From Photobacterium profundum SS9 (GTDB lineage: Bacteria; Pseudomonadota; Gammaproteobacteria; Enterobacterales; Vibrionaceae): a stretch of 64,000 bases of DNA. The notes beneath the pieces were generated by a model that was given only the letters and a program-made list of their open reading frames with translations, ran no database searches and was not told the DNA's origin. The stretch lies in assembly GCF_000196255.1 (NCBI RefSeq), contig NC_006370.1, positions 1,394,187 through 1,458,186 of the forward strand. The letters are read 5' to 3'. Position numbers and translations under genes: made by a program. Positions 1 through 64,000 of this stretch are shown here, one piece after another; within the stretch, counting starts at the first letter, position 1, and each line of letters opens with the position of its first letter.

Positions 1-210
1 GAAGCTTCAGACATGGCTGAGGTTTCTAATCATGCACATACTTTAAAGGGTGCAGCAGGAACGATGGGCTTAATACGATTACACCAAGAGTGCTTACTTT
101 TTGAAAAAGCCGGTAAAGCAGGCTCGCTTGATGGGGTAGATATTAAAACGGTTTCTCAGGCTTTTGAGGCATCAAAACAAGCATTAGAAAGTACGTTTAT
201 ACCGCATTAA
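1..210 (+). CDS. Histidine phosphotransfer (Hpt) domain, C-terminal end of a gene cut by the window edge
   Basis: The reading frame is open from the first base and ends in TAA at 210, so only the last 69 codons are visible. They contain HTLKGAAGTMGL, the classic Hpt motif, whose histidine accepts a phosphoryl group from a response-regulator receiver domain. The distal helices of the four-helix bundle follow and the protein stops soon after. This is how hybrid sensor kinases of the ArcB/TorS/BarA type end, but a free-standing Hpt protein cannot be excluded. The internal ATG at 13 is unlikely to be the real start because the frame continues upstream. Confidence 0.8.
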   Translation, partial: EASDMAEVSNHAHTLKGAAGTMGLIRLHQECLLFEKAGKAGSLDGVDIKTVSQAFEASKQALESTFIPH

Positions 211-241
211 TTCTTATGTTTTAAGTTAACCATAATCTTAG

Positions 242-279
242 AGGCATGATGTTTAGTTATATAAACATCATGCCTTATT
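242..279 (+). terminator. Hairpin terminator after the Hpt gene
   Basis: A perfect 14-bp stem (242-255 with 262-275) encloses a 6-nt loop and is followed by a short T-rich run. It lies 32 bases after the Hpt stop codon. The T-run is interrupted, so efficiency may be modest. Confidence 0.65.
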
Positions 280-447
280 TGTATTTAATCCAAGCCAATT
301 TACTTTAGCGTGAGCATCTATACAAAACCCATCTTTATGGTGATATAAGCTATTAAATTGATAATTATAAGTTTTATATTTATCAATTTAGAAATATTAC
401 AAAATTAGTGAATATTATTCCATTATAAAAAAACATAGAGAGATACG

Positions 448-1920
448 ATGAAGAAGATGACTTTAACCTTGCTGTCTGCTGCTATTTTATCGGCAATCAG
501 TCTAAGTGCTAATGCGTGTACCGGTCTTATTGTTGGTAAAAATGCCTCTTCAGATGGCAGTATTATGATTGCGAGAAATGAAGATTTTGGCATTAATAAT
601 TGGAATAAATACTTGGCATATCGCCCTGCTCAGTTAAATAAAGAAGGGGATTGGACATTAGGTAATGGGCTTGTTGTTCCTATGCCTAAACAGTTTTATG
701 CGTATTCGGCTATTCCAGATTGGGATGCTAAAACGGTAAACAGTGACGGTAAATATTACGAAGAACGTGGTATTAATGAATTCAATGTCGCAGTGTCGGC
801 GACAACCAGCACTGAAGTCAATGATAAAGCAGCTGCTGCTGACCCACTAATTGAAGATGGCATTATTGAAGCCGTTATTCCTACGCTGATACTACCCCAA
901 GTTAAAACCGCTAAGCAGGGTGTTGAGTTACTCGGTCAATATATAGAAAAATATGGCGCAGGTGAGGGAAATAGTCTGTATATCGCCGATGTAAATGAAG
1001 CGTGGTTAGTTGAAATCGGTTCGGGTCATCATTGGATTGCAGTAAAGGTACCTGATGATAGCTATGCCATGATAGCCAATGGATTAAGAGTGCATGGGGT
1101 TAATCTTAATGATAACGACGTATTGCACTCTGAAGGACTATTGGATTTCGTTAAGTCGAACGAACTGCTTGATAAGCCCGATGCAAAGTCATTTAACTTT
1201 GCCAAAGCATTTGGTGTTATTGGTGATGTTTATAATGTTGACCGTGAATGGTTAGGGCAACATATGCTATCGGCATCAAATAAGCAGAATACACGATTGC
1301 AGCAGTATCCTTTGTTCATGAAGCCTGATAATAAACTGTCGGTAAAAGATGTTGCTGATGTACTCAGTGCAACGTACGAAGGCACCAGTTTAGCCAATAA
1401 AGGTGAGCGGCCAATACGTGTCGAACGTCAGTTAGAGTCCCATATTATCCAGCTGCGCAAAGATATGCCTAAAGAACTACAAGGTCTGATCTGGCAAAGT
1501 TACGGTGTATTAGCTGAATCGGTTTTAGTGCCGTTGTACAGCAGCTTACAAGATTACCCAACGCCTTATACTGTAGGAAATGATATTTATTCTGATGACT
1601 CTGCTTATTGGCAATTCCGAAGCTTAACTGCTTTAGCTACCGCGAATCCTGACAAGTACTTACCTATGTTAAATGAGGTATGGAATAAAGAAGAAACCAA
1701 GCTATATAAACAAGTTAGTAGCATGGACAAGACACTGAAAACACTTTATAAAACGGATAAACAAGCAGCGTTAGATATGGCGTCGGATTACTCTTACGGC
1801 CAGCTTCAACGTACATTAAGCATGGCGACTGAAACGCGCTATAAGATGATGACGGATCTAACCAAAAGTACCGAGAAAAAGTATTCGGAAGAAGAGTTTA
1901 AGAAAATAATGAGCTTGTAA
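448..1920 (+). CDS. Secreted C69-family dipeptidase (PepD-like)
   Basis: 490 residues. A cleavable signal peptide (residues 1-23, ending SANA) leads directly into Cys24, in the context ACTGLIVGKNAS. In the C69 (formerly U34) family this cysteine becomes the N-terminal nucleophile after processing. Conserved ARNEDF and EGNSLYIAD segments follow. These enzymes hydrolyse dipeptides, and the signal peptide places this one in the periplasm or outside the cell. An AGAGAG ribosome site precedes ATG 448. The gene stands alone between two terminators. Family assignment is firm; substrate range cannot be read from sequence. Confidence 0.88.
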   Translation: MKKMTLTLLSAAILSAISLSANACTGLIVGKNASSDGSIMIARNEDFGINNWNKYLAYRPAQLNKEGDWTLGNGLVVPMPKQFYAYSAIPDWDAKTVNSDGKYYEERGINEFNVAVSATTSTEVNDKAAAADPLIEDGIIEAVIPTLILPQVKTAKQGVELLGQYIEKYGAGEGNSLYIADVNEAWLVEIGSGHHWIAVKVPDDSYAMIANGLRVHGVNLNDNDVLHSEGLLDFVKSNELLDKPDAKSFNFAKAFGVIGDVYNVDREWLGQHMLSASNKQNTRLQQYPLFMKPDNKLSVKDVADVLSATYEGTSLANKGERPIRVERQLESHIIQLRKDMPKELQGLIWQSYGVLAESVLVPLYSSLQDYPTPYTVGNDIYSDDSAYWQFRSLTALATANPDKYLPMLNEVWNKEETKLYKQVSSMDKTLKTLYKTDKQAALDMASDYSYGQLQRTLSMATETRYKMMTDLTKSTEKKYSEEEFKKIMSL

Positions 1921-1932
1921 TAAATAATAAAA

Positions 1933-1960
1933 AGCCCCGATAGTTTTCACTATCGGGGCT
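1933..1960. terminator. Bidirectional terminator between the dipeptidase and EF-G genes
   Basis: A perfect 11-bp GC-rich stem (AGCCCCGATAG) with a 6-nt loop sits between two convergent genes. It is flanked by A-runs on the left and a short T-run on the right, so it can serve both strands. Confidence 0.85.
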
Positions 1961-1989
1961 CTTAACAGTTAGCGCTTATAAGGGAAGAA

Positions 1990-4077
1990 TTACTTCTTCG
2001 CGTTAAGTGCTTTAACTTCTTCGATTACTGTCGCTGCAACGTTTACAGGACATGGTGCGTAGTGTGCGAACTCCATAGAGAACTGACCACGACCAGAAGT
2101 CATTGTACGTAGGTGACCGATGTAACCAAACATCTCTGAAAGAGGAACGTCTGCTTTAATACGAGAACCAGTTACACCAGCCATCTGATCTTTGATCATG
2201 CCACGACGACGGTTAAGGTCACCGATAACATCACCAACGTGATCTTCAGGAGTGAACACGTCTACAGCCATGATAGGCTCAAGAAGTTGAGCACCAGCTT
2301 TAGGCATAGACTGACGGAATGCGCCTTTCGCTGCGATTTCAAATGCTACTGCAGATGAATCGACTGCGTGGAAGCCACCGTCTAGAAGTTCAATTTCAAC
2401 GTCAAGAACAGGGAAACCAGCTAGAACACCAGTGTCCATCATGCCCTTGAAGCCTTTTTCGATTGCAGGCCAGAATTCTTTAGGAACGTTACCACCAACA
2501 ACAGATGATGTGAACTTAAAGCCTGAACCTACTTCGCCTGGCTTCATGATGTAGTCGATCTTACCAAACTGACCAGAACCACCAGATTGTTTCTTGTGCG
2601 TGTAGCTATCTTCAACTGGCTTCGTGATAGTTTCACGGTAAGCAACCTGAGGAGCACCAACAATAAGGTCAACGCCATAAGTACGCTTAAGGATATCAAC
2701 TTTGATATCTAGGTGAAGTTCACCCATACCTTTAAGGATGGTTTCGCCAGTTTCTTCGTCAGTGTGAACTAGGAAAGATGGATCTTCTGCAACCATTTTA
2801 CCGATCGCGATACCCATTTTCTCAGAACCGCCTTTGTCTTTAGGCGTTACAGCAATCGAGATTACTGGAGTAGGGAAGATCATCGCTTCAAGCGTACACT
2901 CGTGCTTAACATCACATAGAGTGTGACCAGTTTTGACGTTCTTCATTCCCACAACAGCGATGATATCACCCGCTTGCGCGCTTGAAAGCTCGTTACGCTG
3001 ATCTGCCTGCATCTCAACCATACGGCCGATACGTTCAGTCTTACCAGTAGCACTGTTAAGAATCGTATCGCCTTTGTTCAGCTTACCTGCGTAAATGCGG
3101 ATGAAAGTAAGAGCACCGAAACGGTCGTCCATAATTTTGAACGCAAGTGCTTTTAGAGGTGCATCAACAGATACAGTTGCTACTTCGCCAGTTGGCTCGC
3201 CAGTTTCTGGATCAGTTAGCGGCTGTGGGTCAACTTCCGTTGGAGACGGTAGGTAATCAACAACAGCATCAAGAATAAGCTGCATACCTTTGTTCTTGAA
3301 CGCAGAACCACAGTACGTAGGGAAGAAAGAACAATCACGAGTACCACGACGGATACACATTTTAACTTGTTCATCTGTAGGCATTTCGCCTTCCATGTAC
3401 GCTTCTAGAAGGTCATCGTCTTGCTCTAGAGCAGTTTCGATTAGTTCTTCACGGTAAGCTTCTACATCGTCAACCATATCCGCAGGGATATCAGTGATTT
3501 CGTAGTTTTCAGGAAGACCTGTGTCATCCCAAACGTATGCTTGGCGGCTTAGAATATCAACAACACCAACAAAATCGTCTTCACGGCCGATTGGCAGAGT
3601 CATAACGAGTGGCACAGCGCCAAGAACATTCTTGATCTGATCAACAACGTTAAGGAAATCTGCACCTATACGGTCCAGTTTGTTAACGAAGATGATACGT
3701 GCAACTTCTGAGTCGTTCGCGTAACGCCAGTTAGTTTCTGACTGAGGCTCAACACCACCAGAACCACAGAATACACCGATACCGCCATCAAGTACTTTTA
3801 GTGAACGGTATACTTCAACGGTAAAGTCAACGTGTCCAGGAGTATCGATAACGTTAAAACGGTGGTCTTTCCAGAAACAGCTAACGGCTGCAGACTGGAT
3901 AGTTATCCCGCGCTCAGCTTCCTGTTCCATGAAATCAGTTGTTGATTCGCCATCGTGAACTTCACCAGTTTTATGGATTTGACCAGTAAGTTTCAGGATA
4001 CGTTCAGTCGTCGTGGTTTTACCCGCATCAACATGCGCGAAAATACCAATGTTTCTGTATTTCGATAAATCTGACAT
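1990..4077 (-). CDS. fusA: Elongation factor G, stand-alone second copy
   Basis: 695 residues, normal EF-G length. G1 is AHVDAGKT at 14-21, G3 is DTPGH at 78-82 and G4 is NKLD at 132-135 (most EF-Gs have NKMD). Domains II-V follow in the usual order. EF-G drives GTP-dependent translocation and, with RRF, ribosome recycling. There are no rpsL, rpsG or tuf genes beside it, so this is not the str-operon copy. Vibrionaceae commonly carry a second EF-G gene of this length elsewhere on the chromosome, and this appears to be it. Whether it translocates, recycles or acts under stress cannot be told from sequence. Confidence 0.93.
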
Positions 4078-4080
4078 TGT

Positions 4081-4550
4081 CTTTCTCTATAGATAATGAT
4101 GTTCTTAATTCGGCGGGAGTATACCACTTATTACCGCAAACAGAACATAGGTTCAGGGTTATTAAGTGACCATTTGTACCGCTTTTTTCATTAAACGATG
4201 AAATGTCGGCATCTAGCTAGCAATTATAGAGTGTAATTGCTTTGCTGTTTGCCCATTTGACGATGAAATCGACTCGTTCAGAATGACTAGCTTGTACAGA
4301 TAACGTCACAAAAGGATATGTTTTCATGAAGTCACACAACTATTGTTGGCAACTCAACATCGTTTTCGATGATCTCCTAACCTAATAATTAAATAAATTA
4401 GGATGAGAATAGTGCGTAATTATGAAGACTTTAGTGCCAAAGTTAAACCTACCATTTCGATATTTGGTATAACTTTGTTATATTTTTTGAGAATACGCTA
4501 CAAATTGTATTAACTTGTAGCGCTCAACGTTTATTTAAACAGATAAGAAA
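4081..4550. other. 470-bp intergenic stretch upstream of fusA
   Basis: No credible ORF. A TATACT -10-like box lies on the minus strand about 45 bases before the fusA start. Two short inverted repeats are visible: GCAATTA/TAATTGC near 4220-4240, and a perfect CGCTACAA/TTGTAGCG pair at 4496-4503 and 4515-4522. The second lies just after the RIO1 kinase stop but has no good T-run on the minus strand, so it is at best a weak terminator. Confidence 0.5.
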
Positions 4551-5408
4551 TTAACAATTTTCTTCTGCTTCTTGAATGCGTTCTTTGCGCATCTGCTCTT
4601 CAAGCATAACGGCATTGATTTCTTCTAATACCGCATCAACATCTGCAAGTTCGGCGCTTTCTTCAAAGCAACCTGTTAATTCTACATCAGGTTGTAGGTT
4701 ACCTTCTTCATAAAGAGCCCAGATCTCTTTAGCAAACTGAGTATCAAGCAATTCAGGTGCGTATTGTCCGTAATAGGCCGTCATGTTATTAACATCACGT
4801 TCTAGCATCCACTTGGCATTGTTGTTAGCTGATGCATCAACGGCTTGAGGAAGATCGATGATTACCGGTCCGTATTGATCAACTAATACGTTAAATTCAG
4901 ATAAATCACCATGCACAATACCTGCACATAACATGCGCACGACACTTCGCATTACAGAAGCGTGATCGGTAAGCGCCTGCTCTTTAGTAATAGAGACGTC
5001 ATTTAAACGTGGGGCAACTAAGCCTTCGTCATCAGTAACAAGCTCCATTAACAGTACGCCATCAAAGCATCCGTAAGGCTGAGGTACGCGAACACCCGCA
5101 TTAGCAAGTGTGTACAACGCGTCAACTTCTGCGCTTTGCCATACTTGTTCTTGTTGGTCTCGACCGAATTTGGAGCCTTTTTCCATTGCACGTGCGCGTC
5201 GGCTATTTTTTACTTTTCGGCCTTCACGGTATTGCGCCGCTTGTTTAAAGCTACGTTTATCTGCTTCTTTGTACACTTTCGCGCAACGAATGTCGTCACC
5301 ACAACGTACAACGTAGACAGAGGCTTCTTTGCCACTCATTAATTGGTGTAGAACGTCGTCTACTAACCCATCATCAACCAGAGGTTGGATTCGTTTTGGT
5401 ATCTTCAT
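4551..5408 (-). CDS. RIO1-family serine kinase/ATPase
   Basis: About 285 residues. SGKEASVYVV is the RIO-type nucleotide loop, GIVHGDLSEFNVLV is the catalytic loop with Asp and Asn, and VIIDLPQAV is the metal-binding segment (DLPQ replaces DFG). A charged, Glu-rich tail ends the protein. Bacterial RIO1 proteins are best known from Pseudomonas and Vibrio; their targets are largely unknown and ribosome-related roles are suspected by analogy with archaeal and eukaryotic RIO kinases. I chose the ATG at 5408 (MKIPKR) because homologues start there; an in-frame ATG five codons upstream (5423) is possible. It is divergent from the S4 RNA-binding gene. Confidence 0.88.
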   Translation of the reverse strand: MKIPKRIQPLVDDGLVDDVLHQLMSGKEASVYVVRCGDDIRCAKVYKEADKRSFKQAAQYREGRKVKNSRRARAMEKGSKFGRDQQEQVWQSAEVDALYTLANAGVRVPQPYGCFDGVLLMELVTDDEGLVAPRLNDVSITKEQALTDHASVMRSVVRMLCAGIVHGDLSEFNVLVDQYGPVIIDLPQAVDASANNNAKWMLERDVNNMTAYYGQYAPELLDTQFAKEIWALYEEGNLQPDVELTGCFEESAELADVDAVLEEINAVMLEEQMRKERIQEAEENC

Positions 5409-5534
5409 AGCGCCGTTATACATGAGTTATGTGTCGGATGGAATACAGGGAAATAGAACTTTTTGCTTTGTTTACCCTAAGTATCGATTGTGCGGTACAA
5501 TTTAAGACGTAAGTTATCAAATGAGCGACATACA

Positions 5535-5987
5535 ATGTCTCAAGAAGAAATTGAAGTAGAAGCAATTGGTATTGAAGTATCCTCTCAACCAATTGAGCTT
5601 TATAAAGTATTAAAAATTGCCAACGCAGTAAGTGGTGGTGGTGAAGCAAAAATGGCCATCTCTGAAGGTTATGTTGCTGTTAACGGTGAATTGGAACAAC
5701 GTAAGCGCCGTAAAATGTATGACGGTGACTTAGTTGAATTTAACGAAGAATATTATGTTGTATTGTGTGATCAGCCAGTACAAGAGCCTTCCGATGAGCC
5801 AGTGAAAAAGAAGGCAGAAAAGCCAGCCGCGAAAAAGCCTCAGTCCCAAAAGGCTAATAATAAAGGCAACAAACCTAAAAAGAGTGCGCCGAAAAAGGCG
5901 AATAAAGGTGGTAAAAACAAGCCATCAGAACCCAAAGCCGTCAATAGTGCAGATCAATCAACGGGTCGAAAGCTGATGAGTTTTTAA
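5535..5987 (+). CDS. S4-domain RNA-binding protein (YbcJ-like) with a basic tail
   Basis: About 150 residues from the ATG at 5535 (MSQEEIEV). Residues ~18-80 form an S4 fold (ELYKVLKIANAVSGGGEAK then VAVNGELEQRKRRKM), close to the ~70-residue YbcJ family. A Lys/Ala/Pro/Asn-rich tail of about 65 residues follows, is probably disordered and would add nonspecific RNA affinity. The frame opens upstream at 5490, but that part has no family similarity and no ribosome site. The divergent partner is the RIO1 kinase, so a shared role in RNA or ribosome biology is a reasonable guess only. Confidence 0.8.
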   Translation: MSQEEIEVEAIGIEVSSQPIELYKVLKIANAVSGGGEAKMAISEGYVAVNGELEQRKRRKMYDGDLVEFNEEYYVVLCDQPVQEPSDEPVKKKAEKPAAKKPQSQKANNKGNKPKKSAPKKANKGGKNKPSEPKAVNSADQSTGRKLMSF

Positions 5988-6029
5988 TTGTACGGTTCAT
6001 ACTTTTTATAACAACGTAAAGGTATATAG

Positions 6030-6938
6030 ATGAACGTAGGTGGTTTCATTGCGAGCATTCTTCTTTGCATATCATGGCAAGCATCGTCCGCAACGGTGTC
6101 ACCTATTTCAGATGCGTTATGTCGGAATATGACGCAAGCAGGGGTGATGGACCACGCTGCTCCTGTTCAATGCCAACGTTTGAGCCTAGTGACATTTAAC
6201 TATGTCGGCTTTGATGGTAAACAGCATAACGATGGGCATCTTGTTGTGTTAGATGCCGTTGCACCTTATGTCGGTCATATTTTTGATTCCCTATTTTCTG
6301 TTAAATTTCCGATCAATAAAGCGATCACCATTGAGCATTATCAAGGTGATGATGATCGTTCGATGACAGATAATAATACTTCTGCTTTTAATTACCGTTC
6401 GATCAGTGGGCAGCGTTCGTTGTCTTTACATGCGTATGGTCTAGCGATTGATATCAACCCTGTACAGAACCCATTTGTTGAATTTAGTACAACAAATACC
6501 GCTATATTTAAGCCGCAAGCAGGTATAAAGTATGCGAACCGGATGAAATACCGATTTGGTAAAACAGAAAGAGGGGGGATGGCAGAAGAGGTTATCGAGC
6601 TATTTGCTAAAAATGGTTTTCAATATTGGGGCGGTTTTTGGGATACTCCTATTGATTATCAGCACTTTCAAGTTAGCCGAGATATGGCAAATCTGATGAT
6701 TGCAATGGATAGCCAGCAAGCGAGTATGTTCTTTAAGCGTTATGTTGATTGGTATCAATCATGTAGCCGCTTTTATCCTCAAGCACATTCACAGCATAAA
6801 TTTAATGATTATGTCGAATACCTGAAAGATAAATTAGGGGTATCATCATTGAGTCAGACATATATCCGTTCACCTTCGCGAGTTATTCAAGCCATACAGG
6901 TTGATTTTGTACGATCTGCTATCTGCGTTAAGCGATAA
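6030..6938 (+). CDS. Secreted M15-family peptidase (D,D-carboxypeptidase-like)
   Basis: 302 residues. An N-terminal hydrophobic signal segment ends near residue 21 (SWQASSA). The zinc-site signature of the M15 peptidases is present: SLHAYGLAIDINPVQNPF (His and Asp ligands), and later DYQHFQVSRD with the third histidine. This matches the M15_4 (VanY/endolysin-like) branch, which cleaves D-amino-acid-containing peptides of peptidoglycan. The C-terminal ~90 residues after the catalytic domain are not recognised. It follows the S4 gene by 42 bases on the same strand, but there is no functional link. Confidence 0.82.
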   Translation: MNVGGFIASILLCISWQASSATVSPISDALCRNMTQAGVMDHAAPVQCQRLSLVTFNYVGFDGKQHNDGHLVVLDAVAPYVGHIFDSLFSVKFPINKAITIEHYQGDDDRSMTDNNTSAFNYRSISGQRSLSLHAYGLAIDINPVQNPFVEFSTTNTAIFKPQAGIKYANRMKYRFGKTERGGMAEEVIELFAKNGFQYWGGFWDTPIDYQHFQVSRDMANLMIAMDSQQASMFFKRYVDWYQSCSRFYPQAHSQHKFNDYVEYLKDKLGVSSLSQTYIRSPSRVIQAIQVDFVRSAICVKR

Positions 6939-7117
6939 TGGTTATTTTAATTAACGGGTACTTAGTGCTTAGTATTTATTTATACCGTTATATTAATTCG
7001 ACTTCCTGTACTTGTTTGGTTTTTTGGCGGGGCATCGCCCACCTTTGAATACCCTGTGAAGTTTGGAATACTTGAAACACTTTTAGGTTGAGCGATCACT
7101 GGTGGTGTCGCGATCTC

Positions 7118-7207
7118 TTAGGTGAAATTATTCGCATTGAACGCATTTTGAGCTTGCCAGTATTGATGCTGAGCACCATATACATTTGCGAGAGCAATAT
7201 TCGACAT
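7118..7207 (-). CDS. Possible 29-residue protein
   Basis: A short frame rich in Asn, Gln and Ala (ending NAFNANNFT) starts at ATG 7207, seven bases after a strong AAGGTGG ribosome site. It lies in a ~400-bp gap that otherwise has only a GC-rich hairpin near 7025-7040. The good ribosome site is the only reason to list it. No family is recognised, and it could also be leader peptide or chance. Confidence 0.35.
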   Translation of the reverse strand: MSNIALANVYGAQHQYWQAQNAFNANNFT

Positions 7208-7345
7208 ATAACCACCTTTATCCAAAGATAACGTAAGTAACCTTGCCTATATCCTAACAAGGTGTTACTGCATCGTTCAATAGAGCACTGTATAATTAAT
7301 GTCATTTTTTTGTCAGTATGATGTCGGAGACATGAGTTCCAGTAT

Positions 7346-7750
7346 TTATTTCCTTTCCATCTTGGCGATAGACAAGAATGTTGTCATTGCTTCTATATCA
7401 AGATAGCCATCTGTTTTTTTGTGTTTTCGCAAAAATTGATAGCCAGAAACCATCTTGACTAATTCAGTGACTTTTTCATCGTTGGGAGTTTGCCCTGTAA
7501 CAGCAGTGTATGCCGCAATTAAAGCATCTTGATCAACCACTTCAGCATGGCGATATAAATAACCACAGCCTGTCGCTAGCCATTCTAAAGAGCAGTTAGC
7601 CCGTATTGCGATTTGGTTTGCTTTAGTGAAGCTTGGCTCACTGCCTTTTAAATATTTACGGATAAGCGCTTCGCTGATATCTACGCGGCGTGCAAAACCA
7701 CTCACACTCTCTTCTCCGATTAAGGTTTTTAGGCGGTCGGCAAATGTCAT
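7346..7750 (-). CDS. XRE-family DNA-binding regulator
   Basis: 134 residues. Residues 1-60 form a helix-turn-helix of the phage CI/Cro type (FADRLKTLIGEESVSGFARRVDISEALIRKYLKGSEPS, with SLEWLATG after it). The C-terminal half is helical and has no recognised domain. It lacks the LexA-like autoproteolysis domain of full phage repressors. It is divergent from the aldo/keto reductase, whose promoter it may share, so local regulation of that gene is possible but not shown. Confidence 0.8.
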   Translation of the reverse strand: MTFADRLKTLIGEESVSGFARRVDISEALIRKYLKGSEPSFTKANQIAIRANCSLEWLATGCGYLYRHAEVVDQDALIAAYTAVTGQTPNDEKVTELVKMVSGYQFLRKHKKTDGYLDIEAMTTFLSIAKMERK

Positions 7751-7844
7751 GATTTCGTACTCTAGTTCGAGGTTTCATTGTTATAGCATTGCCGCTATTG
7801 AGAAACCAGCATAGGATGAGGGCAGTTTTTTATGGAGAATGATG

Positions 7845-8753
7845 ATGGTTAACAAGGTTGAGTTAGTACCACAAGGTCCACAGTTTTCTGAGCTTGTTCA
7901 AGGTTATTGGCGCTTAGGTGATTGGGGTATGAGCGCTCAAGAGCGTCTTTCATTCCTAAAACAGCACATTGAATTGGATATTACCACGGTTGATCACGCT
8001 GATATTTATGGTGGATACAGCTGCGAGCAGCTTTTCGGTGAAGCCATTGCATTGGAACCAAGCATTCGTGATCAAATTGAAATCGTGACTAAGTGCGATA
8101 TTAATTTATGTACCGATTCTTTCCCTGATCGTAAAATCAATCACTACGATACGAGCAAAGAGCACATTCTAGGCTCTGTGAATAATTCATTGTCTCGTTT
8201 GAATATTGAAAATATTGATGTGCTTCTTATCCACCGTCCTGATGCGCTAATGGATGCTGATGAAGTCGCTGAAGCATTTGCTGAATTGAAACAGCAAGGC
8301 AAAGTGAATCATTTTGGTGTTTCTAATTTCTCAGCTGCACAATTTGATTTGTTGCAATCGCGCCTTGATGCATCATTGGTTACCAATCAAGTAGAGATTA
8401 ATCCGCTCAATTTTGATGTTGTCCATGACGGCACACTTGATCATTTACAAATGAAACGCACAAAGCCTATGGCGTGGTCTTGCCTTGCTGGTGGCGATAT
8501 TTTTTCTGGTCAATCCGAGCAGCAAATTCGAGTGCGTGATGAACTAGAGCTGATCCGCCAAGAAGTGGGAGCTGCAAGTATTGATCAAGTGATTTATGCT
8601 TGGGTGAAACGCTTACCATCTAATCCAATAGCGATTGTTGGTTCAGGCAAAATTGAACGTGTTCAAGCCGCTGTTGAATCATTGAATATAAAGTTAACAC
8701 GCGAACAGTGGTTCCGTGTATGGGCGGCGTCTAAAGGACATGGTGTACCATAG
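7845..8753 (+). CDS. ydhF: Aldo/keto reductase, YdhF-like oxidoreductase
   Basis: About 302 residues. The catalytic tetrad of the superfamily is visible: Asp and Tyr in VDHADIYGGYSCE, Lys in IVTKCDIN, and His in LLIHRPD. The C-terminal NADPH-binding part includes AIVGSGKIERV. The length and the LDITTVDHADIYGGYSCEQ region match the YdhF branch. Three ATGs are close together (7839, 7842, 7845). I prefer 7845 because GGAGA at 7834-7838 then has the normal spacing. The physiological substrate of YdhF is not established. Confidence 0.88.
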   Translation: MVNKVELVPQGPQFSELVQGYWRLGDWGMSAQERLSFLKQHIELDITTVDHADIYGGYSCEQLFGEAIALEPSIRDQIEIVTKCDINLCTDSFPDRKINHYDTSKEHILGSVNNSLSRLNIENIDVLLIHRPDALMDADEVAEAFAELKQQGKVNHFGVSNFSAAQFDLLQSRLDASLVTNQVEINPLNFDVVHDGTLDHLQMKRTKPMAWSCLAGGDIFSGQSEQQIRVRDELELIRQEVGAASIDQVIYAWVKRLPSNPIAIVGSGKIERVQAAVESLNIKLTREQWFRVWAASKGHGVP

Positions 8754-8781
8754 ACGTTATTGCACATAAGCATAAGCCAAT

Positions 8782-8840
8782 AAAAACGGTAGTAAGAAAA
8801 GATAAGCCGAGAGGCTGTTCAATTCATCGCTACCGTTTTT
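8782..8840 (+). terminator. Hairpin terminator after the aldo/keto reductase
   Basis: Arms AAAAACGGTAG (8782-8792) and CTACCGTTTTT (8830-8840) pair perfectly, and the 3' arm ends in a T-run. The loop is unusually large (37 nt) and could contain a second small hairpin. Confidence 0.6.
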
Positions 8841-8908
8841 GTATCATCTAAAACGTGCTGTCTATTAACTAAGTTACCTGCTTACTAAGTTGCTAGTTAA
8901 TTAATAAG

Positions 8909-10222
8909 TTAGAACGTTACCGTATGAGGTGGTTTTATATCACCAGTGTTGGTCGGGTTCGATTTATCGCCACTCCATTCATACCAGCCGCCGTCAAAAA
9001 CGCTAATATTTTTCCAACCCATTACGTAAGCGTAGAAAAACGTTGAAGAGGCACGCCAACCTGTACCGCAATAGAAAGAGACATCTTGCGCGGGTGTAAT
9101 GTTCCATTTCTGCCAAATACGAGTGATATCTTTAGCACTTTTCATGGTTAGATCTGGGTTACGAAAATCTTCAAGATGGTTTGCATCACTACCTGCATGT
9201 CCCCACTTTGAACCTTCAATGCGTCCTTTTGGCTTGATGTATCGGTAACCACTAGTCACACCGATATATTCATCCCAAGTACGAATGCTCACTAAAGATT
9301 GTTCATCTTCTGGTTTGGTTAGCATTGCTTTTGCTTCAGGAATATCGATGATTAATTCAGGGTTAGCTGGAATAGCTTTACCAAAATCAACGTTAGTTTT
9401 GTTGGTATTGAGTAACGGTTCAGTAGTGAACCCTGCGTTCACCCACGACGTCCAACCGCCATTGAGTAGACGAACATCATCGACACCCGCATACATCATC
9501 ATGCTCGCTGCACGTGCTGCTGCTGTGTTATCGCGTCCATAAAGAATCACAGTGGTGTCATAACGAATACCAAACTCACGAATAATCTCAGTCAGTTTTT
9601 CGTCACTTACACGGTTCCACCACGGTTCAGATTCAATTCTATTGGTATTGAGGTAGAGAGCCGTTGGGATATGTGATGCAAGGTATTTACTTGGGGGGCC
9701 CCAAGCAACCTCGACCAATTTATACCCTTTTTTAGGTGCGAATTCTGGCTGCTTGCCTTCTACAACGTCTTTTACCCATTGAGGTGAAACAAGATATTGG
9801 AATTTAGGTAAAGCCTCTAATTCCCCTGTGTAATTCTGAAGGGATTCCTTGATGATACTGACATTTTTTATGCCCTGCGTTTTAAGTGCAGAACTGAGTA
9901 GTTGGCTGCCCGTCTCATTACAATATAAATACGTCGGCTTGCTCGCATCGATCTGTTTTTCTGTAAGTAAAGCTTGTAACGATTCTGGTGACAGATCATT
10001 AATCCAGTTGGCATCAATATTGATTGCACCTGGAATATGACCACCTTGAGTGGCACCGTCTTCTGCCCAACCGTTGTAATGATTGCTTGAACGACAATCA
10101 ATTATTTGAATATCAGAGGTAGGTTTAACTAAAAGATCATTAAAGCTAATCGTCGTAGCTTGTGCCGAAAAGCTGGCAAAGACAATGGCAGGGAAAACCG
10201 CCTTGGGAATGAAAGACATCAT
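8909..10222 (-). CDS. ynjE: Three-domain rhodanese sulfurtransferase YnjE
   Basis: 437 residues, against about 435 for E. coli YnjE. A signal peptide (to about residue 22, FASFSAQA) sends it to the periplasm. Three rhodanese folds are visible. The first keeps a cysteine in YLYCNETGSQ. The second has VILYGRDNTAAARAA with no catalytic Cys. The third carries the typical loop YCGTGWRASS. In YnjE the third domain is the active one and uses thiosulfate as sulfur donor; the first-domain Cys here may be an additional or vestigial site. It stands alone and is divergent from trhO, another rhodanese-fold gene; the proximity is probably coincidental. Confidence 0.86.
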   Translation of the reverse strand: MMSFIPKAVFPAIVFASFSAQATTISFNDLLVKPTSDIQIIDCRSSNHYNGWAEDGATQGGHIPGAINIDANWINDLSPESLQALLTEKQIDASKPTYLYCNETGSQLLSSALKTQGIKNVSIIKESLQNYTGELEALPKFQYLVSPQWVKDVVEGKQPEFAPKKGYKLVEVAWGPPSKYLASHIPTALYLNTNRIESEPWWNRVSDEKLTEIIREFGIRYDTTVILYGRDNTAAARAASMMMYAGVDDVRLLNGGWTSWVNAGFTTEPLLNTNKTNVDFGKAIPANPELIIDIPEAKAMLTKPEDEQSLVSIRTWDEYIGVTSGYRYIKPKGRIEGSKWGHAGSDANHLEDFRNPDLTMKSAKDITRIWQKWNITPAQDVSFYCGTGWRASSTFFYAYVMGWKNISVFDGGWYEWSGDKSNPTNTGDIKPPHTVTF

Positions 10223-10535
10223 AAAACCCTAAAAATAAAGAAGAAAAACATTATAAAGAAATTAATTACAGTATAAGAAGCGCTGGATCATGACATTCTA
10301 AATCAATCATAAATATTTTGTGTAAATAGATTTCTGCTAATCCCGCTTAAACTGTAAGTATTTGCCATGCGTTCCCTCGGTTATAATCCGCAAGCTCAAT
10401 ATAAAAAACATTAAAAGCTGAAACTAACGACTTGTTATTTGGCGTGGTATTTAGTTTGGTATTTAGAAAGTTATTAGTAATAACCAGTCTGCAATCTGCT
10501 CTGGATTTACGATCCAGTCCGCAAAAGGAAAGAAA

Positions 10536-11303
10536 ATGGCTCAATATGTAGTATGTGCATTGTATAAGTTCGTTGCACTTGAAGATTTTGAAGCGATCCG
10601 TCAGCCACTGACCGACGTAATGGAAAAAAATAAAATCCGCGGTACATTATTACTGGCAAGTGAAGGTATTAACGGTACGGTTGCATCCACACGCGAAGGT
10701 ATCGATGCATTGTTGGCGTGGTTTAAACAAGATCAGCGTTTGACTGATGTGGTTTATAAAGAATCATTTGATGAAAACCAACCGTTTAATCGTACCAAAG
10801 TGAAATTGAAAAAAGAAATCGTGACAATGGGCGTTGAAGGTATCGATCCCCGCCATGTTGTTGGTACGTATGTAAAGCCTAAAGATTGGAATGCATTAAT
10901 TGCCGATCCTGATGTATTTGTTGTCGATACGCGTAATGACTACGAAATTGAAATTGGCACATTTAAGCATGCTGTTAATCCTGAAACCGAGTCGTTCCGT
11001 GAGTTTCCTGAGTATGTTGAAAAGAACCTAGACCCAGAAAAGCACAAGAAAGTGGCCATGTTCTGTACCGGTGGTATTCGTTGTGAAAAATCGACTGCGT
11101 ATTTGAAAGAGCAAGGTTTTGACGAAGTGTACCATTTAGAAGGTGGCATTCTTAAATACCTCGAAGAAGTGCCAGAAAAAGAAAGCCTTTGGGAAGGTGA
11201 ATGTTATGTATTTGACGGTCGTGTAGCGGTCGACCATCAGTTAGAGAAGGGGCAGTATTCAGTGTGTAATGCCTGTCGTTTACCGATTACTGATGCAGCA
11301 TGA
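10536..11303 (+). CDS. trhO: tRNA uridine(34) hydroxylase TrhO (YceA), truncated by a frameshift
   Basis: TrhO makes 5-hydroxyuridine at the wobble position of certain tRNAs. The frame carries the N-terminal domain and the rhodanese domain with its active-site loop [13 protein letters not shown], then [11 protein letters not shown] and the first CxxC (CNAC) of the C-terminal cysteine cluster, and stops abruptly at ITDAA. Normal TrhO continues for about 80 residues. The missing part is present immediately downstream in another frame, so the gene is frameshifted at about 11290-11303. An AGGA ribosome site precedes ATG 10536. The catalytic core is intact, so partial function is possible if the shortened protein is stable. 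Confidence 0.9.
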
Positions 11304-11511
11304 GCACTTTGAAAAAGGTGTGAGTTGCCCTCGTTGTGTTGATAAGCACACTGAAGAGCAAAAAGGGCGTTTCCGCGAGCGTGAAAAGCAAGTCCAACTC
11401 GCGAACCTACGTGGCGAGCAGCATGTTGGTTGTGAAGCCGACAAAATTATTGAAGCACGTCGCAAAGAAAAGCTACAGCGTAAAGAGCAACAACGCGCGA
11501 CAAAGAAATAA
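11291..11511 (+). pseudogene. trhO: Detached C-terminal part of TrhO, in a shifted frame
   Basis: This frame reads [13 protein letters not shown], then TEEQKGRFREREKQVQLA and a basic Lys/Arg tail, which is the normal end of Vibrionaceae TrhO. It supplies the second CxxC (CPRC) that should pair with CNAC in the upstream frame. To join the two frames one must skip one base (or equivalently two have been lost) near 11297. Short TGCAG/GCAG direct repeats at the junction suggest a slippage deletion. A sequencing error would give the same picture. Confidence 0.85.
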
Positions 11512-11547
11512 CTTATACAATAGTTACCTGTAACGAGGTTACAAAAA

Positions 11548-11724
11548 TCATGATTGCTGTTGAAGCGCTTCTTCAATAGCATCTGAACATAGCTTAACCA
11601 AGAGTGGCGGGGTTTGATTAAACGCATGCATCGCATAAACCGTCACTTGCGGTAGTCGGTATCCAACCATTGCTGACTTTAATGTTCCTTTCTTTGCCGC
11701 TTCCCTAAATATAAATTCAGGCTT
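11548..11724 (-). pseudogene. Remnant of a LysR-type regulator (C-terminal end)
   Basis: About 58 codons on the minus strand end in TGA at 11548. They read like the last part of a LysR effector domain: FREAAKKGTLKSAMVGYRLP (the common 'D-L-x-x-G-x-L' region before the last strand), then VTVYAMHAFNQTPP and a final helix ending ALQQQS. Nothing upstream restores the helix-turn-helix or the rest of the effector domain. Only the tail survives, and it abuts unrelated sequence at about 11725. Confidence 0.6.
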
Positions 11725-11737
11725 TTGGCAGAAGATT

Positions 11738-11845
11738 ATGAATGACGGTTTTTGCGATGTTGTGCATCGTGAACATTGGTTATTGCAAGCAGGCGGTACT
11801 GCGAAGTTACATTCAGATGACTTTGAGGTTCAAGGCGAACGTTAA
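11738..11845 (+). CDS. Short ORF or gene tail of unknown origin, 35 residues
   Basis: The frame from ATG 11738 ends in TAA at 11845 and contains HREHWLLQAGGTAKLHSDDF. The same frame is open for some codons upstream (FWQKI before the Met), which suggests it is the 3' end of a larger lost gene. It directly abuts the LysR remnant on the other strand. It is followed by a terminator, as expected for a real gene end. No family recognised. Confidence 0.35.
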   Translation: MNDGFCDVVHREHWLLQAGGTAKLHSDDFEVQGER

Positions 11846-11873
11846 TTCGCTTTTATAACCAGTTATCTAAAAA

Positions 11874-11920
11874 CCTTCATGTTTTCACTCGCTTTAGTGA
11901 ATAAATGTGAAGGCTTTTTT
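11874..11920 (+). terminator. Hairpin terminator
   Basis: CCTTCA (11874-11879) pairs with TGAAGG (11908-11913), with an inner CACT/AGTG helix, followed by CTTTTTT. It would end a plus-strand transcript from the trhO region. Confidence 0.65.
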
Positions 11921-11977
11921 GTTGCTGTTTTTTTACATTCTTTTAAGATATTGTTTTCTAACATCGTTTTTCTTCGT

Positions 11978-12202
11978 CTACGAGTCTTCAGAATTATCCC
12001 CGTCATGTTTCACTGCATACCGAATTGCTGCCCCACAAATCATAATTAACAAAAAAGGAATGGTAGCTACGGTGTATTCTGTCCATGCTTGATATGCAAT
12101 GCTTTTCGCCATAAGCAAATGCCCTAAGATTAATAATGCGGCACAAAGCAATGCGACCAACATCAATCTGCCTTCACTGCCAATGGACGATATTTTCATC
12201 AT
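11978..12202 (-). CDS. Small two-helix membrane protein
   Basis: 74 residues. Two hydrophobic segments are clear, about residues 13-32 (LMLVALLCAALLILGHLLMA) and 44-63 (TVATIPFLLIMICGAAIRYA), with a charged Asp/Glu-rich end. AAGGAG at 12209-12214 lies six bases before the first of two tandem ATGs, a strong argument that the gene is real. Family and role are unknown. The inner-membrane location is inferred from the helices. Confidence 0.65.
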   Translation of the reverse strand: MMKISSIGSEGRLMLVALLCAALLILGHLLMAKSIAYQAWTEYTVATIPFLLIMICGAAIRYAVKHDGDNSEDS

Positions 12203-12240
12203 TTTTATCTCCTTGTTATATACAGAAGCTACCTAAAGAC

Positions 12241-12289
12241 AAACGCTGAAGCCACTTTGAATCCTGCATATTGAGGTAGCTTGGGTATA
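12241..12289 (+). repeat. Right-end fragment of the 266-bp palindromic repeat
   Basis: This 49-bp piece matches the last part of the full copy at 12374-12639, including the terminal TTGAGGTAGCTTGGGTATA. Only 84 bases separate it from that copy, so two insertions or a partial duplication occurred here. Confidence 0.75.
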
Positions 12290-12373
12290 ACAGTCATTAT
12301 TAAACTGCATTAATGACAAAACAAGGTAACACAATCAGTGAATTAGAAGGGTGTAACAGTTAGGTGATGATTC

Positions 12374-12639
12374 TATACCCAAGTTACCTCAAGATGCTCG
12401 TTTCAGCGAGAATTTGTTGTGCTCTAGGCAAGGCGCTGATTTATAGACCTAGTCGTTCTACGTTGAAAATAAGTAACACCGCATAGAACACAACAAAACT
12501 CGCCCTTCGGGAGTGATTCAGCGTATCTACTTCTGTGTCAAATATGTTTGAAAGGGAAAGCCATTCCTACGCACATTTTCCTTGAATTAAACACGCTGAG
12601 ATCACTCTGAACCCTGCATATTGAGGTAGCTTGGGTATA
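12374..12639 (+). repeat. Full 266-bp palindromic intergenic repeat, subfamily 1, copy A
   Basis: The ends are imperfect inverted repeats of about 24 bp (TATACCCAAGTTACCTCAAG at the left, matching TTGAGGTAGCTTGGGTATA at the right). Internal blocks shared with the other copies are TCAGCGAGAATT, AACTCGCCC..CGGGAG, CTTCTGTGTC and CCTTGAA. Internal arms TTGTTGTGCTCTA / TAGAACACAACAA and AGTGATTCAGCGT / ACGCTGAGATCACT pair, so the whole can fold as a branched structure. No ORF. Copy B at 17878-18143 is the same length and near-identical, in the opposite orientation. Confidence 0.9.
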
Positions 12640-12784
12640 CACGTAGTGTGACGGGGCGGATAGTTGAATTATGAATTCCTCCGTTTTAACCCACACGATG
12701 ACGATAAATTGAACCAATAGTGCTCTATGCTGTATCAAATTAATGGGGCCTTTTATGTAAGACAGATATTTTCAGGATAAGCTG

Positions 12785-14323
12785 ATGCAATTAAAACTAA
12801 CAATGTTGGTAACGGTCTTAAGCATTTTCAGTCCGTTCTTGTGGGCTACTACGTCTCCTAGCTTTGATTGTGATAAAGCAAGTAGTCAGATTGAAGAGCG
12901 TATTTGTACGGATGATGCCCTTGCTGTATTAGACATGAAGATGGAAAAGGTTTATGAGCAAGCGCTCCAGAATATTCCGGATTCAGAACGTTCAATAATG
13001 AAATCAATGCAAAGAGGCTGGATTAAAGGTCGTAATGAATGTTGGAAAGGACAAGATGAGCGGGCTTGCGTTGAATATGCCTATAAAAATCGAATAATCG
13101 ATTTACAAGTTGCTGGTGGGCTAATCGAAGTGCCTTCGCCTGTTGGTTTTAATTGCCAAAATATGGCAGATAAACCCGTTACCGTGGTCTTTTATAATCA
13201 AACTGCCCCTGCCAGTGCAATGATTACCGTCGGTGATGACCAAGCGTTAGCCTTCTCGACTCGAACAGTGAGCGGTGCACGGTATGACGGTCAAAATGTT
13301 AGTTTATGGGAGCACCAAGGTGAGGCCTCACTCGAATGGTTTGGTACAAAAATGCAATGCCAAGCAATAAAGCGAACAGAGGGTAGCTCGCAATTGAATA
13401 GCCTTAATAATAATGAGGTTCAAGAGCCAATCAATCCAGTGGCGATGAATGCGAGCAATGATGCATTTTCATTTTCAGCATTAAAAAACACGGCATATCA
13501 GGGGTTCGAAAGTGGTGCTGATCGCCGAGTTGTTTTAAATAATGGTTTATGGATAGGTGAACCCTATCAACCTGGCGGCGCCGTTTCACCGCAAGTTATG
13601 CTTATTGGTGGTATTAAAGCTATCGGTGACTTAAATGGTGACGGTGAAGATGAAGCCGTTGTGCTATTAAATTATGCCCCAGGTGGAACAGGGCAGTTTT
13701 TAAATTTAGCGGTTATGTCGAAGTCGGGAACTCAAGCATCAGGTAAAGCTGACAATATAGCGACCATATTTGTCGGTGATCGGGTACGTGTTCGCGATCT
13801 TAAGATTAAAAATGGCAAGATTGTTTTAGGTGTTGTGCAAGTAGGCCCCAAAGATTCCATTTGTTGCCCAGGAGAAGTGGCTGAAAGAGTATGGCAATTA
13901 AATGGCACGACGTTACAAGAATTAGACTCGAATAAGCAAACGTCACGGCTGAGCCTTAAAACGTTAGCTGGAAGTTCATGGGTACTTGAGAGTTGGCGCT
14001 ACGGTGAATCTGCTCGTCAATCAAAGCCTATTACGTTGTCTTTCCAAGATAATAAATTCGTTGGTCAATCGGGCTGTAACCGTTATTTTGCTACAGTGAA
14101 AGCGGGGAAAATGCCGGGTGATATTTCAGTATCTCCACCGGGCTCAACGCGTAAAGCTTGCCAAGATCCAACGCTATCAAAAAACGAAAATCGCTTTTTA
14201 AAACAGCTTGCAGACGTTCATCAGTTCTCATATTTTGCGGGTAAACTAGCGTTAAGCTATGGGCAGGGCAGTCATTATGGAGTGATGATTTTTTCGCTTG
14301 ATTCATCGTTAAAATCTGAGTAA
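12785..14323 (+). CDS. Secreted multidomain protein: LprI-like, MliC-like and META domains
   Basis: 512 residues with a signal peptide (to about residue 21). Residues ~27-112 resemble the LprI/DUF1311 lysozyme-inhibitor-type domain (FDCDKASSQIEERICTDDALAVLD). Residues ~122-197 resemble the C-type lysozyme inhibitor MliC, with its SGARYDG segment and flanking cysteines. Residues ~210-375 are an unassigned region with DLNGDGEDEAV, a calcium-loop-like or beta-propeller-like signature. Residues ~395-510 resemble a META/HslJ domain (LAGSSWVLESW ... SGCNRYF). The parts suggest protection of the wall against host or environmental lysozymes, but the combined architecture has no single-family precedent that I know. 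Stand-alone gene with its own terminator. Confidence 0.75.
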   Translation: MQLKLTMLVTVLSIFSPFLWATTSPSFDCDKASSQIEERICTDDALAVLDMKMEKVYEQALQNIPDSERSIMKSMQRGWIKGRNECWKGQDERACVEYAYKNRIIDLQVAGGLIEVPSPVGFNCQNMADKPVTVVFYNQTAPASAMITVGDDQALAFSTRTVSGARYDGQNVSLWEHQGEASLEWFGTKMQCQAIKRTEGSSQLNSLNNNEVQEPINPVAMNASNDAFSFSALKNTAYQGFESGADRRVVLNNGLWIGEPYQPGGAVSPQVMLIGGIKAIGDLNGDGEDEAVVLLNYAPGGTGQFLNLAVMSKSGTQASGKADNIATIFVGDRVRVRDLKIKNGKIVLGVVQVGPKDSICCPGEVAERVWQLNGTTLQELDSNKQTSRLSLKTLAGSSWVLESWRYGESARQSKPITLSFQDNKFVGQSGCNRYFATVKAGKMPGDISVSPPGSTRKACQDPTLSKNENRFLKQLADVHQFSYFAGKLALSYGQGSHYGVMIFSLDSSLKSE

Positions 14324-14332
14324 GTAAAATCA

Positions 14333-14391
14333 AACGCAGCCAATATTCGTTCACCATAGTAATGGGTTTTATGGATATTGGCTGCGTTTTT
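14333..14391 (+). terminator. Strong terminator after the lysozyme-inhibitor-like gene
   Basis: AACGCAGCCAATAT (from 14333) pairs perfectly with ATATTGGCTGCGTT, followed by a T-run to 14391. The loop is about 30 nt and A+T-rich. Confidence 0.8.
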
Positions 14392-14429
14392 AATGGTAGA
14401 TCTAACATCAAAAAGTGAATCGTAATCCA

Positions 14430-14594
14430 TTATTCTTGAAGCTGAATACCGCCATTCGCTTGCGCATTTTTAAGTAAAGCAAGGCGTTTACTGTCTGATT
14501 CTGAGAGTGTATCTTTAGATAAAACAGGATCTGGGATGCCGTTTGTTGTGTCTAAATGCAGAGTAAAAATATAATTTTTATTAAACGTTAACAT
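14430..14594 (-). CDS. Short ORF or gene remnant, 54 residues
   Basis: The frame from ATG 14594 to TAA at 14430 reads with good codon texture (IPDPVLSKDTLSESDSKRLALLKNAQ). It stays open about 19 codons upstream of the ATG (NILCISTYSIEPLH) before an in-frame stop. No ribosome site was seen before the ATG. It looks like the 3' end of a secreted or periplasmic protein whose front is lost, or a small orphan gene. No family recognised. It occupies most of the 375-bp gap. Confidence 0.35.
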   Translation of the reverse strand: MLTFNKNYIFTLHLDTTNGIPDPVLSKDTLSESDSKRLALLKNAQANGGIQLQE

Positions 14595-14765
14595 GTGTAA
14601 TGGCTCTATGCTGTATGTGCTTATGCATAATATGTTGTCGTCTACTGGTTAATTAAACATCATCCCTGTTCTTTTTTTTAGTAGATGAGGTAGCAGGCGT
14701 AGATTGAATCAACGAAGGTGTAGTTATCACTTTTTTGATTAAATATGCTTGCGACCTTCAACAAA

Positions 14766-15797
14766 TTACTTGCTGGCTTGGTCTTTTAATCGTTGAATAG
14801 CTTGTTTTGCAGAATTAAATGCAAAGTTATTCAGTTCAATGTCTTGTAGCCTGATCCATTCGATTTTTTCTACATCATCCCTGGCTTTTAGTGCTGGTTT
14901 TTCGTCTAAAGTAATAACGAAAAAAGTATCACAGGTTTTATATTCAATATTTTTGTAACGGTATGTATTTGGGTATGACGCGGTATATTTTGCATCATGC
15001 ACTATAAAATCAAGTTCTTCTTGTAACTCTCTTGCCAAGGCTTGCTCAAGCGATTCATCAGGATCAACAAACCCTCCAGGAAGGTCTAACATCCCTTTAC
15101 CTGGCTCTCTTGATCTGGTCGCGACCAAGATTTCGTCTTTATAACAGATGCCTGCTAGAACAGCCGCAGCTGCATTGTGAAAATACGTGAAATCACATGT
15201 ATCGCAACAAAACACTTTTGGTGGTTGAAAGGCTAAACTAGCTTCACCACAAGATGGACAATAATGTTGTTTTGTTTTAGAAGTACCTAGCCAAGTTAGA
15301 ATAAAATCGGCAATGTCTTGTGGTTGGTTAAGATCGAGTATTGGTAGTTTGCAATGCTGTTTGGCTTGTACGATTTCATCGGTTGTGAATGCAATGATAT
15401 GTTCATCATTCGAGTACAACAAAGGTTTCCCATAAGCAGGGCGGTGAATTTCGATTTTTGGGAATGTCTCATCCCTAAAGCCTTCTACTAACACAAGATC
15501 TAATTGATTGTGGTCTAGTTGAGCCAAACATTCTGCTAGTGCAGGTTCGTCACGTTTTAGATCTGTATATTCGAAATATAGCATGTGACGTGACTTTGTG
15601 GCTAAAAGGGTTTGATCACAACCTGCATGACGAAGGCGGTAGCTATCTTTTCCTGGTTTATCGGGGTCGATGTTATGGTGACTGTGTTTGACTAAACCAA
15701 TACGTAATCCTTGCTGCTTTAACAAAGGAATAAGCTTTTCAAGTAAGGTTGTTTTACCTGAGCCACTGTAGCCTGCAAAACCAATTATTGGGGTCAT
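14766..15797 (-). CDS. MobB-NUDIX fusion protein
   Basis: 343 residues in one frame. Residues 1-170 are MobB, the GTP-binding partner of MobA in making molybdenum guanine dinucleotide cofactor: P-loop GYSGSGKTT at 9-17, LVKHSHH, and LVLVEGFRDETFPKIEIHR. Residues ~180-201 are a four-Cys zinc ribbon (CPSC and CCDTC). From ~205 a NUDIX hydrolase follows with a complete Nudix box: G242, E248 and RELQEE at 256-261. The zinc ribbon plus NUDIX half resembles NudC-like or ADP-ribose-type pyrophosphohydrolases. The fusion suggests the NUDIX half acts on a pterin or guanine nucleotide linked to cofactor synthesis, but this is inference. There is no mobA beside it. Confidence 0.88.
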   Translation of the reverse strand: MTPIIGFAGYSGSGKTTLLEKLIPLLKQQGLRIGLVKHSHHNIDPDKPGKDSYRLRHAGCDQTLLATKSRHMLYFEYTDLKRDEPALAECLAQLDHNQLDLVLVEGFRDETFPKIEIHRPAYGKPLLYSNDEHIIAFTTDEIVQAKQHCKLPILDLNQPQDIADFILTWLGTSKTKQHYCPSCGEASLAFQPPKVFCCDTCDFTYFHNAAAAVLAGICYKDEILVATRSREPGKGMLDLPGGFVDPDESLEQALARELQEELDFIVHDAKYTASYPNTYRYKNIEYKTCDTFFVITLDEKPALKARDDVEKIEWIRLQDIELNNFAFNSAKQAIQRLKDQASK

Positions 15798-16105
15798 ATT
15801 CGTCTTAATATATCATCGTAAAAATAGATGCACATTTTAGAGGAAATTAGACGTTACGTCATTGTCAGTTAACAGCATGTTTTTTGCCACATAAACGGCA
15901 TAGTTATTTAATTATTGTACTGAAGTTGAGTAATTGATGAATTTTTACTCCTGAAATGCATATTCGGTCTAAAGTTATTTTGTAGCTAGGTTATTCAATT
16001 GTCTGACAGCTTGAGCGATAAAGTAACAACGAGAAAAATGAAAGATAAACAGGATGGTGTCTTTCACATCGAGTAATTAATAATAATGGCATCAGGGAGA
16101 GTGCA
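15798..16105. other. 308-bp intergenic gap, divergent promoters
   Basis: A+T-rich, no ORF, repeat or strong hairpin found. It must hold the promoters of the divergent MobB-NUDIX and exonuclease genes. GGGAGAG just before 16106 is the ribosome site of the latter. Confidence 0.4.
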
Positions 16106-16591
16106 ATGTGGGCGACGTTGGATTTTGAAGCTTCTGGATTATCAGATCAATCTTACCCAATTGAAGTAGGTTATTCTTTACCAGACGGTAATGGAGAAAG
16201 TTTACTCATCAACCCTTTAACAGCAAGCGATGTATGGCAGCATTGGGACGATTATGCTGAAAATGAAATACATCGAATTTCACGAAAAGAGATTGAAATT
16301 AAAGGAAATCAAGTGGTTGAAGTGTGCCAACATTTAAATGCTGTTCTTGGTAAATTTGAACATGTTTTTTGCGACAGCCAATGGGATCTTTTTTGGTTAG
16401 GCCGGCTTTATCATGCGGCGCACATGCGACCCTCATTTATGTTGACAGAAATTGGGCACTGGCTAATGCAAGAAAATGGTATTGAGCGATCACGCTTTCA
16501 ATTGGCATTGGAAGAGCAAGGTCCGATAAAGCACCGAGCAATGGAAGATGCCAAACAAATTCGACTCGCAATAACACGTTTAGTGGAATGA
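16106..16591 (+). CDS. DEDDh-type 3'-5' exonuclease-fold protein
   Basis: 161 residues. Acidic metal ligands appear at D6 and E8 in the typical first strand (LDFEASGL), an internal Asp in CDSQWDLFWL, and the last motif HRAMEDAKQI supplies the general-base His and final Asp. That is the DnaQ/RNase T superfamily in compact form, with no extra domain. The substrate (DNA or RNA) is not readable. The gene is followed 114 bases later by another nuclease-fold gene on the same strand. Confidence 0.78.
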   Translation: MWATLDFEASGLSDQSYPIEVGYSLPDGNGESLLINPLTASDVWQHWDDYAENEIHRISRKEIEIKGNQVVEVCQHLNAVLGKFEHVFCDSQWDLFWLGRLYHAAHMRPSFMLTEIGHWLMQENGIERSRFQLALEEQGPIKHRAMEDAKQIRLAITRLVE

Positions 16592-16705
16592 AAGAGTATA
16601 GTAAGACAGATTAAATAATGACACTGTAGCTGCTGGTAAAGTGGTTACAGTCGTTTGTTAAGTCGTTACAATTACACCATTATCCCTTTCTTCATTGAGC
16701 GGCTC

Positions 16706-17821
16706 TTGCTTACCCAGACTCTACGTGTTGCCATGTTTAATGTATCAATGTCTGAACCTGTATCAGGACAAATTCTTAAACAAACGGCTAACGCCGAAAA
16801 TAAACGCTTTTCTAAACTCGCCGCTATTATCCAGTCTGTTCGTCCTGATGTGTTGTTACTGTGCGAATTTGACCATCCAGGTGGCGGTGGTGATGACGGC
16901 GCACTAGCCAATTTTCGACGTCATTATTTGGCTGTACCTCAGCATGAACACGTTGGAATTGAATACCTTTATCAATACTGCCCGCCGAGTAATACTGGGT
17001 TATTAAGCCCATTTGATTTAAATAGTGATGGTGTAATTAGCCTGCCGGAAGATGGGTTGGGTTTTGGTGAACATCATGGTCATTTTAGCTTTGTGATTTT
17101 GTCTCGTTATCCCATTCAAGTCGATCAAATTCGCAGCTGGCAGCATCTATTATGGCGAGACATGCCTGAACATTGTATTCCTGAAGGTTTCTACAGTGAA
17201 CAAGCACAGAGTGTATTGCGTTTGTCGTCAAAAAATCATATTGTTGTACCCATAGACGTGAATAATCAGGTTATTCACTTATTGTGTTGCCATCCAACCC
17301 CGCCTGTTTTTGATGGTGAAGAAAAGCGTAATGCGCGTCGTAATCATGATGAATTACGTTTAGTCACCGATATTATCAATAACGCTGATTATTTAGTGGA
17401 TGACAACGGTAAAAATGGTGGGTTATCCAAAGCTGATTCGTTTGTAGTACTGGGTGACTTAAATGCAGACTCAGCGGATGGTGATGGTATCAAGGCTGCA
17501 ATTCAAGGCTTGATTTACCATCGCAGAATTAATCGCTCAGTTAGCGCGGGTACACTTACACCGAAGAGTCTCGGTGGTCGTTTTCATCGACCTTGGCAGC
17601 CTCGTTCTGGTCGTTCAAATGAGTGGACGCATTTAAGCGGTTTACGATTGGATTATGTATTACCGTCTGTGGATCTCAGTGTTAAACAAACAGGGGTATT
17701 CTGGCCGGATAAAAAAGACCCTTTGCGCCATTTAATTACCAATGAAAAAGGTAAAGAGCGAGCACAAGATGGCTCTGATCACCGCTTAGTATGGGTCGAT
17801 TTACAGTTGTGTTCTCAATAA
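16706..17821 (+). CDS. Endonuclease/exonuclease/phosphatase-family protein
   Basis: About 371 residues. The first strand and motif are LRVAMFNVSM; VLLLCEFDHPG carries the catalytic Glu; VLGDLNADSADGDG carries Asp and Asn; GSDHRLVWVDL is the C-terminal Asp-His pair. The insert between motifs (NFRRHYLAVPQHEH, LNSDGVISLPEDGLGFGEHHGHFSFVILSRYPI) is typical of a bacterial EEP subgroup often annotated just as endonuclease/exonuclease/phosphatase. The start is uncertain: no ATG precedes the first strand, and TTG 16706 with GAG upstream is the best option. An earlier TTG at 16655 and ATG 16733 are alternatives. No clear signal peptide. Confidence 0.82.
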   Translation: MLTQTLRVAMFNVSMSEPVSGQILKQTANAENKRFSKLAAIIQSVRPDVLLLCEFDHPGGGGDDGALANFRRHYLAVPQHEHVGIEYLYQYCPPSNTGLLSPFDLNSDGVISLPEDGLGFGEHHGHFSFVILSRYPIQVDQIRSWQHLLWRDMPEHCIPEGFYSEQAQSVLRLSSKNHIVVPIDVNNQVIHLLCCHPTPPVFDGEEKRNARRNHDELRLVTDIINNADYLVDDNGKNGGLSKADSFVVLGDLNADSADGDGIKAAIQGLIYHRRINRSVSAGTLTPKSLGGRFHRPWQPRSGRSNEWTHLSGLRLDYVLPSVDLSVKQTGVFWPDKKDPLRHLITNEKGKERAQDGSDHRLVWVDLQLCSQ

Positions 17822-17877
17822 AAAACAAAGTGCTAACCCTCAATATATCAATGTGACCTATCTTTAATGAGAGCCAT

Positions 17878-18143
17878 TATACCCAAACTACCTCAAGATG
17901 CAGGATTCAGAGTGATCTCAGCGTATTTAATTCAAGGAAAATGTGTGTAGGAATGGCACTCCCTTTCAAACACATTTGACACAGAAGTAGATACGCTGAA
18001 TCACTCCCGAAGGGCGAGTTTTGTTGTGCTCTATGCGGTGTTACTTATTTCCAACGTAGAACGACTAGGTCTATAAATAAGTGCCTTGCCTAGTGCCCAA
18101 CAAATTCTCGCTGAAACGAGCATCTTGAGGTAACTTGGGTATA
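17878..18143 (-). repeat. Full 266-bp palindromic intergenic repeat, subfamily 1, copy B
   Basis: Same length and nearly the same sequence as copy A (12374-12639), inverted. It fills the gap between the EEP gene and prpC and ends 47 bases before the prpC start, so it probably lies within or just before the prpC promoter region. Confidence 0.9.
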
Positions 18144-18190
18144 AGCTCTAGTCATGTATAGAGATGTGTTTTAACGACAAGGAGTGGGTT

Positions 18191-19318
18191 ATGCCAGGTA
18201 AAGTATTAAGCGGTGAAGGGCTTAGGGGACAAAGCGCAGGCTCAACCGCGATTTGTACCGTGGGTAAAACGGGAGCAGGGCTCACTTATCGGGGCTATGA
18301 TATTTCCGATTTGGCAGAGAGTGCTGATTTCGAAGAAGTGGCTTATTTACTGTTAAAAGGAAAGTTGCCCACTCAGGCACAATTGGACGCTTATAAAACG
18401 GTACTGATTTCTTATCGTGGCTTACCGCTGGCATTGAAGGTGGTGTTAGAACAAATACCTGCCGATGCTCACCCTATGGACGTGATGCGAACAGGGTGTT
18501 CTATGCTAGGAAATTTAGAACAAGAACATGAGTTTAGTGAAGAGTACGACAAAGCCGACCGTTTACTTGCACTATTTCCGGCCATTATTTGTTATTGGTA
18601 TCGCTATAGTCATCATGGGGTTCGTATTGAAACCTATTGCGATCAAGATAGCCTAGGCGGCTACTTTTTGAAAATGCTGACTGATAAGTCACCTTCTGAA
18701 TTACATAAACGTGCCATGCACTGTTCGTTAATTCTTTATGCCGAGCATGAGTTTAACGCCTCAACATTTGCCGCGCGTGTTTGCGCCTCGACATTGTCTG
18801 ATTTACATTCTTGTATTGCCACCGCCATTGGTACGTTACGAGGCCCGTTACACGGTGGCGCAAATGAAGCGGCTATGGCAATGATTGAACAATGGCAAAC
18901 TACCGATGAAGCTGAAGCGGGTATTTTGACCATGTTGGCGAACAAAGATAAAATCATGGGGTTCGGGCACGCGGTATATAGCGAATCTGACCCACGTAAC
19001 GTGTTAATTAAACGGTGGTCGAAATTGTTATCAGAAGAAGCTGATGATGCAGTGTTATATGCGATTTCAGAACGTGTAGAAACCGTGATGAAAAGGGAAA
19101 AAGGCTTATTTTGTAATGCAGATTTCTTTCATGCTTCGGCGTACCATTTTTTGAATATACCGACAAAACTGTTTACCCCTATTTTTGTTATGAGTCGCTT
19201 AACCGGTTGGGCTGCGCATGTGTTCGAACAACGTGCTCATAATCGTATTATTCGCCCAAGTGCCGATTATATTGGGCCTGAACACCAAGATTGGTTACCG
19301 ATTGATAAACGGCATTAG
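18191..19318 (+). CDS. prpC: 2-methylcitrate synthase
   Basis: 375 residues from ATG 18191, chosen because AAGGAG at 18179-18184 is well spaced (the frame opens upstream at 18164). Citrate-synthase active-site elements are present: LHGGANEAAM and IMGFGHAVYSESDPRN histidines, and FCNADFFHASAYH with the catalytic Asp. Overall it matches the short PrpC type, which condenses propionyl-CoA with oxaloacetate to 2-methylcitrate. prpB, acnD and prpF, usually adjacent, are absent here. A palindromic repeat lies directly upstream. A housekeeping citrate synthase is less likely given length and motifs. Confidence 0.85.
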   Translation: MPGKVLSGEGLRGQSAGSTAICTVGKTGAGLTYRGYDISDLAESADFEEVAYLLLKGKLPTQAQLDAYKTVLISYRGLPLALKVVLEQIPADAHPMDVMRTGCSMLGNLEQEHEFSEEYDKADRLLALFPAIICYWYRYSHHGVRIETYCDQDSLGGYFLKMLTDKSPSELHKRAMHCSLILYAEHEFNASTFAARVCASTLSDLHSCIATAIGTLRGPLHGGANEAAMAMIEQWQTTDEAEAGILTMLANKDKIMGFGHAVYSESDPRNVLIKRWSKLLSEEADDAVLYAISERVETVMKREKGLFCNADFFHASAYHFLNIPTKLFTPIFVMSRLTGWAAHVFEQRAHNRIIRPSADYIGPEHQDWLPIDKRH

Positions 19319-19357
19319 TATGCAAATATAAACAAGAAAGTATCTGATAGAGAGACA

Positions 19358-19984
19358 ATGGTGAATCATGATTTATTTGCGGCACTAGAGGCTGATGATG
19401 TGAGTTCAAAAGGGGAGTGGATAACCATTCCTCAGGGTGTGTTGTATTGGTCACCTCAACACTTTTCGCCATCGCAAGCGGAACGTTATTTTCAGTGTTT
19501 ACTTTCTGAGTTACATTGGCGACAAGAATCGATTCGTATTTTTGGTAAGCAAGTTCTGCAACCCCGCTTACAGGCTTGGTGTGGAGATGTACCTTATACC
19601 TATTCGGGTTTAACTATGAATCCCGATCCTTGGACGACGACATTACAATTGATTAAAGAAAGCTGCCAAGCGATCACGAATACATCGTTTAATTCGGTGC
19701 TCGCCAATCAGTACCGAGATGGCAGTGATTATATGGGGTTTCATCAAGACAATGAGAAAGAGCTAGGTATTCAGCCTGTCATTGCTTCGGTGAGTTTGGG
19801 TGAAGAGCGGCGCTTTGTATTAAAGCACTTGCACACCAAGCAAAAAATTGAGTTTACAATGCATTCTGGCTCATTACTGATCATGGCGGGTGATACTCAG
19901 CAATATTGGGCGCATTCCGTACCTAAAACCGTCAAGCCGATACTACCTCGAATTAATCTCACGTTTCGACATATTTACAGATAA
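19358..19984 (+). CDS. alkB: AlkB-family 2-oxoglutarate/Fe(II) dioxygenase
   Basis: 208 residues. The iron facial triad appears as H-x-D in GFHQDNEKELG and the distal His in YWAHSVPK, with the 2-oxoglutarate Arg pair in PRINLTFRHI. LANQYRDGSDYMGFH is the typical substrate-lid/strand region. These enzymes remove alkyl groups from damaged DNA or RNA bases. The length and motifs resemble the AlkB/ALKBH2-like group rather than E. coli AlkB itself, so substrate preference is open. It lies 39 bases after prpC, possibly cotranscribed without functional link. Confidence 0.85.
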   Translation: MVNHDLFAALEADDVSSKGEWITIPQGVLYWSPQHFSPSQAERYFQCLLSELHWRQESIRIFGKQVLQPRLQAWCGDVPYTYSGLTMNPDPWTTTLQLIKESCQAITNTSFNSVLANQYRDGSDYMGFHQDNEKELGIQPVIASVSLGEERRFVLKHLHTKQKIEFTMHSGSLLIMAGDTQQYWAHSVPKTVKPILPRINLTFRHIYR

Positions 19985-20126
19985 CTTAGTGTGAGCAATT
20001 TAGTCTTTGTCTTATCTTAGAGAAAGCAGCCTGATGTCTCATTCTTAAACATTATTACTCTTTTTGGCTTTCTTTTGACCGTTTTCTGACGTTTGATTGG
20101 TAGCGTTTTTGTGCGTGTAATATGTA

Positions 20127-20391
20127 ATACCAAATCCATTAATTATCTGATCAGTTCAGCGAGAGTTAAAATACTTTTAGGCAAGGAGATAAATTGAGAA
20201 TCTAGTGGCTCTAAATTGAAATTTATTAACGCAGTATAAAAGTATTTTAAACTCGCCCAAAGGGAACACCACTGGAAGTCAACTTCTGTGTCTAGCGATT
20301 TCAAAAGAGAACCACTCTTCTATCAAACGCTATCCTTGAACTCGACTCCCAGTGGTATTCTGAATGGTCAGATAATTAATGGAATTGGTAT
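20127..20391 (+). repeat. Full 265-bp palindromic intergenic repeat, subfamily 2, copy C
   Basis: Ends are ATACCAAATCCATTAATTAT and its partner ATTAATGGAATTGGTAT. It shares the internal blocks TCAGCGAGAGTT, AACTCGCCC, GGGA and CTTCTGTGTC with subfamily 1, but the paired arms differ: AAAATACTTTTA / TAAAAGTATTTT and ACCACTGG / CCCAGTGGT. It lies between alkB and the DUF3541 gene. Confidence 0.88.
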
Positions 20392-20453
20392 AATTGCTGT
20401 TGAATAACAACAGATCGTTGTCTTATAGAATAGGCTAATGTTCAAGGAGCGGT

Positions 20454-21593
20454 ATGAAACCTTCAATCTTAAAATCGTTATCTAGTATTAAGTTACGAAT
20501 TGTTCCTGTCATATCGTCGGTATTGTTAACAGGGTTGATTGCATCGACAACAGTGAATGCGACATCAAGTAGCGTTGAGCCGTCTGCGGTAACAAGTACT
20601 TTTCAGCAAGATGCCAATATGATTCGTGATACTTATGAATCGCAGCTCTACACATTACCAGCGTTTAAATCTGGTCATTATGGATTGAGAATGTATCGCC
20701 AAACACTCGACTCTAAATACAACGCAGCGGTATGGTCAGACATGGCACGGGTTGCGAGTCGCTTAAATAAATTTGCTACTGAAGTGCATACACCTGAACA
20801 GATTGCAGCGTATTCAAAACAACGCATAGATGGCTACCTTGATGAAAAAGATGAACGCAGTCAATTACGTTATGCCGCAACGAAGAATATGCCTGAATAC
20901 TTATACCTTGGTGTTGATCTATTAGGTTCGATGGCTCGCGCCAATGAATATGGTCTTAAACACCGTGAAGATGAAAAGCTGCGTAAGGTAATAGAACGCT
21001 ACGATTTTAAAAAGTATGCGACGAATGAAGCGATGATCAAAGCGTGGGCTGCGCAAATAGCCAATCAGGTATATTGGTTACGCCAGTTAGGCGAACAGGA
21101 TGTGGTCGATGATTTCATTACGGCGTTTAAAAAAGCGTACCCAGACAATCAAGATAGCCAGCTTTCAGCTTACCAGTTTGGCAATAAAATCTATGGCTTA
21201 ACCCATATTGTTTTTGCAGCATCAGAATATTATCAACACCCTATTAAAGAAAAAGATTACCAATGGATCTTTGATTATTACCGACAAAATATCGATACTA
21301 TTATTGAAAGAGCCAAAGAGGATGTGATTGCAGAGGTGGGTATTAATTTCTTATTGGCTGGTTTAGACAATGATCCTGTTGTATTAAAAACACGAAAAGT
21401 AATTCAAAATGCGATAAACCGTGAACATGGCATAGTACCATCGGTTAGCGGTGGTGTGGGTCTACTCGATGGGGAGCACCGTAATACCTTAGCCATTATG
21501 TTGTTAGATTGGCAAGGGGCACATGCCGCGCCTACCTATAATCAACAACCTGATGTTTTCTCGTCGATGCCTTACGGTTTAGAAGCGAAGTAA
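20454..21593 (+). CDS. Secreted DUF3541-family protein
   Basis: 379 residues with a signal peptide or N-terminal anchor (hydrophobic to about residue 36, then VNATSSS). The body is helical, with segments such as TYESQLYTLPAFKSGHYGLRMYRQ and AYQFGNKIYGLTHIVFAASEYYQ, matching the DUF3541 family found mainly in Vibrionaceae and relatives. Function is unknown. AAGGAG lies six bases before ATG 20454. Single-gene unit downstream of repeat copy C. Confidence 0.75.
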   Translation: MKPSILKSLSSIKLRIVPVISSVLLTGLIASTTVNATSSSVEPSAVTSTFQQDANMIRDTYESQLYTLPAFKSGHYGLRMYRQTLDSKYNAAVWSDMARVASRLNKFATEVHTPEQIAAYSKQRIDGYLDEKDERSQLRYAATKNMPEYLYLGVDLLGSMARANEYGLKHREDEKLRKVIERYDFKKYATNEAMIKAWAAQIANQVYWLRQLGEQDVVDDFITAFKKAYPDNQDSQLSAYQFGNKIYGLTHIVFAASEYYQHPIKEKDYQWIFDYYRQNIDTIIERAKEDVIAEVGINFLLAGLDNDPVVLKTRKVIQNAINREHGIVPSVSGGVGLLDGEHRNTLAIMLLDWQGAHAAPTYNQQPDVFSSMPYGLEAK

Positions 21594-21689
21594 ACGATTC
21601 GAATAATAAAAAACAATAGCAATGAAGTGTTCTGAAATGGTACAAAAAACTCGCCACAGTGTAATTAGCACCATGGCGATAGTGTCTAT

Positions 21690-22298
21690 TTAGAAGTATT
21701 TGCCTTTTATCGTGTTGTATTTACCTTTTAAACGACTGACAGTAAATGTTTTAACGGTAATGTTAGGCGACCAATAAGCAGCGTTCCAACCTGCTTTTTG
21801 TTTTAGCTGGCGAACAAACTGTTGGGGCTTTGGCAGTTGTTTCCAGACTTGTGGTAAGAACAATGCTTGTTTATTACCATTTGATAAAATCACACCCACT
21901 TTATGAGAACTTAAGAATTCAATTAACGCTTCTTCAGACTCGATATCGACGATTTGAGGTTCTGATAAAACAGAAATCTCAATGGTTAAATCATCAAGTT
22001 GATCTTCTGTTAGTGGCATAAAGCGCCGGTCTTCATACGCACTTGCTCTGGCTTTATTATGTACTTCAAGCACCAATGGCGAGTACGCAACCGTTGAACC
22101 AAGGCAACCTTGTAGCTGTCCGTTAACTTCTAATGTGACGAAGCAGGCGGAAGGGGCTAATAATTTCTTATGGTATAAATCAAGTTGTGGGGTTTTAATA
22201 ACGCCTGTTGATAAATGCCCACGAATCGCTTCACGAGCAATATCTAAAAGTTGAGTTAATTCCCCTTTATTGAATTTCTGATATGAGGTAACTGACAT
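21690..22298 (-). CDS. amrA: AmmeMemoRadiSam system protein A (AMMECR1 domain)
   Basis: About 202 residues from ATG 22298 (MSVTSYQ), preceded by an AAGGAGAG stretch. The AMMECR1 core is clear: CFVTLEVNGQLQGCLGSTVAYSPL, then RFMPLTEDQLDDLTIEISVLS. It overlaps the end of the next upstream gene (protein B) by 32 bases, so they are translationally coupled. Together with the Memo-like B protein and the divergent radical SAM protein it makes the widespread trio of unknown biochemical function; a role in modifying a nucleobase or similar aromatic substrate has been proposed from comparative genomics. Confidence 0.88.
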   Translation of the reverse strand: MSVTSYQKFNKGELTQLLDIAREAIRGHLSTGVIKTPQLDLYHKKLLAPSACFVTLEVNGQLQGCLGSTVAYSPLVLEVHNKARASAYEDRRFMPLTEDQLDDLTIEISVLSEPQIVDIESEEALIEFLSSHKVGVILSNGNKQALFLPQVWKQLPKPQQFVRQLKQKAGWNAAYWSPNITVKTFTVSRLKGKYNTIKGKYF

Positions 22299-23049
22299 AT
22301 CCAACGACTCTCTCCTTATCTCCAGCGGTATCACCAGAGTTTTTTAATTCCATTCGTGTTAATTGGTATCCTCGTTTTTTTGCTAGTAGTAGCAACGCAT
22401 TAATTCCTGTTGAGCCACACGCTTGCTCTGCAGTTAATGATGGTTCAAAACGTTCGATGGTAGAGCAGGTGTTTTGATCAATACATTGTGCATCCGCATA
22501 GGGATGAAAATGGCTCAAATCGCTACTTATTACGAGTAATGTATCGTCTTGTTGCCACAAAGCATCAATGATTTTTGCTACCTTGATAAAGGAAACATTA
22601 CTCGTGAGCAATGGTAATAAAGTAAATTGATGCAAACACGTTTGTAAAAAAGGCAGTTGTACTTCAAGGCAATGTTCTTGCGCATGAACTTGCTCTGATA
22701 CCTTAATATCATCTATTTTAATTAAATTATCAATAGATTGTACGTCGATTGATACGCTTCCTAATGGCGTCGAAAAGTAGTCTGAATTAGGCACTGCGCA
22801 ACCATGAAAAGCGTACCTGTGGCTTGGCCCTATCAAGATGACCTTTTTAATGGTTTCTGCTTGAAGCTGGCAATACGCTTTTGCTGCAACCTCACCAGAA
22901 TAGATATACCCCGCATGCGGCACGATTAACGCGCGGATTAAATCGCGATGTGTCGTTGGGGGTGAACACCAATCATCAAGCTGTTTTTGCAACAATGGTG
23001 CAGATTCTTCATAAAATCGACCAGCTACTGCTGGGAGACGCATTGTCAT
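22267..23049 (-). CDS. amrB: AmmeMemoRadiSam system protein B (Memo-like)
   Basis: 260 residues. Starts MRLPAVAGRFYEES as usual for Memo proteins (a second ATG at 23043 is equally likely). Metal-site histidines are visible in VPHAGYIYSG, GPSHRYAF, QEHCLEVQLPFL and SSDLSHFHPY. Memo belongs to the class III extradiol dioxygenase-like fold. The complete histidine set suggests it binds iron or another metal. It is divergent from the radical SAM gene by 86 bases, so all three genes can share one regulatory region. Confidence 0.9.
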   Translation of the reverse strand: MTMRLPAVAGRFYEESAPLLQKQLDDWCSPPTTHRDLIRALIVPHAGYIYSGEVAAKAYCQLQAETIKKVILIGPSHRYAFHGCAVPNSDYFSTPLGSVSIDVQSIDNLIKIDDIKVSEQVHAQEHCLEVQLPFLQTCLHQFTLLPLLTSNVSFIKVAKIIDALWQQDDTLLVISSDLSHFHPYADAQCIDQNTCSTIERFEPSLTAEQACGSTGINALLLLAKKRGYQLTRMELKNSGDTAGDKERVVGYVSYLISEIQ

Positions 23050-23135
23050 AGGCCTACTTCCATAGAAATCACACAGATATCCTGTACCGGACTATATTTA
23101 GTATAGGTAAGGAATTTCCTTTGTGAGTCATAAAC

Positions 23136-24215
23136 ATGCAATCACCTCCAGACTTTTTTAAAACACAGTATTGGCATCGTTTAGATGATGGTCGCGTTGT
23201 GTGTGACTTGTGCCCACGTCATTGCCGGTTGCGCGATGGCAAGCTTGGGGCATGTTTTGTTCGGCAAGCACACAATGGGGAAATTGTTTTAACGAGTTAC
23301 GGGCGTTCAAGTGGGTTTTGTATCGATCCTATCGAAAAAAAACCGCTCAATCATTTTTACCCGGGCAGTTCTGTTCTTTCTTTCGGAACAGCAGGATGTA
23401 ATTTAAGTTGCAAATTTTGCCAAAATTGGAGTATCAGTAAATCTCGTAAGATTGATACTCTAGGACAGCAAGCCATGCCAGAACAAATTGCCCAAGCGGC
23501 AAAATCACAGGGCTGTGATAGCATCGCTTTTACTTATAACGACCCTGTGATTTTTTTGGAGTATGCCGTCGATGTTGCTCAGGCATGCCATGAAGAAGGA
23601 ATTAACAGTGTTGCGGTGAGTGCGGGCTATATATGCGATGCGCCTAGAATCGATTTTTTCCGTTATATGGATGCGGCCAATATTGATTTAAAAGCTTTTA
23701 CAGAGCACTTCTATCATAAAATTTGTAGCGGTCACCTCGCGCCAGTACTTGATACCTTGTTGTACCTTCGACATGAAACGGATGTGTGGTTTGAAATAAC
23801 CACGTTATTGATCCCTGATGAAAACGACAGCATTGCTGAAATCGAAGCATTAAGCCATTGGGTATTTGACAATTTAGGATCCGATATTCCCATTCATTTT
23901 AGTGCCTTTCATCCCGATTTTAAAATGAATGATAAGCCCAGAACTGCGCCTTATATTGTGCAGCGAGCTAGAGAAATTGCGATTAAGAACGGATTACATT
24001 ATGCCTATGTCGGTAATATTTATGATGAAGCAGGAGATAGTACTTATTGCCCAAATTGTAGTGAAAAAGTGATTTCACGTAATTGGTTTCAGCTTGGACA
24101 ATATGCTGTAGATAGCACTGGGAAATGTTCATATTGTGGTTATCAGTTGGCAGGACGGTTTGCTGCAAAGAAAAAAGCGTTCGGACGGCAGCGTATTCCA
24201 ATTCGTATTAGCTGA
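23136..24215 (+). CDS. amrS: AmmeMemoRadiSam system radical SAM enzyme
   Basis: 359 residues. A four-Cys cluster near the N-terminus (CDLCPRHCRLRDGKLGAC) precedes the radical SAM motif CNLSCKFC. The barrel continues with FTYNDPVIFLEY and VSAGYICDA, and a C-terminal zinc-ribbon (CPNC then CSYC) with a basic tail follows. This is the pyruvate-formate-lyase-activase-like architecture of AmrS. It probably uses SAM to create a radical on a substrate acted on with the A and B proteins. The start at ATG 23136 is conventional for the family. Confidence 0.9.
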   Translation: MQSPPDFFKTQYWHRLDDGRVVCDLCPRHCRLRDGKLGACFVRQAHNGEIVLTSYGRSSGFCIDPIEKKPLNHFYPGSSVLSFGTAGCNLSCKFCQNWSISKSRKIDTLGQQAMPEQIAQAAKSQGCDSIAFTYNDPVIFLEYAVDVAQACHEEGINSVAVSAGYICDAPRIDFFRYMDAANIDLKAFTEHFYHKICSGHLAPVLDTLLYLRHETDVWFEITTLLIPDENDSIAEIEALSHWVFDNLGSDIPIHFSAFHPDFKMNDKPRTAPYIVQRAREIAIKNGLHYAYVGNIYDEAGDSTYCPNCSEKVISRNWFQLGQYAVDSTGKCSYCGYQLAGRFAAKKKAFGRQRIPIRIS

Positions 24216-24322
24216 TTTTTTACTGAGTTTTTTTTATTGAAATATTGTATTCGACCATTGTGTTTGACCCACGCTTTCCATTATCGTACAGCTACAAAGT
24301 TAATCAGCCCAAATGGAACACC

Positions 24323-24631
24323 ATGTCTACAATGACCATTGAACAGTTATCAGAATACAAAAACCTTGTAATTACTCAGCCACATTGCCCATTTTGTGTA
24401 AAAGCAAAGGCGCTTTTAGATGATCGCGATACTGAGTACACAACATTAGTACTCGGTACTGATCTTGAAAAAACAGAGATGGTTGCTTTCATCGAGCAAG
24501 TTGCGAATACGACAGTTCGCACCGTGCCTCAAATTATGCTTGATGGTAAATTCATTGGTGGTCATGATGATTTAGTCGCTTTTCTTGAGCGCCAAGTGAA
24601 TACCGAAGAATTAGGTGATTTCGAACTATAA
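24323..24631 (+). CDS. Glutaredoxin
   Basis: About 102 residues from ATG 24323 (MSTMTIEQL). The dithiol active site CPFC is in TQPHCPFCVKAKALL. TVRTVPQIMLDGKFIGGHDDL is the glutathione-binding TVP and GG region. Length fits a GrxA/GrxC-type protein with a short N-terminal addition. The frame is open from 24245, but that part has no glutaredoxin similarity. A terminator follows immediately. Confidence 0.85.
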   Translation: MSTMTIEQLSEYKNLVITQPHCPFCVKAKALLDDRDTEYTTLVLGTDLEKTEMVAFIEQVANTTVRTVPQIMLDGKFIGGHDDLVAFLERQVNTEELGDFEL

Positions 24632-24644
24632 GTTTGAATGACTT

Positions 24645-24668
24645 CAAAGGCTCCTACGGGGGCCTTTT
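24645..24668 (+). terminator. Terminator after the glutaredoxin gene
   Basis: AAAGGCTCC pairs with GGGGGCCTTTT around a TAC loop, with a T-run. A similar hairpin with most of the same bases occurs at 28341-28362. Confidence 0.75.
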
Positions 24669-24946
24669 AAAATCATTTTTAACCAATTTATTACATATTA
24701 ATTCAATGATTTATCGATAAAAATGTTGCTGGGTATTGTTAATTATTGCTGTTTTTTTGTCATAATGTGGACAATGGATTTAGTATTTTTGCTTCATTTA
24801 AGTTGTCAGGTGCTAAGTGCGCATATGTCATGGTTTGCAACACCCCCCATGTGAGTGAGATCCATGGGGCTGATGGTGGCTTTCAGGTGATTATGGCTTG
24901 TTGAAATACCGCGCCTTACACCCATTTCGTAATTTCAGCTTATGGG

Positions 24947-26869
24947 TTAAATCTTAAACTGCCCAATTAGATTCTTTAAACGGCCGGATAATGCATTTAG
25001 CTGATGACAGGCTTCTATCGTCTGGCTGGAAGCATCTGACGTTTGATAGCTTTGTTCGCTGATTTTCTCTATGTTCCGGCCGATATCAGAAACCACGGCA
25101 TTTTGTTCTTCCGTCGCGGTCGCAACCTGGGTGTTAATATCATTGATGGTGGAAATGGTTTGCTGAATCGCGGCTAAAGAGCTACCTATCTTGCCTGCCA
25201 GTTCTAAGCTTAATTTACTGCTGCTTTGCCCTTCATCCATCACATCAACGGCTTCTTTGGTGCCTTGCTGCAGTTGTGTAATCATTTCCTGTATTTCAAG
25301 CGTTGATTGGTTTGTTCTGTGTGCCAGTGAACGAACCTCATCTGCGACAACAGCAAATCCCCGGCCATGATCGCCGGCTCGGGCTGCTTCAATCGCAGCG
25401 TTCAGCGCGAGCAGATTGATTTGATCTGAAATACCATTGATGACATCGATGATGGCTCCAATTTTGTCGGTTTGATGGGCGAGGTTGGCAATGACCGAAG
25501 AGGCTGAATTAACATTGCGAGATAACGTTGACATCGAGTCAATGTTGCTTTGGACAATATCGATGCCGTTCGACACTTCATTGTTGCCTTGCTGAGCCGA
25601 GTCCGCAGCGATTGAGGCGTTGCGTGCCATTTCCGAAATGGTGGTGCCCATTTCATTAATCGCCGTTGCGATTTGCGTTGTCTGCTCTTTTTGATCCTCT
25701 ACAATATTTCCTGCACCTTCAGAGAGCTGTTTGGTGTTTTCAATTGAGGTGACCAACTCTGTACTGACTTGTGAAACTTCTTTTATCGAATCGTGTATTT
25801 TTTCGATAAAGCTATTGAAGCCTATTGAAAGCTCAGTTATTTCATCATTACCTTTTATTTCTAATCTCTGGTTGAGATCGCCTTCACCTTCACCAATGTC
25901 GCGCATTAAATGGGCGACATTGCGGATCGGAGTCACGATCTTTGCGGCTAAAAGCGCAGCAAGAAAGGTGAATAATACCGCCAGGGCGATGTTAATGAGG
26001 ATGTTTTTTTCAGTGACGGAGTCAAAGGCGCGGTATAGCTCTTTTTCAGAAATTTCAGCAACAATATACAGATCAATAATGGGCAAATAACTTGAGGCAA
26101 TAAGGTGTGTACCTTGATCGGTATTCAGTTTATCAAGGCTGAACTCTTGCTGATTCAGCAATGTTGATGTCAGAGAAGCGGGTAACTGATTTTTCATTAT
26201 GCCCGTCTCAGGCTGTATTCTGATTTCGCCCTGTTGTGAGACAAGATACACGCCACCTGTTTCGCCCAACTTGTATTGTCGCAGCATGTCGGATAATTGA
26301 CTGAGGTCAATTGCCATACCAGAAAACGATAGCGGCTCGCCATTTTTAGTGGTCAGATTATTGATAAATAGGCGTTCCTGTCCTTCTTGGCCAGTATCAA
26401 AAGTCAGATTGACGGCTTCACCAGTACGAAGTTGGTTATATAACCATGAGTAGGCTGGATCATCGGCTGAAACTGCCCCCCTGAGCCCTTCGCCCGAGCG
26501 GTAGTCATGTAAGCCTTTCATTGAAACCAGGAAGGTACCGTTTACATTTTCCATCCTCGCCAGCGAATCTAATTGGCTTAAGACTTCGGCCCGCCTGCTA
26601 TCGGGTTCGCCATTTATTATCCAGTTCTGAATAAAGACATTGCTGGCTAATTGATTGGCTGCTTGAACCGGAAGGTTAATATCACTTTCTATGGCTTCAC
26701 GAATGACCGCAAGGGCCGTCGGTAACTGTTGCTCTTCAACTTGCTTGAGCATCAACTGTTTTACCTGATAATTGTTTATCAGTGTTGTTGCTGAAAGTGA
26801 GAAGAGTAGCGCAATACAGGTAGCGAATATGATTTTATTTTTTATTGATATGCGATTGAGCTTATTCAT
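24947..26869 (-). CDS. Methyl-accepting chemotaxis protein with a dCache-type sensor
   Basis: 640 residues. TM1 is about residues 13-30; a ~250-residue periplasmic region resembles a double Cache domain ([40 protein letters not shown]); TM2 is about 290-312; a HAMP domain ([23 protein letters not shown]) and a long signalling coiled coil follow, with the tip [20 protein letters not shown]. It ends FKI with no CheR-binding pentapeptide. The ligand cannot be predicted. Codon use is richer in G+C (many GCC, CTG, CAG) than neighbouring genes, and it sits next to decayed sequence, which suggests acquisition. Confidence 0.92.
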
Positions 26870-26906
26870 TGGTTACTTCTACTTCAGGTAGCAAATAAGA
26901 GGGGGT

Positions 26907-27169
26907 ATACCAACACCGTTAAATATCTTGTCATTCAGAGCTTCTCTGGGAGGCAAGTTCCAGGATAGTGATTGAAGGAAGGGTAGATCCCTTTTGAAAT
27001 CGCTAGACACAGAAATTGCTTTCCAGAGAGGCTCCCTTCGGGCGAGTTTAAAATGGTCTTATACTGCGTTGAAAGCTTTTGATTTAGAACCCTAGAACTT
27101 CAATCTTTCGCCTAGTCTAAAGCCATTTTAATTCTCGCTGATTGGTAAGATATCTAATGGTGTTGGTAT
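26907..27169 (-). repeat. Full 263-bp palindromic intergenic repeat, subfamily 2, copy D
   Basis: Read on the minus strand, it starts ATACCAACACCATTAGATAT and ends TTTAACGGTGTTGGTAT. It shares TCAGCGAGAATT, AACTCGCCC, GGGA and TTCTGTGTC with the other copies. Its own arms AAAATGGCTTTA / TAAGACCATTTT and CTCTCTGG / CCCAGAGA pair with each other while differing from copies A-C. Confidence 0.88.
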
Positions 27170-27256
27170 TTTATTCATCCGTTCATTAACAAAAGAGCGC
27201 CATGGTTTAAATACTAATTGGCATCCATGGCGCGTCGAGAAAATGACTGTAGTGAG

Positions 27257-27565
27257 TCACTTCACACTTGCCGTTTTTATTACTAGCACCTTTCCATGCG
27301 TAGATGCCGCTAGGATCACCATATCCGAGTTAATTGGAACGCAAGGCTCATGCCCGAAAGGAACCTTAATTGGCAAACACTTAGCGCCATCGGCTTCAAT
27401 AATAAAAACTGCGAAAGGGGATGTATTTTTGAGCTGCTCAACAAGGTTTGGTGTGATCCCTGACACTTTGGTTTGCTCTTTGGTATTGCTAACCAGTACA
27501 CAATGACCACGTTTCTTGAATTCTTGTGCCAGCCAGAAGGCGGTGGATGTTTTACCGCCGACGGC
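27257..27565 (-). pseudogene. yqeC-like remnant (selenium/molybdenum hydroxylase accessory protein)
   Basis: The frame on the minus strand reads AVGGKTSTAFWLAQEFKKRG, a P-loop of the YqeC/EF2563 type, then jumps to a part with AVFIIEADGAKCLPIKVP, the family's second hallmark, which normally lies some 40 or more residues later. The start is missing (no valid codon or N-terminus before 27565) and the protein stops shortly after the second motif at 27257. So both the middle and the end are deleted. YqeC proteins accompany selenium-dependent molybdenum hydroxylases. No other gene of that system is here. Confidence 0.72.
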
Positions 27566-27661
27566 TTATCCCGCAGTATGCGAGAGCGCACATCGCAAGT
27601 ATCAAATTGATTACTGAGATATCACTTTTATCAATTTGATAGCCTTTGTATCAATTCCAAA

Positions 27662-27803
27662 GAAGTTTTTGATGTGTTCAGTCACCAATTGTCATCATTC
27701 CGTAAAGTGAGGAACGAATTTATACGGAATCTAAGGTGTACACAGCTAGAATTGGATCCCGGATATTTCAATGGTTCCTCAATTCAGGGATGACATGTTT
27801 AGG
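27662..27803 (+). repeat. ~140-bp intergenic repeat, copy 1
   Basis: Closely similar to 55323-55460. Shared blocks include GTTCAGTCACCAA, ATTCCGTAAAGTGAGGAACG, TGGATCCCGGATAT and ATGTTTAGG. GAGGAAC and GTTCCTC are inverted within the unit. No ORF. Confidence 0.8.
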
Positions 27804-27907
27804 TGTTTTAACTATTCAGAGTTTATGTGAAAGAGTATTAGTACCTATACACAATGAAGATGATTGATTAAAACAGTCGAAGTCCATCACCCCAGAAACC
27901 GCCAAAC

Positions 27908-28048
27908 ATGGCTTTGTTGAAGAGCTCAGATAATGCTCACATGGCCAACCTATTTGTACAGGTTGTCGAGGCGTTATGTCAGTCCATCATTACGGATGTC
28001 GAGCTCGTAAGTGCAGAAAAAAGGTATGATACCAATGCGGTGTACTAA
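27908..28048 (+). CDS. Short unidentified ORF, 46 residues, probably a gene remnant
   Basis: From ATG 27908 to TAA 28048, reading DNAHMANLFVQVVEALCQS. Helical, no family recognised and no ribosome site. It lies in a decayed 550-bp stretch between the yqeC remnant and the next gene, and may be the end of a lost gene. Confidence 0.25.
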   Translation: MALLKSSDNAHMANLFVQVVEALCQSIITDVELVSAEKRYDTNAVY

Positions 28049-28115
28049 ACATTATAAGATCATTTCCCGCCCTTCTTGGCGCTTTCCCGCATAGAGTGTA
28101 AAGTGTTCGGTGTCG

Positions 28116-28313
28116 CTAGCGTTGCTTTACGGTTTCCAGTGAAGGAACCGTTTTAAGTGATCTTGAAGCCGCAGTTTTGCTTCGCTTTGAATGCTCTGCG
28201 ATATGTGCAGTGCGCGTTAGGGTTTCATTGAATTCAGCGTTAATTTCAAACTGAATCCCCATGCCGCAAAAATCATTAGGTTCATGATCATCATGTTTTT
28301 GTTTTGTATTCAT
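28116..28313 (-). CDS. Small hypothetical protein, 65 residues
   Basis: From ATG 28313 (MNTKQKHDDHEPNDFCGMG) or GTG 28322. Hydrophilic, His/Asp-rich at the start and Ser/Lys-rich at the end. No known family and only a weak ribosome site. The acidic-His start could bind metal, but this is a guess. It is convergent with the short ORF ending at 28048. Confidence 0.4.
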   Translation of the reverse strand: MNTKQKHDDHEPNDFCGMGIQFEINAEFNETLTRTAHIAEHSKRSKTAASRSLKTVPSLETVKQR

Positions 28314-28340
28314 ATAAAACACCCATTATTGTCTGTATTA

Positions 28341-28362
28341 GGACTCCTGCGGGGGCCTTTTT
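28341..28362 (+). terminator. Terminator-like hairpin, near-copy of the one at 24645
   Basis: GGACTCC pairs with GGGGGCC around TGC, then TTTTT. It shares CTCCTGCGGGGGCCTTTT with only one change with the glutaredoxin terminator. There is no plus-strand gene directly upstream, so it may be a displaced duplicate. Confidence 0.55.
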
Positions 28363-28426
28363 ACTATATGGCGAATACATTGTTGTGTGATGTACGCATT
28401 AACCGAAAAAGACAGGAAGAGTAACT

Positions 28427-29098
28427 ATGCAACGCAATCATCAATTATTTTTCGGTAAAGTAAAACAACAATACGACTTTAATACAGCTATAGATAAAAT
28501 GCCTATCGCAGACGGCGCTTTTCTTACTGTATTGGGTTTTGAAGGGGATGAGTGTGCCGACCCTAAGCACCACGGTGGTGTTGAAAGGGCAGTGCATCAT
28601 TACCCTGCTGAACATTATACGTATTGGATGCAGCAGTACCCAGAGCGTGATTGGCAAGCACCGGGTATGGGCGAGAATATTAGCACCCTTGGAATGACCG
28701 AAGATACCGTGTGTATTGGTGATCGTTACCAATGGGGTGAAGCCATTGTTGAAGTGAGCCAACCACGTTCGCCATGTTATAAATTGAATAAAATATGGCA
28801 GGTCGACAAGCTATCTGTAGAAATGCAAAACATTAGCCGATGTGGCTGGTTATACCGTGTTATTCAACCTGGTTTCGTGCGCAATGATGATCAACTGGTG
28901 TTAATTCAGCAAGCAGAGAAGCCGCTTACCGTTAAACAGGTATGCGATATGTTTTTCGGTGAACCGCTGAACCTTGAATCTTTGGCTGTCTTAGATCAAT
29001 GCGAGGCATTGTCGACCAGTTGGCGTGACAAGGTAACGTTGCGTATCGAAACTGGCGTGGTCGAGAACTGGAACTTCCGTTTATTGGGTCATGCGTAA
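28427..29098 (+). CDS. yiiM: MOSC-domain protein YiiM
   Basis: 223 residues. The MOSC core includes FEGDECADPKHHGGVERAVHHYP, GMGENISTLGMTEDTVCIGDRYQWG, and the Mo-cofactor cysteine in SQPRSPCYKLN. The C-terminal ~60 residues form the YiiM tail. YiiM reduces N-hydroxylated bases such as 6-hydroxylaminopurine using molybdenum cofactor. An AGGAAGAG ribosome site precedes ATG 28427. No redox partner gene is adjacent. Confidence 0.88.
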   Translation: MQRNHQLFFGKVKQQYDFNTAIDKMPIADGAFLTVLGFEGDECADPKHHGGVERAVHHYPAEHYTYWMQQYPERDWQAPGMGENISTLGMTEDTVCIGDRYQWGEAIVEVSQPRSPCYKLNKIWQVDKLSVEMQNISRCGWLYRVIQPGFVRNDDQLVLIQQAEKPLTVKQVCDMFFGEPLNLESLAVLDQCEALSTSWRDKVTLRIETGVVENWNFRLLGHA

Positions 29099-29286
29099 TC
29101 TAGGGCAGCTCTTGGATTTTATAATAGGTATGCTGGTGGTGTTTATAAGTGTTGATCCAGATTAATGGATAAGCTGTTAGAGCGGTAATTCGTTCACTGC
29201 TAGCATTGAAAACAGGTAAAATAAACGCATCAATTCATTGGATGATAAGTACTTTTCAAATGAGTGAATTCGGGACAGGATTAGAA

Positions 29287-29940
29287 ATGTTTGCAGGTGT
29301 CGTTTTACTTATCGCCGTGAGTTTGATGTTGATTTGGTGGAAGCAGTCGCGATCGTCTGATAAACGGCTATGGATTCCTATTGCTATCAGCCTTGTTTTG
29401 ATTGGTGGTTCTGGCAGCTTGTATGCCATGTTAGGTTCACCGACATACCATGCAGAATTATCTGTTGATATTGCGAATGATGAATTTGCGGGTATGACCG
29501 CCAAGGAAATTAACCAACGACGTATAGAAGAAATTCAAAATACCCTACGTGAAGATAAGCAAAACAGTGAAACGTGGTATTTGCTGGGTAATGCGTATAT
29601 GTATGTGAGTGAATTCGATAAAGCCGCAATCGCTTTTGGTTATTCAGCGCGATTAGCCGATAGCCCTCAAGCTAATGTTTTTTCAGCACAAGCTACTGCT
29701 GAGTATTACCAAAATGGTCAAAAACTAACTGAGAATATTCAGCAATTATTAGATTACGCATTGCAGCTAGATAATGACAACCTGCCTGCTTTAATGCTAT
29801 TAGCATCAGATTATTTTTTAAATGCCCGCTACCAAAAAGCCATTGATACATGGCAGCAAGCCTTAGACAGTGAACGCTCAGATTTAGATCGCGTCGCACT
29901 TATTTCTGCGATTAATCGCGCTAAAATTTTAGTTCGTTAA
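29287..29940 (+). CDS. nrfG: NrfG/CcmI-type TPR protein for cytochrome c552 maturation
   Basis: 217 residues from ATG 29287, chosen because AGGA at 29277-29280 is well spaced. Two transmembrane helices (residues ~2-17 and ~28-46) precede periplasmic TPR repeats (NSETWYLLGNAYMYVSEFDKAAIAFGYSARL; LPALMLLASDYFLNARYQKAIDTWQQAL). NrfG-like proteins present apo-cytochrome to the NrfEF heme lyase so heme is joined to the CxxCK site of NrfA. The gene is separated from nrfA by 600 bases and convergent with it, and the remaining nrf genes lie on the other side of nrfA. A general CcmI role is an alternative. Confidence 0.78.
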   Translation: MFAGVVLLIAVSLMLIWWKQSRSSDKRLWIPIAISLVLIGGSGSLYAMLGSPTYHAELSVDIANDEFAGMTAKEINQRRIEEIQNTLREDKQNSETWYLLGNAYMYVSEFDKAAIAFGYSARLADSPQANVFSAQATAEYYQNGQKLTENIQQLLDYALQLDNDNLPALMLLASDYFLNARYQKAIDTWQQALDSERSDLDRVALISAINRAKILVR

Positions 29941-29995
29941 CCTGTTTATTTTTCAGTGAAACCTGCCTTTTTAACGTAATACGGTGTTCGCTCAA

Positions 29996-30097
29996 TAAAG
30001 TTCGCCCTCGGGAGTGCCATTCCTGCACATATTTTCCTTGAATTAAATACGTTGAGGTCACCCTGAATCCTGTATCTTGAGGTGACTTGGGCATATA
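29996..30097 (+). repeat. Internally deleted copy (E) of the subfamily-1 palindromic repeat
   Basis: Contains TTCGCCCTCGGGAGTG, then jumps to CCATTCCTGCACATATTTTCCTTGAATTAA-like sequence and the right end TCTTGAGGTGACTTGGGCATATA. The left half and the segment between the two internal arms are lost. Confidence 0.75.
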
Positions 30098-30149
30098 CCG
30101 TATACTAAAGCCAATAAATTTTAGTAGAGCTTAATAACACAGCGATTTT

Positions 30150-30356
30150 ATGAAACTAGACTTCTCAGGTTTAAACAAGCAAACACAAAAATCTTTTGGT
30201 GATCAACGGGCGATCATTAAAAGGGTAATGCAGGGCAAGCAGGTATTGTGCGAAGAGTGTAAGCAACCGTTATTGTTGGTTACGCCAGAAGCCAGTGAAA
30301 AGCCTGGTATTAGCTGCAGAAAAGGCTGTACTAATATTGAGCTAGACTTTACATAA
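30150..30356 (+). CDS. Small zinc-ribbon-like protein, 68 residues
   Basis: MKLDFSGLNKQTQKSFGDQRA start, CEEC at about 35-38 and C..GC near the end (ISCRKGCTNIELDF), a four-Cys zinc-ribbon arrangement. Such small proteins are conserved in Vibrionaceae with no assigned role. No strong ribosome site: only a weak purine run upstream. Downstream terminator at 30455. Confidence 0.65.
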   Translation: MKLDFSGLNKQTQKSFGDQRAIIKRVMQGKQVLCEECKQPLLLVTPEASEKPGISCRKGCTNIELDFT

Positions 30357-30454
30357 CGCGTAAAGACGACATGTAATGCGTAAAAGCACTCATAAAGATA
30401 ACTGTTTATGTAACACGCATATTTATATTGGCGTAATACACGTTGACCAAAACG

Positions 30455-30487
30455 AAAAAAGCCAGCATCGAATGCTGGCTTTTGTTT
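30455..30487. terminator. Terminator between the zinc-ribbon gene and nrfA
   Basis: AAAAAAGCCAGCAT and ATGCTGGCTTTT flank a CGA loop. A-runs and T-runs on both sides suit the two convergent genes. Confidence 0.85.
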
Positions 30488-30539
30488 TACATGTGATAAG
30501 CGTTAACGTTTTAGCTATCTTTCGATAGGTTAGTAACGA

Positions 30540-32003
30540 TTAGTACTTTGCTTCACGTGCGTCTGCTTGCTTGTCCCACTCTGGAACGATGGTCTTTAAG
30601 AACTCATCTTTCTCAGCATTCATCTTATTCATATCCATACCAAGTGCTTGTTGTGCCTTCACTTTGGTTGAGATATCAGGAATCTGAATTTCTTCAGTAA
30701 TACCTTTGGTTGCTAATAAGCGAATAACTTTAGCGCGAGCATCACCAGCTTTATCAAGTGCTGTACCTAGAATACGTAGTGCAACTTCTGGTGCGTGCAT
30801 ATGCACACCATGAGACGCTATTGCGTAATCCCAACGCCACTGTGCATGACGGATATCCATTAGGATAGGTTCCATCTCTGCTTCAGTTGCGCCTGCATCC
30901 CACGCTGCTTTCGCTTCGAAGTGTGCAGCAATGATTTGCTTCTCAGCACGTAACTTCATTTCAAGTACGCTAGCTTTACGCGTTGCTACGACACTTTTAA
31001 GTGCTGCTTTCGTTTGCGTATGACACTGGGCACAAGTATCTTCGAAGCGGTCAAATGGGTTACCCACTTTGTGGTCAGTAAATACTGTACCGTCTTCGTT
31101 TTGTACTTTAGGCATGTGACAGTCAATACAAGTCACATTGTTTTTGCCGTGAATACCTTCACGCCATGTTTCATAGCCAGGATGCTGTGCTTTCAGCATC
31201 GGTGCTTTTGAAACGCCATGAGTCCAATCTTTAAAGCCAATCTCGTCGTAGTACACTTCCATGTCATCAACAGATGTGCCTTTATCCCAAGGGAATTTGA
31301 CCGATTTTTTTGGACCGGTGAAGTAGTATTCAACGTGACATTGACCACAGACTTGCGCTTGTTGATCAAAGCGAGATTGATCTTCAAACTTTTTGCCGAT
31401 GGTTTCCATTGCGCGTTCAGCGTATGGGCGTGACATCTGCAATGCAGGGCCACCTTTGGCAAACTCTTCGCTGCCCGTGTTATGACAATCTGAACAACCA
31501 ATCGCGTTGTTGATTTCAGCGCCTAAACGAGCCCATTTGCCTTCAAAGTAGCCATCTTCACCACGGTCATCGATTACGCGTGCCACATCAGGGCTTTTAC
31601 AGCTCCAACATGCCATTGGCATTGGACCAGATTTGTCATCTGTTGGTCCGCCAGTACGTAATGTTTCACGTACATCGGTAATCGCATAAAAGTGTCCACG
31701 CGCTTTATTATAGTCTTTAGAGAAGCCATATCCTGCCCATAGAACGACCATATTAGGATCGCCTTCTAAGGCATCTTCTATCTCTTCGCTCTCTTGTGTT
31801 GCTTTCCAGCTTTTATATTGCTCAGCGTGAGCTTCAGCAAACTTTTCGTTGCGAGGCTCAAAGCGCATCCCTTCTTGTTGAGTAGTTGTTTGATTTTCAT
31901 CAGTCACTGCTTGTTCAGAAGTTGCCAGCGCATTAGTCGATAAGCATAACGCTGACAATATAGCTGCCATGGCGGCAGTATTTCGCGTCCATTTCTTACT
32001 CAC
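30540..32003 (-). CDS. nrfA: Ammonia-forming cytochrome c552 nitrite reductase
   Basis: 487 residues with a signal peptide (to about residue 27, STNALA). Five heme sites are visible: CWSCK, the special active-site heme with Lys ligand, then CSDCH, CGQCH, CIDCH and CAQCH. NrfA reduces nitrite to ammonia with six electrons in the periplasm. The start is GTG at 32003, preceded by GGAG about 10 bases away. It is divergent from nrfBCD over a 620-bp region with FNR- and NarP/NarL-like sites, so anaerobic and nitrate/nitrite control is expected. Confidence 0.95.
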
Positions 32004-32196
32004 GATGTGTCACTCCAGTTTTCTAATTATTAAATAAGGCCAAGCGTTGTGAATGCGGCTAACTCAAATAACAAAAGATGGAGTTCAAACTAATAGTAGC
32101 AAATTATTAAAGGTTATTAATGGAAATGAATAGATATTTGTTTTGGATCAAATGCGTTTATTTGTTGGTGGGATCTAACCAGTGAAAATAGGCATA

Positions 32197-32212
32197 TACC
32201 CCTTATTGGGTA
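32197..32212. promoter_or_regulatory. NarP/NarL-like 7-2-7 site
   Basis: TACCCCT-TA-TTGGGTA is an inverted pair of heptamers with 2-bp spacing, the arrangement preferred by NarP. It lies 194 bp upstream of the nrfA start. A second half-site AGGGGTA is at about 32329-32335. Confidence 0.6.
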
Positions 32213-32289
32213 TTTACTTTTCGGTGGTTAATGAGAGGTTATTTTTATTTTTAAATCTTTAAAATCAGCATGTTGAGCGTTATTTTTTC

Positions 32290-32303
32290 TTGATCTTAAT
32301 CAT
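32290..32303. promoter_or_regulatory. FNR-like site
   Basis: TTGATCTTAATCAT matches the FNR consensus TTGAT-N4-ATCAA at 9 of 10 positions. It lies between nrfA and nrfB and could activate either when oxygen is absent. Confidence 0.6.
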
Positions 32304-32624
32304 TAAAAGGTCATTTCCGATGCTACTTAAGGGGTATTTGCAGGCTGACGCAATTTATTACATTTAAAAATATTATTTAATAAACATGTTAAGCGTTGTG
32401 GCTAATAGTATCAGATTAATGAGAATGGGTGTCAATTGCAAATGGTTTTTATTTCTTTTTATTACACTTATTTACAAGTGTTTATTTCGTAGCAGCAGTG
32501 ACTCGAAAAATAATAAAGAAAAACGTTTTGCAGAATTTTAATTAAGAGTTTAAACAGAAATTACATTTAAGCACCGATTGTTATTCGTATGTGAGTAGCA
32601 ATTATGGAGAAGAAAAGGTGAATA

Positions 32625-33227
32625 ATGGGCAATTATAAAGTTGCCATGAATACAATGATTACATTTTTTGTAGCCATGTGTATTTTTGGTTTTTCTATAA
32701 ACGTTGCCGCGGACTCGAACACACAGGACGCCACAACCGCGACCCCTGCCGTGATTAATCAAGAGTCAGGTCAACATGTTGTCAAATTTATAAGGGACAG
32801 GGATTACGCTTGTACACAGTGCCATAAAGATGAAAAAGATGTACTAAAAGGTGCGCATGGTGATGCTATTCATGCGCAAACGGGTCGAGATGTAACGTGT
32901 GTTGATTGCCACAGTAATGTGGGTGAGAACCACCGTGATGGTGCAAAAGTAGTGACAAAATTCGCGCCAGCTCAGTCGGTTGCCGGTTCAGAGAAACCTG
33001 CTGCTGATGTTGCGTGGATTAAACAGCAAAACAATACATGTATAAACTGTCACGAGCCGAAAGACTTACGCGAAGTGAACTGGACGCATGATGTGCATGC
33101 GCTGGATCTATCGTGTGCTTCTTGCCATACCGTGCACCCAGATACTGATCCGATGAAAGGTATTGATCGAAAGTCGAAGATTAAGATGTGCGTCGACTGC
33201 CACTCAGACCAGAAAAAAGAGAAGTAG
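32625..33227 (+). CDS. nrfB: Pentaheme cytochrome NrfB
   Basis: 200 residues. Signal peptide to about residue 29 (FSINVAA). Five CxxCH sites: CTQCH, CVDCH, CINCH, CASCH and CVDCH. NrfB carries electrons from the NrfCD quinol dehydrogenase to NrfA in the periplasm. AAAAGGTG precedes ATG 32625. The next gene nrfC starts 11 bases after the stop, so nrfBCD is one operon. Confidence 0.93.
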   Translation: MGNYKVAMNTMITFFVAMCIFGFSINVAADSNTQDATTATPAVINQESGQHVVKFIRDRDYACTQCHKDEKDVLKGAHGDAIHAQTGRDVTCVDCHSNVGENHRDGAKVVTKFAPAQSVAGSEKPAADVAWIKQQNNTCINCHEPKDLREVNWTHDVHALDLSCASCHTVHPDTDPMKGIDRKSKIKMCVDCHSDQKKEK

Positions 33228-33238
33228 GAGATGATGGT

Positions 33239-33931
33239 ATGACGTGTTCAAGACGAAATTTTTTAGCGGGTGCTGGTGCGGTGATTTTTACCACCGGAGT
33301 TAGCGCTGGTAGCGGTGTACTTGGTCGCCAATCGTTAGTCGCGACCATGGACGACGGTGTTAAACGCTATGGCATGGTGCATGATGAAACATTGTGTATT
33401 GGCTGTACTGCGTGTACTGATGCTTGTCGTGAAGTAAACAAAGTACCTGAAGGTGTTTCTCGACTAGAAATAGTGCGCAGTGAGCCTCAGGGAGAATACC
33501 CGGATGTGAGCTATCAGTTCACTCGGATTTCTTGTCAGCATTGTGATAATGCACCTTGTGTGCATGTTTGTCCGACAGGGGCTTCTTTCAAAGATCCTGA
33601 TACTGGCATTGTCGATGTTGATCCTTTCAAATGCGTAGGTTGTGGCTATTGCCTTGCTGCGTGTCCGTATAAGGTTCGTTTCTTTAATCCAGAAACAAAA
33701 TCTGCAGATAAATGTGATTTTTGTCGTAAGACCAACCTGAAGGAAGGCAAACTGCCAGCCTGTGTTGAATCTTGCCCAACTAAGTCACTGACGTTTGGTG
33801 ATCTGAATGATCCAAACAGTGAAGTGTCGAAGTTATTAGAGCAAAAAACCGTTTATCGACAAAAGGTGGAATTAGGTACATCACCGAAGTTATATAAAGT
33901 GCCTTATGGAAAAGGGGAGATAAAAGGATGA
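33239..33931 (+). CDS. nrfC: Periplasmic four-[4Fe-4S] ferredoxin NrfC
   Basis: 230 residues from ATG 33239, which follows AGGAG and begins with a twin-arginine signal (CSRRNFLAGAG). The longer frame from 33188 overlaps nrfB and would hide that signal. Cysteine groups for four clusters are visible: CIGCTACTDAC, CQHCDNAPCVHVC, CVGCGYCLAAC, and CDFC with CVESC. NrfC passes electrons from membrane NrfD to NrfB. Its stop overlaps the nrfD start. Confidence 0.93.
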   Translation: MTCSRRNFLAGAGAVIFTTGVSAGSGVLGRQSLVATMDDGVKRYGMVHDETLCIGCTACTDACREVNKVPEGVSRLEIVRSEPQGEYPDVSYQFTRISCQHCDNAPCVHVCPTGASFKDPDTGIVDVDPFKCVGCGYCLAACPYKVRFFNPETKSADKCDFCRKTNLKEGKLPACVESCPTKSLTFGDLNDPNSEVSKLLEQKTVYRQKVELGTSPKLYKVPYGKGEIKG

Positions 33932-34887
33932 TGACTACTTTTGCCGATGCCTTTTATTTTGATTCCTTAGTGTGGGATTGGATTATCGCAATTTATTTGT
34001 TTCTAGCAGGCATGTCTGCTGGAGCTGTAATGATTTCGATATACTTGAAACGTAAAGTTATTCAAGGCCATCCAAGCACTAATGGCATCATTAAAGCGAC
34101 AGCTATTCTTGCACCGTTTGGTATTATTGCTGGTTTAGTGATTCTAATTTTCCACCTGACTAAACCATGGTCATTTTGGAAAATCATGGTCTTTTATAAT
34201 ACATCGTCAGTCATGTCGATGGGAGTAATGCTGTTCCAAATTTACATGGTGGTGCTATTTGCGTGGATAGCCATTATTTTCAAAGATGATTTACTCAAAC
34301 TGTTGAACGGTCGTTTACCGATTGTTGATAAAGCGATGGGGATCATTAGCAAATATGAAAATAGTATTGAGCTATTCTTAGGCTTCTTAGCGGTAATGTT
34401 AGCGGCTTATACTGGCTTCTTATTATCAGTACTAAAAACCTACCCATTGTTGAATAACCCTGTCTTACCAATACTCTTTTTGTTTTCGAGCTTATCGTCG
34501 GGAGCGGCAGCTTGTTTGCTATTGGGTATTATTGGTTTCAAAGAATCAGCGCATAGCGCCAGCGTTAAATGGATTCACAAGTTTGAACGTCCAGTTGTGG
34601 TGTTCGAATTGTTTGTTCTTTTTGCATTCTTTTCTGGCCTCTACTTCGGTGGTGGACAAAGAGAAGCGGCGGTTATGGCAGCGATTGGCGGGGGCTTTTG
34701 GGCATCGTGGTTTTGGTATGGGGTAATAGGGCTAGGCATGTTGGTGCCATTGGGTTTGAATGCCGTTAGTTCAGACGGTGTTAAATACAATAAAGCCTTT
34801 ATCATGCTAGTGACCACTCTCAGCCTTATTGGTGTGCTGATGCTACGTACCTTTATTTTATACGCTGGACAAATGACACTGATTTAA
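33928..34887 (+). CDS. nrfD: Membrane quinol dehydrogenase subunit NrfD
   Basis: 319 residues, with about eight hydrophobic helices of the NrfD/PsrC family. It begins ATGATG overlapping the nrfC stop by 4 bases, a sign of coupling. It oxidises quinol in the inner membrane and gives electrons to NrfC. A terminator follows at 34908. Confidence 0.92.
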   Translation: MMTTFADAFYFDSLVWDWIIAIYLFLAGMSAGAVMISIYLKRKVIQGHPSTNGIIKATAILAPFGIIAGLVILIFHLTKPWSFWKIMVFYNTSSVMSMGVMLFQIYMVVLFAWIAIIFKDDLLKLLNGRLPIVDKAMGIISKYENSIELFLGFLAVMLAAYTGFLLSVLKTYPLLNNPVLPILFLFSSLSSGAAACLLLGIIGFKESAHSASVKWIHKFERPVVVFELFVLFAFFSGLYFGGGQREAAVMAAIGGGFWASWFWYGVIGLGMLVPLGLNAVSSDGVKYNKAFIMLVTTLSLIGVLMLRTFILYAGQMTLI

Positions 34888-34907
34888 TATTAAGCACTAT
34901 GAAATCT

Positions 34908-34937
34908 AAATCGCCACGAAATTTGTGGCGATTTTTC
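34908..34937 (+). terminator. Terminator after nrfBCD
   Basis: AAATCGCCAC and GTGGCGATTT pair with a 7-nt loop and are followed by a T-run (TTTTTCG). It separates nrfBCD from nrfE, whose promoter must lie in 34940-35045. Confidence 0.85.
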
Positions 34938-35045
34938 GTTTAAATTCCGCAGTTATTGATCAAATGCAATGCGGGCGACAGTGTGTTACTGGAAGATGGT
35001 GATTAAATATCCCTGGTACTTCTAGAGCATGAAAAAGGAAATTTA

Positions 35046-37094
35046 ATGATCCCAGAAGTTGGACATTATGCATTAATACTTGGGTGTGTATTCGCTGTAT
35101 TAGGCGGAACAATCCCGTTGTATGGTCTTATAAAAAAAGACCCATATCTTATCCGCTATGCGTGGCCGTTAAGCTATGGTGCTTTTTTCGCTATCTCATC
35201 TTCAATCGTATTACTTGGCTATAGCTTTGCTGTTGATGATTTTTCGGTGGTGTATATCGCGCAGCATTCTAATTCTCAGCTTCCTCAAGTGTTTAAAATT
35301 GCCGCTGTATGGGGCGGGCATGAAGGGTCATTTTTATTTTGGTTATTTTCACTTGCAGGCTGGAGCGCTGCTGTTGCATTTGTCTATCAGTACAAAGCCC
35401 CTTCAGGCGTTAATCAACCAGAAAAACAAGTGCAGCATGAAGCTTTTATCGGGCGGGTGTTGGTTGTTCTTTCTCTGTTAATTGCCGCATTTAGTTTATT
35501 TACGTTATTCACCTCGAATCCTTTTTTACGCTTATTGCCAATACCGATGGAAGGGAGAGATTTAAACCCAATGTTGCAAGATGTGGGGCTAATTTTTCAT
35601 CCTCCTATGTTGTATCTCGGTTATGTCGGTTTTGCGGTGAGCTTCGCATTCGCCATTGCTGCGTTAACAACGTCTGCATCGTCTGAACTGCCTTGGGCGG
35701 GGTGGAGTCGTCCTTGGGCATTGAGTGCATGGGTGTTTCTAACTGGTGGTATCTCACTGGGTTCTTGGTGGGCATATTATGAACTGGGTTGGGGAGGCTG
35801 GTGGTTTTGGGATCCTGTCGAAAATGCTTCTCTAATGCCTTGGTTAACGGGTACCGCTTTACTGCATTCTTTGATAATGACTGAAAAGCGAAATGCATTA
35901 ACCAGTTGGACGATACTGCTGTCGATCTTTACCTTCTCGTTAAGCTTACTCGGCACATTTATCGTTCGTTCAGGCGTACTAACTTCTGTGCACGCGTTTG
36001 CTGTTGATCCAACCCGTGGTGTTGCATTGCTAAGTATTCTTGGCGTGGTGCTACTGAGTTCTTTGACGTTGTTTGCTTTAAGGGGCGGTCAATATATTAA
36101 ACCCGTCCGGTTTGGATTCTTATCGCGTGAAGCTGCGTTATTGGCGGGTAACAGTTTATTTGCCGTTGCGACGCTTACTATTTTACTTGGCACGTTTTAT
36201 CCAATGATATTCCAAGCATTTGGGTTGGGAAATATTTCAGTAGGAGCCCCGTATTTTAATAGCTTGTTCGTGCCATTAAGTTTCGTGATTTTTGCAGTTA
36301 TGGGCTTAGCACCATTGATAAAATGGAAAAATGCGACATCAGATAATTTCATCATGCGTATTATTGCCCCACTGTCTGCTTCTGTGGTCATTGGTGTTGC
36401 ACTATCCGTGATGTTTGAACGAGGGATTAACCTCGTAGTTTGCGTCGCCTTTATTATGGCATTATGGGTTACGCTAACGTCATTACAAGTGTTTTATATT
36501 GTTCAAAAATCGCGTAAGCATTGGAAATTTGATAGCCAATGTTGCCGCCAGTTCGCGATGGTGACCGCGCATATTGGTGTGGCTGTTGCGCTTGTGGGGG
36601 CAACGCTAGTCAGTTATTACGTTGAAGAAACTAATAATAGAATGGGGCCGGGTAGCCAATTAGTTCTGGGTGATTACCAGTTTGATTACCAAGAAACGGA
36701 GTTATTAATTGGCCCTAATTACACTGCAGAACAAGCCAATATTGCAGTAACACGAATTAATGGCGTTGATAAAAATGCGGAACGTATTGGTGTTATTAAG
36801 CCACAGCGTCGGCATTACACGGTGCGAACAATGAATATGAGTGAGCCGGGTATTCATTGGTTTTGGAAAGGTGATATTTACATAACGCTGGGCGACAAAA
36901 TCAATAAGACAGATTACGCGGTACGTATTCAATATAAGCCTTATGTTCGTTGGTTATGGATCGGTAGCTTGTTGATGATGTTGGGCGGTATTATGGCAGT
37001 GCTTGCCCGTATTAGAATCATGGTGATGACCAAGAAGCAGCAGCGCCAATGTCAAAAGGCAAAACTCACATCAACAATTATCATGTGGAAGTAG
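35046..37094 (+). CDS. nrfE: Heme lyase subunit NrfE (CcmF family)
   Basis: 682 residues, polytopic membrane protein. The periplasmic tryptophan-rich heme-binding WWD motif is intact (LGWGGWWFWDPVENASLMPW). Conserved histidines surround it (VWGGHEGSFLFW, IFHPPMLYLGYVGF). NrfE joins heme to the CxxCK site of NrfA with NrfF and NrfG. AAAAGGAAA precedes ATG 35046. The length is slightly above E. coli NrfE. A general CcmF is possible, but the context favours NrfE. Confidence 0.9.
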   Translation: MIPEVGHYALILGCVFAVLGGTIPLYGLIKKDPYLIRYAWPLSYGAFFAISSSIVLLGYSFAVDDFSVVYIAQHSNSQLPQVFKIAAVWGGHEGSFLFWLFSLAGWSAAVAFVYQYKAPSGVNQPEKQVQHEAFIGRVLVVLSLLIAAFSLFTLFTSNPFLRLLPIPMEGRDLNPMLQDVGLIFHPPMLYLGYVGFAVSFAFAIAALTTSASSELPWAGWSRPWALSAWVFLTGGISLGSWWAYYELGWGGWWFWDPVENASLMPWLTGTALLHSLIMTEKRNALTSWTILLSIFTFSLSLLGTFIVRSGVLTSVHAFAVDPTRGVALLSILGVVLLSSLTLFALRGGQYIKPVRFGFLSREAALLAGNSLFAVATLTILLGTFYPMIFQAFGLGNISVGAPYFNSLFVPLSFVIFAVMGLAPLIKWKNATSDNFIMRIIAPLSASVVIGVALSVMFERGINLVVCVAFIMALWVTLTSLQVFYIVQKSRKHWKFDSQCCRQFAMVTAHIGVAVALVGATLVSYYVEETNNRMGPGSQLVLGDYQFDYQETELLIGPNYTAEQANIAVTRINGVDKNAERIGVIKPQRRHYTVRTMNMSEPGIHWFWKGDIYITLGDKINKTDYAVRIQYKPYVRWLWIGSLLMMLGGIMAVLARIRIMVMTKKQQRQCQKAKLTSTIIMWK

Positions 37095-37104
37095 AGTAAC
37101 TGTG

Positions 37105-37632
37105 ATGAAAAAGACACGATTCATTCCATTGGTATTAGCTTTGTTAGCAGGCATATTGTTGGTAATGGGTATAAACAGTAAATCTGTACCTACGGTGTCT
37201 CCTTTAGCGGATCGCCCGGTACCTGAATTTACCTTGCCCAGTTTGCAACAAGAATTGGACAGCATTACTCAAGCCAGTTTAAAAGGTGACGTACAACTGC
37301 TGAATGTTTGGGCGTCGTGGTGCAGTATTTGTAAGTCTGAACATGCCTATTTACAACAATTGGCAGCAGAGCAGTCTTTAAGCATTATTGGGTTAAATTA
37401 CCGTGATGAACGCAAAGCGGCATTAAATGAATTAGCCCAAACAGGTAACCCTTATAAGAAAGTGATTTATGACCCTAAAGGATCGTTAGCATTAGATCTT
37501 GGAGTTTACGGTACACCAGAAACATACTTGATTGATAAAAGCGGTATTATTCGACACCGTTATGTAGGGGCATTAACCCCGACTGTTTGGGAGCAGCAAT
37601 TTGCACCGCTAGTTGCCCAATTAAAGGAATAA
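37105..37632 (+). CDS. dsbE: DsbE/CcmG-type thiol-disulfide protein of the nrf cluster
   Basis: 175 residues from ATG 37105 (a GTG lies one codon upstream). One N-terminal transmembrane anchor (residues 6-22) and a periplasmic thioredoxin fold with active-site WASWCSICKSEH; GVYGTPETYLID has the cis-Pro region. It keeps apocytochrome cysteines reduced for heme attachment. It lies between nrfE and nrfF, 10 bases after nrfE, as in other Vibrionaceae nrf operons. Confidence 0.88.
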   Translation: MKKTRFIPLVLALLAGILLVMGINSKSVPTVSPLADRPVPEFTLPSLQQELDSITQASLKGDVQLLNVWASWCSICKSEHAYLQQLAAEQSLSIIGLNYRDERKAALNELAQTGNPYKKVIYDPKGSLALDLGVYGTPETYLIDKSGIIRHRYVGALTPTVWEQQFAPLVAQLKE

Positions 37633-37634
37633 GC

Positions 37635-38153
37635 ATGATACGTCTTTATTTGAAGCCGTTGCATTTAAAGGATCCACATTTGAATCAGTCTAAAGCACCT
37701 TATTTAGCTTTGATCTTTGGTTTTATAATCGTGATATTAAGTGTGTTATCGCCTGTTCAAGCCAGTGGAGCACAAATTTTTATTGCTGCTGATAGCCAGT
37801 TAGTCGAGTCGGTTGAAACCTTTCAATTTCGTTCGCCAGTTGAACATAAAAGGGCATTAGAATTAGCCAAAACCTTGCGCTGCCCACAATGTCAGAATCA
37901 AAACCTGATTGAATCAAACTCGCCAGTCGCCAAAGATTTACGCTTAAAAGTGTATCAAATGATCAATGCTGGCAGCACCGATCAAGAAGTCATTGAATTT
38001 ATGACAAGCCGCTTTGGTGATTTTGTTTTGTATCAACCCAAGTTCATTCCTCAAACGTATGTGTTATGGCTTGCGCCTTTTTTTATCTTACTTTTATTTG
38101 GCCTATTAGGTATTCGATCTATTCGCTCGAATATGCGAGAAGATAAGCTTTAA
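37635..38153 (+). CDS. nrfF: NrfF (CcmH-like) apocytochrome thiol oxidoreductase
   Basis: 172 residues from ATG 37635, with AAGGA just upstream; the frame continues into dsbE but that part is not homologous. A hydrophobic signal/anchor (about 26-46) leads to LRCPQCQNQNLIESNSPVAKDLR, the CcmH/NrfF redox motif, and a second membrane helix (about 138-158). It acts with NrfE and NrfG in heme attachment to NrfA. Last gene of nrfE-dsbE-nrfF. Confidence 0.9.
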   Translation: MIRLYLKPLHLKDPHLNQSKAPYLALIFGFIIVILSVLSPVQASGAQIFIAADSQLVESVETFQFRSPVEHKRALELAKTLRCPQCQNQNLIESNSPVAKDLRLKVYQMINAGSTDQEVIEFMTSRFGDFVLYQPKFIPQTYVLWLAPFFILLLFGLLGIRSIRSNMREDKL

Positions 38154-38378
38154 CGATATATAACTTTATTTAATTATCATTTTGTCATTACCATATTTGT
38201 ATGAAAATCAGCCATTCCTATTTGTATGCCCCGCGGTTCTTTGCCTACACTGATTTCGTTAGGACATTGATATTAATTCAAAACGAAAGAGCATACGGCG
38301 TATTGTCTGTTTGGTGTGTAGTATTCAGAATACATTCGTTATCCGTATGGTTATTCCTCGAATAAACAGGGTAGTTAA

Positions 38379-40484
38379 ATGAAAAGTAAAGGAATTTTAG
38401 CTGTTGTAATAAGTGTTAGCCTTATTGCAGCTTCAGCGGGAAATGTTTTTGCTAGCGGTGGTGGAGCTGTTCTTTCGGATCCTGGTGCCGCAGAAGGGAA
38501 GCACTTCGATCCTAAAGGAAAATTACCATCCAGTTTTACTATCGAAATACAGCAAGCCCTTCGTAAATCTCTTCCATTATCGGATTCCCGCGATTTTGAT
38601 GAAGCCAAAAAAGGTTTTATCGCAGCCCCAGACTACAAACAAATTCAAGCTGAAGCTGGCAACGTAGCATGGGACATGGCGAGCTACGAATGGCTACTTC
38701 AAGATAAAGAATTCGACAGTATTCACCCTTCATTACAACGCCAAGCCGTATTAAACATGGCTTATGGTTTATATGAAGTGGTACCAGATAAAATTTATCA
38801 GGTACGCGGCTTTGATTTAGCCAATATCAGTTTTATTAAAGGTGATACCGGCTGGATTATTTTCGACCCACTTACTGCGAAAGAAACTGCCGCAGCAGCG
38901 CTTAAGTTTGTTAATGAACAATTAGGGGAACGACCTGTAGTCGCCATTGTTTATTCCCATTCACATGCCGATCACTTTGGTGGTGCGCGTGGGGTGGTTA
39001 CTGATGAAGAGATTAAAGCTGGCAAAGTGCAGATTATTGCCCCAGAAGGCTTTATGGAGCACGCCGTATCAGAGAACGTGTACGCCGGTAACGCAATGAA
39101 CCGTCGAATGTTCTTTCAATATGGTGTGTTATTGCCGCGTAGCCCTTTTGGGCATGTTGATCAGTCCATTGGTAAAAATACGGCAGCAGGTACAACTGGG
39201 TTAGTACCCCCTACGGTTTACATTAAAAATGACATCGAAGAGATGACTGTCGATGGCGTGAAAATGATTTTCCAAAATACCCCAGGTACTGAAGCACCAG
39301 CAGAAATGAACACCTACTTCCCTGATTTAAAAACATTTTGGGCAGCAGAGAATATTACCGGTACTGTTCACAATATTTATACTCTTCGTGGGGCATTGAT
39401 TCGAGATGCACTGGAATGGTCTAAACAAATCAATATTGCGCTGTATAAATTTGGCCAAGAGGCTGAAGTCATGTTTGCCTCACACAGCTGGCCGCGTTGG
39501 GGTAACGAACGTATTCAAGAAATTATGCGTTCTCAACGTGATATATACGCAAACTTAAATAATGAAGTGCTTCACCTTGCCAACCAAGGTGTCACCATTA
39601 ATGAAATACATAATCAATATAAGCCACCGAAAAGCTTGCAAGAACAATGGTCGGCACATAGTTACCATGGCTCTGAACAACATAATAGCCGTGCGGTTGT
39701 TAACCGTTATTTAGGCTATTGGGATGGTAACCCAGCCACTTTGATCCCTTTGTCGCCGCGTGAGACAGGTCCGCTATATGTCGAAATGATGGGCGGAGCT
39801 GATAAGATCCTTAAGAAAGGGCAAGAATTATATGACAAAGGTGAATACCTTCAAGCATCTGAAATTCTAAATAAATTGGTTTACGGTGAGCCTGAAAACC
39901 AAAAGGGTAAGGATTTATTAGCCGATGTCTTTGAGCAAATAGGGTATCAGCAAGAAAGCCCAAGTGTACGAAATAGCTTCTTGGCTGCTGCTTTTGAATT
40001 ACGTTCGGGGATTCCAACAGGTGCCTCGCCAAAAACATCGGGACCTGATGTTATTCGTGCTATGTCGACAAGCTTATGGCTAGACTTCTTGGCTATTCGT
40101 TTAGACAGTGAAAAAGCGGATGATATGCATTTCATCATCAATTTAGTCACGCCCGATAACGATGAAAAGTATGCGGTAGAATTAAACAACTCTACGTTAA
40201 CGAATATCAAAGGTTACCTTGCTGATAAGCCTGATCTAACACTGACGATTAATCGTTCAGATTTAGAACAAGTAATGATGGGTGCTATAAGCATGGATGA
40301 GCAGATTGATGCAGGTAAAGCGAAGCTAGAGGGAGATCGTAAGCCGATTGATCAGCTTAAAACGATGCTGACTCAGTTTACGCCTGACTTTGAGTTAATG
40401 CCGGGAACGAAAAAAGGTGAAAGCGAGAAAGTAGAGCGTAATGCATTTGAGCAAGAACCATTAGCTGTAACTGATGGGGGCTAA
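38379..40484 (+). CDS. Secreted alkyl/aryl-sulfatase (metallo-beta-lactamase fold)
   Basis: 701 residues with a signal peptide to about residue 25 (GNVFA). Catalytic zinc site SHSHADHFGGARG; downstream NTPGTEAPAEMN and FASHSWPRWGN. The middle holds the alkyl-sulfatase dimerisation domain, and the C-terminal ~125 residues resemble a sterol-carrier-protein-2 domain (LWLDFLAIRLDSEKADDMHF). It matches the SdsA1/YjcS family, which hydrolyses primary alkyl sulfates to give alcohol and sulfate. Single gene. AGGG lies before ATG 38379. No terminator was found in the 270-bp gap after it. Confidence 0.9.
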   Translation: MKSKGILAVVISVSLIAASAGNVFASGGGAVLSDPGAAEGKHFDPKGKLPSSFTIEIQQALRKSLPLSDSRDFDEAKKGFIAAPDYKQIQAEAGNVAWDMASYEWLLQDKEFDSIHPSLQRQAVLNMAYGLYEVVPDKIYQVRGFDLANISFIKGDTGWIIFDPLTAKETAAAALKFVNEQLGERPVVAIVYSHSHADHFGGARGVVTDEEIKAGKVQIIAPEGFMEHAVSENVYAGNAMNRRMFFQYGVLLPRSPFGHVDQSIGKNTAAGTTGLVPPTVYIKNDIEEMTVDGVKMIFQNTPGTEAPAEMNTYFPDLKTFWAAENITGTVHNIYTLRGALIRDALEWSKQINIALYKFGQEAEVMFASHSWPRWGNERIQEIMRSQRDIYANLNNEVLHLANQGVTINEIHNQYKPPKSLQEQWSAHSYHGSEQHNSRAVVNRYLGYWDGNPATLIPLSPRETGPLYVEMMGGADKILKKGQELYDKGEYLQASEILNKLVYGEPENQKGKDLLADVFEQIGYQQESPSVRNSFLAAAFELRSGIPTGASPKTSGPDVIRAMSTSLWLDFLAIRLDSEKADDMHFIINLVTPDNDEKYAVELNNSTLTNIKGYLADKPDLTLTINRSDLEQVMMGAISMDEQIDAGKAKLEGDRKPIDQLKTMLTQFTPDFELMPGTKKGESEKVERNAFEQEPLAVTDGG

Positions 40485-40753
40485 TGCTAGCTGCTAAATG
40501 ACTATCTGTTAAATGATTTTCTGATGCTTTTAGTAGGGGAGGCGTTATTTGTTTTTAACTAGAAAGAGAAGCAATAACGTCTTCCTTTATTCGTTGACCT
40601 ATCTATAAGTGTCGGCTTTATCATCGCACCTCAACTCATCAATTGAAGCGTAACGTTAAAGTAAACGCATTGACTCTAATTAGGCACTACAGTTGAAGGC
40701 TGTGATTGCGTATACTGATAAGACTGAATTTATACCAACATAGTGCAGCTAGT

Positions 40754-41248
40754 ATGATTATTTTTACCACCAACTTTGGCGATATTGAGATTGAACTCGA
40801 TATGAAGCAAACACCTGTCAGTTCAAGAAACTTTTTGAAATATTGCCAAGATGGTTTTTATGATGGCACTATTTTCCACCGAGTTATAAAAGGTTTCATG
40901 ATCCAAGGTGGTGGTTTTACTGTCGACATGCAAGAGAAGCCGACACGTGATGCTATTGTGAATGAAGCGAATCGTGGGCTTAAAAATGTTGTTGGTAGCC
41001 TAGCAATGGCACGAACAGATGCTCCGCATTCGGCGACTGGGCAGTTTTTTATTAACCTAGACGATAACGACTTTCTTGATTATACAGCCACGTCCAATGC
41101 GGGATGGGGCTATGCGGTATTTGGAAAGGTTAGCGCAGGTATGGATGTTGTTAATGCGATTGCTAAAGCGAAAACAACCTCTAAATACGGTCATGATGAT
41201 GTACCGTGTGAAGCAATCATTATTGAAAAAGTAACGATTACAGAATAA
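40754..41248 (+). CDS. ppiB: Peptidyl-prolyl cis-trans isomerase B (cyclophilin)
   Basis: 164 residues from ATG 40754 (MIIFTTNFGDIEIELD), the usual start; the frame is open earlier but without similarity. Cyclophilin features: FHRVIKGFMIQGG with the catalytic Arg, GSLAMARTDAPHSATGQFFINL, and GYAVFGKVSAGMDVV. No signal peptide, so cytoplasmic PpiB. No obvious ribosome site. Followed by a terminator. Confidence 0.92.
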   Translation: MIIFTTNFGDIEIELDMKQTPVSSRNFLKYCQDGFYDGTIFHRVIKGFMIQGGGFTVDMQEKPTRDAIVNEANRGLKNVVGSLAMARTDAPHSATGQFFINLDDNDFLDYTATSNAGWGYAVFGKVSAGMDVVNAIAKAKTTSKYGHDDVPCEAIIIEKVTITE

Positions 41249-41323
41249 CGTTGCTGTGCCTAACGTATAAATAAACCCATTAGCTACAGCTGGTGGTCAA
41301 TGTTAGCCATTAATTAAAATATT

Positions 41324-41358
41324 AAAGGGGGTATTATCTAAATAATGCCTCCTTTTTT
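41324..41358 (+). terminator. Terminator after ppiB
   Basis: AAAGGGGGTATTAT pairs with ATAATGCCTCCTTT (two G-T pairs), 4-nt loop, then TTTTTT. Confidence 0.75.
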
Positions 41359-41401
41359 AATGCGTATAGAGCGAATAATAACGTTACTAAGATAGCGGTG
41401 G

Positions 41402-42142
41402 TTAACTACCCGTCGATACTATTTCCCACGATCCATCTTGATTTTGACAAGCCGTACCGTAAGCATTTTCATTTTTCCCACCAACGGTGATTTTTTGCTG
41501 GAACTCCCGACAATAACGACCACTGGTTGTTGTTCCTTCACGTGTTGCCGTTACCGAACCTGATGCGCCGCCATCACTCCAGTTTATTTGTTCGTTAATA
41601 GGGGCGGTGGTTGCTTTGACCTGCGCCGCTTCGTGTTCTCTTTCTTGTTGTTCATTGAGGTTATCAAGCAGTTTTAAGGTTATTGCGGTGAATGCTAACC
41701 ATTTCCAAGCATCGTTATCGTTATAGTAATTACCATAATAGGTATGGCCATGTGGGCGAACGACGACAACATTGCGATAAGTACGATGTCGGTTAGAGGG
41801 AACAACAACAGTATTATGTCGATTATTGTTAATGACGACATTGTTATTTTTATTGACGTTATTAATATCTTTATTTTTAATATTTACGTCTTTATTTTTA
41901 ATCTTTATATTATTGTTATTATTGTTATTATTGTTGTTTTGTATATTTTTATTCACCTGTGCTGAATCTTATCTATGAAGAGGGCGACTCTTTTCTTGTG
42001 ATTTATATGCTCCTTTTTTATCTGCAAATCGCCCTTCATTAGTGAACGCTGTTTGAGGGATAAAAGTAATAGAGACAATAGAACTTAATATGATGGCACG
42101 CAAGCAATTGCATTTAACCATTTGAAATATAGTCATTTTCAT
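41402..42142 (-). pseudogene. Secreted Asn-rich protein with an in-frame stop after the signal peptide
   Basis: From ATG 42142, preceded by GAGGAT, a signal peptide reads through about codon 34 (AIILSSIVSITFIPQTAFT). The frame then hits TAA at 41969-41971, codon 58. After it the same frame continues with a GTG at 41956 and 184 more codons: a run of ten Asn, then repeated N/K/V/D, two HRHN/NRHR patches, and a C-terminal ~55-residue domain with two Cys (SGRYCREFQQKITVGGKNENAYGTACQ). That domain resembles the end of 17-kDa surface-antigen/RcnB-like secreted proteins. The GTG has no ribosome site, so the body is probably not made, unless the stop is suppressed or is a sequence error. Confidence 0.72.
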
Positions 42143-42214
42143 TACTTTTTATCCTCACGTTAAACCTTAAAATCTAAGTATAGTGAAGTGTTTGAATTCT
42201 ATTTGAATTAGACT

Positions 42215-42415
42215 CTATGCCAATACGTAAGAAATCAATCCTAAAAATGTTAAGCAAGCACCACCGAAAAAACCAAATTCGATACGCTTTTCTACAACGC
42301 ATTTAACGTGTTCTTTTTCCACCGTAAGCATCATGAATAAACAGCCGCCTGCCAGTGCAAAAAGCAGTACGCCGATGCTGAATAATCCGGCTTGCAAAAA
42401 ATCGATAAGTTCCAT
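42215..42415 (-). CDS. Small membrane protein, 66 residues
   Basis: Two hydrophobic segments (about residues 8-30 and 48-65) flanking a short charged loop (EKEHVKCVVEKR). AAGGGA lies nine bases before ATG 42415. No family recognised. The inner-membrane location is inferred. Confidence 0.6.
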   Translation of the reverse strand: MELIDFLQAGLFSIGVLLFALAGGCLFMMLTVEKEHVKCVVEKRIEFGFFGGACLTFLGLISYVLA

Positions 42416-42580
42416 GGCTATTTTTCCCTTCTTGGCAAATTATTAATGCGTACCTGATTGTTACCCCTATATTTTTCATGGGCTTTGTGGCACGTCTATT
42501 ATGTTGAATGGCATCGATAATACACGTTAAAGAGTTGGGTGCAACGGTAGAGCGGTGGGATGAGATCTGGAGGGTAATAT

Positions 42581-42622
42581 AAAGCCCTTGAGCATTTGAA
42601 GAACAAATTGGTCAAGGGCTTT
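42581..42622 (-). terminator. Terminator after the GH20 hexosaminidase gene
   Basis: AAAGCCCTTGA and TCAAGGGCTTT pair over a 20-nt loop just below the minus-strand stop codon. The T-run is weak. Confidence 0.6.
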
Positions 42623-42644
42623 ATAGCGCGTTACTAAATATTAG

Positions 42645-45065
42645 TTAGTACGCAGCATGTAGCAACATTTCAACAGGGTAAGCGGCTGATACCACCACCT
42701 CATCTTGAATTTGCTGTGCGTCGTTAAGCAGATTTTTAGCTGCATCTATGTCGCTAGTTGTTAAAGACTTTCCTGATTCAATTTGTTTAATGAGATCAAG
42801 CCCCAGTTGCGAAACTTGAGTAACATGCTTAGCCACGGGTTTGATGTCTTTTAATAAATAGTTACCGTCGATCATTGTTATCAATGCATCATTGTTATCG
42901 ATCCAGCTTTGCAGTTGCTCCACTATTTGTATTTTGGCTGTGGAATCTTTCGGATTCACAATAAATGCCGTTACGTTCTTATTCAATTGGCGAACTTCAA
43001 GGCTTTCTGGTGGAAGTGCATCTGCAAAACGGTTTAAGGGATCAAATCGGTCATAATTTTCATATGTCGATTTTTCGTGGTGACGGTGATAGTACTGCGC
43101 TTGTTCAACGGCTTCGGCTAACACTTGCAGTGGTCGAATATCTTGCCCACTGGCGAGGCGTTTCATTCCAACCAGAGCATTCCATTCATGCTGTAAACCC
43201 ACAGAAACGGTTGCCCAGTTGCCCATCGTTTCCATACGTTCATACATACTATTTTCATCGGTAATGGTTTCAGCCGACCACAAACGTTCAGCAATAACGT
43301 AAGAACGTGGCCACATACGAAGATCGATAGTATCGTCTTTAACATTTTCTGCCCATAAAGTGACTTCACCACCCAGAATAAGGTGCTCTTGTTCTTTCTT
43401 TAATGCGACAGGGTAAGGTGCTGTTGGGTATTGGCTGTTCTGAATATCATTCCCCGCAATTTTCTGACCAGTCATTACATATTGTGCGTTACCTACCACC
43501 ATATGCCCGGTGAGTTTTCCACCTTGTAACTCAACGCGTGGTTTAGTTTGCCCCATCCAAGAATCCATCCAGAAAGAGGTAATACCTTGGGTGGTTTCAA
43601 TATCAAAGACAGCACGACGTGAACGGCTTTTGTAATCAATAAAGCCACGGCGAGTACCATCTTTAGCTGTGATTAGCGTAAATGTACCTGTAACAGCGCT
43701 GCCACGTTTACGTGGTGCTTCAAATTGCCACGTTTCCCAGCTTTCATCTGTGTGTACTTCATCATCAACCTGCAGAGGTTTAGGCATTGGATCGTTACGG
43801 TAATGCATGGCCGCGGGTTGTGCTTGGTCGATGTAATATCCCGTAGATAGAATACCTTGATAACCATCATTTGCGGACTCACCTAATGAATCGTGTCCAC
43901 GCCAAGATTGAATCACGATGCTTTTTGGCAGATCAGGATGGTAAGTTTCATCCCAACCGATCATCTTACGATCGTGTTTTTTAAGAATCTCTTCGACTTC
44001 TTGATTAAAGAATGCATGTAATTCAAGGGCATCCTTTAGCCCTTTTTCTGCCATAAACGTTTGTACGGCTTTACTTTCATTCCATTGTTTTGGATTAACT
44101 TCATCGCCACCAATGTGAATGTACTCATCTGGGAATAACTCGGCTACCTCACCAATGATTTTATCAATGAAGGTGTATACCTCAGGTTTCGTTGGATCGA
44201 GTAGGGGTTCATGTACACCCCATTTACGTTCGATTTTATATTCTTTTACTTCGGTCATTAGTTCTGGGTAAGCCGCAGCAATTGCTGATGCATGGCCTGG
44301 TAAGTCAACTTCAGGAATCACACGTATGCCAAGATTTTTAGCATAAGCAACAACGTCTTTCATTTGTTCGCGAGTGTAGTAAAGACCGTCAGACCCTTTT
44401 TCGTGTAGGTTGGGGTAAGCCAAAGATTCAATACGCCAGCCCTGATCGTCTGTTAAGTGCCAATGGAAGGTATTAAACTTCGCAGAGGCTAAACCATCAA
44501 TTTGGCGTTTGATAACATCAACAGGAATGAAGTGGCGTGAGGTATCAATTAACGCACCACGCCATGGGAAGCGAGGAGAGTCTTCAATACTGACTGCTGG
44601 TATTTCAGCACCTTTGGGCGTGTTTTGTAATAATTGCAAGAATGTTTCGATGCCATGCAATGCCCCATAAGGCGTATTGGCAGTAAGTACTGCTTGCGTG
44701 CTGGTGACGTTTAAGCTGTAACTTTCATCTTCTTTTTCTTGTTGTACATCTGTTGGGGAACCAGCTTTAACATTGATAATTAACTGAGGTGTTTTGCCCG
44801 CTGTTTGAATGGGTGTTGTTAGAAAAAAACCTGTTTGGCGTTCAATACGATCATTTAAGCGTTGCATGGCAGACTCTAATCGCTCTGATGTGAATCCCGT
44901 TAATTTAGCAGAGAAGTTACGATCAACAACAAGTCCTTCTGAATCACCTAATGTGACTTGTTGGGGGTAGGGCATAAGTTGAAGATCAGTATTAGGCTTA
45001 TCAGCCAATGCAGGGAATGCCGATATAATTAACGATAAAGAAAGTGCCAAAGGTTTCATCTTCAT
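42645..45065 (-). CDS. Secreted GH20 beta-N-acetylhexosaminidase
   Basis: 806 residues with a signal peptide (to about residue 21, SAFPALA). Residues ~30-160 are the CHB/HEX N-terminal beta domain; the GH20 barrel starts at RFPWRGALIDTSRHFIPVD. The catalytic Asp-Glu pair is in YIHIGGDEVNPKQW. An inserted beta-rich region (about 430-530, ITAKDGTRRGFIDYKSRSRR) interrupts the barrel, and a helical C-terminal part follows. These enzymes remove terminal GlcNAc from chitin oligosaccharides by substrate-assisted catalysis. With the neighbouring N-acetylglucosaminate-type genes and a shared promoter motif, this one may release GlcNAc and its oxidised form in the periplasm. Confidence 0.92.
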   Translation of the reverse strand: MKMKPLALSLSLIISAFPALADKPNTDLQLMPYPQQVTLGDSEGLVVDRNFSAKLTGFTSERLESAMQRLNDRIERQTGFFLTTPIQTAGKTPQLIINVKAGSPTDVQQEKEDESYSLNVTSTQAVLTANTPYGALHGIETFLQLLQNTPKGAEIPAVSIEDSPRFPWRGALIDTSRHFIPVDVIKRQIDGLASAKFNTFHWHLTDDQGWRIESLAYPNLHEKGSDGLYYTREQMKDVVAYAKNLGIRVIPEVDLPGHASAIAAAYPELMTEVKEYKIERKWGVHEPLLDPTKPEVYTFIDKIIGEVAELFPDEYIHIGGDEVNPKQWNESKAVQTFMAEKGLKDALELHAFFNQEVEEILKKHDRKMIGWDETYHPDLPKSIVIQSWRGHDSLGESANDGYQGILSTGYYIDQAQPAAMHYRNDPMPKPLQVDDEVHTDESWETWQFEAPRKRGSAVTGTFTLITAKDGTRRGFIDYKSRSRRAVFDIETTQGITSFWMDSWMGQTKPRVELQGGKLTGHMVVGNAQYVMTGQKIAGNDIQNSQYPTAPYPVALKKEQEHLILGGEVTLWAENVKDDTIDLRMWPRSYVIAERLWSAETITDENSMYERMETMGNWATVSVGLQHEWNALVGMKRLASGQDIRPLQVLAEAVEQAQYYHRHHEKSTYENYDRFDPLNRFADALPPESLEVRQLNKNVTAFIVNPKDSTAKIQIVEQLQSWIDNNDALITMIDGNYLLKDIKPVAKHVTQVSQLGLDLIKQIESGKSLTTSDIDAAKNLLNDAQQIQDEVVVSAAYPVEMLLHAAY

Positions 45066-45162
45066 GTGTGGCCTCGGAATATATCAAGGTTAGCAGTAAT
45101 GGCTAACAAAATTGAATGCATGCTTAAAAGGAATTAATAACTGAGACAGCCAGTCACTACGT

Positions 45163-45178
45163 GTTAGTAACTATCATA
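45163..45178. promoter_or_regulatory. Candidate RpiR operator, divergent copy
   Basis: GTTAGTAACTATCATA matches GTTAGAAACTATCAAA (47934) at all but two positions, in the same orientation. It lies 98 bases before the GH20 start. Confidence 0.45.
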
Positions 45179-45273
45179 TCTTCTTGTTGTAATATTTATC
45201 AAATTATCATTTGTGAAAAAGTAACATCAATATAAATGTTATTTATTAATATGTTGAGTTTGATTTGGTGGGT

Positions 45274-45291
45274 TGTTTGATAGTTTCTAAC
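45274..45291. promoter_or_regulatory. Candidate RpiR operator, exact copy
   Basis: TGTTTGATAGTTTCTAAC is the exact reverse complement of 47934-47951 in the rpiR/dehydratase promoter region. An 18-bp identity between two promoter regions of functionally linked genes is unlikely by chance in 64 kb. Confidence 0.65.
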
Positions 45292-45371
45292 GCAGTATTT
45301 TTTAAGCGATGTGATCGCCTTCAATAAATAAATTCATTTATTACTGTGTTATAACGAGACTGTTTTTAATA

Positions 45372-46410
45372 GGCTCTGTTCCATCAAAATGTTGACTACA
45401 CTTATAAGTGTAGTTAACAGCTTGAAGGTTAAGGCAATGAGAGCTAAAACATTCACATATCGCTTGAAGTATATTACTCAACTACTTTTAGACATGACTC
45501 CGGCTCAAAGAGAGCAAGTTAAGCTGAACATTCAATCTATTCAGCCAGAAATAACTGTCGGTGACATTATTCAGCCTATTTTTGATATTTCACCTCAATG
45601 TCCACACTGTCATTCACTTCATTTTAATAAATGGGGTAAATCTGGTTCAGTGCAGCGTTATCGCTGCAAAGAGTGCGCTAAAACATTCAATATAAAAACA
45701 AAAACGCCATTAGCAAAATTACATAAATGTGATCTTTGGCTGCAATATGCAGAATGTATGGAGCTGAAATTACCATTACGTCAAGCTGCCAAGATTTGTA
45801 ATATTAATCTTAAAACAGCATTTTTATGGCGACATCGTTTTCTTGAAGCTCAATCAGAGCAATATAAAGATAAATTATCTGGGATCATTGAGGTTGACGA
45901 ATTTTTTCTGGCCTACTCTGAAAAAGGCACAAAAAAGTTGAATGGAGATAGGGTTGCAAGGAAGCGCGGGGGCGAAGTAGACAAAAGAAAACGAGGTGAA
46001 CAGGTCGCAGTGCTTTTGTCGATAGACCGTAGTAAGCACATGATTGATGGTGTTTTAGCGGATGATACAGCCTCTGAAATCAGTTCGCATTTAGAACCAT
46101 ATATAGTCAAAGATTCTATCTTGTGCAGTGATGGCGCTTGGGCATACGTCAGCATAGCTGAAGAAACAAATTGTGACCATAAAAGGCTGATAAGTAATGA
46201 AAATAGAGTGCAAGATAAGATTTATCATATTCAGACAGTGAATGGTGCTATAGCACATTTTAAAGGTTGGATAGATATAAAAATGCGAGGCGTCGCAACG
46301 AAGTATTTACCCCATTATCTCGCTTGGTTTAGAGAAAGCTATGCAGGTCTTAATTTTCAGCAAATGTTAGTAGCGGCATACCGATGACAACAATAATCTG
46401 GAACAGAGCC
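45372..46410 (+). mobile_element. Intact IS1595-family insertion sequence
   Basis: 1039 bp. Terminal inverted repeats begin GGCTCTGTTCCA and end TGGAACAGAGCC. The 8-bp flanks TTTTAATA on both sides (45364-45371 and 46411-46418) are identical, the target-duplication length of IS1595 elements. The transposase frame is complete. The perfect target duplication and ends point to a recent insertion. Confidence 0.95.
45437..46387 (+). CDS. IS1595-family transposase
   Basis: About 316 residues from ATG 45437, which has GAAGG upstream; the frame is also open from ATG 45389. An N-terminal zinc-finger (CPHCH ... YRCKEC) typical of the family precedes the catalytic region: IEVDEFFLAY, CSDGAWAY and TVNGAIAHFKGW (acidic residues and Asn). 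The C-terminal HYLAWFRESY matches the ISXO2-like domain. No frameshift or stop; the element should be able to move itself. Confidence 0.92.
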   Translation: MRAKTFTYRLKYITQLLLDMTPAQREQVKLNIQSIQPEITVGDIIQPIFDISPQCPHCHSLHFNKWGKSGSVQRYRCKECAKTFNIKTKTPLAKLHKCDLWLQYAECMELKLPLRQAAKICNINLKTAFLWRHRFLEAQSEQYKDKLSGIIEVDEFFLAYSEKGTKKLNGDRVARKRGGEVDKRKRGEQVAVLLSIDRSKHMIDGVLADDTASEISSHLEPYIVKDSILCSDGAWAYVSIAEETNCDHKRLISNENRVQDKIYHIQTVNGAIAHFKGWIDIKMRGVATKYLPHYLAWFRESYAGLNFQQMLVAAYR

Positions 46411-46471
46411 TTTTAATAGCATTATTTGTTTCATTCTTTTGTGATGTTAGTTTCATAGAACTTCTTAACAA

Positions 46472-46500
46472 AAAGCCCTAGCATTAAAATGTTAGGGCTT
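46472..46500 (-). terminator. Terminator after the dehydratase-like gene
   Basis: AAGCCCTAACATT and AATGCTAGGGCTT pair on the minus strand, followed by TTTTTG. It ends the minus-strand gene at 46588. Confidence 0.75.
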
Positions 46501-46587
46501 ATTGTTATATTCGTTGATAAAGTAAGTCTAAAAAAACCGAGCCGTTAATATCAGTTTATAAAAGCAAACTTCTTATAAACGTGCTGA

Positions 46588-47862
46588 TTAAAAACACGTC
46601 TCAACAAACTGAGTCACGGAATGCTCATCATCTGATACGCAGAGATATTTCCACTTATCAAATGTTAAGCAAGGGTGAGAGGTCGAAAATGCAATTATGT
46701 CACCCACTTTTAAATCTACGCCATCGGGCACAGTAACAAAGGTATGTTGATCCATGATTGCAGTCGCGACTAAGCCTTTAACTGAAATTGCTTCACCACT
46801 ACGGTAACCTCGTTCCGGAATAGGTAAGCCAGCATCGAATGCCACATCTCTTTTACCTAATCCAACCACCGCTTTATTGGTCTCTGGTCGCGATAAAACA
46901 TACGCCCATACTTCTAATGCCGATTCTAAGTTCCCCCCTAGCTCACACGCATAACCGTGGTTTTGTTCAGCGCGATCCATGACAAGGTTTTGTGCATCTT
47001 CATAAATGCCTGTGTCATGAATAACGTAGCAGCCAGGTCGAATTATGGCTGTTAAGTGCTGGCAGGCTGCAAAGCTTTCAGCGACTACGTCATACCATGC
47101 TGAACCTGCGCCAGTAATGATTGGGTTGGTATCTGTAATTAATTTTTCTTTAGTCAATAATTCAACAGTTTGAATCGTTTGAGCTAAGAATTGGCGAATA
47201 TCTTGCTCTGCGTTATCGCCGTGAATTACTCCTTCATAGACTTCAATACCCGCTAAGTTTAATGCGGGTAGATTATTTATATGATGGGCTAAAGCGATGA
47301 CTTCTTCTGGGGTACGACAACCACATCGACCACCTTCAACACCTGCTTCGATCAATACGTTTAAGTTAACCCCTATAACTGTAAAGAACTGATTGAGTTG
47401 ATCGGCATTATCAGTTGAATCGACACAACAGTAGAAGTTAACACCATTGTGTTGAATAACTTTTGCCACTATTTCCATATTGGCTTTACCCACCAATTGA
47501 TTTGCCATCATGATGTTTTCAGCGCCAGCTTCGGCAGCAGCTTGTACGTGTGGTGCAGTGGCGACTGTTAATCCCCATGCGCCTGCTTGTAGCTGCTGTT
47601 CGAAAAATGCAGGCGTCATGGTGGTTTTACCATGCGGTGACAATTTTACTTGATGATGATTGGCGAACGTTTGCATCCACTCCATGTTATTGGTGAGGGC
47701 ACTTTGTTTAATTACAGCTGCAGGAAGACTGATATCTTCGTTAATTAAGCTGTATTTCCCATCAGGTTTTTCGCTTGACCACACACCTTTGGTGCCTGAC
47801 GTGAATTTTTTGTGATGAGTGTCTTGGTATTTACTAACATGCTTGTTATTTAATTGGTTCAT
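46588..47862 (-). CDS. D-serine dehydratase-like PLP enzyme (fold type III), probable D-glucosaminate dehydratase
   Basis: 424 residues. Alanine-racemase-type N-terminal barrel: PLP lysine in KLSPHGKTTMTP, then WGLTVATAPHVQAAAEAG and VLIEAGVEGGRCGCR. The C-terminal domain ends with SHPC followed by LTFDKW, the His-Cys zinc pair of the DSD1/D-threonine aldolase class. Such enzymes remove water and ammonia from D-amino acids. It is divergent from the rpiR gene and beside D-aminoacylase, RidA, KdgK and aldolase, so the likely substrate is D-glucosaminate, giving 2-keto-3-deoxygluconate. A plain D-serine or D-threonine deaminase cannot be excluded. Confidence 0.82.
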   Translation of the reverse strand: MNQLNNKHVSKYQDTHHKKFTSGTKGVWSSEKPDGKYSLINEDISLPAAVIKQSALTNNMEWMQTFANHHQVKLSPHGKTTMTPAFFEQQLQAGAWGLTVATAPHVQAAAEAGAENIMMANQLVGKANMEIVAKVIQHNGVNFYCCVDSTDNADQLNQFFTVIGVNLNVLIEAGVEGGRCGCRTPEEVIALAHHINNLPALNLAGIEVYEGVIHGDNAEQDIRQFLAQTIQTVELLTKEKLITDTNPIITGAGSAWYDVVAESFAACQHLTAIIRPGCYVIHDTGIYEDAQNLVMDRAEQNHGYACELGGNLESALEVWAYVLSRPETNKAVVGLGKRDVAFDAGLPIPERGYRSGEAISVKGLVATAIMDQHTFVTVPDGVDLKVGDIIAFSTSHPCLTFDKWKYLCVSDDEHSVTQFVETCF

Positions 47863-47933
47863 TCTTTATTCTCCTAACATGGCTCTCAGGCCTTGCTGTT
47901 ATTGCTCTTTGGCGGATTGATGATATTTGGTAT

Positions 47934-47951
47934 GTTAGAAACTATCAAACA
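47934..47951. promoter_or_regulatory. Candidate RpiR operator in the divergent dehydratase/rpiR region
   Basis: GTTAGAAACTATCAAACA, matched exactly (reverse complement) at 45274-45291 and nearly at 45163. It lies 72 bases before the dehydratase start and about 85 before the rpiR start. Confidence 0.65.
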
Positions 47952-48035
47952 TTGAATTGTTTTTTGTGCTGTTTCTCACTGTTTTGGCAAGGCGATGTGA
48001 ATAAGATTTGTGGTGTCGAGAGGAAGGTGATAACC

Positions 48036-48899
48036 GTGACTATCGAAGTAGATATTGTTTCAAGAATTACAGAACGTTTCTCGCAATTGCGAGATGCAGA
48101 GAAGAAAGTGGCGAAGCTAGTAATAGACGATTTAGCGTCAGCAGCGAATGCCAGTATTAGCCAATTGGCTGATGAAGCAGGCGTGAGTGAGGCAACTATT
48201 ACACGGTTTGCTAAAGCGGTCGGATGTAAAAATGTACGTGATTTAAAAATGAAATTAGCGCAGTCGATTGCAATAGGTCAGCGCTTTATTCATGAAAGCC
48301 CTGACCAATCAGGCATTCAAGGGGTTTATGAGTCGATCAAAAATGTGATCAACATAAACCGTAAAGTGGTCAACGAAGAAGATATAGCAACGGTTGTTGA
48401 AATGCTGCAAGGGGCAAGGCAAGTGTTATCGATTGGCATGGGTGGAGGCTCCACCATGTTATCGCAAGAACTGCAGTTTCGTTTATTCCGCTTAGGATAC
48501 GCAGTGACAGCTTATAACGATGGCTTACTTGCTCGAATGGTTGCATCAACCGCAGACAGCAGCGATGTAATGGTGGTGATGTCGGCAACAGGTTATACCC
48601 CTGAAGTGGTCGAGCCAGCTTCTATTGCAAAGCAGTATGGATTGAAAGTGATAGCCATTACAGCGCCGAACTCACCATTGGCTGAAATAAGCGATGTAGT
48701 ACTGCCTGTCGTTATCCAAGAAACAGATTTTATCTACAAACCATCGGCTTCACGTTACGCAATGATGGCGCTGATTGATGTGATATCAACAGAACTGGCA
48801 TTAAGTCATAAACGTCGTTCTCGAGACCGATTACGTCGTTTGAAGTTGGCACTTGATAGTCATCGCGGTGGTTTGGATAGACAGCCTTTAGGCGATTAA
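48036..48899 (+). CDS. RpiR-family transcriptional regulator
   Basis: 287 residues from GTG 48036, which has AAGGTG six bases upstream; the frame is open earlier but has Cys-rich, non-homologous sequence. Residues ~1-75 are the HTH_6 domain (LADEAGVSEATITRFAKAVGCKN). Residues ~120-245 are a SIS sugar-phosphate-binding domain (VLSIGMGGGSTMLSQELQFRLFRLG). RpiR proteins usually sense a phosphosugar from the pathway they control; here KDG-6-phosphate or a related acid is a sensible candidate. Likely regulator of the surrounding genes and of the GH20 gene. Confidence 0.88.
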   Translation: MTIEVDIVSRITERFSQLRDAEKKVAKLVIDDLASAANASISQLADEAGVSEATITRFAKAVGCKNVRDLKMKLAQSIAIGQRFIHESPDQSGIQGVYESIKNVININRKVVNEEDIATVVEMLQGARQVLSIGMGGGSTMLSQELQFRLFRLGYAVTAYNDGLLARMVASTADSSDVMVVMSATGYTPEVVEPASIAKQYGLKVIAITAPNSPLAEISDVVLPVVIQETDFIYKPSASRYAMMALIDVISTELALSHKRRSRDRLRRLKLALDSHRGGLDRQPLGD

Positions 48900-48974
48900 A
48901 CGCAGTTTGAAGTAACCGTTTTGGCGACATTATTCGAACTGTAAATGTTAACCATTTTAAGTAAAGGAAAACAC

Positions 48975-50414
48975 ATGCAGTTCGATACCGTATTCCGGAA
49001 TATTCAAGTTGTAGACGGGACTGGTGCCGATGCCTACAACGCTGATGTTGCAATTAAAGGGGATCGTATTGCTGCTATCGGTGATCTCGCTGGCTGCGAT
49101 ACGCAATGTCTAATCGATGGGAAAGGTCAAACGTTAGCGCCTGGTTTTATTGATGTGCATACGCATGATGATACTAACGTTATTCGCTACCCAGAATGTT
49201 TACCTAAGATCAGCCAAGGTGTAACAACAGTAATCGTAGGCAACTGTGGGATCAGTGCTTCGCCAGCAATATTAGTGAACGATCCGCCAGATCCTATGAA
49301 CTTATTGGGCCAGAAAGGCGATTTTAAATACCCAAGTTTTAAGAGTTATGCAGAAGCAGTTCAGCATGCTCGGCCTGCCGTAAATGTGGCTGCATTAGTT
49401 GGGCATACCACATTACGTAATAACGAAATGGATGCTTTATACCGTCCTGCAACATCATCTGAAATTACACAGATGAAAGCGAAGTTACATGAGGCTATGG
49501 TGCAAGGTGCTTTGGGGTTAAGTTCAGGTTTGGCCTATGCCAGTGCTCAGAAAGCGCCGACTGAAGAAGTGATGGCCTTGGTGGAAGAGTTAGCCGCATT
49601 TGACGGTATTTATACCACTCATATGCGCACAGAATTTGAACAAATTTTAGGTGCAATGGATGAAGCATTCCGCACTGGTAAACACAGTAAAGTACCAGTC
49701 GTTATCTCTCACCTTAAATGTGCAGGGGCGGGTAACTGGGGTCGTACCGTAGAAGTTTTAGATTTAATGGAAAAAACGGCAAAGCATCAAGATGTCTCGT
49801 GTGATTGTTACCCATATTCTGCTAGTTCATCGACTTTAGATTTAAAGCAAGTGACTGACGAGATAGATATTTTTATTACTTGGTCTGAATCGTACCCAGA
49901 GCATGCAGGCAAGATGCTAAAGCAAATTGCCATAGAAATGACACTTCCCTTAATGGACGCAGCGAAAAAGCTGCAACCAGCAGGTGCTGTTTATCACTGC
50001 ATGGATGAAGCCGATGTAGAACGCGTATTGAAATACCGCTTAACCATGGTGGGATCGGATGGACTGCCGAATGACCCGCATCCGCATCCGCGCTTATGGG
50101 GCACATTTCCTAAAGTATTGGGCTATTACAGCCGCGAACGTCAGCTACTTTCCTTGGCTGAAGCGGTTCATAAGATGACAGGCATGTCGGCGAAACGCTA
50201 TTGCCTTACCGACCGAGGCGAAATAAAAGAAGGTGCCTACGCTGACCTTGTTTTATTTAACCCGGCAGAAATTAAAGATGCAGCCACTTTTGAAAACCCA
50301 AAAGCAAAAGCAAAAGGAATTGAAGCCGTTATGGTGAATGGCTGCATTAGTTATCAAAAAGGCGAAGTAGACGCGCAGCGTTCTGGTCGCTTTCTTTACC
50401 GTCATCAACGCTAA
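48975..50414 (+). CDS. D-aminoacylase (N-acyl-D-amino-acid deacylase family), probable N-acetylglucosaminate deacetylase
   Basis: 479 residues from ATG 48975 with AAAGGA upstream. Amidohydrolase beta domain at both ends, and metal motif GFIDVHTHDDTN, then GNCGISASP, THMRTEFE and VISHLKCAG. The C-terminal VGSDGLPNDPHPHPRLWGTFP is typical of D-aminoacylases. They remove acyl groups from N-acyl-D-amino acids. N-acetyl-D-glucosaminate has the same D configuration at C2, and the neighbouring kinase and aldolase handle its carbon skeleton, so deacetylation of that compound is the best inference. Confidence 0.9.
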   Translation: MQFDTVFRNIQVVDGTGADAYNADVAIKGDRIAAIGDLAGCDTQCLIDGKGQTLAPGFIDVHTHDDTNVIRYPECLPKISQGVTTVIVGNCGISASPAILVNDPPDPMNLLGQKGDFKYPSFKSYAEAVQHARPAVNVAALVGHTTLRNNEMDALYRPATSSEITQMKAKLHEAMVQGALGLSSGLAYASAQKAPTEEVMALVEELAAFDGIYTTHMRTEFEQILGAMDEAFRTGKHSKVPVVISHLKCAGAGNWGRTVEVLDLMEKTAKHQDVSCDCYPYSASSSTLDLKQVTDEIDIFITWSESYPEHAGKMLKQIAIEMTLPLMDAAKKLQPAGAVYHCMDEADVERVLKYRLTMVGSDGLPNDPHPHPRLWGTFPKVLGYYSRERQLLSLAEAVHKMTGMSAKRYCLTDRGEIKEGAYADLVLFNPAEIKDAATFENPKAKAKGIEAVMVNGCISYQKGEVDAQRSGRFLYRHQR

Positions 50415-50534
50415 CGTTATGACGTATTAACAAGGCAGCCGAGAAATTTCTATCAAATAGATATTTGAAACAAAGTTAGATTTCACTGCCATTAATTCAT
50501 GTAAACCTTAATAGAAAGAAGTTGGAGAAATATT

Positions 50535-50927
50535 ATGACAATCAAACGCTATGGCATCGAAGGCGGAACAGGTACTGGCGGTCAACACCTTCCATTTGCA
50601 CGCGCAACGGAAGCGGGTGGTTTCCTTTATGTATCTGGTCAAACACCAATGACAGATGGCGAAGTGATTGAAGGCGGTATTGTTGACCAGTCTCGTTTAG
50701 CAATTCAAAACTGTGTCGACATTATGGAAGAAGCAGGTTACGCACTGAAAGATGTTGTACACGTAAAAGTAGTGCTGACAGATTCACGTTACTTCCAGTC
50801 GTTCAATAAAGTGTTTAAAGAATTTTTCGGCGAGAACCCACCTGCACGTATTTGTATGGTGTGTGATCTTGTTGTTGATGTAAAAGTTGAAGTTGATGTG
50901 ACGTGCTATCGCGATGACCGCCGTTAA
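50535..50927 (+). CDS. RidA-family imine deaminase
   Basis: 130 residues. Conserved PPARICMVCDLVVDVKVEVDV, with the catalytic Arg and the terminal acidic residue of the family. RidA hydrolyses the enamine/imine released by PLP dehydratases. Its place in this cluster supports the idea that the fold-III enzyme makes a reactive imine. GGAG precedes ATG 50535. The start has an unusual GGTGTGGQHLPFA instead of the common APAAIGPYSQA. Confidence 0.9.
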   Translation: MTIKRYGIEGGTGTGGQHLPFARATEAGGFLYVSGQTPMTDGEVIEGGIVDQSRLAIQNCVDIMEEAGYALKDVVHVKVVLTDSRYFQSFNKVFKEFFGENPPARICMVCDLVVDVKVEVDVTCYRDDRR

Positions 50928-50974
50928 TTAATAACAGCTAGATTCAAAGTAAGACTGTAAAAAAATAGAAGCTA

Positions 50975-51045
50975 GCCAGTGTGCGATGAAGCCAAGATAT
51001 TCGTTGAGCAAAGACTCATGAAGCGAGCGTGAAGGGCATACTGGC
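50975..51045 (+). repeat. Inverted repeat downstream of ridA
   Basis: GCCAGTGTGC (50975-50984) pairs with GCATACTGGC (51036-51045), one mismatch. The 51-nt loop contains related segments GATGAAGC and CATGAAGCGAGCGTGAAGG. Function unknown; it may be a processing or attenuation element between ridA and the symporter, or a small repeat family member. Confidence 0.5.
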
Positions 51046-51112
51046 AAGTGAAAGGGTACTGAGGGTAATAGCGTTTAGTTAGATATTGTCGTACTGCTAT
51101 GAAATACAAGCA

Positions 51113-51212
51113 AGAAAAAAAGCTGGCAAAGTACCAGCTTGAAAAAACAAATACTGACGGAATCAGTAAATCATGGGGTAGTTAACGGCTATCCCCAATT
51201 AAATAAAAGCAA
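51113..51212 (-). ncRNA. Candidate small RNA antisense to the symporter leader
   Basis: On the minus strand a perfect TATAAT box (51219-51224) is followed by about 100 nt with no ORF. This contains GGGG.../CCCC and CTGA/TCAG hairpins, then AAGCTGG / CCAGCTT with a run of seven T, an excellent intrinsic terminator on this strand only. No minus-strand gene exists here to use that terminator. The -35 region is weak. It lies opposite the presumed leader of the symporter mRNA. Confidence 0.5.
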
Positions 51213-51235
51213 AGACGGATTATAAGAGGTGTGAG

Positions 51236-52726
51236 ATGAACAGTACACTTTTTCTCACCGGTTTCGGTGTGTATGTGGTTTTTTTAATCTGGCTAGGGTG
51301 GTTTGTATCACGTAACCAGAAATCAGGTGAAGATTTTCTACTAGGCGGGCGTAGCCTTCCTCTATTTCTTGTATTAGGTACAACTGTCGCAACGATGGTG
51401 GGTACTGGTTCAAGTATGGGCGCAGTTGGCTTTGGTTATGCCAATGGTTGGGCTGGTGCACTGTATGGTATCGGTGGCGCTCTCGGTATTTTACTGTTGG
51501 CTAAATGGTTTGCGCCTGTTCGTGAACTTAACTTTATGACCATGAGTGAAGAACTGGCTTATTATGTTGGCGCGAATAAGATTGTTAAGAACGTTGTTGG
51601 TGTTCTGATTTTTGTTGCTTCAATCGGCTGGTTAGGTGCGCACATTCTTGGTGGCGGTATGTACTTAGCGTGGATTGCAGACATCGATATAAATACAGCA
51701 AAACTGATTATTGCCGCTGCATTTACTATCTATGTTGTTATCGGTGGCTATACCGCAGTGGTATGGACTGACACCATCCAAGCAGTCATTTTGTTTGCCG
51801 GTTTCATTCTTATGGCAGTGATGTCGGTAGACTATATTGGTGGTATGGATAATCTTTATGCTGCGATGGAACCTGCCGCAACAAGCTTCTTAGCAATTGA
51901 TAAATTAGGTATTATTCCTGCAGTATCACTAGCTATGGTTGTAGGTGTAGGTGTGCTTGCGACACCGTCATTCCGTCAGCGTATTTACTCGGGTAAAGAT
52001 GTATCGACCATCCGTCGTTCGTTTGTTATCTCTGGTGTGTTGTACTTATTCTTCTCTATCATTCCAGCGATTATTGGTATGGCTGCCCATGCAATTAACC
52101 CTGACTTGAATAACCCTAACTTCTCATTCCCTTATATTGCAGCAACGGTACTACCTGTTGGTGTTGGCATGATTGTATTGATTGCAGGTTTGTCGGCAAC
52201 AATGTCGAGTGCAAGCTCTGATGCTATTGCTGGTGTCTCTATCTTGATGCGTGATATCTACATTATGTTCACGGGTAAAGTACCAGCGAAAGACAAGATG
52301 GTAGCTTATTCTCGAATTTCGCTAGTGATTGTGATTGGCTTTGCACTACTGTTTGCACTGACATCGAATGACATTATTAGCTATATCACCAAAATGATTT
52401 CAACGGTTATGTCAGGCATGTTTGTATGTGGCATGTTAGGACGTTTCTGGGCTCGTTATAACTGGCAAGGTGCAATTGCAACGCTAGCAGGAGCGTCTGT
52501 TGCATCATTCGCTATCATGTTTAATGCAGATTGGACGACATTCTGGGGTAACCCGGTTATCCCTTCTGTGCTAACAGCATTAGCTGCGGGTGTTGTGGTA
52601 AGCCTTGCAACACCTGCAAATACAGTGACTAAAGCTGAAGCAAAAGCCATTCTAGATGCAGAGCGTCAAGCTATGGAACAAGATGCGGCAGAAACAGTAT
52701 CGGCAAAGCCTGTAATGGCAAAATAA
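51236..52726 (+). CDS. Sodium:solute symporter (SSS family)
   Basis: 496 residues with about 13 hydrophobic helices. TM1 is at about residues 5-22; SRNQKSGEDFLLGGRSLPLFL and TTVATMVGTGSSMGAVGFGYANGWAG are SSS-family landmarks, and SGVLYLFFSIIPAIIGMAAHAI is the middle region. Nothing in the sequence gives the substrate. Position after deacylase and RidA and before KdgK makes import of N-acetylglucosaminate, or an oxidised amino sugar, the leading guess. AGAGGTG precedes ATG 51236. Confidence 0.9.
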   Translation: MNSTLFLTGFGVYVVFLIWLGWFVSRNQKSGEDFLLGGRSLPLFLVLGTTVATMVGTGSSMGAVGFGYANGWAGALYGIGGALGILLLAKWFAPVRELNFMTMSEELAYYVGANKIVKNVVGVLIFVASIGWLGAHILGGGMYLAWIADIDINTAKLIIAAAFTIYVVIGGYTAVVWTDTIQAVILFAGFILMAVMSVDYIGGMDNLYAAMEPAATSFLAIDKLGIIPAVSLAMVVGVGVLATPSFRQRIYSGKDVSTIRRSFVISGVLYLFFSIIPAIIGMAAHAINPDLNNPNFSFPYIAATVLPVGVGMIVLIAGLSATMSSASSDAIAGVSILMRDIYIMFTGKVPAKDKMVAYSRISLVIVIGFALLFALTSNDIISYITKMISTVMSGMFVCGMLGRFWARYNWQGAIATLAGASVASFAIMFNADWTTFWGNPVIPSVLTALAAGVVVSLATPANTVTKAEAKAILDAERQAMEQDAAETVSAKPVMAK

Positions 52727-52826
52727 TACACTAAAACTAGATGAAATGCGGGTCTTTGTGATGAGCCGAGACCCGCAATATAAATTACTCTTTTAGTACC
52801 AATCAAATAAAAATAAAGGTAATAGT

Positions 52827-53747
52827 GTGAAAATTGCATTTTTCGGCGAATGTATGGTTGAGTTAAGTGGTCGGCCTCTGCAGCGTACCTTTGGTGGTGA
52901 TACCTTAAATACAGCACTTTACCTTTCTAGGCTGGGTGCTTCTCGTCATCATACTGTTAGCTATGCGACAGCCTTAGGTGTTGATAAGATCAGTCAGGAT
53001 ATGTTGGCATCTTGGCAAGAAGAAAACATAGGGACGGATTTAGTTCGTAAAATTGAAGGCAAGCTACCTGGCTTGTATTTGGTTGAAACAGAACCGAATG
53101 GCGAACGTCATTTTCATTATTGGCGTAATGATAGTGCTGCAAAGTTTTATTTTTCTGAACAGTTATCGCCACTAGAGCAGGCGATTGACTCGCATCAATT
53201 TGATGCACTATATATCAGTGGTATCAGCCTTGCGATTTTAGCTGAGGATGCCAAAACGGTATTAATTACGTTACTAGAAAAACACAAAGCTGCTGGGGGG
53301 AAAGTGTTGTTCGACAATAACTACCGCCCGCAGTTATGGACAGAAAAACAAGCTCAATACTGGTATGCGCAAGTACTCCCTTTTGTCGATATTGCATTAA
53401 TTACTGAAGACGATGATCTACGCGTATGGGGTAAAACCAATATTGTTGAGCGTTGTAAGCAATATGGTTGTAATGAAGTCGTGATAAAACGCGGCTGTGA
53501 GCCTTGTAAAATTGTCACCAATTTACAATCAGACGTAGCAGAAACAAGCTATGTAGCAGCCAATAGGGTTGAACATGTTGTTGATACCTGTGCTGCAGGT
53601 GATTCCTTTGCTGCAGGTTACTTAGCAGGGCGACTCAATGGTGAATCGGCGTCGTCCTCAGCTGAACTTGGTCACCGCTTGGCCTCGACAGTAATTCAAT
53701 ATCCAGGAGCGATTATTCCGCTCGATGCAATGAAAGATATTTTGTAA
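52827..53747 (+). CDS. kdgK: 2-keto-3-deoxygluconate kinase (PfkB family)
   Basis: 306 residues from GTG 52827, with AAAGGT upstream. FFGECMVELSG start, GGDTLNTALYLSRLG substrate loop, and the PfkB ATP signature DTCAAGDSFAAGYLAG with the catalytic Asp. KdgK phosphorylates 2-keto-3-deoxygluconate at C6. Thirteen bases before the aldolase, so the two are coupled. A shortened copy of this junction occurs at 55076-55131. Confidence 0.9.
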   Translation: MKIAFFGECMVELSGRPLQRTFGGDTLNTALYLSRLGASRHHTVSYATALGVDKISQDMLASWQEENIGTDLVRKIEGKLPGLYLVETEPNGERHFHYWRNDSAAKFYFSEQLSPLEQAIDSHQFDALYISGISLAILAEDAKTVLITLLEKHKAAGGKVLFDNNYRPQLWTEKQAQYWYAQVLPFVDIALITEDDDLRVWGKTNIVERCKQYGCNEVVIKRGCEPCKIVTNLQSDVAETSYVAANRVEHVVDTCAAGDSFAAGYLAGRLNGESASSSAELGHRLASTVIQYPGAIIPLDAMKDIL

Positions 53748-53760
53748 GGAACAGAAGTTA

Positions 53761-54393
53761 ATGTCTCAGCAACTCATTGAAAAATTAAAAGCATTTAAAG
53801 TCATTCCAGTTATTCAAATTAACAATATTGAGCAAGCCGTACCTTTAGCTAAAACACTAGTAGAAAACGGCTTACCTGTTGCTGAAGTGACGTTTAGAAC
53901 AGAAGCTGCCGCTGAAGCTATTCGTTTAATGCGTGAAGCATACCCAGAAATGTGTATCGGTGCGGGTACAGTACTGAATGCAGAACAAGTTGATCGCGCA
54001 GTTGAAGCGGGTGCTGAATTTGTTGTTGCGCCGGGGCTAAACCCAAACACTGTACGTTATTGCCAAGAAATTAATATTCCAATGGTTCCAGGGGTGAATA
54101 ACCCAAGCCAAGTAGAGCAAGCGTTAGAACTGGGATTAACATTCTTGAAGTTTTTCCCAGCAGAAGCATCTGGTGGTATCAATATGGTTAAGTCGTTGCT
54201 TGCACCGTATGTTGATGTGTCTTTTATGCCAACAGGTGGTATTGGCGAAGCAAATATCCGAGATTACTTAGCGGTTGATCGTATTCTTTGCTGTGGCGGC
54301 ACATGGATGGTTTCACCTAAGATGATTGAAGCTGGCCAATGGGATGAAATTGGCAAACTTGTACGTGAAGCAGTAGCACTCGTACAAGATTAG
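53761..54393 (+). CDS. kdgA: KDPG aldolase (2-keto-3-deoxy-6-phosphogluconate aldolase)
   Basis: 210 residues. VAEVTFRTEAAAEAI with the Glu, then GAGTVLNAEQVDRAVEAGAEFVVAPGLN, and the Schiff-base lysine in TFLKFFPAEASGG, plus PTGGIGEANIRDYLAV. It cleaves KDPG to pyruvate and glyceraldehyde 3-phosphate. The catalytic machinery is complete. Often named eda in enterics; the name kdgA reflects the gene context here. Confidence 0.92.
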   Translation: MSQQLIEKLKAFKVIPVIQINNIEQAVPLAKTLVENGLPVAEVTFRTEAAAEAIRLMREAYPEMCIGAGTVLNAEQVDRAVEAGAEFVVAPGLNPNTVRYCQEINIPMVPGVNNPSQVEQALELGLTFLKFFPAEASGGINMVKSLLAPYVDVSFMPTGGIGEANIRDYLAVDRILCCGGTWMVSPKMIEAGQWDEIGKLVREAVALVQD

Positions 54394-54426
54394 ACGTGTA
54401 ATATAAAGCGGTTTGCGTCCTAATAT

Positions 54427-54478
54427 AAAAAGCCTCTGATTATTGAGCCTCTTTCTAGTAAATAGTCAGAGGCTTTTT
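54427..54478 (+). terminator. Terminator after kdgA
   Basis: AAAAAGCCTCTGA and TCAGAGGCTTTTT pair with a ~25-nt loop and end in a T-run. It closes the amino-sugar-acid operon. Confidence 0.85.
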
Positions 54479-54509
54479 AACATTGAATAATTGTGAATTT
54501 AGATAATGG

Positions 54510-55075
54510 CTAAAACATACATTGAGTTACCTTACCATCAGCGCTAAACGTAACATCTAAGGTCTGAAATAAAAGGGATTCACTGGTAAACGTTGCGATA
54601 CAGGTGCTCTTGTCTATATTCGTATTGTTCTTCTCACCATGAGCCACAATAACGTCTAACCCTCTAATAGTTGATGTTAACTGTCGAGTTACCGTTTCAG
54701 AAAATTGACTAATTAAGATGATTTTATTGATACCGTTAGTTTGTAGGCGATCCACCGTATGACGAATAATCGCTAGATCTTTTGAGTTAGGTTTTGCACC
54801 ATCAATTTTACTTTGATTAATCAGAGATAAATAAGCGATATCTTCACCATTAAATGACTGGGTATAAGTATCTGCGCGGGTTTTATTTGGGTTATATGCA
54901 TAGATATTATTGCCTGATTGCGATAATCCAAAGTCAATATTACTGGCTAAGATAGGCTTAGTTTTCGCCAGCGTGTTGCCATACTTCTTAATACTTTCAG
55001 GTGTAAGTACTAGAGCCGTAATATAAGAAAAATTAGGTGTTATCTCTGCTTTATTTAGAACTTGATCTGAGTAGA
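54510..55075 (-). pseudogene. Remnant of a UshA-like 5'-nucleotidase/phosphodiesterase
   Basis: An open frame with no acceptable start, from about 55075 down to TAA at 54510. It reads NKIILISQFSE, GLDVIVAHGEK and DVTFSADGKVTQC, resembling the middle of the UshA metallophosphoesterase domain. The front with the first metal motifs and the whole C-terminal nucleotide-binding domain are missing. Its upstream end abuts a duplicated scrap of the kdgK-kdgA junction. Confidence 0.65.
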
Positions 55076-55131
55076 ATGCAATGAAAGATATTTTGTAAAG
55101 AACAGAAGTTAATACCTCCGTAACTTATTGA
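55076..55131 (+). repeat. Duplicated scrap of the kdgK-kdgA junction
   Basis: ATGCAATGAAAGATATTTTG and the following bases match 53726-53782, the kdgK stop and kdgA start, with about seven changes in 56 bases. The kdgA start codon equivalent is ATAC, so it cannot be used. No more of either gene is present. Confidence 0.8.
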
Positions 55132-55322
55132 CAGCTCATCAATTTCGAGGGGATTTGTCAGGTTTGGGTATAGATGTTATACCAATTGGACGGAAAATAC
55201 CTTTAGGTACACAAGCGCTTTTGGCATTGAAATAACCAAAACGTCTCAGAGATTTCCGACTAAAGATTTTGTGACCGACTATACTTCTCTCAACTATCAA
55301 TTCAGGACTAATACTACATTAC

Positions 55323-55460
55323 AGAAGTTTTGACGAGTTCAGTCACCAAACTTCGTTATTCCGTAAAGTGAGGAACGAACTTGTACGGTATCTAAGGCGT
55401 ACACGGCTATAGCTGGATCCCGGATATCTCGTTCCTCTATTCCGGGCTGATATGTTTAGG
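55323..55460 (+). repeat. ~140-bp intergenic repeat, copy 2
   Basis: Closely similar to 27662-27803 over its whole length. Its right end, ATGTTTAGG, runs into AGTCGAG and ATG 55468, so the repeat end contributes the AGGAG ribosome site of the alanine symporter. Confidence 0.82.
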
Positions 55461-55467
55461 AGTCGAG

Positions 55468-56889
55468 ATGGAATTGTTAGAAAGCCTTTTTGGTGTAATT
55501 GGAGATCTCACTTGGGGATGGGCACTTATACCGTTCTTGGTCGTATTGGGTCTTTTCTTTACTTTCGTTACCGGATTTGTTCAATTTACTTTCTTTGGAC
55601 GTATGTTCCATGTCTTATTAAACAAAAATCAAACAGCCGACAGAAATGCGATTTCTGGTCGTGAAGCACTTTTATTATCTGTTGGTGGACGTGTCGGTGG
55701 CGGTAACATTGCAGGTGTAGCTGTTGCAATTTCTCTTGGCGGCCCTGGTGCTGTATTTTGGATGTGGGCAATTGCCCTGGTTGGTATGGCAACAAGCCTG
55801 GTGGAATGTTCACTCGCTCAGCTTTATAAGCGTAAAGAAGGTGATGCATTTCGTGGAGGTGCTGCACGTTCAATAATTCATGGTCTTGGTGAAGACTATC
55901 GGTGGCTTGCTTACCTGTATGCTGTTTGTTTGATTGCTTCCTTTGCGATTGGTTTTAATGCCTTTCAAGGTAATACAGTTGCAGGGGCTGCGCAGGATAG
56001 CCTGGGTATTGACCGCATGTGGACTGGTGGCCTGTTAGCTATTATTACTGGTTTCATTATTTACGGTGGTATTAAACGTATCGCTAAAACGGCGGATGTT
56101 ATCGTACCTATTATGGCTATCGGGTATGTCGCAATGGCGCTTCTCGTCATCCTAATCAACATCACTGAGATCCCTACGGTTATTGGTAGTATCGTATCTA
56201 ACGCATTTGGTTGGGAGGAAGCTGTTGGTGGCGGTATGGGGACTGCGATGGCACAAGGTTTGCGCCGTGGCCTATTCTCAAACGAAGCTGGCCTGGGTTC
56301 GGCACCCAATGTCGCCGCTACGGCCGATGTCGCTCACCCAATTAGCCAGGGCATCACACAGTCTTTATCAGTCTTTATTGATACAATCCTAATATGTAGC
56401 TGTACGGCATTTGTTATCTTACTGGGTGACGTTTATGTCCCTGGCGCAGAAGGCATTGATGGTGTCGTTTTGACTCAGCAGTCACTGGTTTCACACATAG
56501 GGGCTTGGTCTCAGTACTTTCTGACTGGGGCGATTTTGCTCTTTTCTATTAGTTCTATCATCTACAACTACTACCTAGGGGAGAACGCCCTCACATTCAT
56601 GTCACAGAATAAACTGTCTGTACACATTCTTCGCTTTGTTGTGATCGGGATTATTTTTATGGGCGCAGTTGCTCCAGGAGCAACGTCAGTGTTTTTCTTC
56701 TCAGATCCGATGATGGGCATCCTTGCTATCGTTAACCTGTTAGCACTTATAATGCTGTTTCCTACGCTCATCCGTATTTTGAAAGACTATAAGAAGCAAC
56801 TTAAAGCAGGTATCGAACACCCACAGTTCGACCCTAAAGATTTCCCTGATCTAGATATTGACCTCAAAGCGTGGAAACCAAAAAAATAA
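55468..56889 (+). CDS. Sodium/alanine symporter (AGCS family)
   Basis: 473 residues with about 11 helices. Family signatures GRVGGGNIAGVAVAISLGGPGAVFWMW and GLRRGLFSNEAGLGSAPN are intact. AGCS proteins bring in alanine or glycine with Na+. AGGAG precedes ATG 55468, partly formed by the end of the intergenic repeat. It lies next to decayed sequence and may be a separate acquisition. Confidence 0.92.
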   Translation: MELLESLFGVIGDLTWGWALIPFLVVLGLFFTFVTGFVQFTFFGRMFHVLLNKNQTADRNAISGREALLLSVGGRVGGGNIAGVAVAISLGGPGAVFWMWAIALVGMATSLVECSLAQLYKRKEGDAFRGGAARSIIHGLGEDYRWLAYLYAVCLIASFAIGFNAFQGNTVAGAAQDSLGIDRMWTGGLLAIITGFIIYGGIKRIAKTADVIVPIMAIGYVAMALLVILINITEIPTVIGSIVSNAFGWEEAVGGGMGTAMAQGLRRGLFSNEAGLGSAPNVAATADVAHPISQGITQSLSVFIDTILICSCTAFVILLGDVYVPGAEGIDGVVLTQQSLVSHIGAWSQYFLTGAILLFSISSIIYNYYLGENALTFMSQNKLSVHILRFVVIGIIFMGAVAPGATSVFFFSDPMMGILAIVNLLALIMLFPTLIRILKDYKKQLKAGIEHPQFDPKDFPDLDIDLKAWKPKK

Positions 56890-56942
56890 GATTAACAGAA
56901 GAAAGAGGGCGATCATCACAACAACCTCATTAATCACTATAA

Positions 56943-56975
56943 AAAAGCGAGTGCCGTATTTGCAGTACTCGCTTT
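56943..56975 (+). terminator. Terminator after the alanine symporter
   Basis: AAAGCGAGT and ACTCGCTTT pair with a ~15-nt loop. The T-run after the stem is short. Confidence 0.6.
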
Positions 56976-57589
56976 CTCCGACGATATTATTCAGATACTT
57001 GATTGAAAGGATTTCAATTAGACTCAGCATGTACCCGTTATTCCAAAGCCCAACATAGATATGATGCAATGCCAACGCGTTGGAATGGCTGCCATCGGGG
57101 TGTTTTAATCAATACCCATGCCACATTTACCATAAAGCCCCGACAACCTGATCATCCTTGCTGGTTAAAACTACTCATGCCTAGTTATAAGCGATTTTTC
57201 CTGCGCAATATTATGATCTACTAGTTACCAAGAATGGTATAAGGCGTAGGTATGCCTCTTAAAATGATGGCGTTTGGCGTCATTGTGTTTGTAAGGCATG
57301 TGTTAAACAGCTAACCGGAATGAAAGGCTGGCTATGATAATTGAACTCAGTGCTAATGGAATAAATGAGCATTATCAGAGCGATTCAGCAAAGCCGAAAG
57401 GCTAAAAGTTATTTTCAAACAATTACTTGTAAATAAGAAATGAAGGTTTTCGATTTCTGTATGTGTTTAGGTTTATTAAAAAAGAACCGTGTGTGAACTA
57501 GCGGCTGTTTGATTAATAGGCGGTTCATTGTTATTTATTGCGTTTTGGACATAAAGTAAGCAAACGATCAAAATAATATGATTTTGATG
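56976..57589. other. Intergenic stretch before the tRNA cluster
   Basis: No gene I can support. A two-tier hairpin is visible at about 57249-57301 (ATGCCT/AGGCAT outer, ATGATGGCG/GCGTCAT inner), and GAACCG/CGGTTC flank about 57487-57529. One 73-codon frame at 57003-57224 is present but lacks a ribosome site and family similarity. Confidence 0.4.
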
Positions 57590-57617
57590 TTGACTCATAC
57601 TGAGCAATCCGTAGAAT
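57590..57617 (+). promoter_or_regulatory. tRNA-cluster promoter
   Basis: TTGACT (-35) and TAGAAT (-10) with a 16-bp spacer lie about 90 bases before the first tRNA, followed by a GC-rich stretch (GCAGCCC), as in stringently controlled stable-RNA promoters. Confidence 0.7.
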
Positions 57618-57706
57618 GCAGCCCATACCGCAACGGGGCAACTCATTAACGGTTAGCGATTGAAAGATTGCTTAATTCTTTAAGATGTTTTGGCATTAAA
57701 GAATAT

Positions 57707-57780
57707 GGCGCGTTGGCAGAGTGGCTATGCAGCGGATTGCAAATCCGTGTACCTCGGTTCGACTCCGGGACGCGCCTCCA
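57707..57780 (+). tRNA. tRNA-Cys (GCA)
   Basis: 74 nt with encoded CCA. Acceptor GGCGCGT/ACGCGCC, anticodon arm GGATT-GCA-AATCC region, T arm with GGTTCGACTCC. Anticodon GCA at 57739-57741. Confidence 0.95.
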
Positions 57781-57800
57781 TTATTCCTTGAGAATAATAT

Positions 57801-57876
57801 GCGACACTAGCTCAGCTGGTAGAGCGCAACCTTGCCAAGGTTGAGGTCACGAGTTCGAGCCTCGTGTGTCGCTCCA
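57801..57876 (+). tRNA. tRNA-Gly (GCC), copy 1
   Basis: 76 nt with CCA. Acceptor GCGACAC/GTGTCGC; anticodon stem AACCT/AGGTT with GCC at 57834-57836; T arm with GAGTTCGAGCCTC. Identical to the copy at 58103. Confidence 0.95.
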
Positions 57877-57983
57877 AATTTTGTACTAACGGTCACGTTA
57901 CATTGGCAGATCGTTATAAAGATGGTGTCTAACCGCTTTTTATAAAGCACATTGGTTAGGAGCATCGCAATAAAGAATTGCGT

Positions 57984-58070
57984 GCCCTGGTGGTGGAATT
58001 GGTAGACACAAGGGATTTAAAATCCCTCGGCGTTCGCGCTGTGCCGGTTCAAGTCCGGCCCGGGGCACCA
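57984..58070 (+). tRNA. tRNA-Leu (TAA)
   Basis: 87 nt class II tRNA with a long variable arm and CCA. Acceptor GCCCTGG/CCGGGGC; anticodon loop TTTAAAA gives TAA; T arm CCGGTTCAAGTCCGG. Confidence 0.95.
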
Positions 58071-58102
58071 TCGATTAAAGTCTGTATCGCAAGATATAGC
58101 AT

Positions 58103-58178
58103 GCGACACTAGCTCAGCTGGTAGAGCGCAACCTTGCCAAGGTTGAGGTCACGAGTTCGAGCCTCGTGTGTCGCTCCA
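58103..58178 (+). tRNA. tRNA-Gly (GCC), copy 2
   Basis: Identical to 57801-57876. Followed after 5 bases by the cluster terminator. Confidence 0.95.
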
Positions 58179-58183
58179 AATTG

Positions 58184-58214
58184 AAAAGCCCAATCAGAAA
58201 TGATTGGGCTTTTT
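58184..58214 (+). terminator. tRNA-cluster terminator
   Basis: AAAAGCCCAATCA pairs perfectly with TGATTGGGCTTTT, GAAA loop, T-run. An identical hairpin recurs at 58354-58384 in the downstream tandem unit. Confidence 0.92.
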
Positions 58215-58263
58215 GACGTCTGTAGCATATTAAAAAGAGTCTCGACGCGTTATCTCAACAATC

Positions 58264-58348
58264 ATTAGCTCAACAGGTCGATCGCAGCCTTGCCAAGGTT
58301 GAGGTCACGCCTAAACCTCGAAGATCGGGAGCCTCGTGTGTCGCTCCA
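58264..58348 (+). pseudogene. Decayed tRNA-Gly, tandem unit 1
   Basis: The D-arm region, the anticodon arm CCTTGCCAAGG, GTTGAGGTCACG and the 3' end GCCTCGTGTGTCGCTCCA are kept. The 5' acceptor strand is replaced (ACAATCATTAGCTC), and about 20 bases (CCTAAACCTCGAAGATCGGG) are inserted in the T arm. It cannot form a normal acceptor stem. Followed by a copy of the terminator. Confidence 0.85.
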
Positions 58349-58433
58349 AATTGAAAAGCCCAATCAGAAATGATTGGGCTTTTTGACGTTTATAGCATAT
58401 TAAAAAGAGTCTCGACGCGTTATCTCAACAATC

Positions 58434-58518
58434 ATTAGCTCAGCAGATCGATCGCAACCTTGCCAAGGTTGAGGTCACGCCTAAGCCTTGAAGATCGGGA
58501 GCCTCGTGTGTCGCTCCA
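58434..58518 (+). pseudogene. Decayed tRNA-Gly, tandem unit 2
   Basis: Same altered 5' end and T-arm insert as unit 1, exactly 170 bases downstream, with about six changes. The shared lesions show the decayed unit was duplicated after the damage. Confidence 0.85.
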
Positions 58519-58663
58519 AATACGAAGCCCTCTTTATTACCCTCTAATTACTTTCTTGAACTGAAACGTTCTATACGAGTCTATTGTCTTATATCTTAGT
58601 TATCTCATACTGGGGGGCGATTAAGGTAACTTGGGTATTACTTACTACTGGGAAGAATGAGCT

Positions 58664-59020
58664 TTGAACTATAAAAGAATAATCAATATTATTGTAGTAA
58701 GCATTCTATTAGCAGGGTGTAGCTCGTCGAAGCAAAACGACTTAATGGCAATGAATCGTCTTGCTAAACAGCATGCTCAAACGATTAATGACGCTAAGCA
58801 TGTCGCTATGAAAGAGGGCGTTGAAATAGTAGAAGCTTATGCTATTGGTCCAACCGTTGTTGTTACCTTGCAGGGGAACGATCTTGATGGATTAAAGAGC
58901 TGGATTCGACCAACATTTTGCCAGCAGCCTAAAATAAAGCCACTTCTAGAACAAGGGCTGCAGTATGTATTTAGAGATCAAAATGGTGAAGAATATCTTG
59001 TTGATAAAACGAGTTGCTAA
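58664..59020 (+). CDS. Lipoprotein, possibly a GspS-beta/AspS-type secretion pilotin
   Basis: 118 residues from TTG 58664, with GGAAG eight bases upstream. Lipobox ILLAGCSSS gives Cys19 as the lipidated residue. Two more Cys (FCQQP and the final TSC) could form a disulfide. The C-terminal pattern (WIRPTFCQQPKIKPLLEQGLQYVFRDQNGEEYLVD) resembles type II secretion pilotins of the GspS-beta group, but the match is by eye only. No secretion genes are near. A fragment of the palindromic repeat end lies just before it (about 58626-58640). Confidence 0.6.
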   Translation: MNYKRIINIIVVSILLAGCSSSKQNDLMAMNRLAKQHAQTINDAKHVAMKEGVEIVEAYAIGPTVVVTLQGNDLDGLKSWIRPTFCQQPKIKPLLEQGLQYVFRDQNGEEYLVDKTSC

Positions 59021-59050
59021 GGCGTTGCGTTAGTAATGCCTGAGGATCAT

Positions 59051-59087
59051 AAACGAGGAAAGTAAAGATTCACTTTCCTCGTTTTAC
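59051..59087. terminator. Bidirectional terminator between the two lipoprotein genes
   Basis: AAACGAGGAAAGT and ACTTTCCTCGTTT pair around a ~10-nt loop, with A- and T-runs on the two sides, between convergent genes. Confidence 0.8.
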
Positions 59088-59101
59088 GAATTTGAAGGCG
59101 A

Positions 59102-59263
59102 TTATTTCATGAAGCAGCTTTTTGCATACTCAGTCGCTTCGTTTGCCGTCCAGTCACCTTTTGGCTTGTCTTTCATTTCTTTACACCAATCTTCGCTACC
59201 AACTTCCGGTGCACAAGCAGATAACACAAAAACCGCTGTCATTAGTACAAGAAATTTTTTCAT
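59102..59263 (-). CDS. Small DUF3012-type lipoprotein
   Basis: 53 residues. Signal sequence and lipobox VFVLSACAPE; short mature part EVGSEDWCKEMKDKPKGDW followed by NEATEYAKSCF, with two Cys. It matches the DUF3012 family of small marine gammaproteobacterial lipoproteins (function unknown). AAGGGA lies nine bases before ATG 59263. Too short to appear in many gene predictions. Confidence 0.8.
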   Translation of the reverse strand: MKKFLVLMTAVFVLSACAPEVGSEDWCKEMKDKPKGDWTANEATEYAKSCFMK

Positions 59264-59504
59264 CGCTTTCCCTTCAATTCATTAGTAGAAACTTGCTTGT
59301 AAGCGTCTCATTGATTACTTGTGTATTCAAATGATAAATTATTAATATAGGTAAAAGCGTTTTTTATTATATAACTTAATTAACAATAGACTTGTTATGA
59401 AGCCATTTTAGAAAATTGCACTTTTAATCTATTGTTATAACGTGTTGCCAGTGTTTCGATGTTTTTATACGCTGTGTTGTTAATTTTATAAGCAAGGATT
59501 CGCG

Positions 59505-60260
59505 ATGAAATTGAACTGCGATATGGGTGAAAGTTACGGTCTGTGGCAAATGGGTAATGACCAAAGGGTTATGCCATTTATCGATATGGCAAATATTGCC
59601 TGCGGTTTTCATGCTTCCGATCCTGATATTATGGCGCAAACCGTTGAATGGGCAACCACCCATCAAGTACAAATAGGCGCTCACCCCGGTTACGATGACA
59701 AGCTTGGTTTTGGACGGCGTAGCATCCCTCACGCTCTATCATCAATAATCCATTTAATCGCCTATCAAGTGGGTGCTTTAGATGGAATTTGTCGATTGCA
59801 TAATACCAAGGTGTCTTATGTTAAGCCTCATGGTGCTTTATATAATGACATGATGGCAAACCGTGATATTTTCGAATCGATAGTAAAAGCTATCTCCGGT
59901 TTGAATGTTGATCGAATCAAAGGTGCACCGTCTAACGCACTTAAATTAATGATTTTAGCGCGAACCGATAACTCAATATATCAAGAAATAGCTAAGCAAT
60001 ATCACGTTGAATTATTGGAAGAAGCCTTTGCTGATCGTGCATATAATTCAGATGGATCTTTGGTCTCACGTACACAAATTGGTGCGGTTCACCACAACCC
60101 AGAAAGAATTAAAATGCAAGTGATTCAATTATCACAAGGGTATGTTGTAACGGTAGATGGGACGCGTTTAGCGCTTAATGCCGATACAGTGTGTGTACAT
60201 GGTGATAATGAAATATCAATTGCGAGTATTGCGGAATTAAATCAGGTGCTTAATCCATGA
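59505..60260 (+). CDS. pxpA: 5-oxoprolinase subunit A
   Basis: 251 residues of the LamB/YcsF family: LNCDMGESYGLWQMGND, IACGFHASDPDIMAQTVE, IGAHPGYDDKLGFGRR and YVKPHGALYNDM. PxpA, PxpB and PxpC together hydrolyse 5-oxo-L-proline to glutamate using ATP. The pxpB start overlaps the pxpA stop (ATGA). An AAGGA stretch precedes ATG 59505. A gamma-glutamylcyclotransferase-like gene follows, fitting a 5-oxoproline salvage operon. Confidence 0.93.
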   Translation: MKLNCDMGESYGLWQMGNDQRVMPFIDMANIACGFHASDPDIMAQTVEWATTHQVQIGAHPGYDDKLGFGRRSIPHALSSIIHLIAYQVGALDGICRLHNTKVSYVKPHGALYNDMMANRDIFESIVKAISGLNVDRIKGAPSNALKLMILARTDNSIYQEIAKQYHVELLEEAFADRAYNSDGSLVSRTQIGAVHHNPERIKMQVIQLSQGYVVTVDGTRLALNADTVCVHGDNEISIASIAELNQVLNP

Positions 60261-60988
60261 TTAAAATTGAGCCAGTATCTGAAACCAGCCTGATCATTTA
60301 CTTAGGTGATCAAATTGATCTGCAGTTAACGCAGGTGATCGCACAATTAACCCATTATCTAGAATTGCACTTTTCGGAACAGTTGGTTGATGTAACGCCT
60401 TCCTATACGTCCATTTTAATCCAGTATCATCCTTTAAAGATCAACATTAAAACTATCCAAGTAAGCGTATTGGCTTGGGGAAATAAAGAGCTTGAGTTGA
60501 CAAAAGATCGTAAGTTAAATAATGATGATAAAGACACAATCAGTAGTGGTAAAACCATTACGCTTCCCGTGTATTATGATGTAAGCGTAGGCCCTGATTT
60601 AGCGTCGTTAGCCAAAGGAAAAAAACTTTCAATAGAACAAGTCATTACCTTACATCAGCAGAAAACATACACAGTATGCGCCATTGGTTTTGCACCTGGT
60701 TTTGCTTTTCTTGCATCTGTAGACAGTTCGATAGCCACTCCTCGGCATGCAGAACCTCGTTTAAAAATACCCGCAGGTAGTGTTGGCATTGCCGATCAAC
60801 AGACAGCAGTGTACCCAGATGATTCTCCCGGAGGCTGGCAAATTATAGGTAACTGCCCTCAGCAATTATTCTCACCGAATACTGATCCCATTTCACCGTT
60901 TGAAGTTGGGGATAAAGTGACCTTTGAAGCGATTGACCGTCAAACATTTTTAGATCTTGGAGGGAAAATATGGCCGCATTGGAAGTAG
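60257..60988 (+). CDS. pxpB: 5-oxoprolinase subunit B
   Basis: 243 residues. KipI-type domain: CAIGFAPGFAFLASVDSSIATPRHAEPRLKIPAGSVGIA and YPDDSPGGWQIIGNCP. The start overlaps the pxpA stop by 4 bases and the stop overlaps pxpC by 19, so the three are translationally coupled. A middle stretch (about residues 75-100, ELTKDRKLNNDDKDTI) looks like a poorly conserved linker. Confidence 0.92.
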   Translation: MIKIEPVSETSLIIYLGDQIDLQLTQVIAQLTHYLELHFSEQLVDVTPSYTSILIQYHPLKINIKTIQVSVLAWGNKELELTKDRKLNNDDKDTISSGKTITLPVYYDVSVGPDLASLAKGKKLSIEQVITLHQQKTYTVCAIGFAPGFAFLASVDSSIATPRHAEPRLKIPAGSVGIADQQTAVYPDDSPGGWQIIGNCPQQLFSPNTDPISPFEVGDKVTFEAIDRQTFLDLGGKIWPHWK

Positions 60989-61923
60989 TACGTGCTGGTA
61001 TGTTAACTCTACTGCAAGATTCGGGAAGATTAGGTGTTGCGCAGATAGGTTTAAGCCAAGGCGGTGCATTAGATATGCATGCGTATTGCTGGGCTAACTA
61101 TTTATTGGGTAATGATATGTCATGCTCGCAACTGGAAATGACTTTAGGGCAAGCCAGTTTTAAATCAGATCATGATATTGTATGCGCGATTACAGGGGCT
61201 GATGCCGCTGCCACCATTGATGGCATCCCTGTTAAACTTTGGCAAACTTTTTGTTTACGTAAAGGATCGTTGCTAGCGTTTAATTACCCTAGAAAAGGGC
61301 TGCGCACGTATTTAGCAATAGAGGGAGGTTTTCAATGTGAACCGTTAATGGGCAGTGTTTCTACTATTGTTCGAAATAAAGTGGGGGGGATTGATGGTGG
61401 TCGAGCATTACTTGTGGGTGATAAGCTGCCAATTGTTCTTCCATCTTTTAAAAGTGAATCTCATGTTAAGTATGCGCACAAAACGTTATACGTAGCGCCG
61501 CGTTTTATTCCGGATTATGAAGCACCATTAACGCTTAGAGTGATTGAATCGTATCAACATGCATTGTTTTATGAGCACGATAAGGCAATGTTTTATTCTA
61601 ATACTTATCGAGTGAGTCCGCAGTGCGATCGGATGGGATGTCGCCTTGATGGACCTAATTTGAATACAGCAGTAAAGGGCATTATTTCTGAAGGCATTGC
61701 GTATGGCGCAATACAAATTCCACCTAATGGATTGCCTATAATTTTGTTCAATGATCGTCAGACATTGGGCGGATACCCTAAATTCGGTTGTGTTGCACGG
61801 GTTGATATGGCTAAGCTTGCACAAGCAATGCCCGGTAAAGAGGTACGGTTTTTACGTGGGAATATAGAAGAGCTGCAACAAGAATGGATACAGTTTTCAC
61901 ATTATTTTGGATTACCGTATTAG
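60970..61923 (+). CDS. pxpC: 5-oxoprolinase subunit C
   Basis: 317 residues, KipA/biotin-dependent-carboxylase-like family: LQDSGRLGVAQIGLSQGGALDMHAYCWAN, GADAAATIDG and GIAYGAIQIPPNGLPIILFNDRQTLGGYPK. Partner of PxpB in the oxoprolinase complex. GGAGGG lies shortly before ATG 60970. Confidence 0.92.
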   Translation: MAALEVVRAGMLTLLQDSGRLGVAQIGLSQGGALDMHAYCWANYLLGNDMSCSQLEMTLGQASFKSDHDIVCAITGADAAATIDGIPVKLWQTFCLRKGSLLAFNYPRKGLRTYLAIEGGFQCEPLMGSVSTIVRNKVGGIDGGRALLVGDKLPIVLPSFKSESHVKYAHKTLYVAPRFIPDYEAPLTLRVIESYQHALFYEHDKAMFYSNTYRVSPQCDRMGCRLDGPNLNTAVKGIISEGIAYGAIQIPPNGLPIILFNDRQTLGGYPKFGCVARVDMAKLAQAMPGKEVRFLRGNIEELQQEWIQFSHYFGLPY

Positions 61924-61942
61924 ATCCAATAAAAGTTAGGAC

Positions 61943-62524
61943 ATGAGCATTATGTATATTTTTGGTTATGGCAGTTTGATTAACAATCATTCACGTCAAT
62001 TAACGGGTCAAACGGGTAAAGCGATTCCTGCGGTGATACAGGGTTTACAGCGTTATTGGGGAAAAGTTGATGGTAGCTATAAAATAGCGCCGCTAGTGGC
62101 AAGAATTGGCGAAGGGCACTGTAATGGCGTGTTAGTTGTTGTTGATGACATTAGTTTGCAAGAATTTGATCGTAGAGAAAAAGGCTATCACCGTGTGCGT
62201 GTAAACCTTGATAGCATTGTATGTGTTAGTGATGAATGTATCTTGGAAGAAGGTGAAACCGTTTGGGTGTACGTTAAAGACAAGACTGAAGTGCCTTGCA
62301 AGCATCAACCGATTGTACAGACTTATGTTGATACAGTATTGGCTGGCTGCTTATCGATTTCGGAGTCGTTTGCTAAAACATTTGTGGAAACAACTCATGG
62401 CTGGCATCATCCGTTGGAAAATGATCGCCATAACCCTAAATACGGTAATTTAGCTGGGGTGCTTGATGAGCATTTATACACGATAGACAGATTGATTGAA
62501 CAAGTTAGACTGCCGTTAAAGTAG
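61943..62524 (+). CDS. Gamma-glutamylcyclotransferase-like protein
   Basis: 193 residues. MYIFGYGSLINNHSRQLTG with the YGSL substrate loop and FDRREKGYHRVRV with the catalytic-type Glu of the GGCT/AIG2 fold. It starts 19 bases after pxpC. Cyclotransferases release 5-oxoproline, which PxpABC then opens to glutamate. The start could be ATG 61943 or the ATG three codons later (61952), which is better spaced from AGGA. Confidence 0.85.
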   Translation: MSIMYIFGYGSLINNHSRQLTGQTGKAIPAVIQGLQRYWGKVDGSYKIAPLVARIGEGHCNGVLVVVDDISLQEFDRREKGYHRVRVNLDSIVCVSDECILEEGETVWVYVKDKTEVPCKHQPIVQTYVDTVLAGCLSISESFAKTFVETTHGWHHPLENDRHNPKYGNLAGVLDEHLYTIDRLIEQVRLPLK

Positions 62525-62582
62525 AGCGTCATAATTTCTTAATGTAGTAACACCTTAATTTAGTACATAGTGTAGAGAGTAA

Positions 62583-62834
62583 ATGGCAAAGCCGAACAAA
62601 AAAGGTCCAACCAAAACCGTCGATGTATTGTGTGCTGGCTGTAAAACACAATTATTTAAATACCGTAAAGGCGGGAAAGGCGCATTAGTGAAATGTTTTA
62701 AAGAACGTATAACGAAAGATTTTACGAATGAACCGTGTATTTGTCCTCAGTGTAAGGTGCAATTTGCCCGTGATACCTTAGTACGAGGAACGCCTGCATA
62801 TAAAATGATTGGTGGTAAAGTAACCGCCAAATAA
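62583..62834 (+). CDS. Zinc-ribbon-like conserved hypothetical protein
   Basis: 83 residues. CAGC near residue 17-20 and CICPQC near 52-57 suggest one four- or five-Cys zinc site. Basic N- and C-termini (MAKPNKKGPTKT; GGKVTAK). No assigned function. It lies 58 bases after the cyclotransferase-like gene and may be in the pxp operon. Confidence 0.7.
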   Translation: MAKPNKKGPTKTVDVLCAGCKTQLFKYRKGGKGALVKCFKERITKDFTNEPCICPQCKVQFARDTLVRGTPAYKMIGGKVTAK

Positions 62835-62837
62835 CGT

Positions 62838-62891
62838 ATATACCCCAATAAATTCTCGTTGAAACGAGCATCTTGAGGTGACTTAGGTATA
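62838..62891 (-). repeat. End fragment of the subfamily-1 palindromic repeat
   Basis: Contains AAATTCTCGTTGAAACGAGC and ATCTTGAGGTGACTTAGGTATA, matching one end of copies A and B. The rest of the element is absent. Confidence 0.7.
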
Positions 62892-62955
62892 GCTGTTAAA
62901 ACCGATGTTAATAGGGCGATTTTATTTTTGTTGTGTAGAGTGGCATTTCTAAAGA

Positions 62956-63720
62956 TTATTGTGCTTGTGGTATGAAGGGATTAGAGACAACCTTCACCGG
63001 TGGGCAGACTACTTTCTTTGAATTTAATGTCGTTTTTAAGTCGAGAATTTTGCGCTTATATGTACCGAGTACCAGCTGATAATCTAAATCTGGTGCAAAC
63101 CATAGGTATAGTTTTCGGTCACTTTTTCTGGTTTGCTCAACCCGAATTGTTTTCAGCTTTCCAAAGTTCGTATTGATCGTTTCTTGTCCTTTTACTTCAA
63201 AATAATAATGATTTACTTCATCGGCATCTTGTAATAAAAAATCAAATTTCTTCTCGCCATTGATAACATTTAAACGCATTTGACTAGCCAGTGCATCAGC
63301 ATCCAGTAGTGGCATTGAATCGTCTGAAAATGTCATTATTTTACCGTTAGAATCTACAGATGATTTGCTGGCATTATCGCTAAATTTAGCCGTGAACTTT
63401 CCAGAAATAAGACCTTTTACGTCCCGATCAAATGATAGAGAAATAAAGCTATTTTTTTCTGAAGACCATTTGTAAGATGAATGCTGTTTCAGAGATGACT
63501 TTGTTACTAATACATCTATATTGCTATAGGTATAAACATTGACGTTGTTATTTTGCCAATTGATTTGTCGTTCAAACGTGCCGATTTTGACACCATGAAA
63601 AAAAACGTTATACGTCAGTATTTTTTTACATTGGTGATATTTTTTAGGCAGTTCCGTAGCAGGTAGTAATGATGAAAAGCTCATCAGTATAGCTGTTATA
63701 GTTAAGTAAACGCTTTTCAT
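62956..63720 (-). CDS. Secreted DUF3108-family protein
   Basis: About 254 residues from ATG 63720 (MKSVYLTIT), which has GGGAGG upstream; the frame is open nine codons earlier. Signal peptide to about residue 21 (LLPATE). The body has the DUF3108 pattern of beta strands (LTYNVFFHGVKIGTFERQI; YSNIDVLVTKSSLKQHSSYKW; LWFAPDLDYQLVLGTYKR). Family members are periplasmic; function unknown. No link to neighbours. Confidence 0.8.
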   Translation of the reverse strand: MKSVYLTITAILMSFSSLLPATELPKKYHQCKKILTYNVFFHGVKIGTFERQINWQNNNVNVYTYSNIDVLVTKSSLKQHSSYKWSSEKNSFISLSFDRDVKGLISGKFTAKFSDNASKSSVDSNGKIMTFSDDSMPLLDADALASQMRLNVINGEKKFDFLLQDADEVNHYYFEVKGQETINTNFGKLKTIRVEQTRKSDRKLYLWFAPDLDYQLVLGTYKRKILDLKTTLNSKKVVCPPVKVVSNPFIPQAQ

Positions 63721-63903
63721 ACTGCCTCCCGTTTGTTGATATTCCAATTAAGAATAACCCATCATAGTAAAACGTTAGCATTTAGTGCGGGTTATCGCAA
63801 AATCGGATTGGGTATAAAACGTCGTTATACTCGCTGATAAAGAATCCCATAGCGTATTGTTCGTGAATAGTCAGAAATAGTGCGTAGTGTGTAGAGATAA
63901 AAC

Positions 63904-63926
63904 AACGGCCCATAAAGTGAGCCGTT
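63904..63926 (-). terminator. Terminator for the gene at the right edge
   Basis: On the minus strand AACGGC and GCCGTT pair over an 11-nt loop, followed by GTTTTAT, 12 bases after the stop codon at 63938. Confidence 0.6.
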
Positions 63927-63937
63927 ATTATGCTTAT

Positions 63938-64000
63938 TTATTTCAGCATTCGCTTGAGGATTTTTCCTGTTGCAGTCATAGGCAACGATTCTAATATTTC
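63938..64000 (-). CDS. C-terminal end of an AMP-forming acyl-CoA synthetase, cut by the window edge
   Basis: The last 20 codons read LESLPMTATGKILKRMLK and stop at 63938. The (L/I)P-x-T-x-(T/S)GK-(I/V)-x-(R/K) signature with the catalytic Lys is specific to the end of AMP-binding (ANL) enzymes. Substrate not determinable from this piece. Confidence 0.85.
   Translation of the reverse strand, partial: EILESLPMTATGKILKRMLK

Follow-up and report, generated by a model that had tools for sequence, protein, structure and literature searches.

The window analysed here, a stretch of 64,000 nucleotides from the genome of Photobacterium profundum SS9, holds four full copies of a palindromic element (c1 to c4), together with shortened derivatives (Table 1). 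A sequence-only reading had recognised the four copies between genes, and all of them (266, 266, 265 and 263 bp) do lie between open reading frames (ORFs) of at least 80 amino acids. Its two end types, TATACCC and ATACCAA, were found, the arm pairs that it named are present in the sequence, and TCAGCGAGA, AACTCGCCC, GGGA and TTCTGTGTC are invariant among the four copies once all are set in a common orientation.

Table 1. Copies of the element in the window and their parts, in window positions (R1 and R2, full-arm models)
Feature	Positions	Strand	Remarks
Copy c1	12374..12639	+	Group 1 (TATACCC ends); TA dinucleotides bound the element proper, 12376-12637
c1 arm A	12402..12505	+ (module on + strand)	R1 100.5 bits, E 5.4e-27
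c1 small hairpin CCC TTC GGG between both modules	12503..12511	+	Sequence and fold
c1 arm B	12509..12611	- (same module on - strand)	R1 61.1 bits, E 1.9e-15; R2 98.6 bits
Copy c2	17878..18143	-	Group 1; duplicated TA flanks the element proper, 17880-18141
c2 arm A	18012..18115	-	R1 100.7 bits, E 4.7e-27
c2 arm B	17906..18008	+	R1 68.1 bits, E 1.7e-17; R2 106.5 bits
Copy c3	20127..20391	+	Group 2, ATACCA ends; TAA at 20125-20127 and 20391-20393
c3 arm A	20155..20258	+	R1 100.9 bits, E 4.1e-27
c3 arm B	20262..20364	-	R1 53.4 bits, E 3.5e-13; R2 85.4 bits
Copy c4	26907..27169	-	Group 2, separate subfamily; without matching target duplication
c4 arm A	27040..27142	-	R1 89.5 bits, E 9e-24
c4 arm B	26934..27036	+	R1 57.8 bits, E 1.7e-14; R2 93.7 bits
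Short group-1 internal-deletion derivative, ends kept	12219..12289		About 71 bp; left boundary by eye
Truncated copy, one end and arm B side only	30010..30095	+	Repeat families, sequence
Short internal-deletion derivative	62839..62892	-	54 bp; repeat family, sequence

Two facing modules and their abundance

Terminal inverted repeats of about 27-34 nt bound the element; inside them, two hairpin modules of about 100 nt lie in inverted orientation, with a tiny CCC-nnn-GGG hairpin between the two. Arms A and B are one module in inverted orientation: the arm A model detects every one of the window's four arms B on the opposite strand, with E values from 1.7e-17 to 3.5e-13, and the reciprocal search gives the same result. 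What had been read as one single structure is thus replaced, on the R1/R2 cross-matches and the wobble flip described below, by two facing copies of one module on opposite strands.

The abundance of the core pattern TCAGCGAGN{80,110}CTCGCCCN{2,4}GGGA is far above chance, with 119 matches in the genome and none for the reversed pattern. About a hundred or more intergenic copies, of some 265 bp, are present in this bacterium; 85 of the 119 were extracted with their flanks, and 83 of these have no overlap above 30 nt with an ORF of at least 80 amino acids.

The element is not confined to P. profundum SS9, the module being found in 56 of 229 sampled Gammaproteobacteria and also outside the class. 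Among 13 distant module pairs, 11 have a total length of 266-277 bp and 12 have different ends, so that module pairs are retained in many families despite different ends; the ends of the distant relatives are mostly of CTAG-like letters. Pattern matches at locus edges were skipped, and of the 185 away from the edges ends were found for 173 and not for 12. Records of the pattern in Acidimicrobiaceae and Streptomyces were taken as chance because extraction failed. A link with phages was likewise discarded: the core pattern occurs in 23 viral stretches, R1 found nothing in those and in 35 others, so that these hits were taken as chance, and blastn of c1 against 50,697 phage records gave no match. 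No title or abstract describing the element was found in the literature searched, a scope with subscription journals mostly outside it.

Pairing and wobble polarity of the arms

From 58 chosen representatives, 57 were aligned (L253, with an inverted arm, was omitted), and 55 of these entered the arm alignments (L157 and L161 were omitted). Before pairing and covariation were counted, three pairs per arm that paired in less than 60% were removed, and the apical stem of arm B was redrawn manually. In arm A 93.1% of cells pair, against 33-44% with the partners slid, and in arm B 92.2% against 33-47%. Some parts are not independent evidence: the search pattern fixes arm A's five basal pairs as well as the small hairpin, and copy extraction required ATAC...GTAT with complementary flanks. 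Covariation scores were 0.56 for arm A and 0.72 for arm B; the shuffled means were 0.17 and 0.21, and none of 500 shuffles reached the observed values in either arm. The loop motifs are constant. The proposed covariation of the paired arms is therefore borne out, and the alternative that the arms pair merely because copies are inversions of one another fails, since pairing occurs within each copy and covaries across 55 sequences. A further set, A5, brings together 24 sequences of arm A, 18 of arm B and 10 distant ones.

Wobble pairs were counted in one orientation over the 57 representatives, with six pairs dropped beforehand. Arm A has 11 G-T and 81 A-C cells, and arm B 141 G-T and 54 A-C; by pair, the polarity is 2 versus 18 in arm A (sign test 0.0004) and is not significant in arm B (19 versus 10, sign test 0.14). 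In the outer stem it is small (65 versus 42 cells, 10 pairs versus 8). At distant loci, 31 module hits in 18 loci gave 68 G-T and 6 A-C. The wobble is strand-specific and flips between the arms, which suggests that each arm works as a single strand folded on itself and that the unit is not one transcript. Whole-strand energies are lower for one orientation in 118 of 148 copies, a measure that mixes both arms and is suggestive.

A different picture is given by changes private to single copies. Distinct private single changes in 59 group-1 copies amount to 38 G-T and 36 A-C, with a slight lean by arm in the same sense as above (arm A 10/14, arm B 18/13, G-T/A-C; counted as cells, 15/47 and 51/19). 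Because these changes show little pairing polarity, the fold is apparently not selected in each copy; their slight lean within each arm tempers any reading of the decay as strictly neutral. The claim that the fold is selected is supported in this narrower form: the fold looks to be under selection in the lineages that spread, and apparently not in every copy.

Insertion sites and the search for a mover

The copy c2 is absent from the relatives G011 and G031, where TA occurs once at a two-base overlap; it is also lacking in G018, together with 10 further target bases. Insertion of c2 at TA with duplication of TA is thus shown, and these empty sites with a two-base target duplication demonstrate DNA transposition for c2. 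The site of c1 lacks the element in G031, with altered target letters, and c1 carries internal deletions in G011 and G018; c4 is present in G018 and also, by a match spanning it, in G011. More generally, T precedes and A follows the ATAC...GTAT unit in at least 97 of 109 group-1 copies, and TAA/TAA (the commonest) or TTA/TTA flanks are found in 34 of 61 group-2 copies, identical flanking 3-mers reaching 57% in this group against 26% after shuffling. The TA duplication is read from the empty sites of c2, TWA in group 2 from flank statistics only, and the CTAG type from ends only. Mapping of flanking duplications, which the sequence-only reading had proposed, gave TA at c2, TAA around c3 and no match at c4. 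Of its two options, a structured RNA or a mobile single-stranded DNA, the empty sites and two-base duplication bring the latter nearer, while a single structured RNA of the whole element is disfavoured by the polarity flip.

No autonomous element with these ends was found in 194 sequences, the genus loci, the CTAG-type loci and the viral stretches, with ORFs near the ends scanned in part; in the 194 sequences there was no end-matched pair of 300-4500 bp beyond ordinary copies. In G000, two solo modules separated by 4.3 kb turned out to belong to one truncated copy and one decayed copy, with ordinary genes between. Group-1 ends without the usual core next to them occur in 20 of 52 genomes of the genus. 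The 50 loci inspected comprise full copies whose core is shifted, short derivatives (52-71 bp), lone ends and, in L335, L361, L362, L363 and L365, longer end pairs of 1355-2604 bp. A Pfam search of 20 ORFs from group-1 loci and L284 returned two transposases, of the IS66 family in L361 and of the IS4 family in L365. Both were rejected as movers, since they sit in insertion sequences with their own terminal repeats, nested in copies of the element and flanked on both sides, by eye, by AAGATGCT in L361 and TACCCAAGC in L365. CTAG-type ends match in 4 of 6 genomes; 30 loci yielded end pairs of 147-290 bp, single ends and, in L472, two cross-pairs (about 0.9 and 1.1 kb) that run between two short end pairs. 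Pfam on 10 ORFs beside lone CTAG-type ends gave no transposase, and five of the ten have no family at all. In 35 viral stretches with the 14-mer we saw two weak end pairs and, by eye, no transposase.

Known repeats and the nature of the element

ERIC (IRU) is the nearest known repeat: like the element it is small, palindromic and mostly intergenic, and its ends, TATAC(C/T)C...ACTTCAAG-TGCA, are near the group-1 ends. ERIC inserts at TA, and we know of no ERIC transposase. The likeness noticed in the sequence-only reading holds for group 1: of 27 consensus positions, three ERIC right ends share 19-20 and one left end 18, scores that shuffling of the last 20 nt equals in 0 to 0.015% and in 0.05% of cases, respectively, and the best single copies match right ends at 21-22; group-2 ends match at 7-9 of 27 and lack the ERIC terminal repeat. 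The element is also, as that reading said, twice as long, 263-266 bp against 127 bp in PMC2759123. As a carrier of the modules ERIC is unsupported, though its ends match: the inner-module model R3 had no match within ERIC at any of seven ERIC loci, and R1 and R2 on one E. coli ERIC gave at most 4.6 bits, the background. Only the ends, and those of one subfamily, are common to ERIC and the element; the modules are not, and are therefore not required by every element with such ends. By eye only, the ERIC interior shows a short CAAG...AACGCAG likeness.

Other systems share single traits. REPIN/BIME, as outlined in PMC3116915, consists of two inverted unit copies forming a single-strand hairpin with compensatory changes. 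With its RAYT it has inverted units, hairpins and compensatory changes in common with the element, which, unlike it, has terminal inverted repeats, a target-site duplication and a unit of about 100 nt instead of a short REP. REPIN/RAYT is not known to make a target duplication, and TA is duplicated at c2. For QMITE1 of Coxiella burnetii, PMC5896051 gives a length of 300-400 bp, with terminal repeats of 21-28 nt and with direct repeats of 2-4 bp, and a conserved core and variable ends, all points of likeness to the element. Among the differences, no relatives of QMITE1 are reported elsewhere, and its copies carry promoters and short reading frames; a search of the fetched loci for QMITE1-like peptide words gave 8 scattered motif hits. 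YPAL/RU-2 of Yersinia, a palindromic intergenic repeat described in PMC2759123 as about 168 bp, differs by description in length and known distribution. Finally, MITEs moved by the IS5 superfamily have target duplications TA, TNA and YTAR. The three flank kinds of the element fit this range, and no insertion sequence with these ends was found in the sequences searched; an assignment to that superfamily would be a guess.

The element is short, with terminal inverted repeats, many intergenic copies, a target-site duplication and empty sites, all traits of MITEs. We consider it probable that it is a non-autonomous, MITE-like DNA transposon whose folded interior is conserved while its ends change, the fold presumably being needed in transposition. 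A trans-acting enzyme, probably a DDE transposase, would move it. The module hairpin of each end would fold as single-stranded DNA, on the strand with its 5' end at this terminus, putatively in a cruciform or a replication intermediate, and would be recognised or needed in transposition, so that only well-paired lineages would spread, while individual copies may decay roughly neutrally. MITEs usually keep their ends and carry filler inside; in this element the pattern is reversed, with the folded inside kept over many families and differing ends. Such a conserved fold suggests that bacterial DNA transposition includes a step in which structure is read, a step absent from textbooks. A broader reading, which we offer tentatively, is that of an 'inside-out' element: the trans-acting enzyme would bind the pair of hairpin modules, one per strand, the pair being kept across much of Pseudomonadota while terminal repeats and target duplication (TA, TWA, CTAG-like) are replaced, with ERIC as a reduced relative carrying one set of ends. 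The element also gives a practical starting point for an old question, the identity of the mover of ERIC.

The polarity would equally arise if each arm acted as RNA, and taken alone it fits RNA too. Whichever strand is transcribed, the product would then contain a single functional hairpin, that of arm A for one strand and that of arm B for the other, serving host regulation or spread of the element. G-U is tolerated and A-C avoided as RNA predicts, the loop motifs are constant, private changes have a slight polarity, and QMITE1, a MITE elsewhere, yields small RNAs according to PMC5896051. We regard this as unlikely, since the flip leaves no transcript that holds two arms of the preferred sense, the element has no clear orientation preference in tandem gene contexts (30 versus 23), and the 4227 Rfam models gave only tRNAs in the window and no match for the c1 region (at a permissive threshold) or six distant loci.

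That the element is merely a long form of ERIC, already known in Vibrionaceae, appears improbable. The right ends do agree (19-20 of 27 with the consensus, 21-22 in the best copies), and an ERIC-type variant in Vibrio is reported in PMC2759123. Against this stand the seven ERIC loci without the inner module, the one ERIC at background on the full-arm models, and the relatives with quite different ends that retain the modules. A 2011 paper, cited in PMC10969869, reportedly has the divergence of ERIC in Gammaproteobacteria as its subject.

Very improbable is maintenance of pairing by mutation alone, through replication template switching in hairpins that copies one arm onto the other: it would account for the 49 double Watson-Crick alternatives of group 1 (22 of them transversions, 14 of these without a one-step intermediate seen) and for one copy with an inverted arm A interior (G000 C3:917776), but it would generate Watson-Crick pairs, not a wobble polarity and still less one that reverses between arms, and it leaves the conserved unpaired motifs unexplained. 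The wobble-polarity test, in which G-T and A-C are compared per arm in representatives and in private changes, is general in use and can help to separate a selected single-strand fold from mutational palindrome repair.

Copies and internal organization

The four full copies lie where the sequence-only reading had placed them and inspection of the window confirms that their arms are paired. The core pattern, a fixed-motif expression for the element's core, matches 119 times in the 6,403,280 bases of the Photobacterium profundum SS9 genome (3 contigs, two of them of 4,085,304 and 2,237,943 bases), split 53/66 by strand, and its reversed control never does; a similarity search with copy c1 gave at least 72 matches, 41 near full length, among those listed (40 of 298 candidates scored). 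The location between genes also holds beyond the window, as 83 of the 85 SS9 copies taken out together with their flanks overlap no ORF of at least 80 aa by more than 30 nt. Mechanically found ORFs flank 84 of them on both sides, in tandem (53), divergent (17) or convergent (14) arrangement, and the tandem contexts divide 30 vs 23 by element orientation.

In the F orientation the element reads terminal repeat, TTCAG, arm A, CCC-nnn-GGG, arm B, CTGAA, terminal repeat, the arms being hairpins of about 100 nt. Arm A has a basal GCGAG/CTCGC closure, an internal loop CAAGG/ACGCAG and an apical TAG-TnnTT-CTA, and arm B has the identical order of parts on the opposite strand. R1, the model of 55 arm A sequences, detects the window's four arm B sequences, each on the other strand (rough E-values of 1.7e-17 to 3.5e-13), and the arm B model matches the four arm A sequences (likewise rough, 1.1e-14 to 6.1e-13); up to E 10, each has eight matches in the 64 kb, which are the eight arms. 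Because each arm's model finds the other arm on the opposite strand, the element is a single module present twice in inverted orientation; of the earlier one-fold description the pairing stands, but the fold is replaced by two facing copies of one module.

The proposed covariation of the arms is borne out. Across 55 sequences and 35 pairs, arm A has 93.1% of its cells paired, against 33-44% in slid controls, and both sides have changed in 28 pairs (380 such cells vs 107 in shuffles), its five basal pairs being invariant because the search pattern required them. The values for arm B (34 pairs) are 92.2%, against 33-47%, and 33 pairs (495 cells vs 140).

Mobility and distribution

Window positions 11500-28000 were compared with eight relatives. 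Copy c2 is missing in genomes G011 and G031, where the flanking matches overlap by two bases; the filled site reads CAT-TA[TACCC...GGGTA]TA-AGC and the empty site of G011 CAT-TA-AGC, which maps the boundary and a duplicated TA. A third genome, G018, also lacks c2, together with 10 further bases. Copy c1 is missing in G031, with altered target letters, and has internal deletions in G011 and G018 that keep its outermost letters. Copy c3 is missing in G018 and G031, where no clean duplication is readable because the target letters have diverged, and c4 is present in G018 and, by a match spanning it, in G011. Among 170 copies in all, T precedes and A follows the extracted unit in at least 97 of 109 of group 1 (TATACCC-ended), and TAA or TTA stands on both sides in 34 of 61 of group 2 (ATACCA-ended). 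Seven records of a plasmid collection match c1. In five of them the match covers most of the element, and two of these five exceed 2 Mb and are thus more like second chromosomes.

Within the genus, 24 of 52 genomes carry the exact core pattern, and within the family 98 of 329, from 5 of 13 genera; these counts are lower bounds because five pattern-negative family members (G152, G205, G278, G304, G317) have model matches. Named records hold at least 120 stretches with the pattern, most checked by extraction alone; among the matches listed are Vibrio, Photobacterium, Grimontia, Enterovibrio, Thaumasiovibrio, Colwellia, Thalassotalea, Psychrosphaera, Alteromonas, Paraglaciecola, Motilimonas, Aliagarivorans and Shewanella. 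At E <=1e-4, R1 finds matches in 56 of 229 evenly drawn Gammaproteobacteria (50 of 196 genera) and in 55 of 299 genomes of the phylum, the SS9 genome being counted in both; 29 of the 55 belong to other classes, and 27 of these come from a single family with mostly fragmented assemblies. A second, inverted module is found 3-4 nt from the first in 13 of the 19 loci in one set and 7 of the 8 in another, and 521,712 viral bases gave no R1 match at E 0.01.

Photobacterium also has micro-derivatives of 52-71 bp in which the modules are gone but the group-1 ends are preserved on both sides (for example loci L333, L334, L341, L342, L346, L355, L362, L364, L372 and L373). In each of two genomes, SS9 and G018, a lone group-1 terminal repeat stands directly before the start of a 567-aa ORF (TATACCCAAGCTACCTCAAGATGCATTGAAAGGAAGTAATAGATG), as if a repeat end had been turned into part of a 5' leader.

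Ends and the relation to ERIC

Of 13 distant module pairs, 11 are 266-277 bp long; locus L389 has 294 bp, and the length at L383 is inflated by a palindromic contig. At L383 the flanks are perfectly palindromic in the 70 nt compared to left and right, which probably reflects an artefact of assembly. Only L378 has TACC ends resembling group 2. Other ends are, for example, CTAGTGTCCTGTC, CTAGTGTA-TGCGTC, CTAGTAC and TACTCC, and most pairs with non-TACC ends have CTAG, exact or nearly so, on each side, a candidate target duplication. It is surprising that the interior is conserved and the ends are different.

Seven ERIC loci were fetched, three of which provided three right ends and one left end. 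Over 27 positions these agree with the group-1 consensus at 19, 20 and 19 (right) and 18 (left), and shuffles of the last 20 nt equal the scores in 0, 0.005%, 0.015% and 0.05% of cases. Group 2 shows no likeness to ERIC ends (7-9/27), nor does the CTAG-type end to that of group 1 (3/27), and no modules were detected in ERIC by the inner-module model R3 on the seven loci or by the full-arm models on one. The likeness to ERIC proposed earlier is confined to terminal repeats of the group-1 kind; by model, the modules are missing from ERIC. For Vibrio, PMC2759123 describes an ERIC-type variant. Our literature search, which did not extend to the likely relevant 2011 work on ERIC divergence, found no description of this element.

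Wobble polarity and mechanism

Wobble cells were counted in 57 representatives in R orientation. There are 141 G-T and 54 A-C cells in arm B (G-T more frequent in 39 sequences, A-C in 5), 11 and 81 in arm A (6 and 36), and 65 and 42 in the outer stem (25 and 13). When pairs are counted instead, 2 lean to G-T and 18 to A-C in arm A (sign test 0.0004), 19 and 10 in arm B (0.14, not significant) and 10 and 8 in the outer stem. Since A-C on one strand is G-T on the other, each arm prefers wobbles of its own strand, and the two strands are opposite; an RNA role for each arm is possible. In 31 module matches from 18 loci of other families, in module orientation, 934 cells are Watson-Crick, 68 G-T and 6 A-C, with a G-T majority in 29 rows and an A-C majority in one; this alignment was fitted to a model leaning to G-T, a doubtful source of the tenfold excess.

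The claim that the fold is selected holds for polarity and covariation in subfamily representatives, but private changes in copies are near balance. Distinct private single changes comprise 38 G-T, 36 A-C and 39 others in 59 group-1 copies, and 11, 12 and 11 in 17 group-2 copies. By arm, the group-1 changes are 10 G-T and 14 A-C in arm A and 18 and 13 in arm B, or 15/47 and 51/19 in cells. We read this same-direction lean as small inherited subfamilies, but it counts against decay being strictly neutral. We infer that pairing is selected mainly in spreading lineages and that copies decay once landed.

A target duplication implies DNA transposition, and a DDE enzyme is its most likely agent. 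Duplications of TA, TNA and YTAR are typical of IS5-superfamily subgroups, and an enzyme of that type may be suggested by analogy, as a lead only. Because wobble polarity flips between the arms, the substrate is likely to be single-stranded DNA folded at each of the two ends, such as a cruciform or a replication fork would offer, and both could be bound in a two-fold symmetric complex. No autonomous partner with the element's ends was found in 194 sequences, nor at further loci with group-1 or CTAG-type ends, where part of the ORFs were scanned. Transposase genes of IS66 and IS4 type between group-1 ends were rejected as movers, each sitting in an insertion sequence nested in an element copy.

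The earlier interpretation is retained in part and extended: we favour, with some reserve, a widespread MITE-like DNA transposon that is unusual in its conserved, folded two-module interior and whose well-paired lineages would be those that spread. That it is an 'inside-out' element, in which paired single-strand hairpins are recognized and terminal repeats replaced over time, is a tentative proposal. Confidence in both is held slightly down because the by-pair test of arm B is weak and the private changes lean. Maintenance of pairing by mutation alone, through arm-to-arm copying without selection, is very improbable. In its favour, 49 double Watson-Crick alternatives are present in group 1 (27 transitions, 22 transversions, 14 of the latter without a one-step intermediate), many from the three divergent copies L001, L220 and L221, and such exchange does occur (C3:917776 and L219), but flips or exchange do not yield wobble polarity.

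Coordinates of element copies, nested insertions and neighbouring features
Feature	Location	Remark
Copy c1	window 12374-12639	group 1
Copy c2	window 17878-18143	group 1
Copy c3	window 20127-20391	group 2
Copy c4	window 26907-27169	group 2
L219, SS9	C2:2814094	chimaera, group-2 ends and group-1 arm A; shows module exchange between subfamilies
L253, SS9	C3:917776-917885	arm A interior in inverted orientation relative to its flanks; a naturally occurring hairpin flip
Nested IS66-family insertion sequence	L361 4560-6328	apparent 8-bp duplication of element letters
Nested IS4-family insertion sequence	L365 about 5645-7010	apparent 9-bp duplication of element letters
144-aa ORF	L284 7491-7925	Pfam Y1_Tnp match (IS200-like transposase), near decayed copy
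Degenerate copy, Photobacterium damselae plasmid	L326 5601-5726	adjoins fimbrial genes; same match in second plasmid record
Lone terminal repeat L360, SS9	C2:1596440	group 1, before 567-aa ORF
Lone terminal repeat L367, G018	C12:196034	group 1, before 567-aa ORF
Match in G031	C1:262119	same 30-nt match as L360 and L367
Tandem repeat, 170 bp	window 58159-58498	unit 2 96% identical; overlaps end of tRNA cluster 57707-58175
Separate repeat pair, 103 nt	window 27667-27769 / 55328-55430	84% identity
Direct repeat, 56 nt	window 53725-53780 / 55076-55131	89% identity
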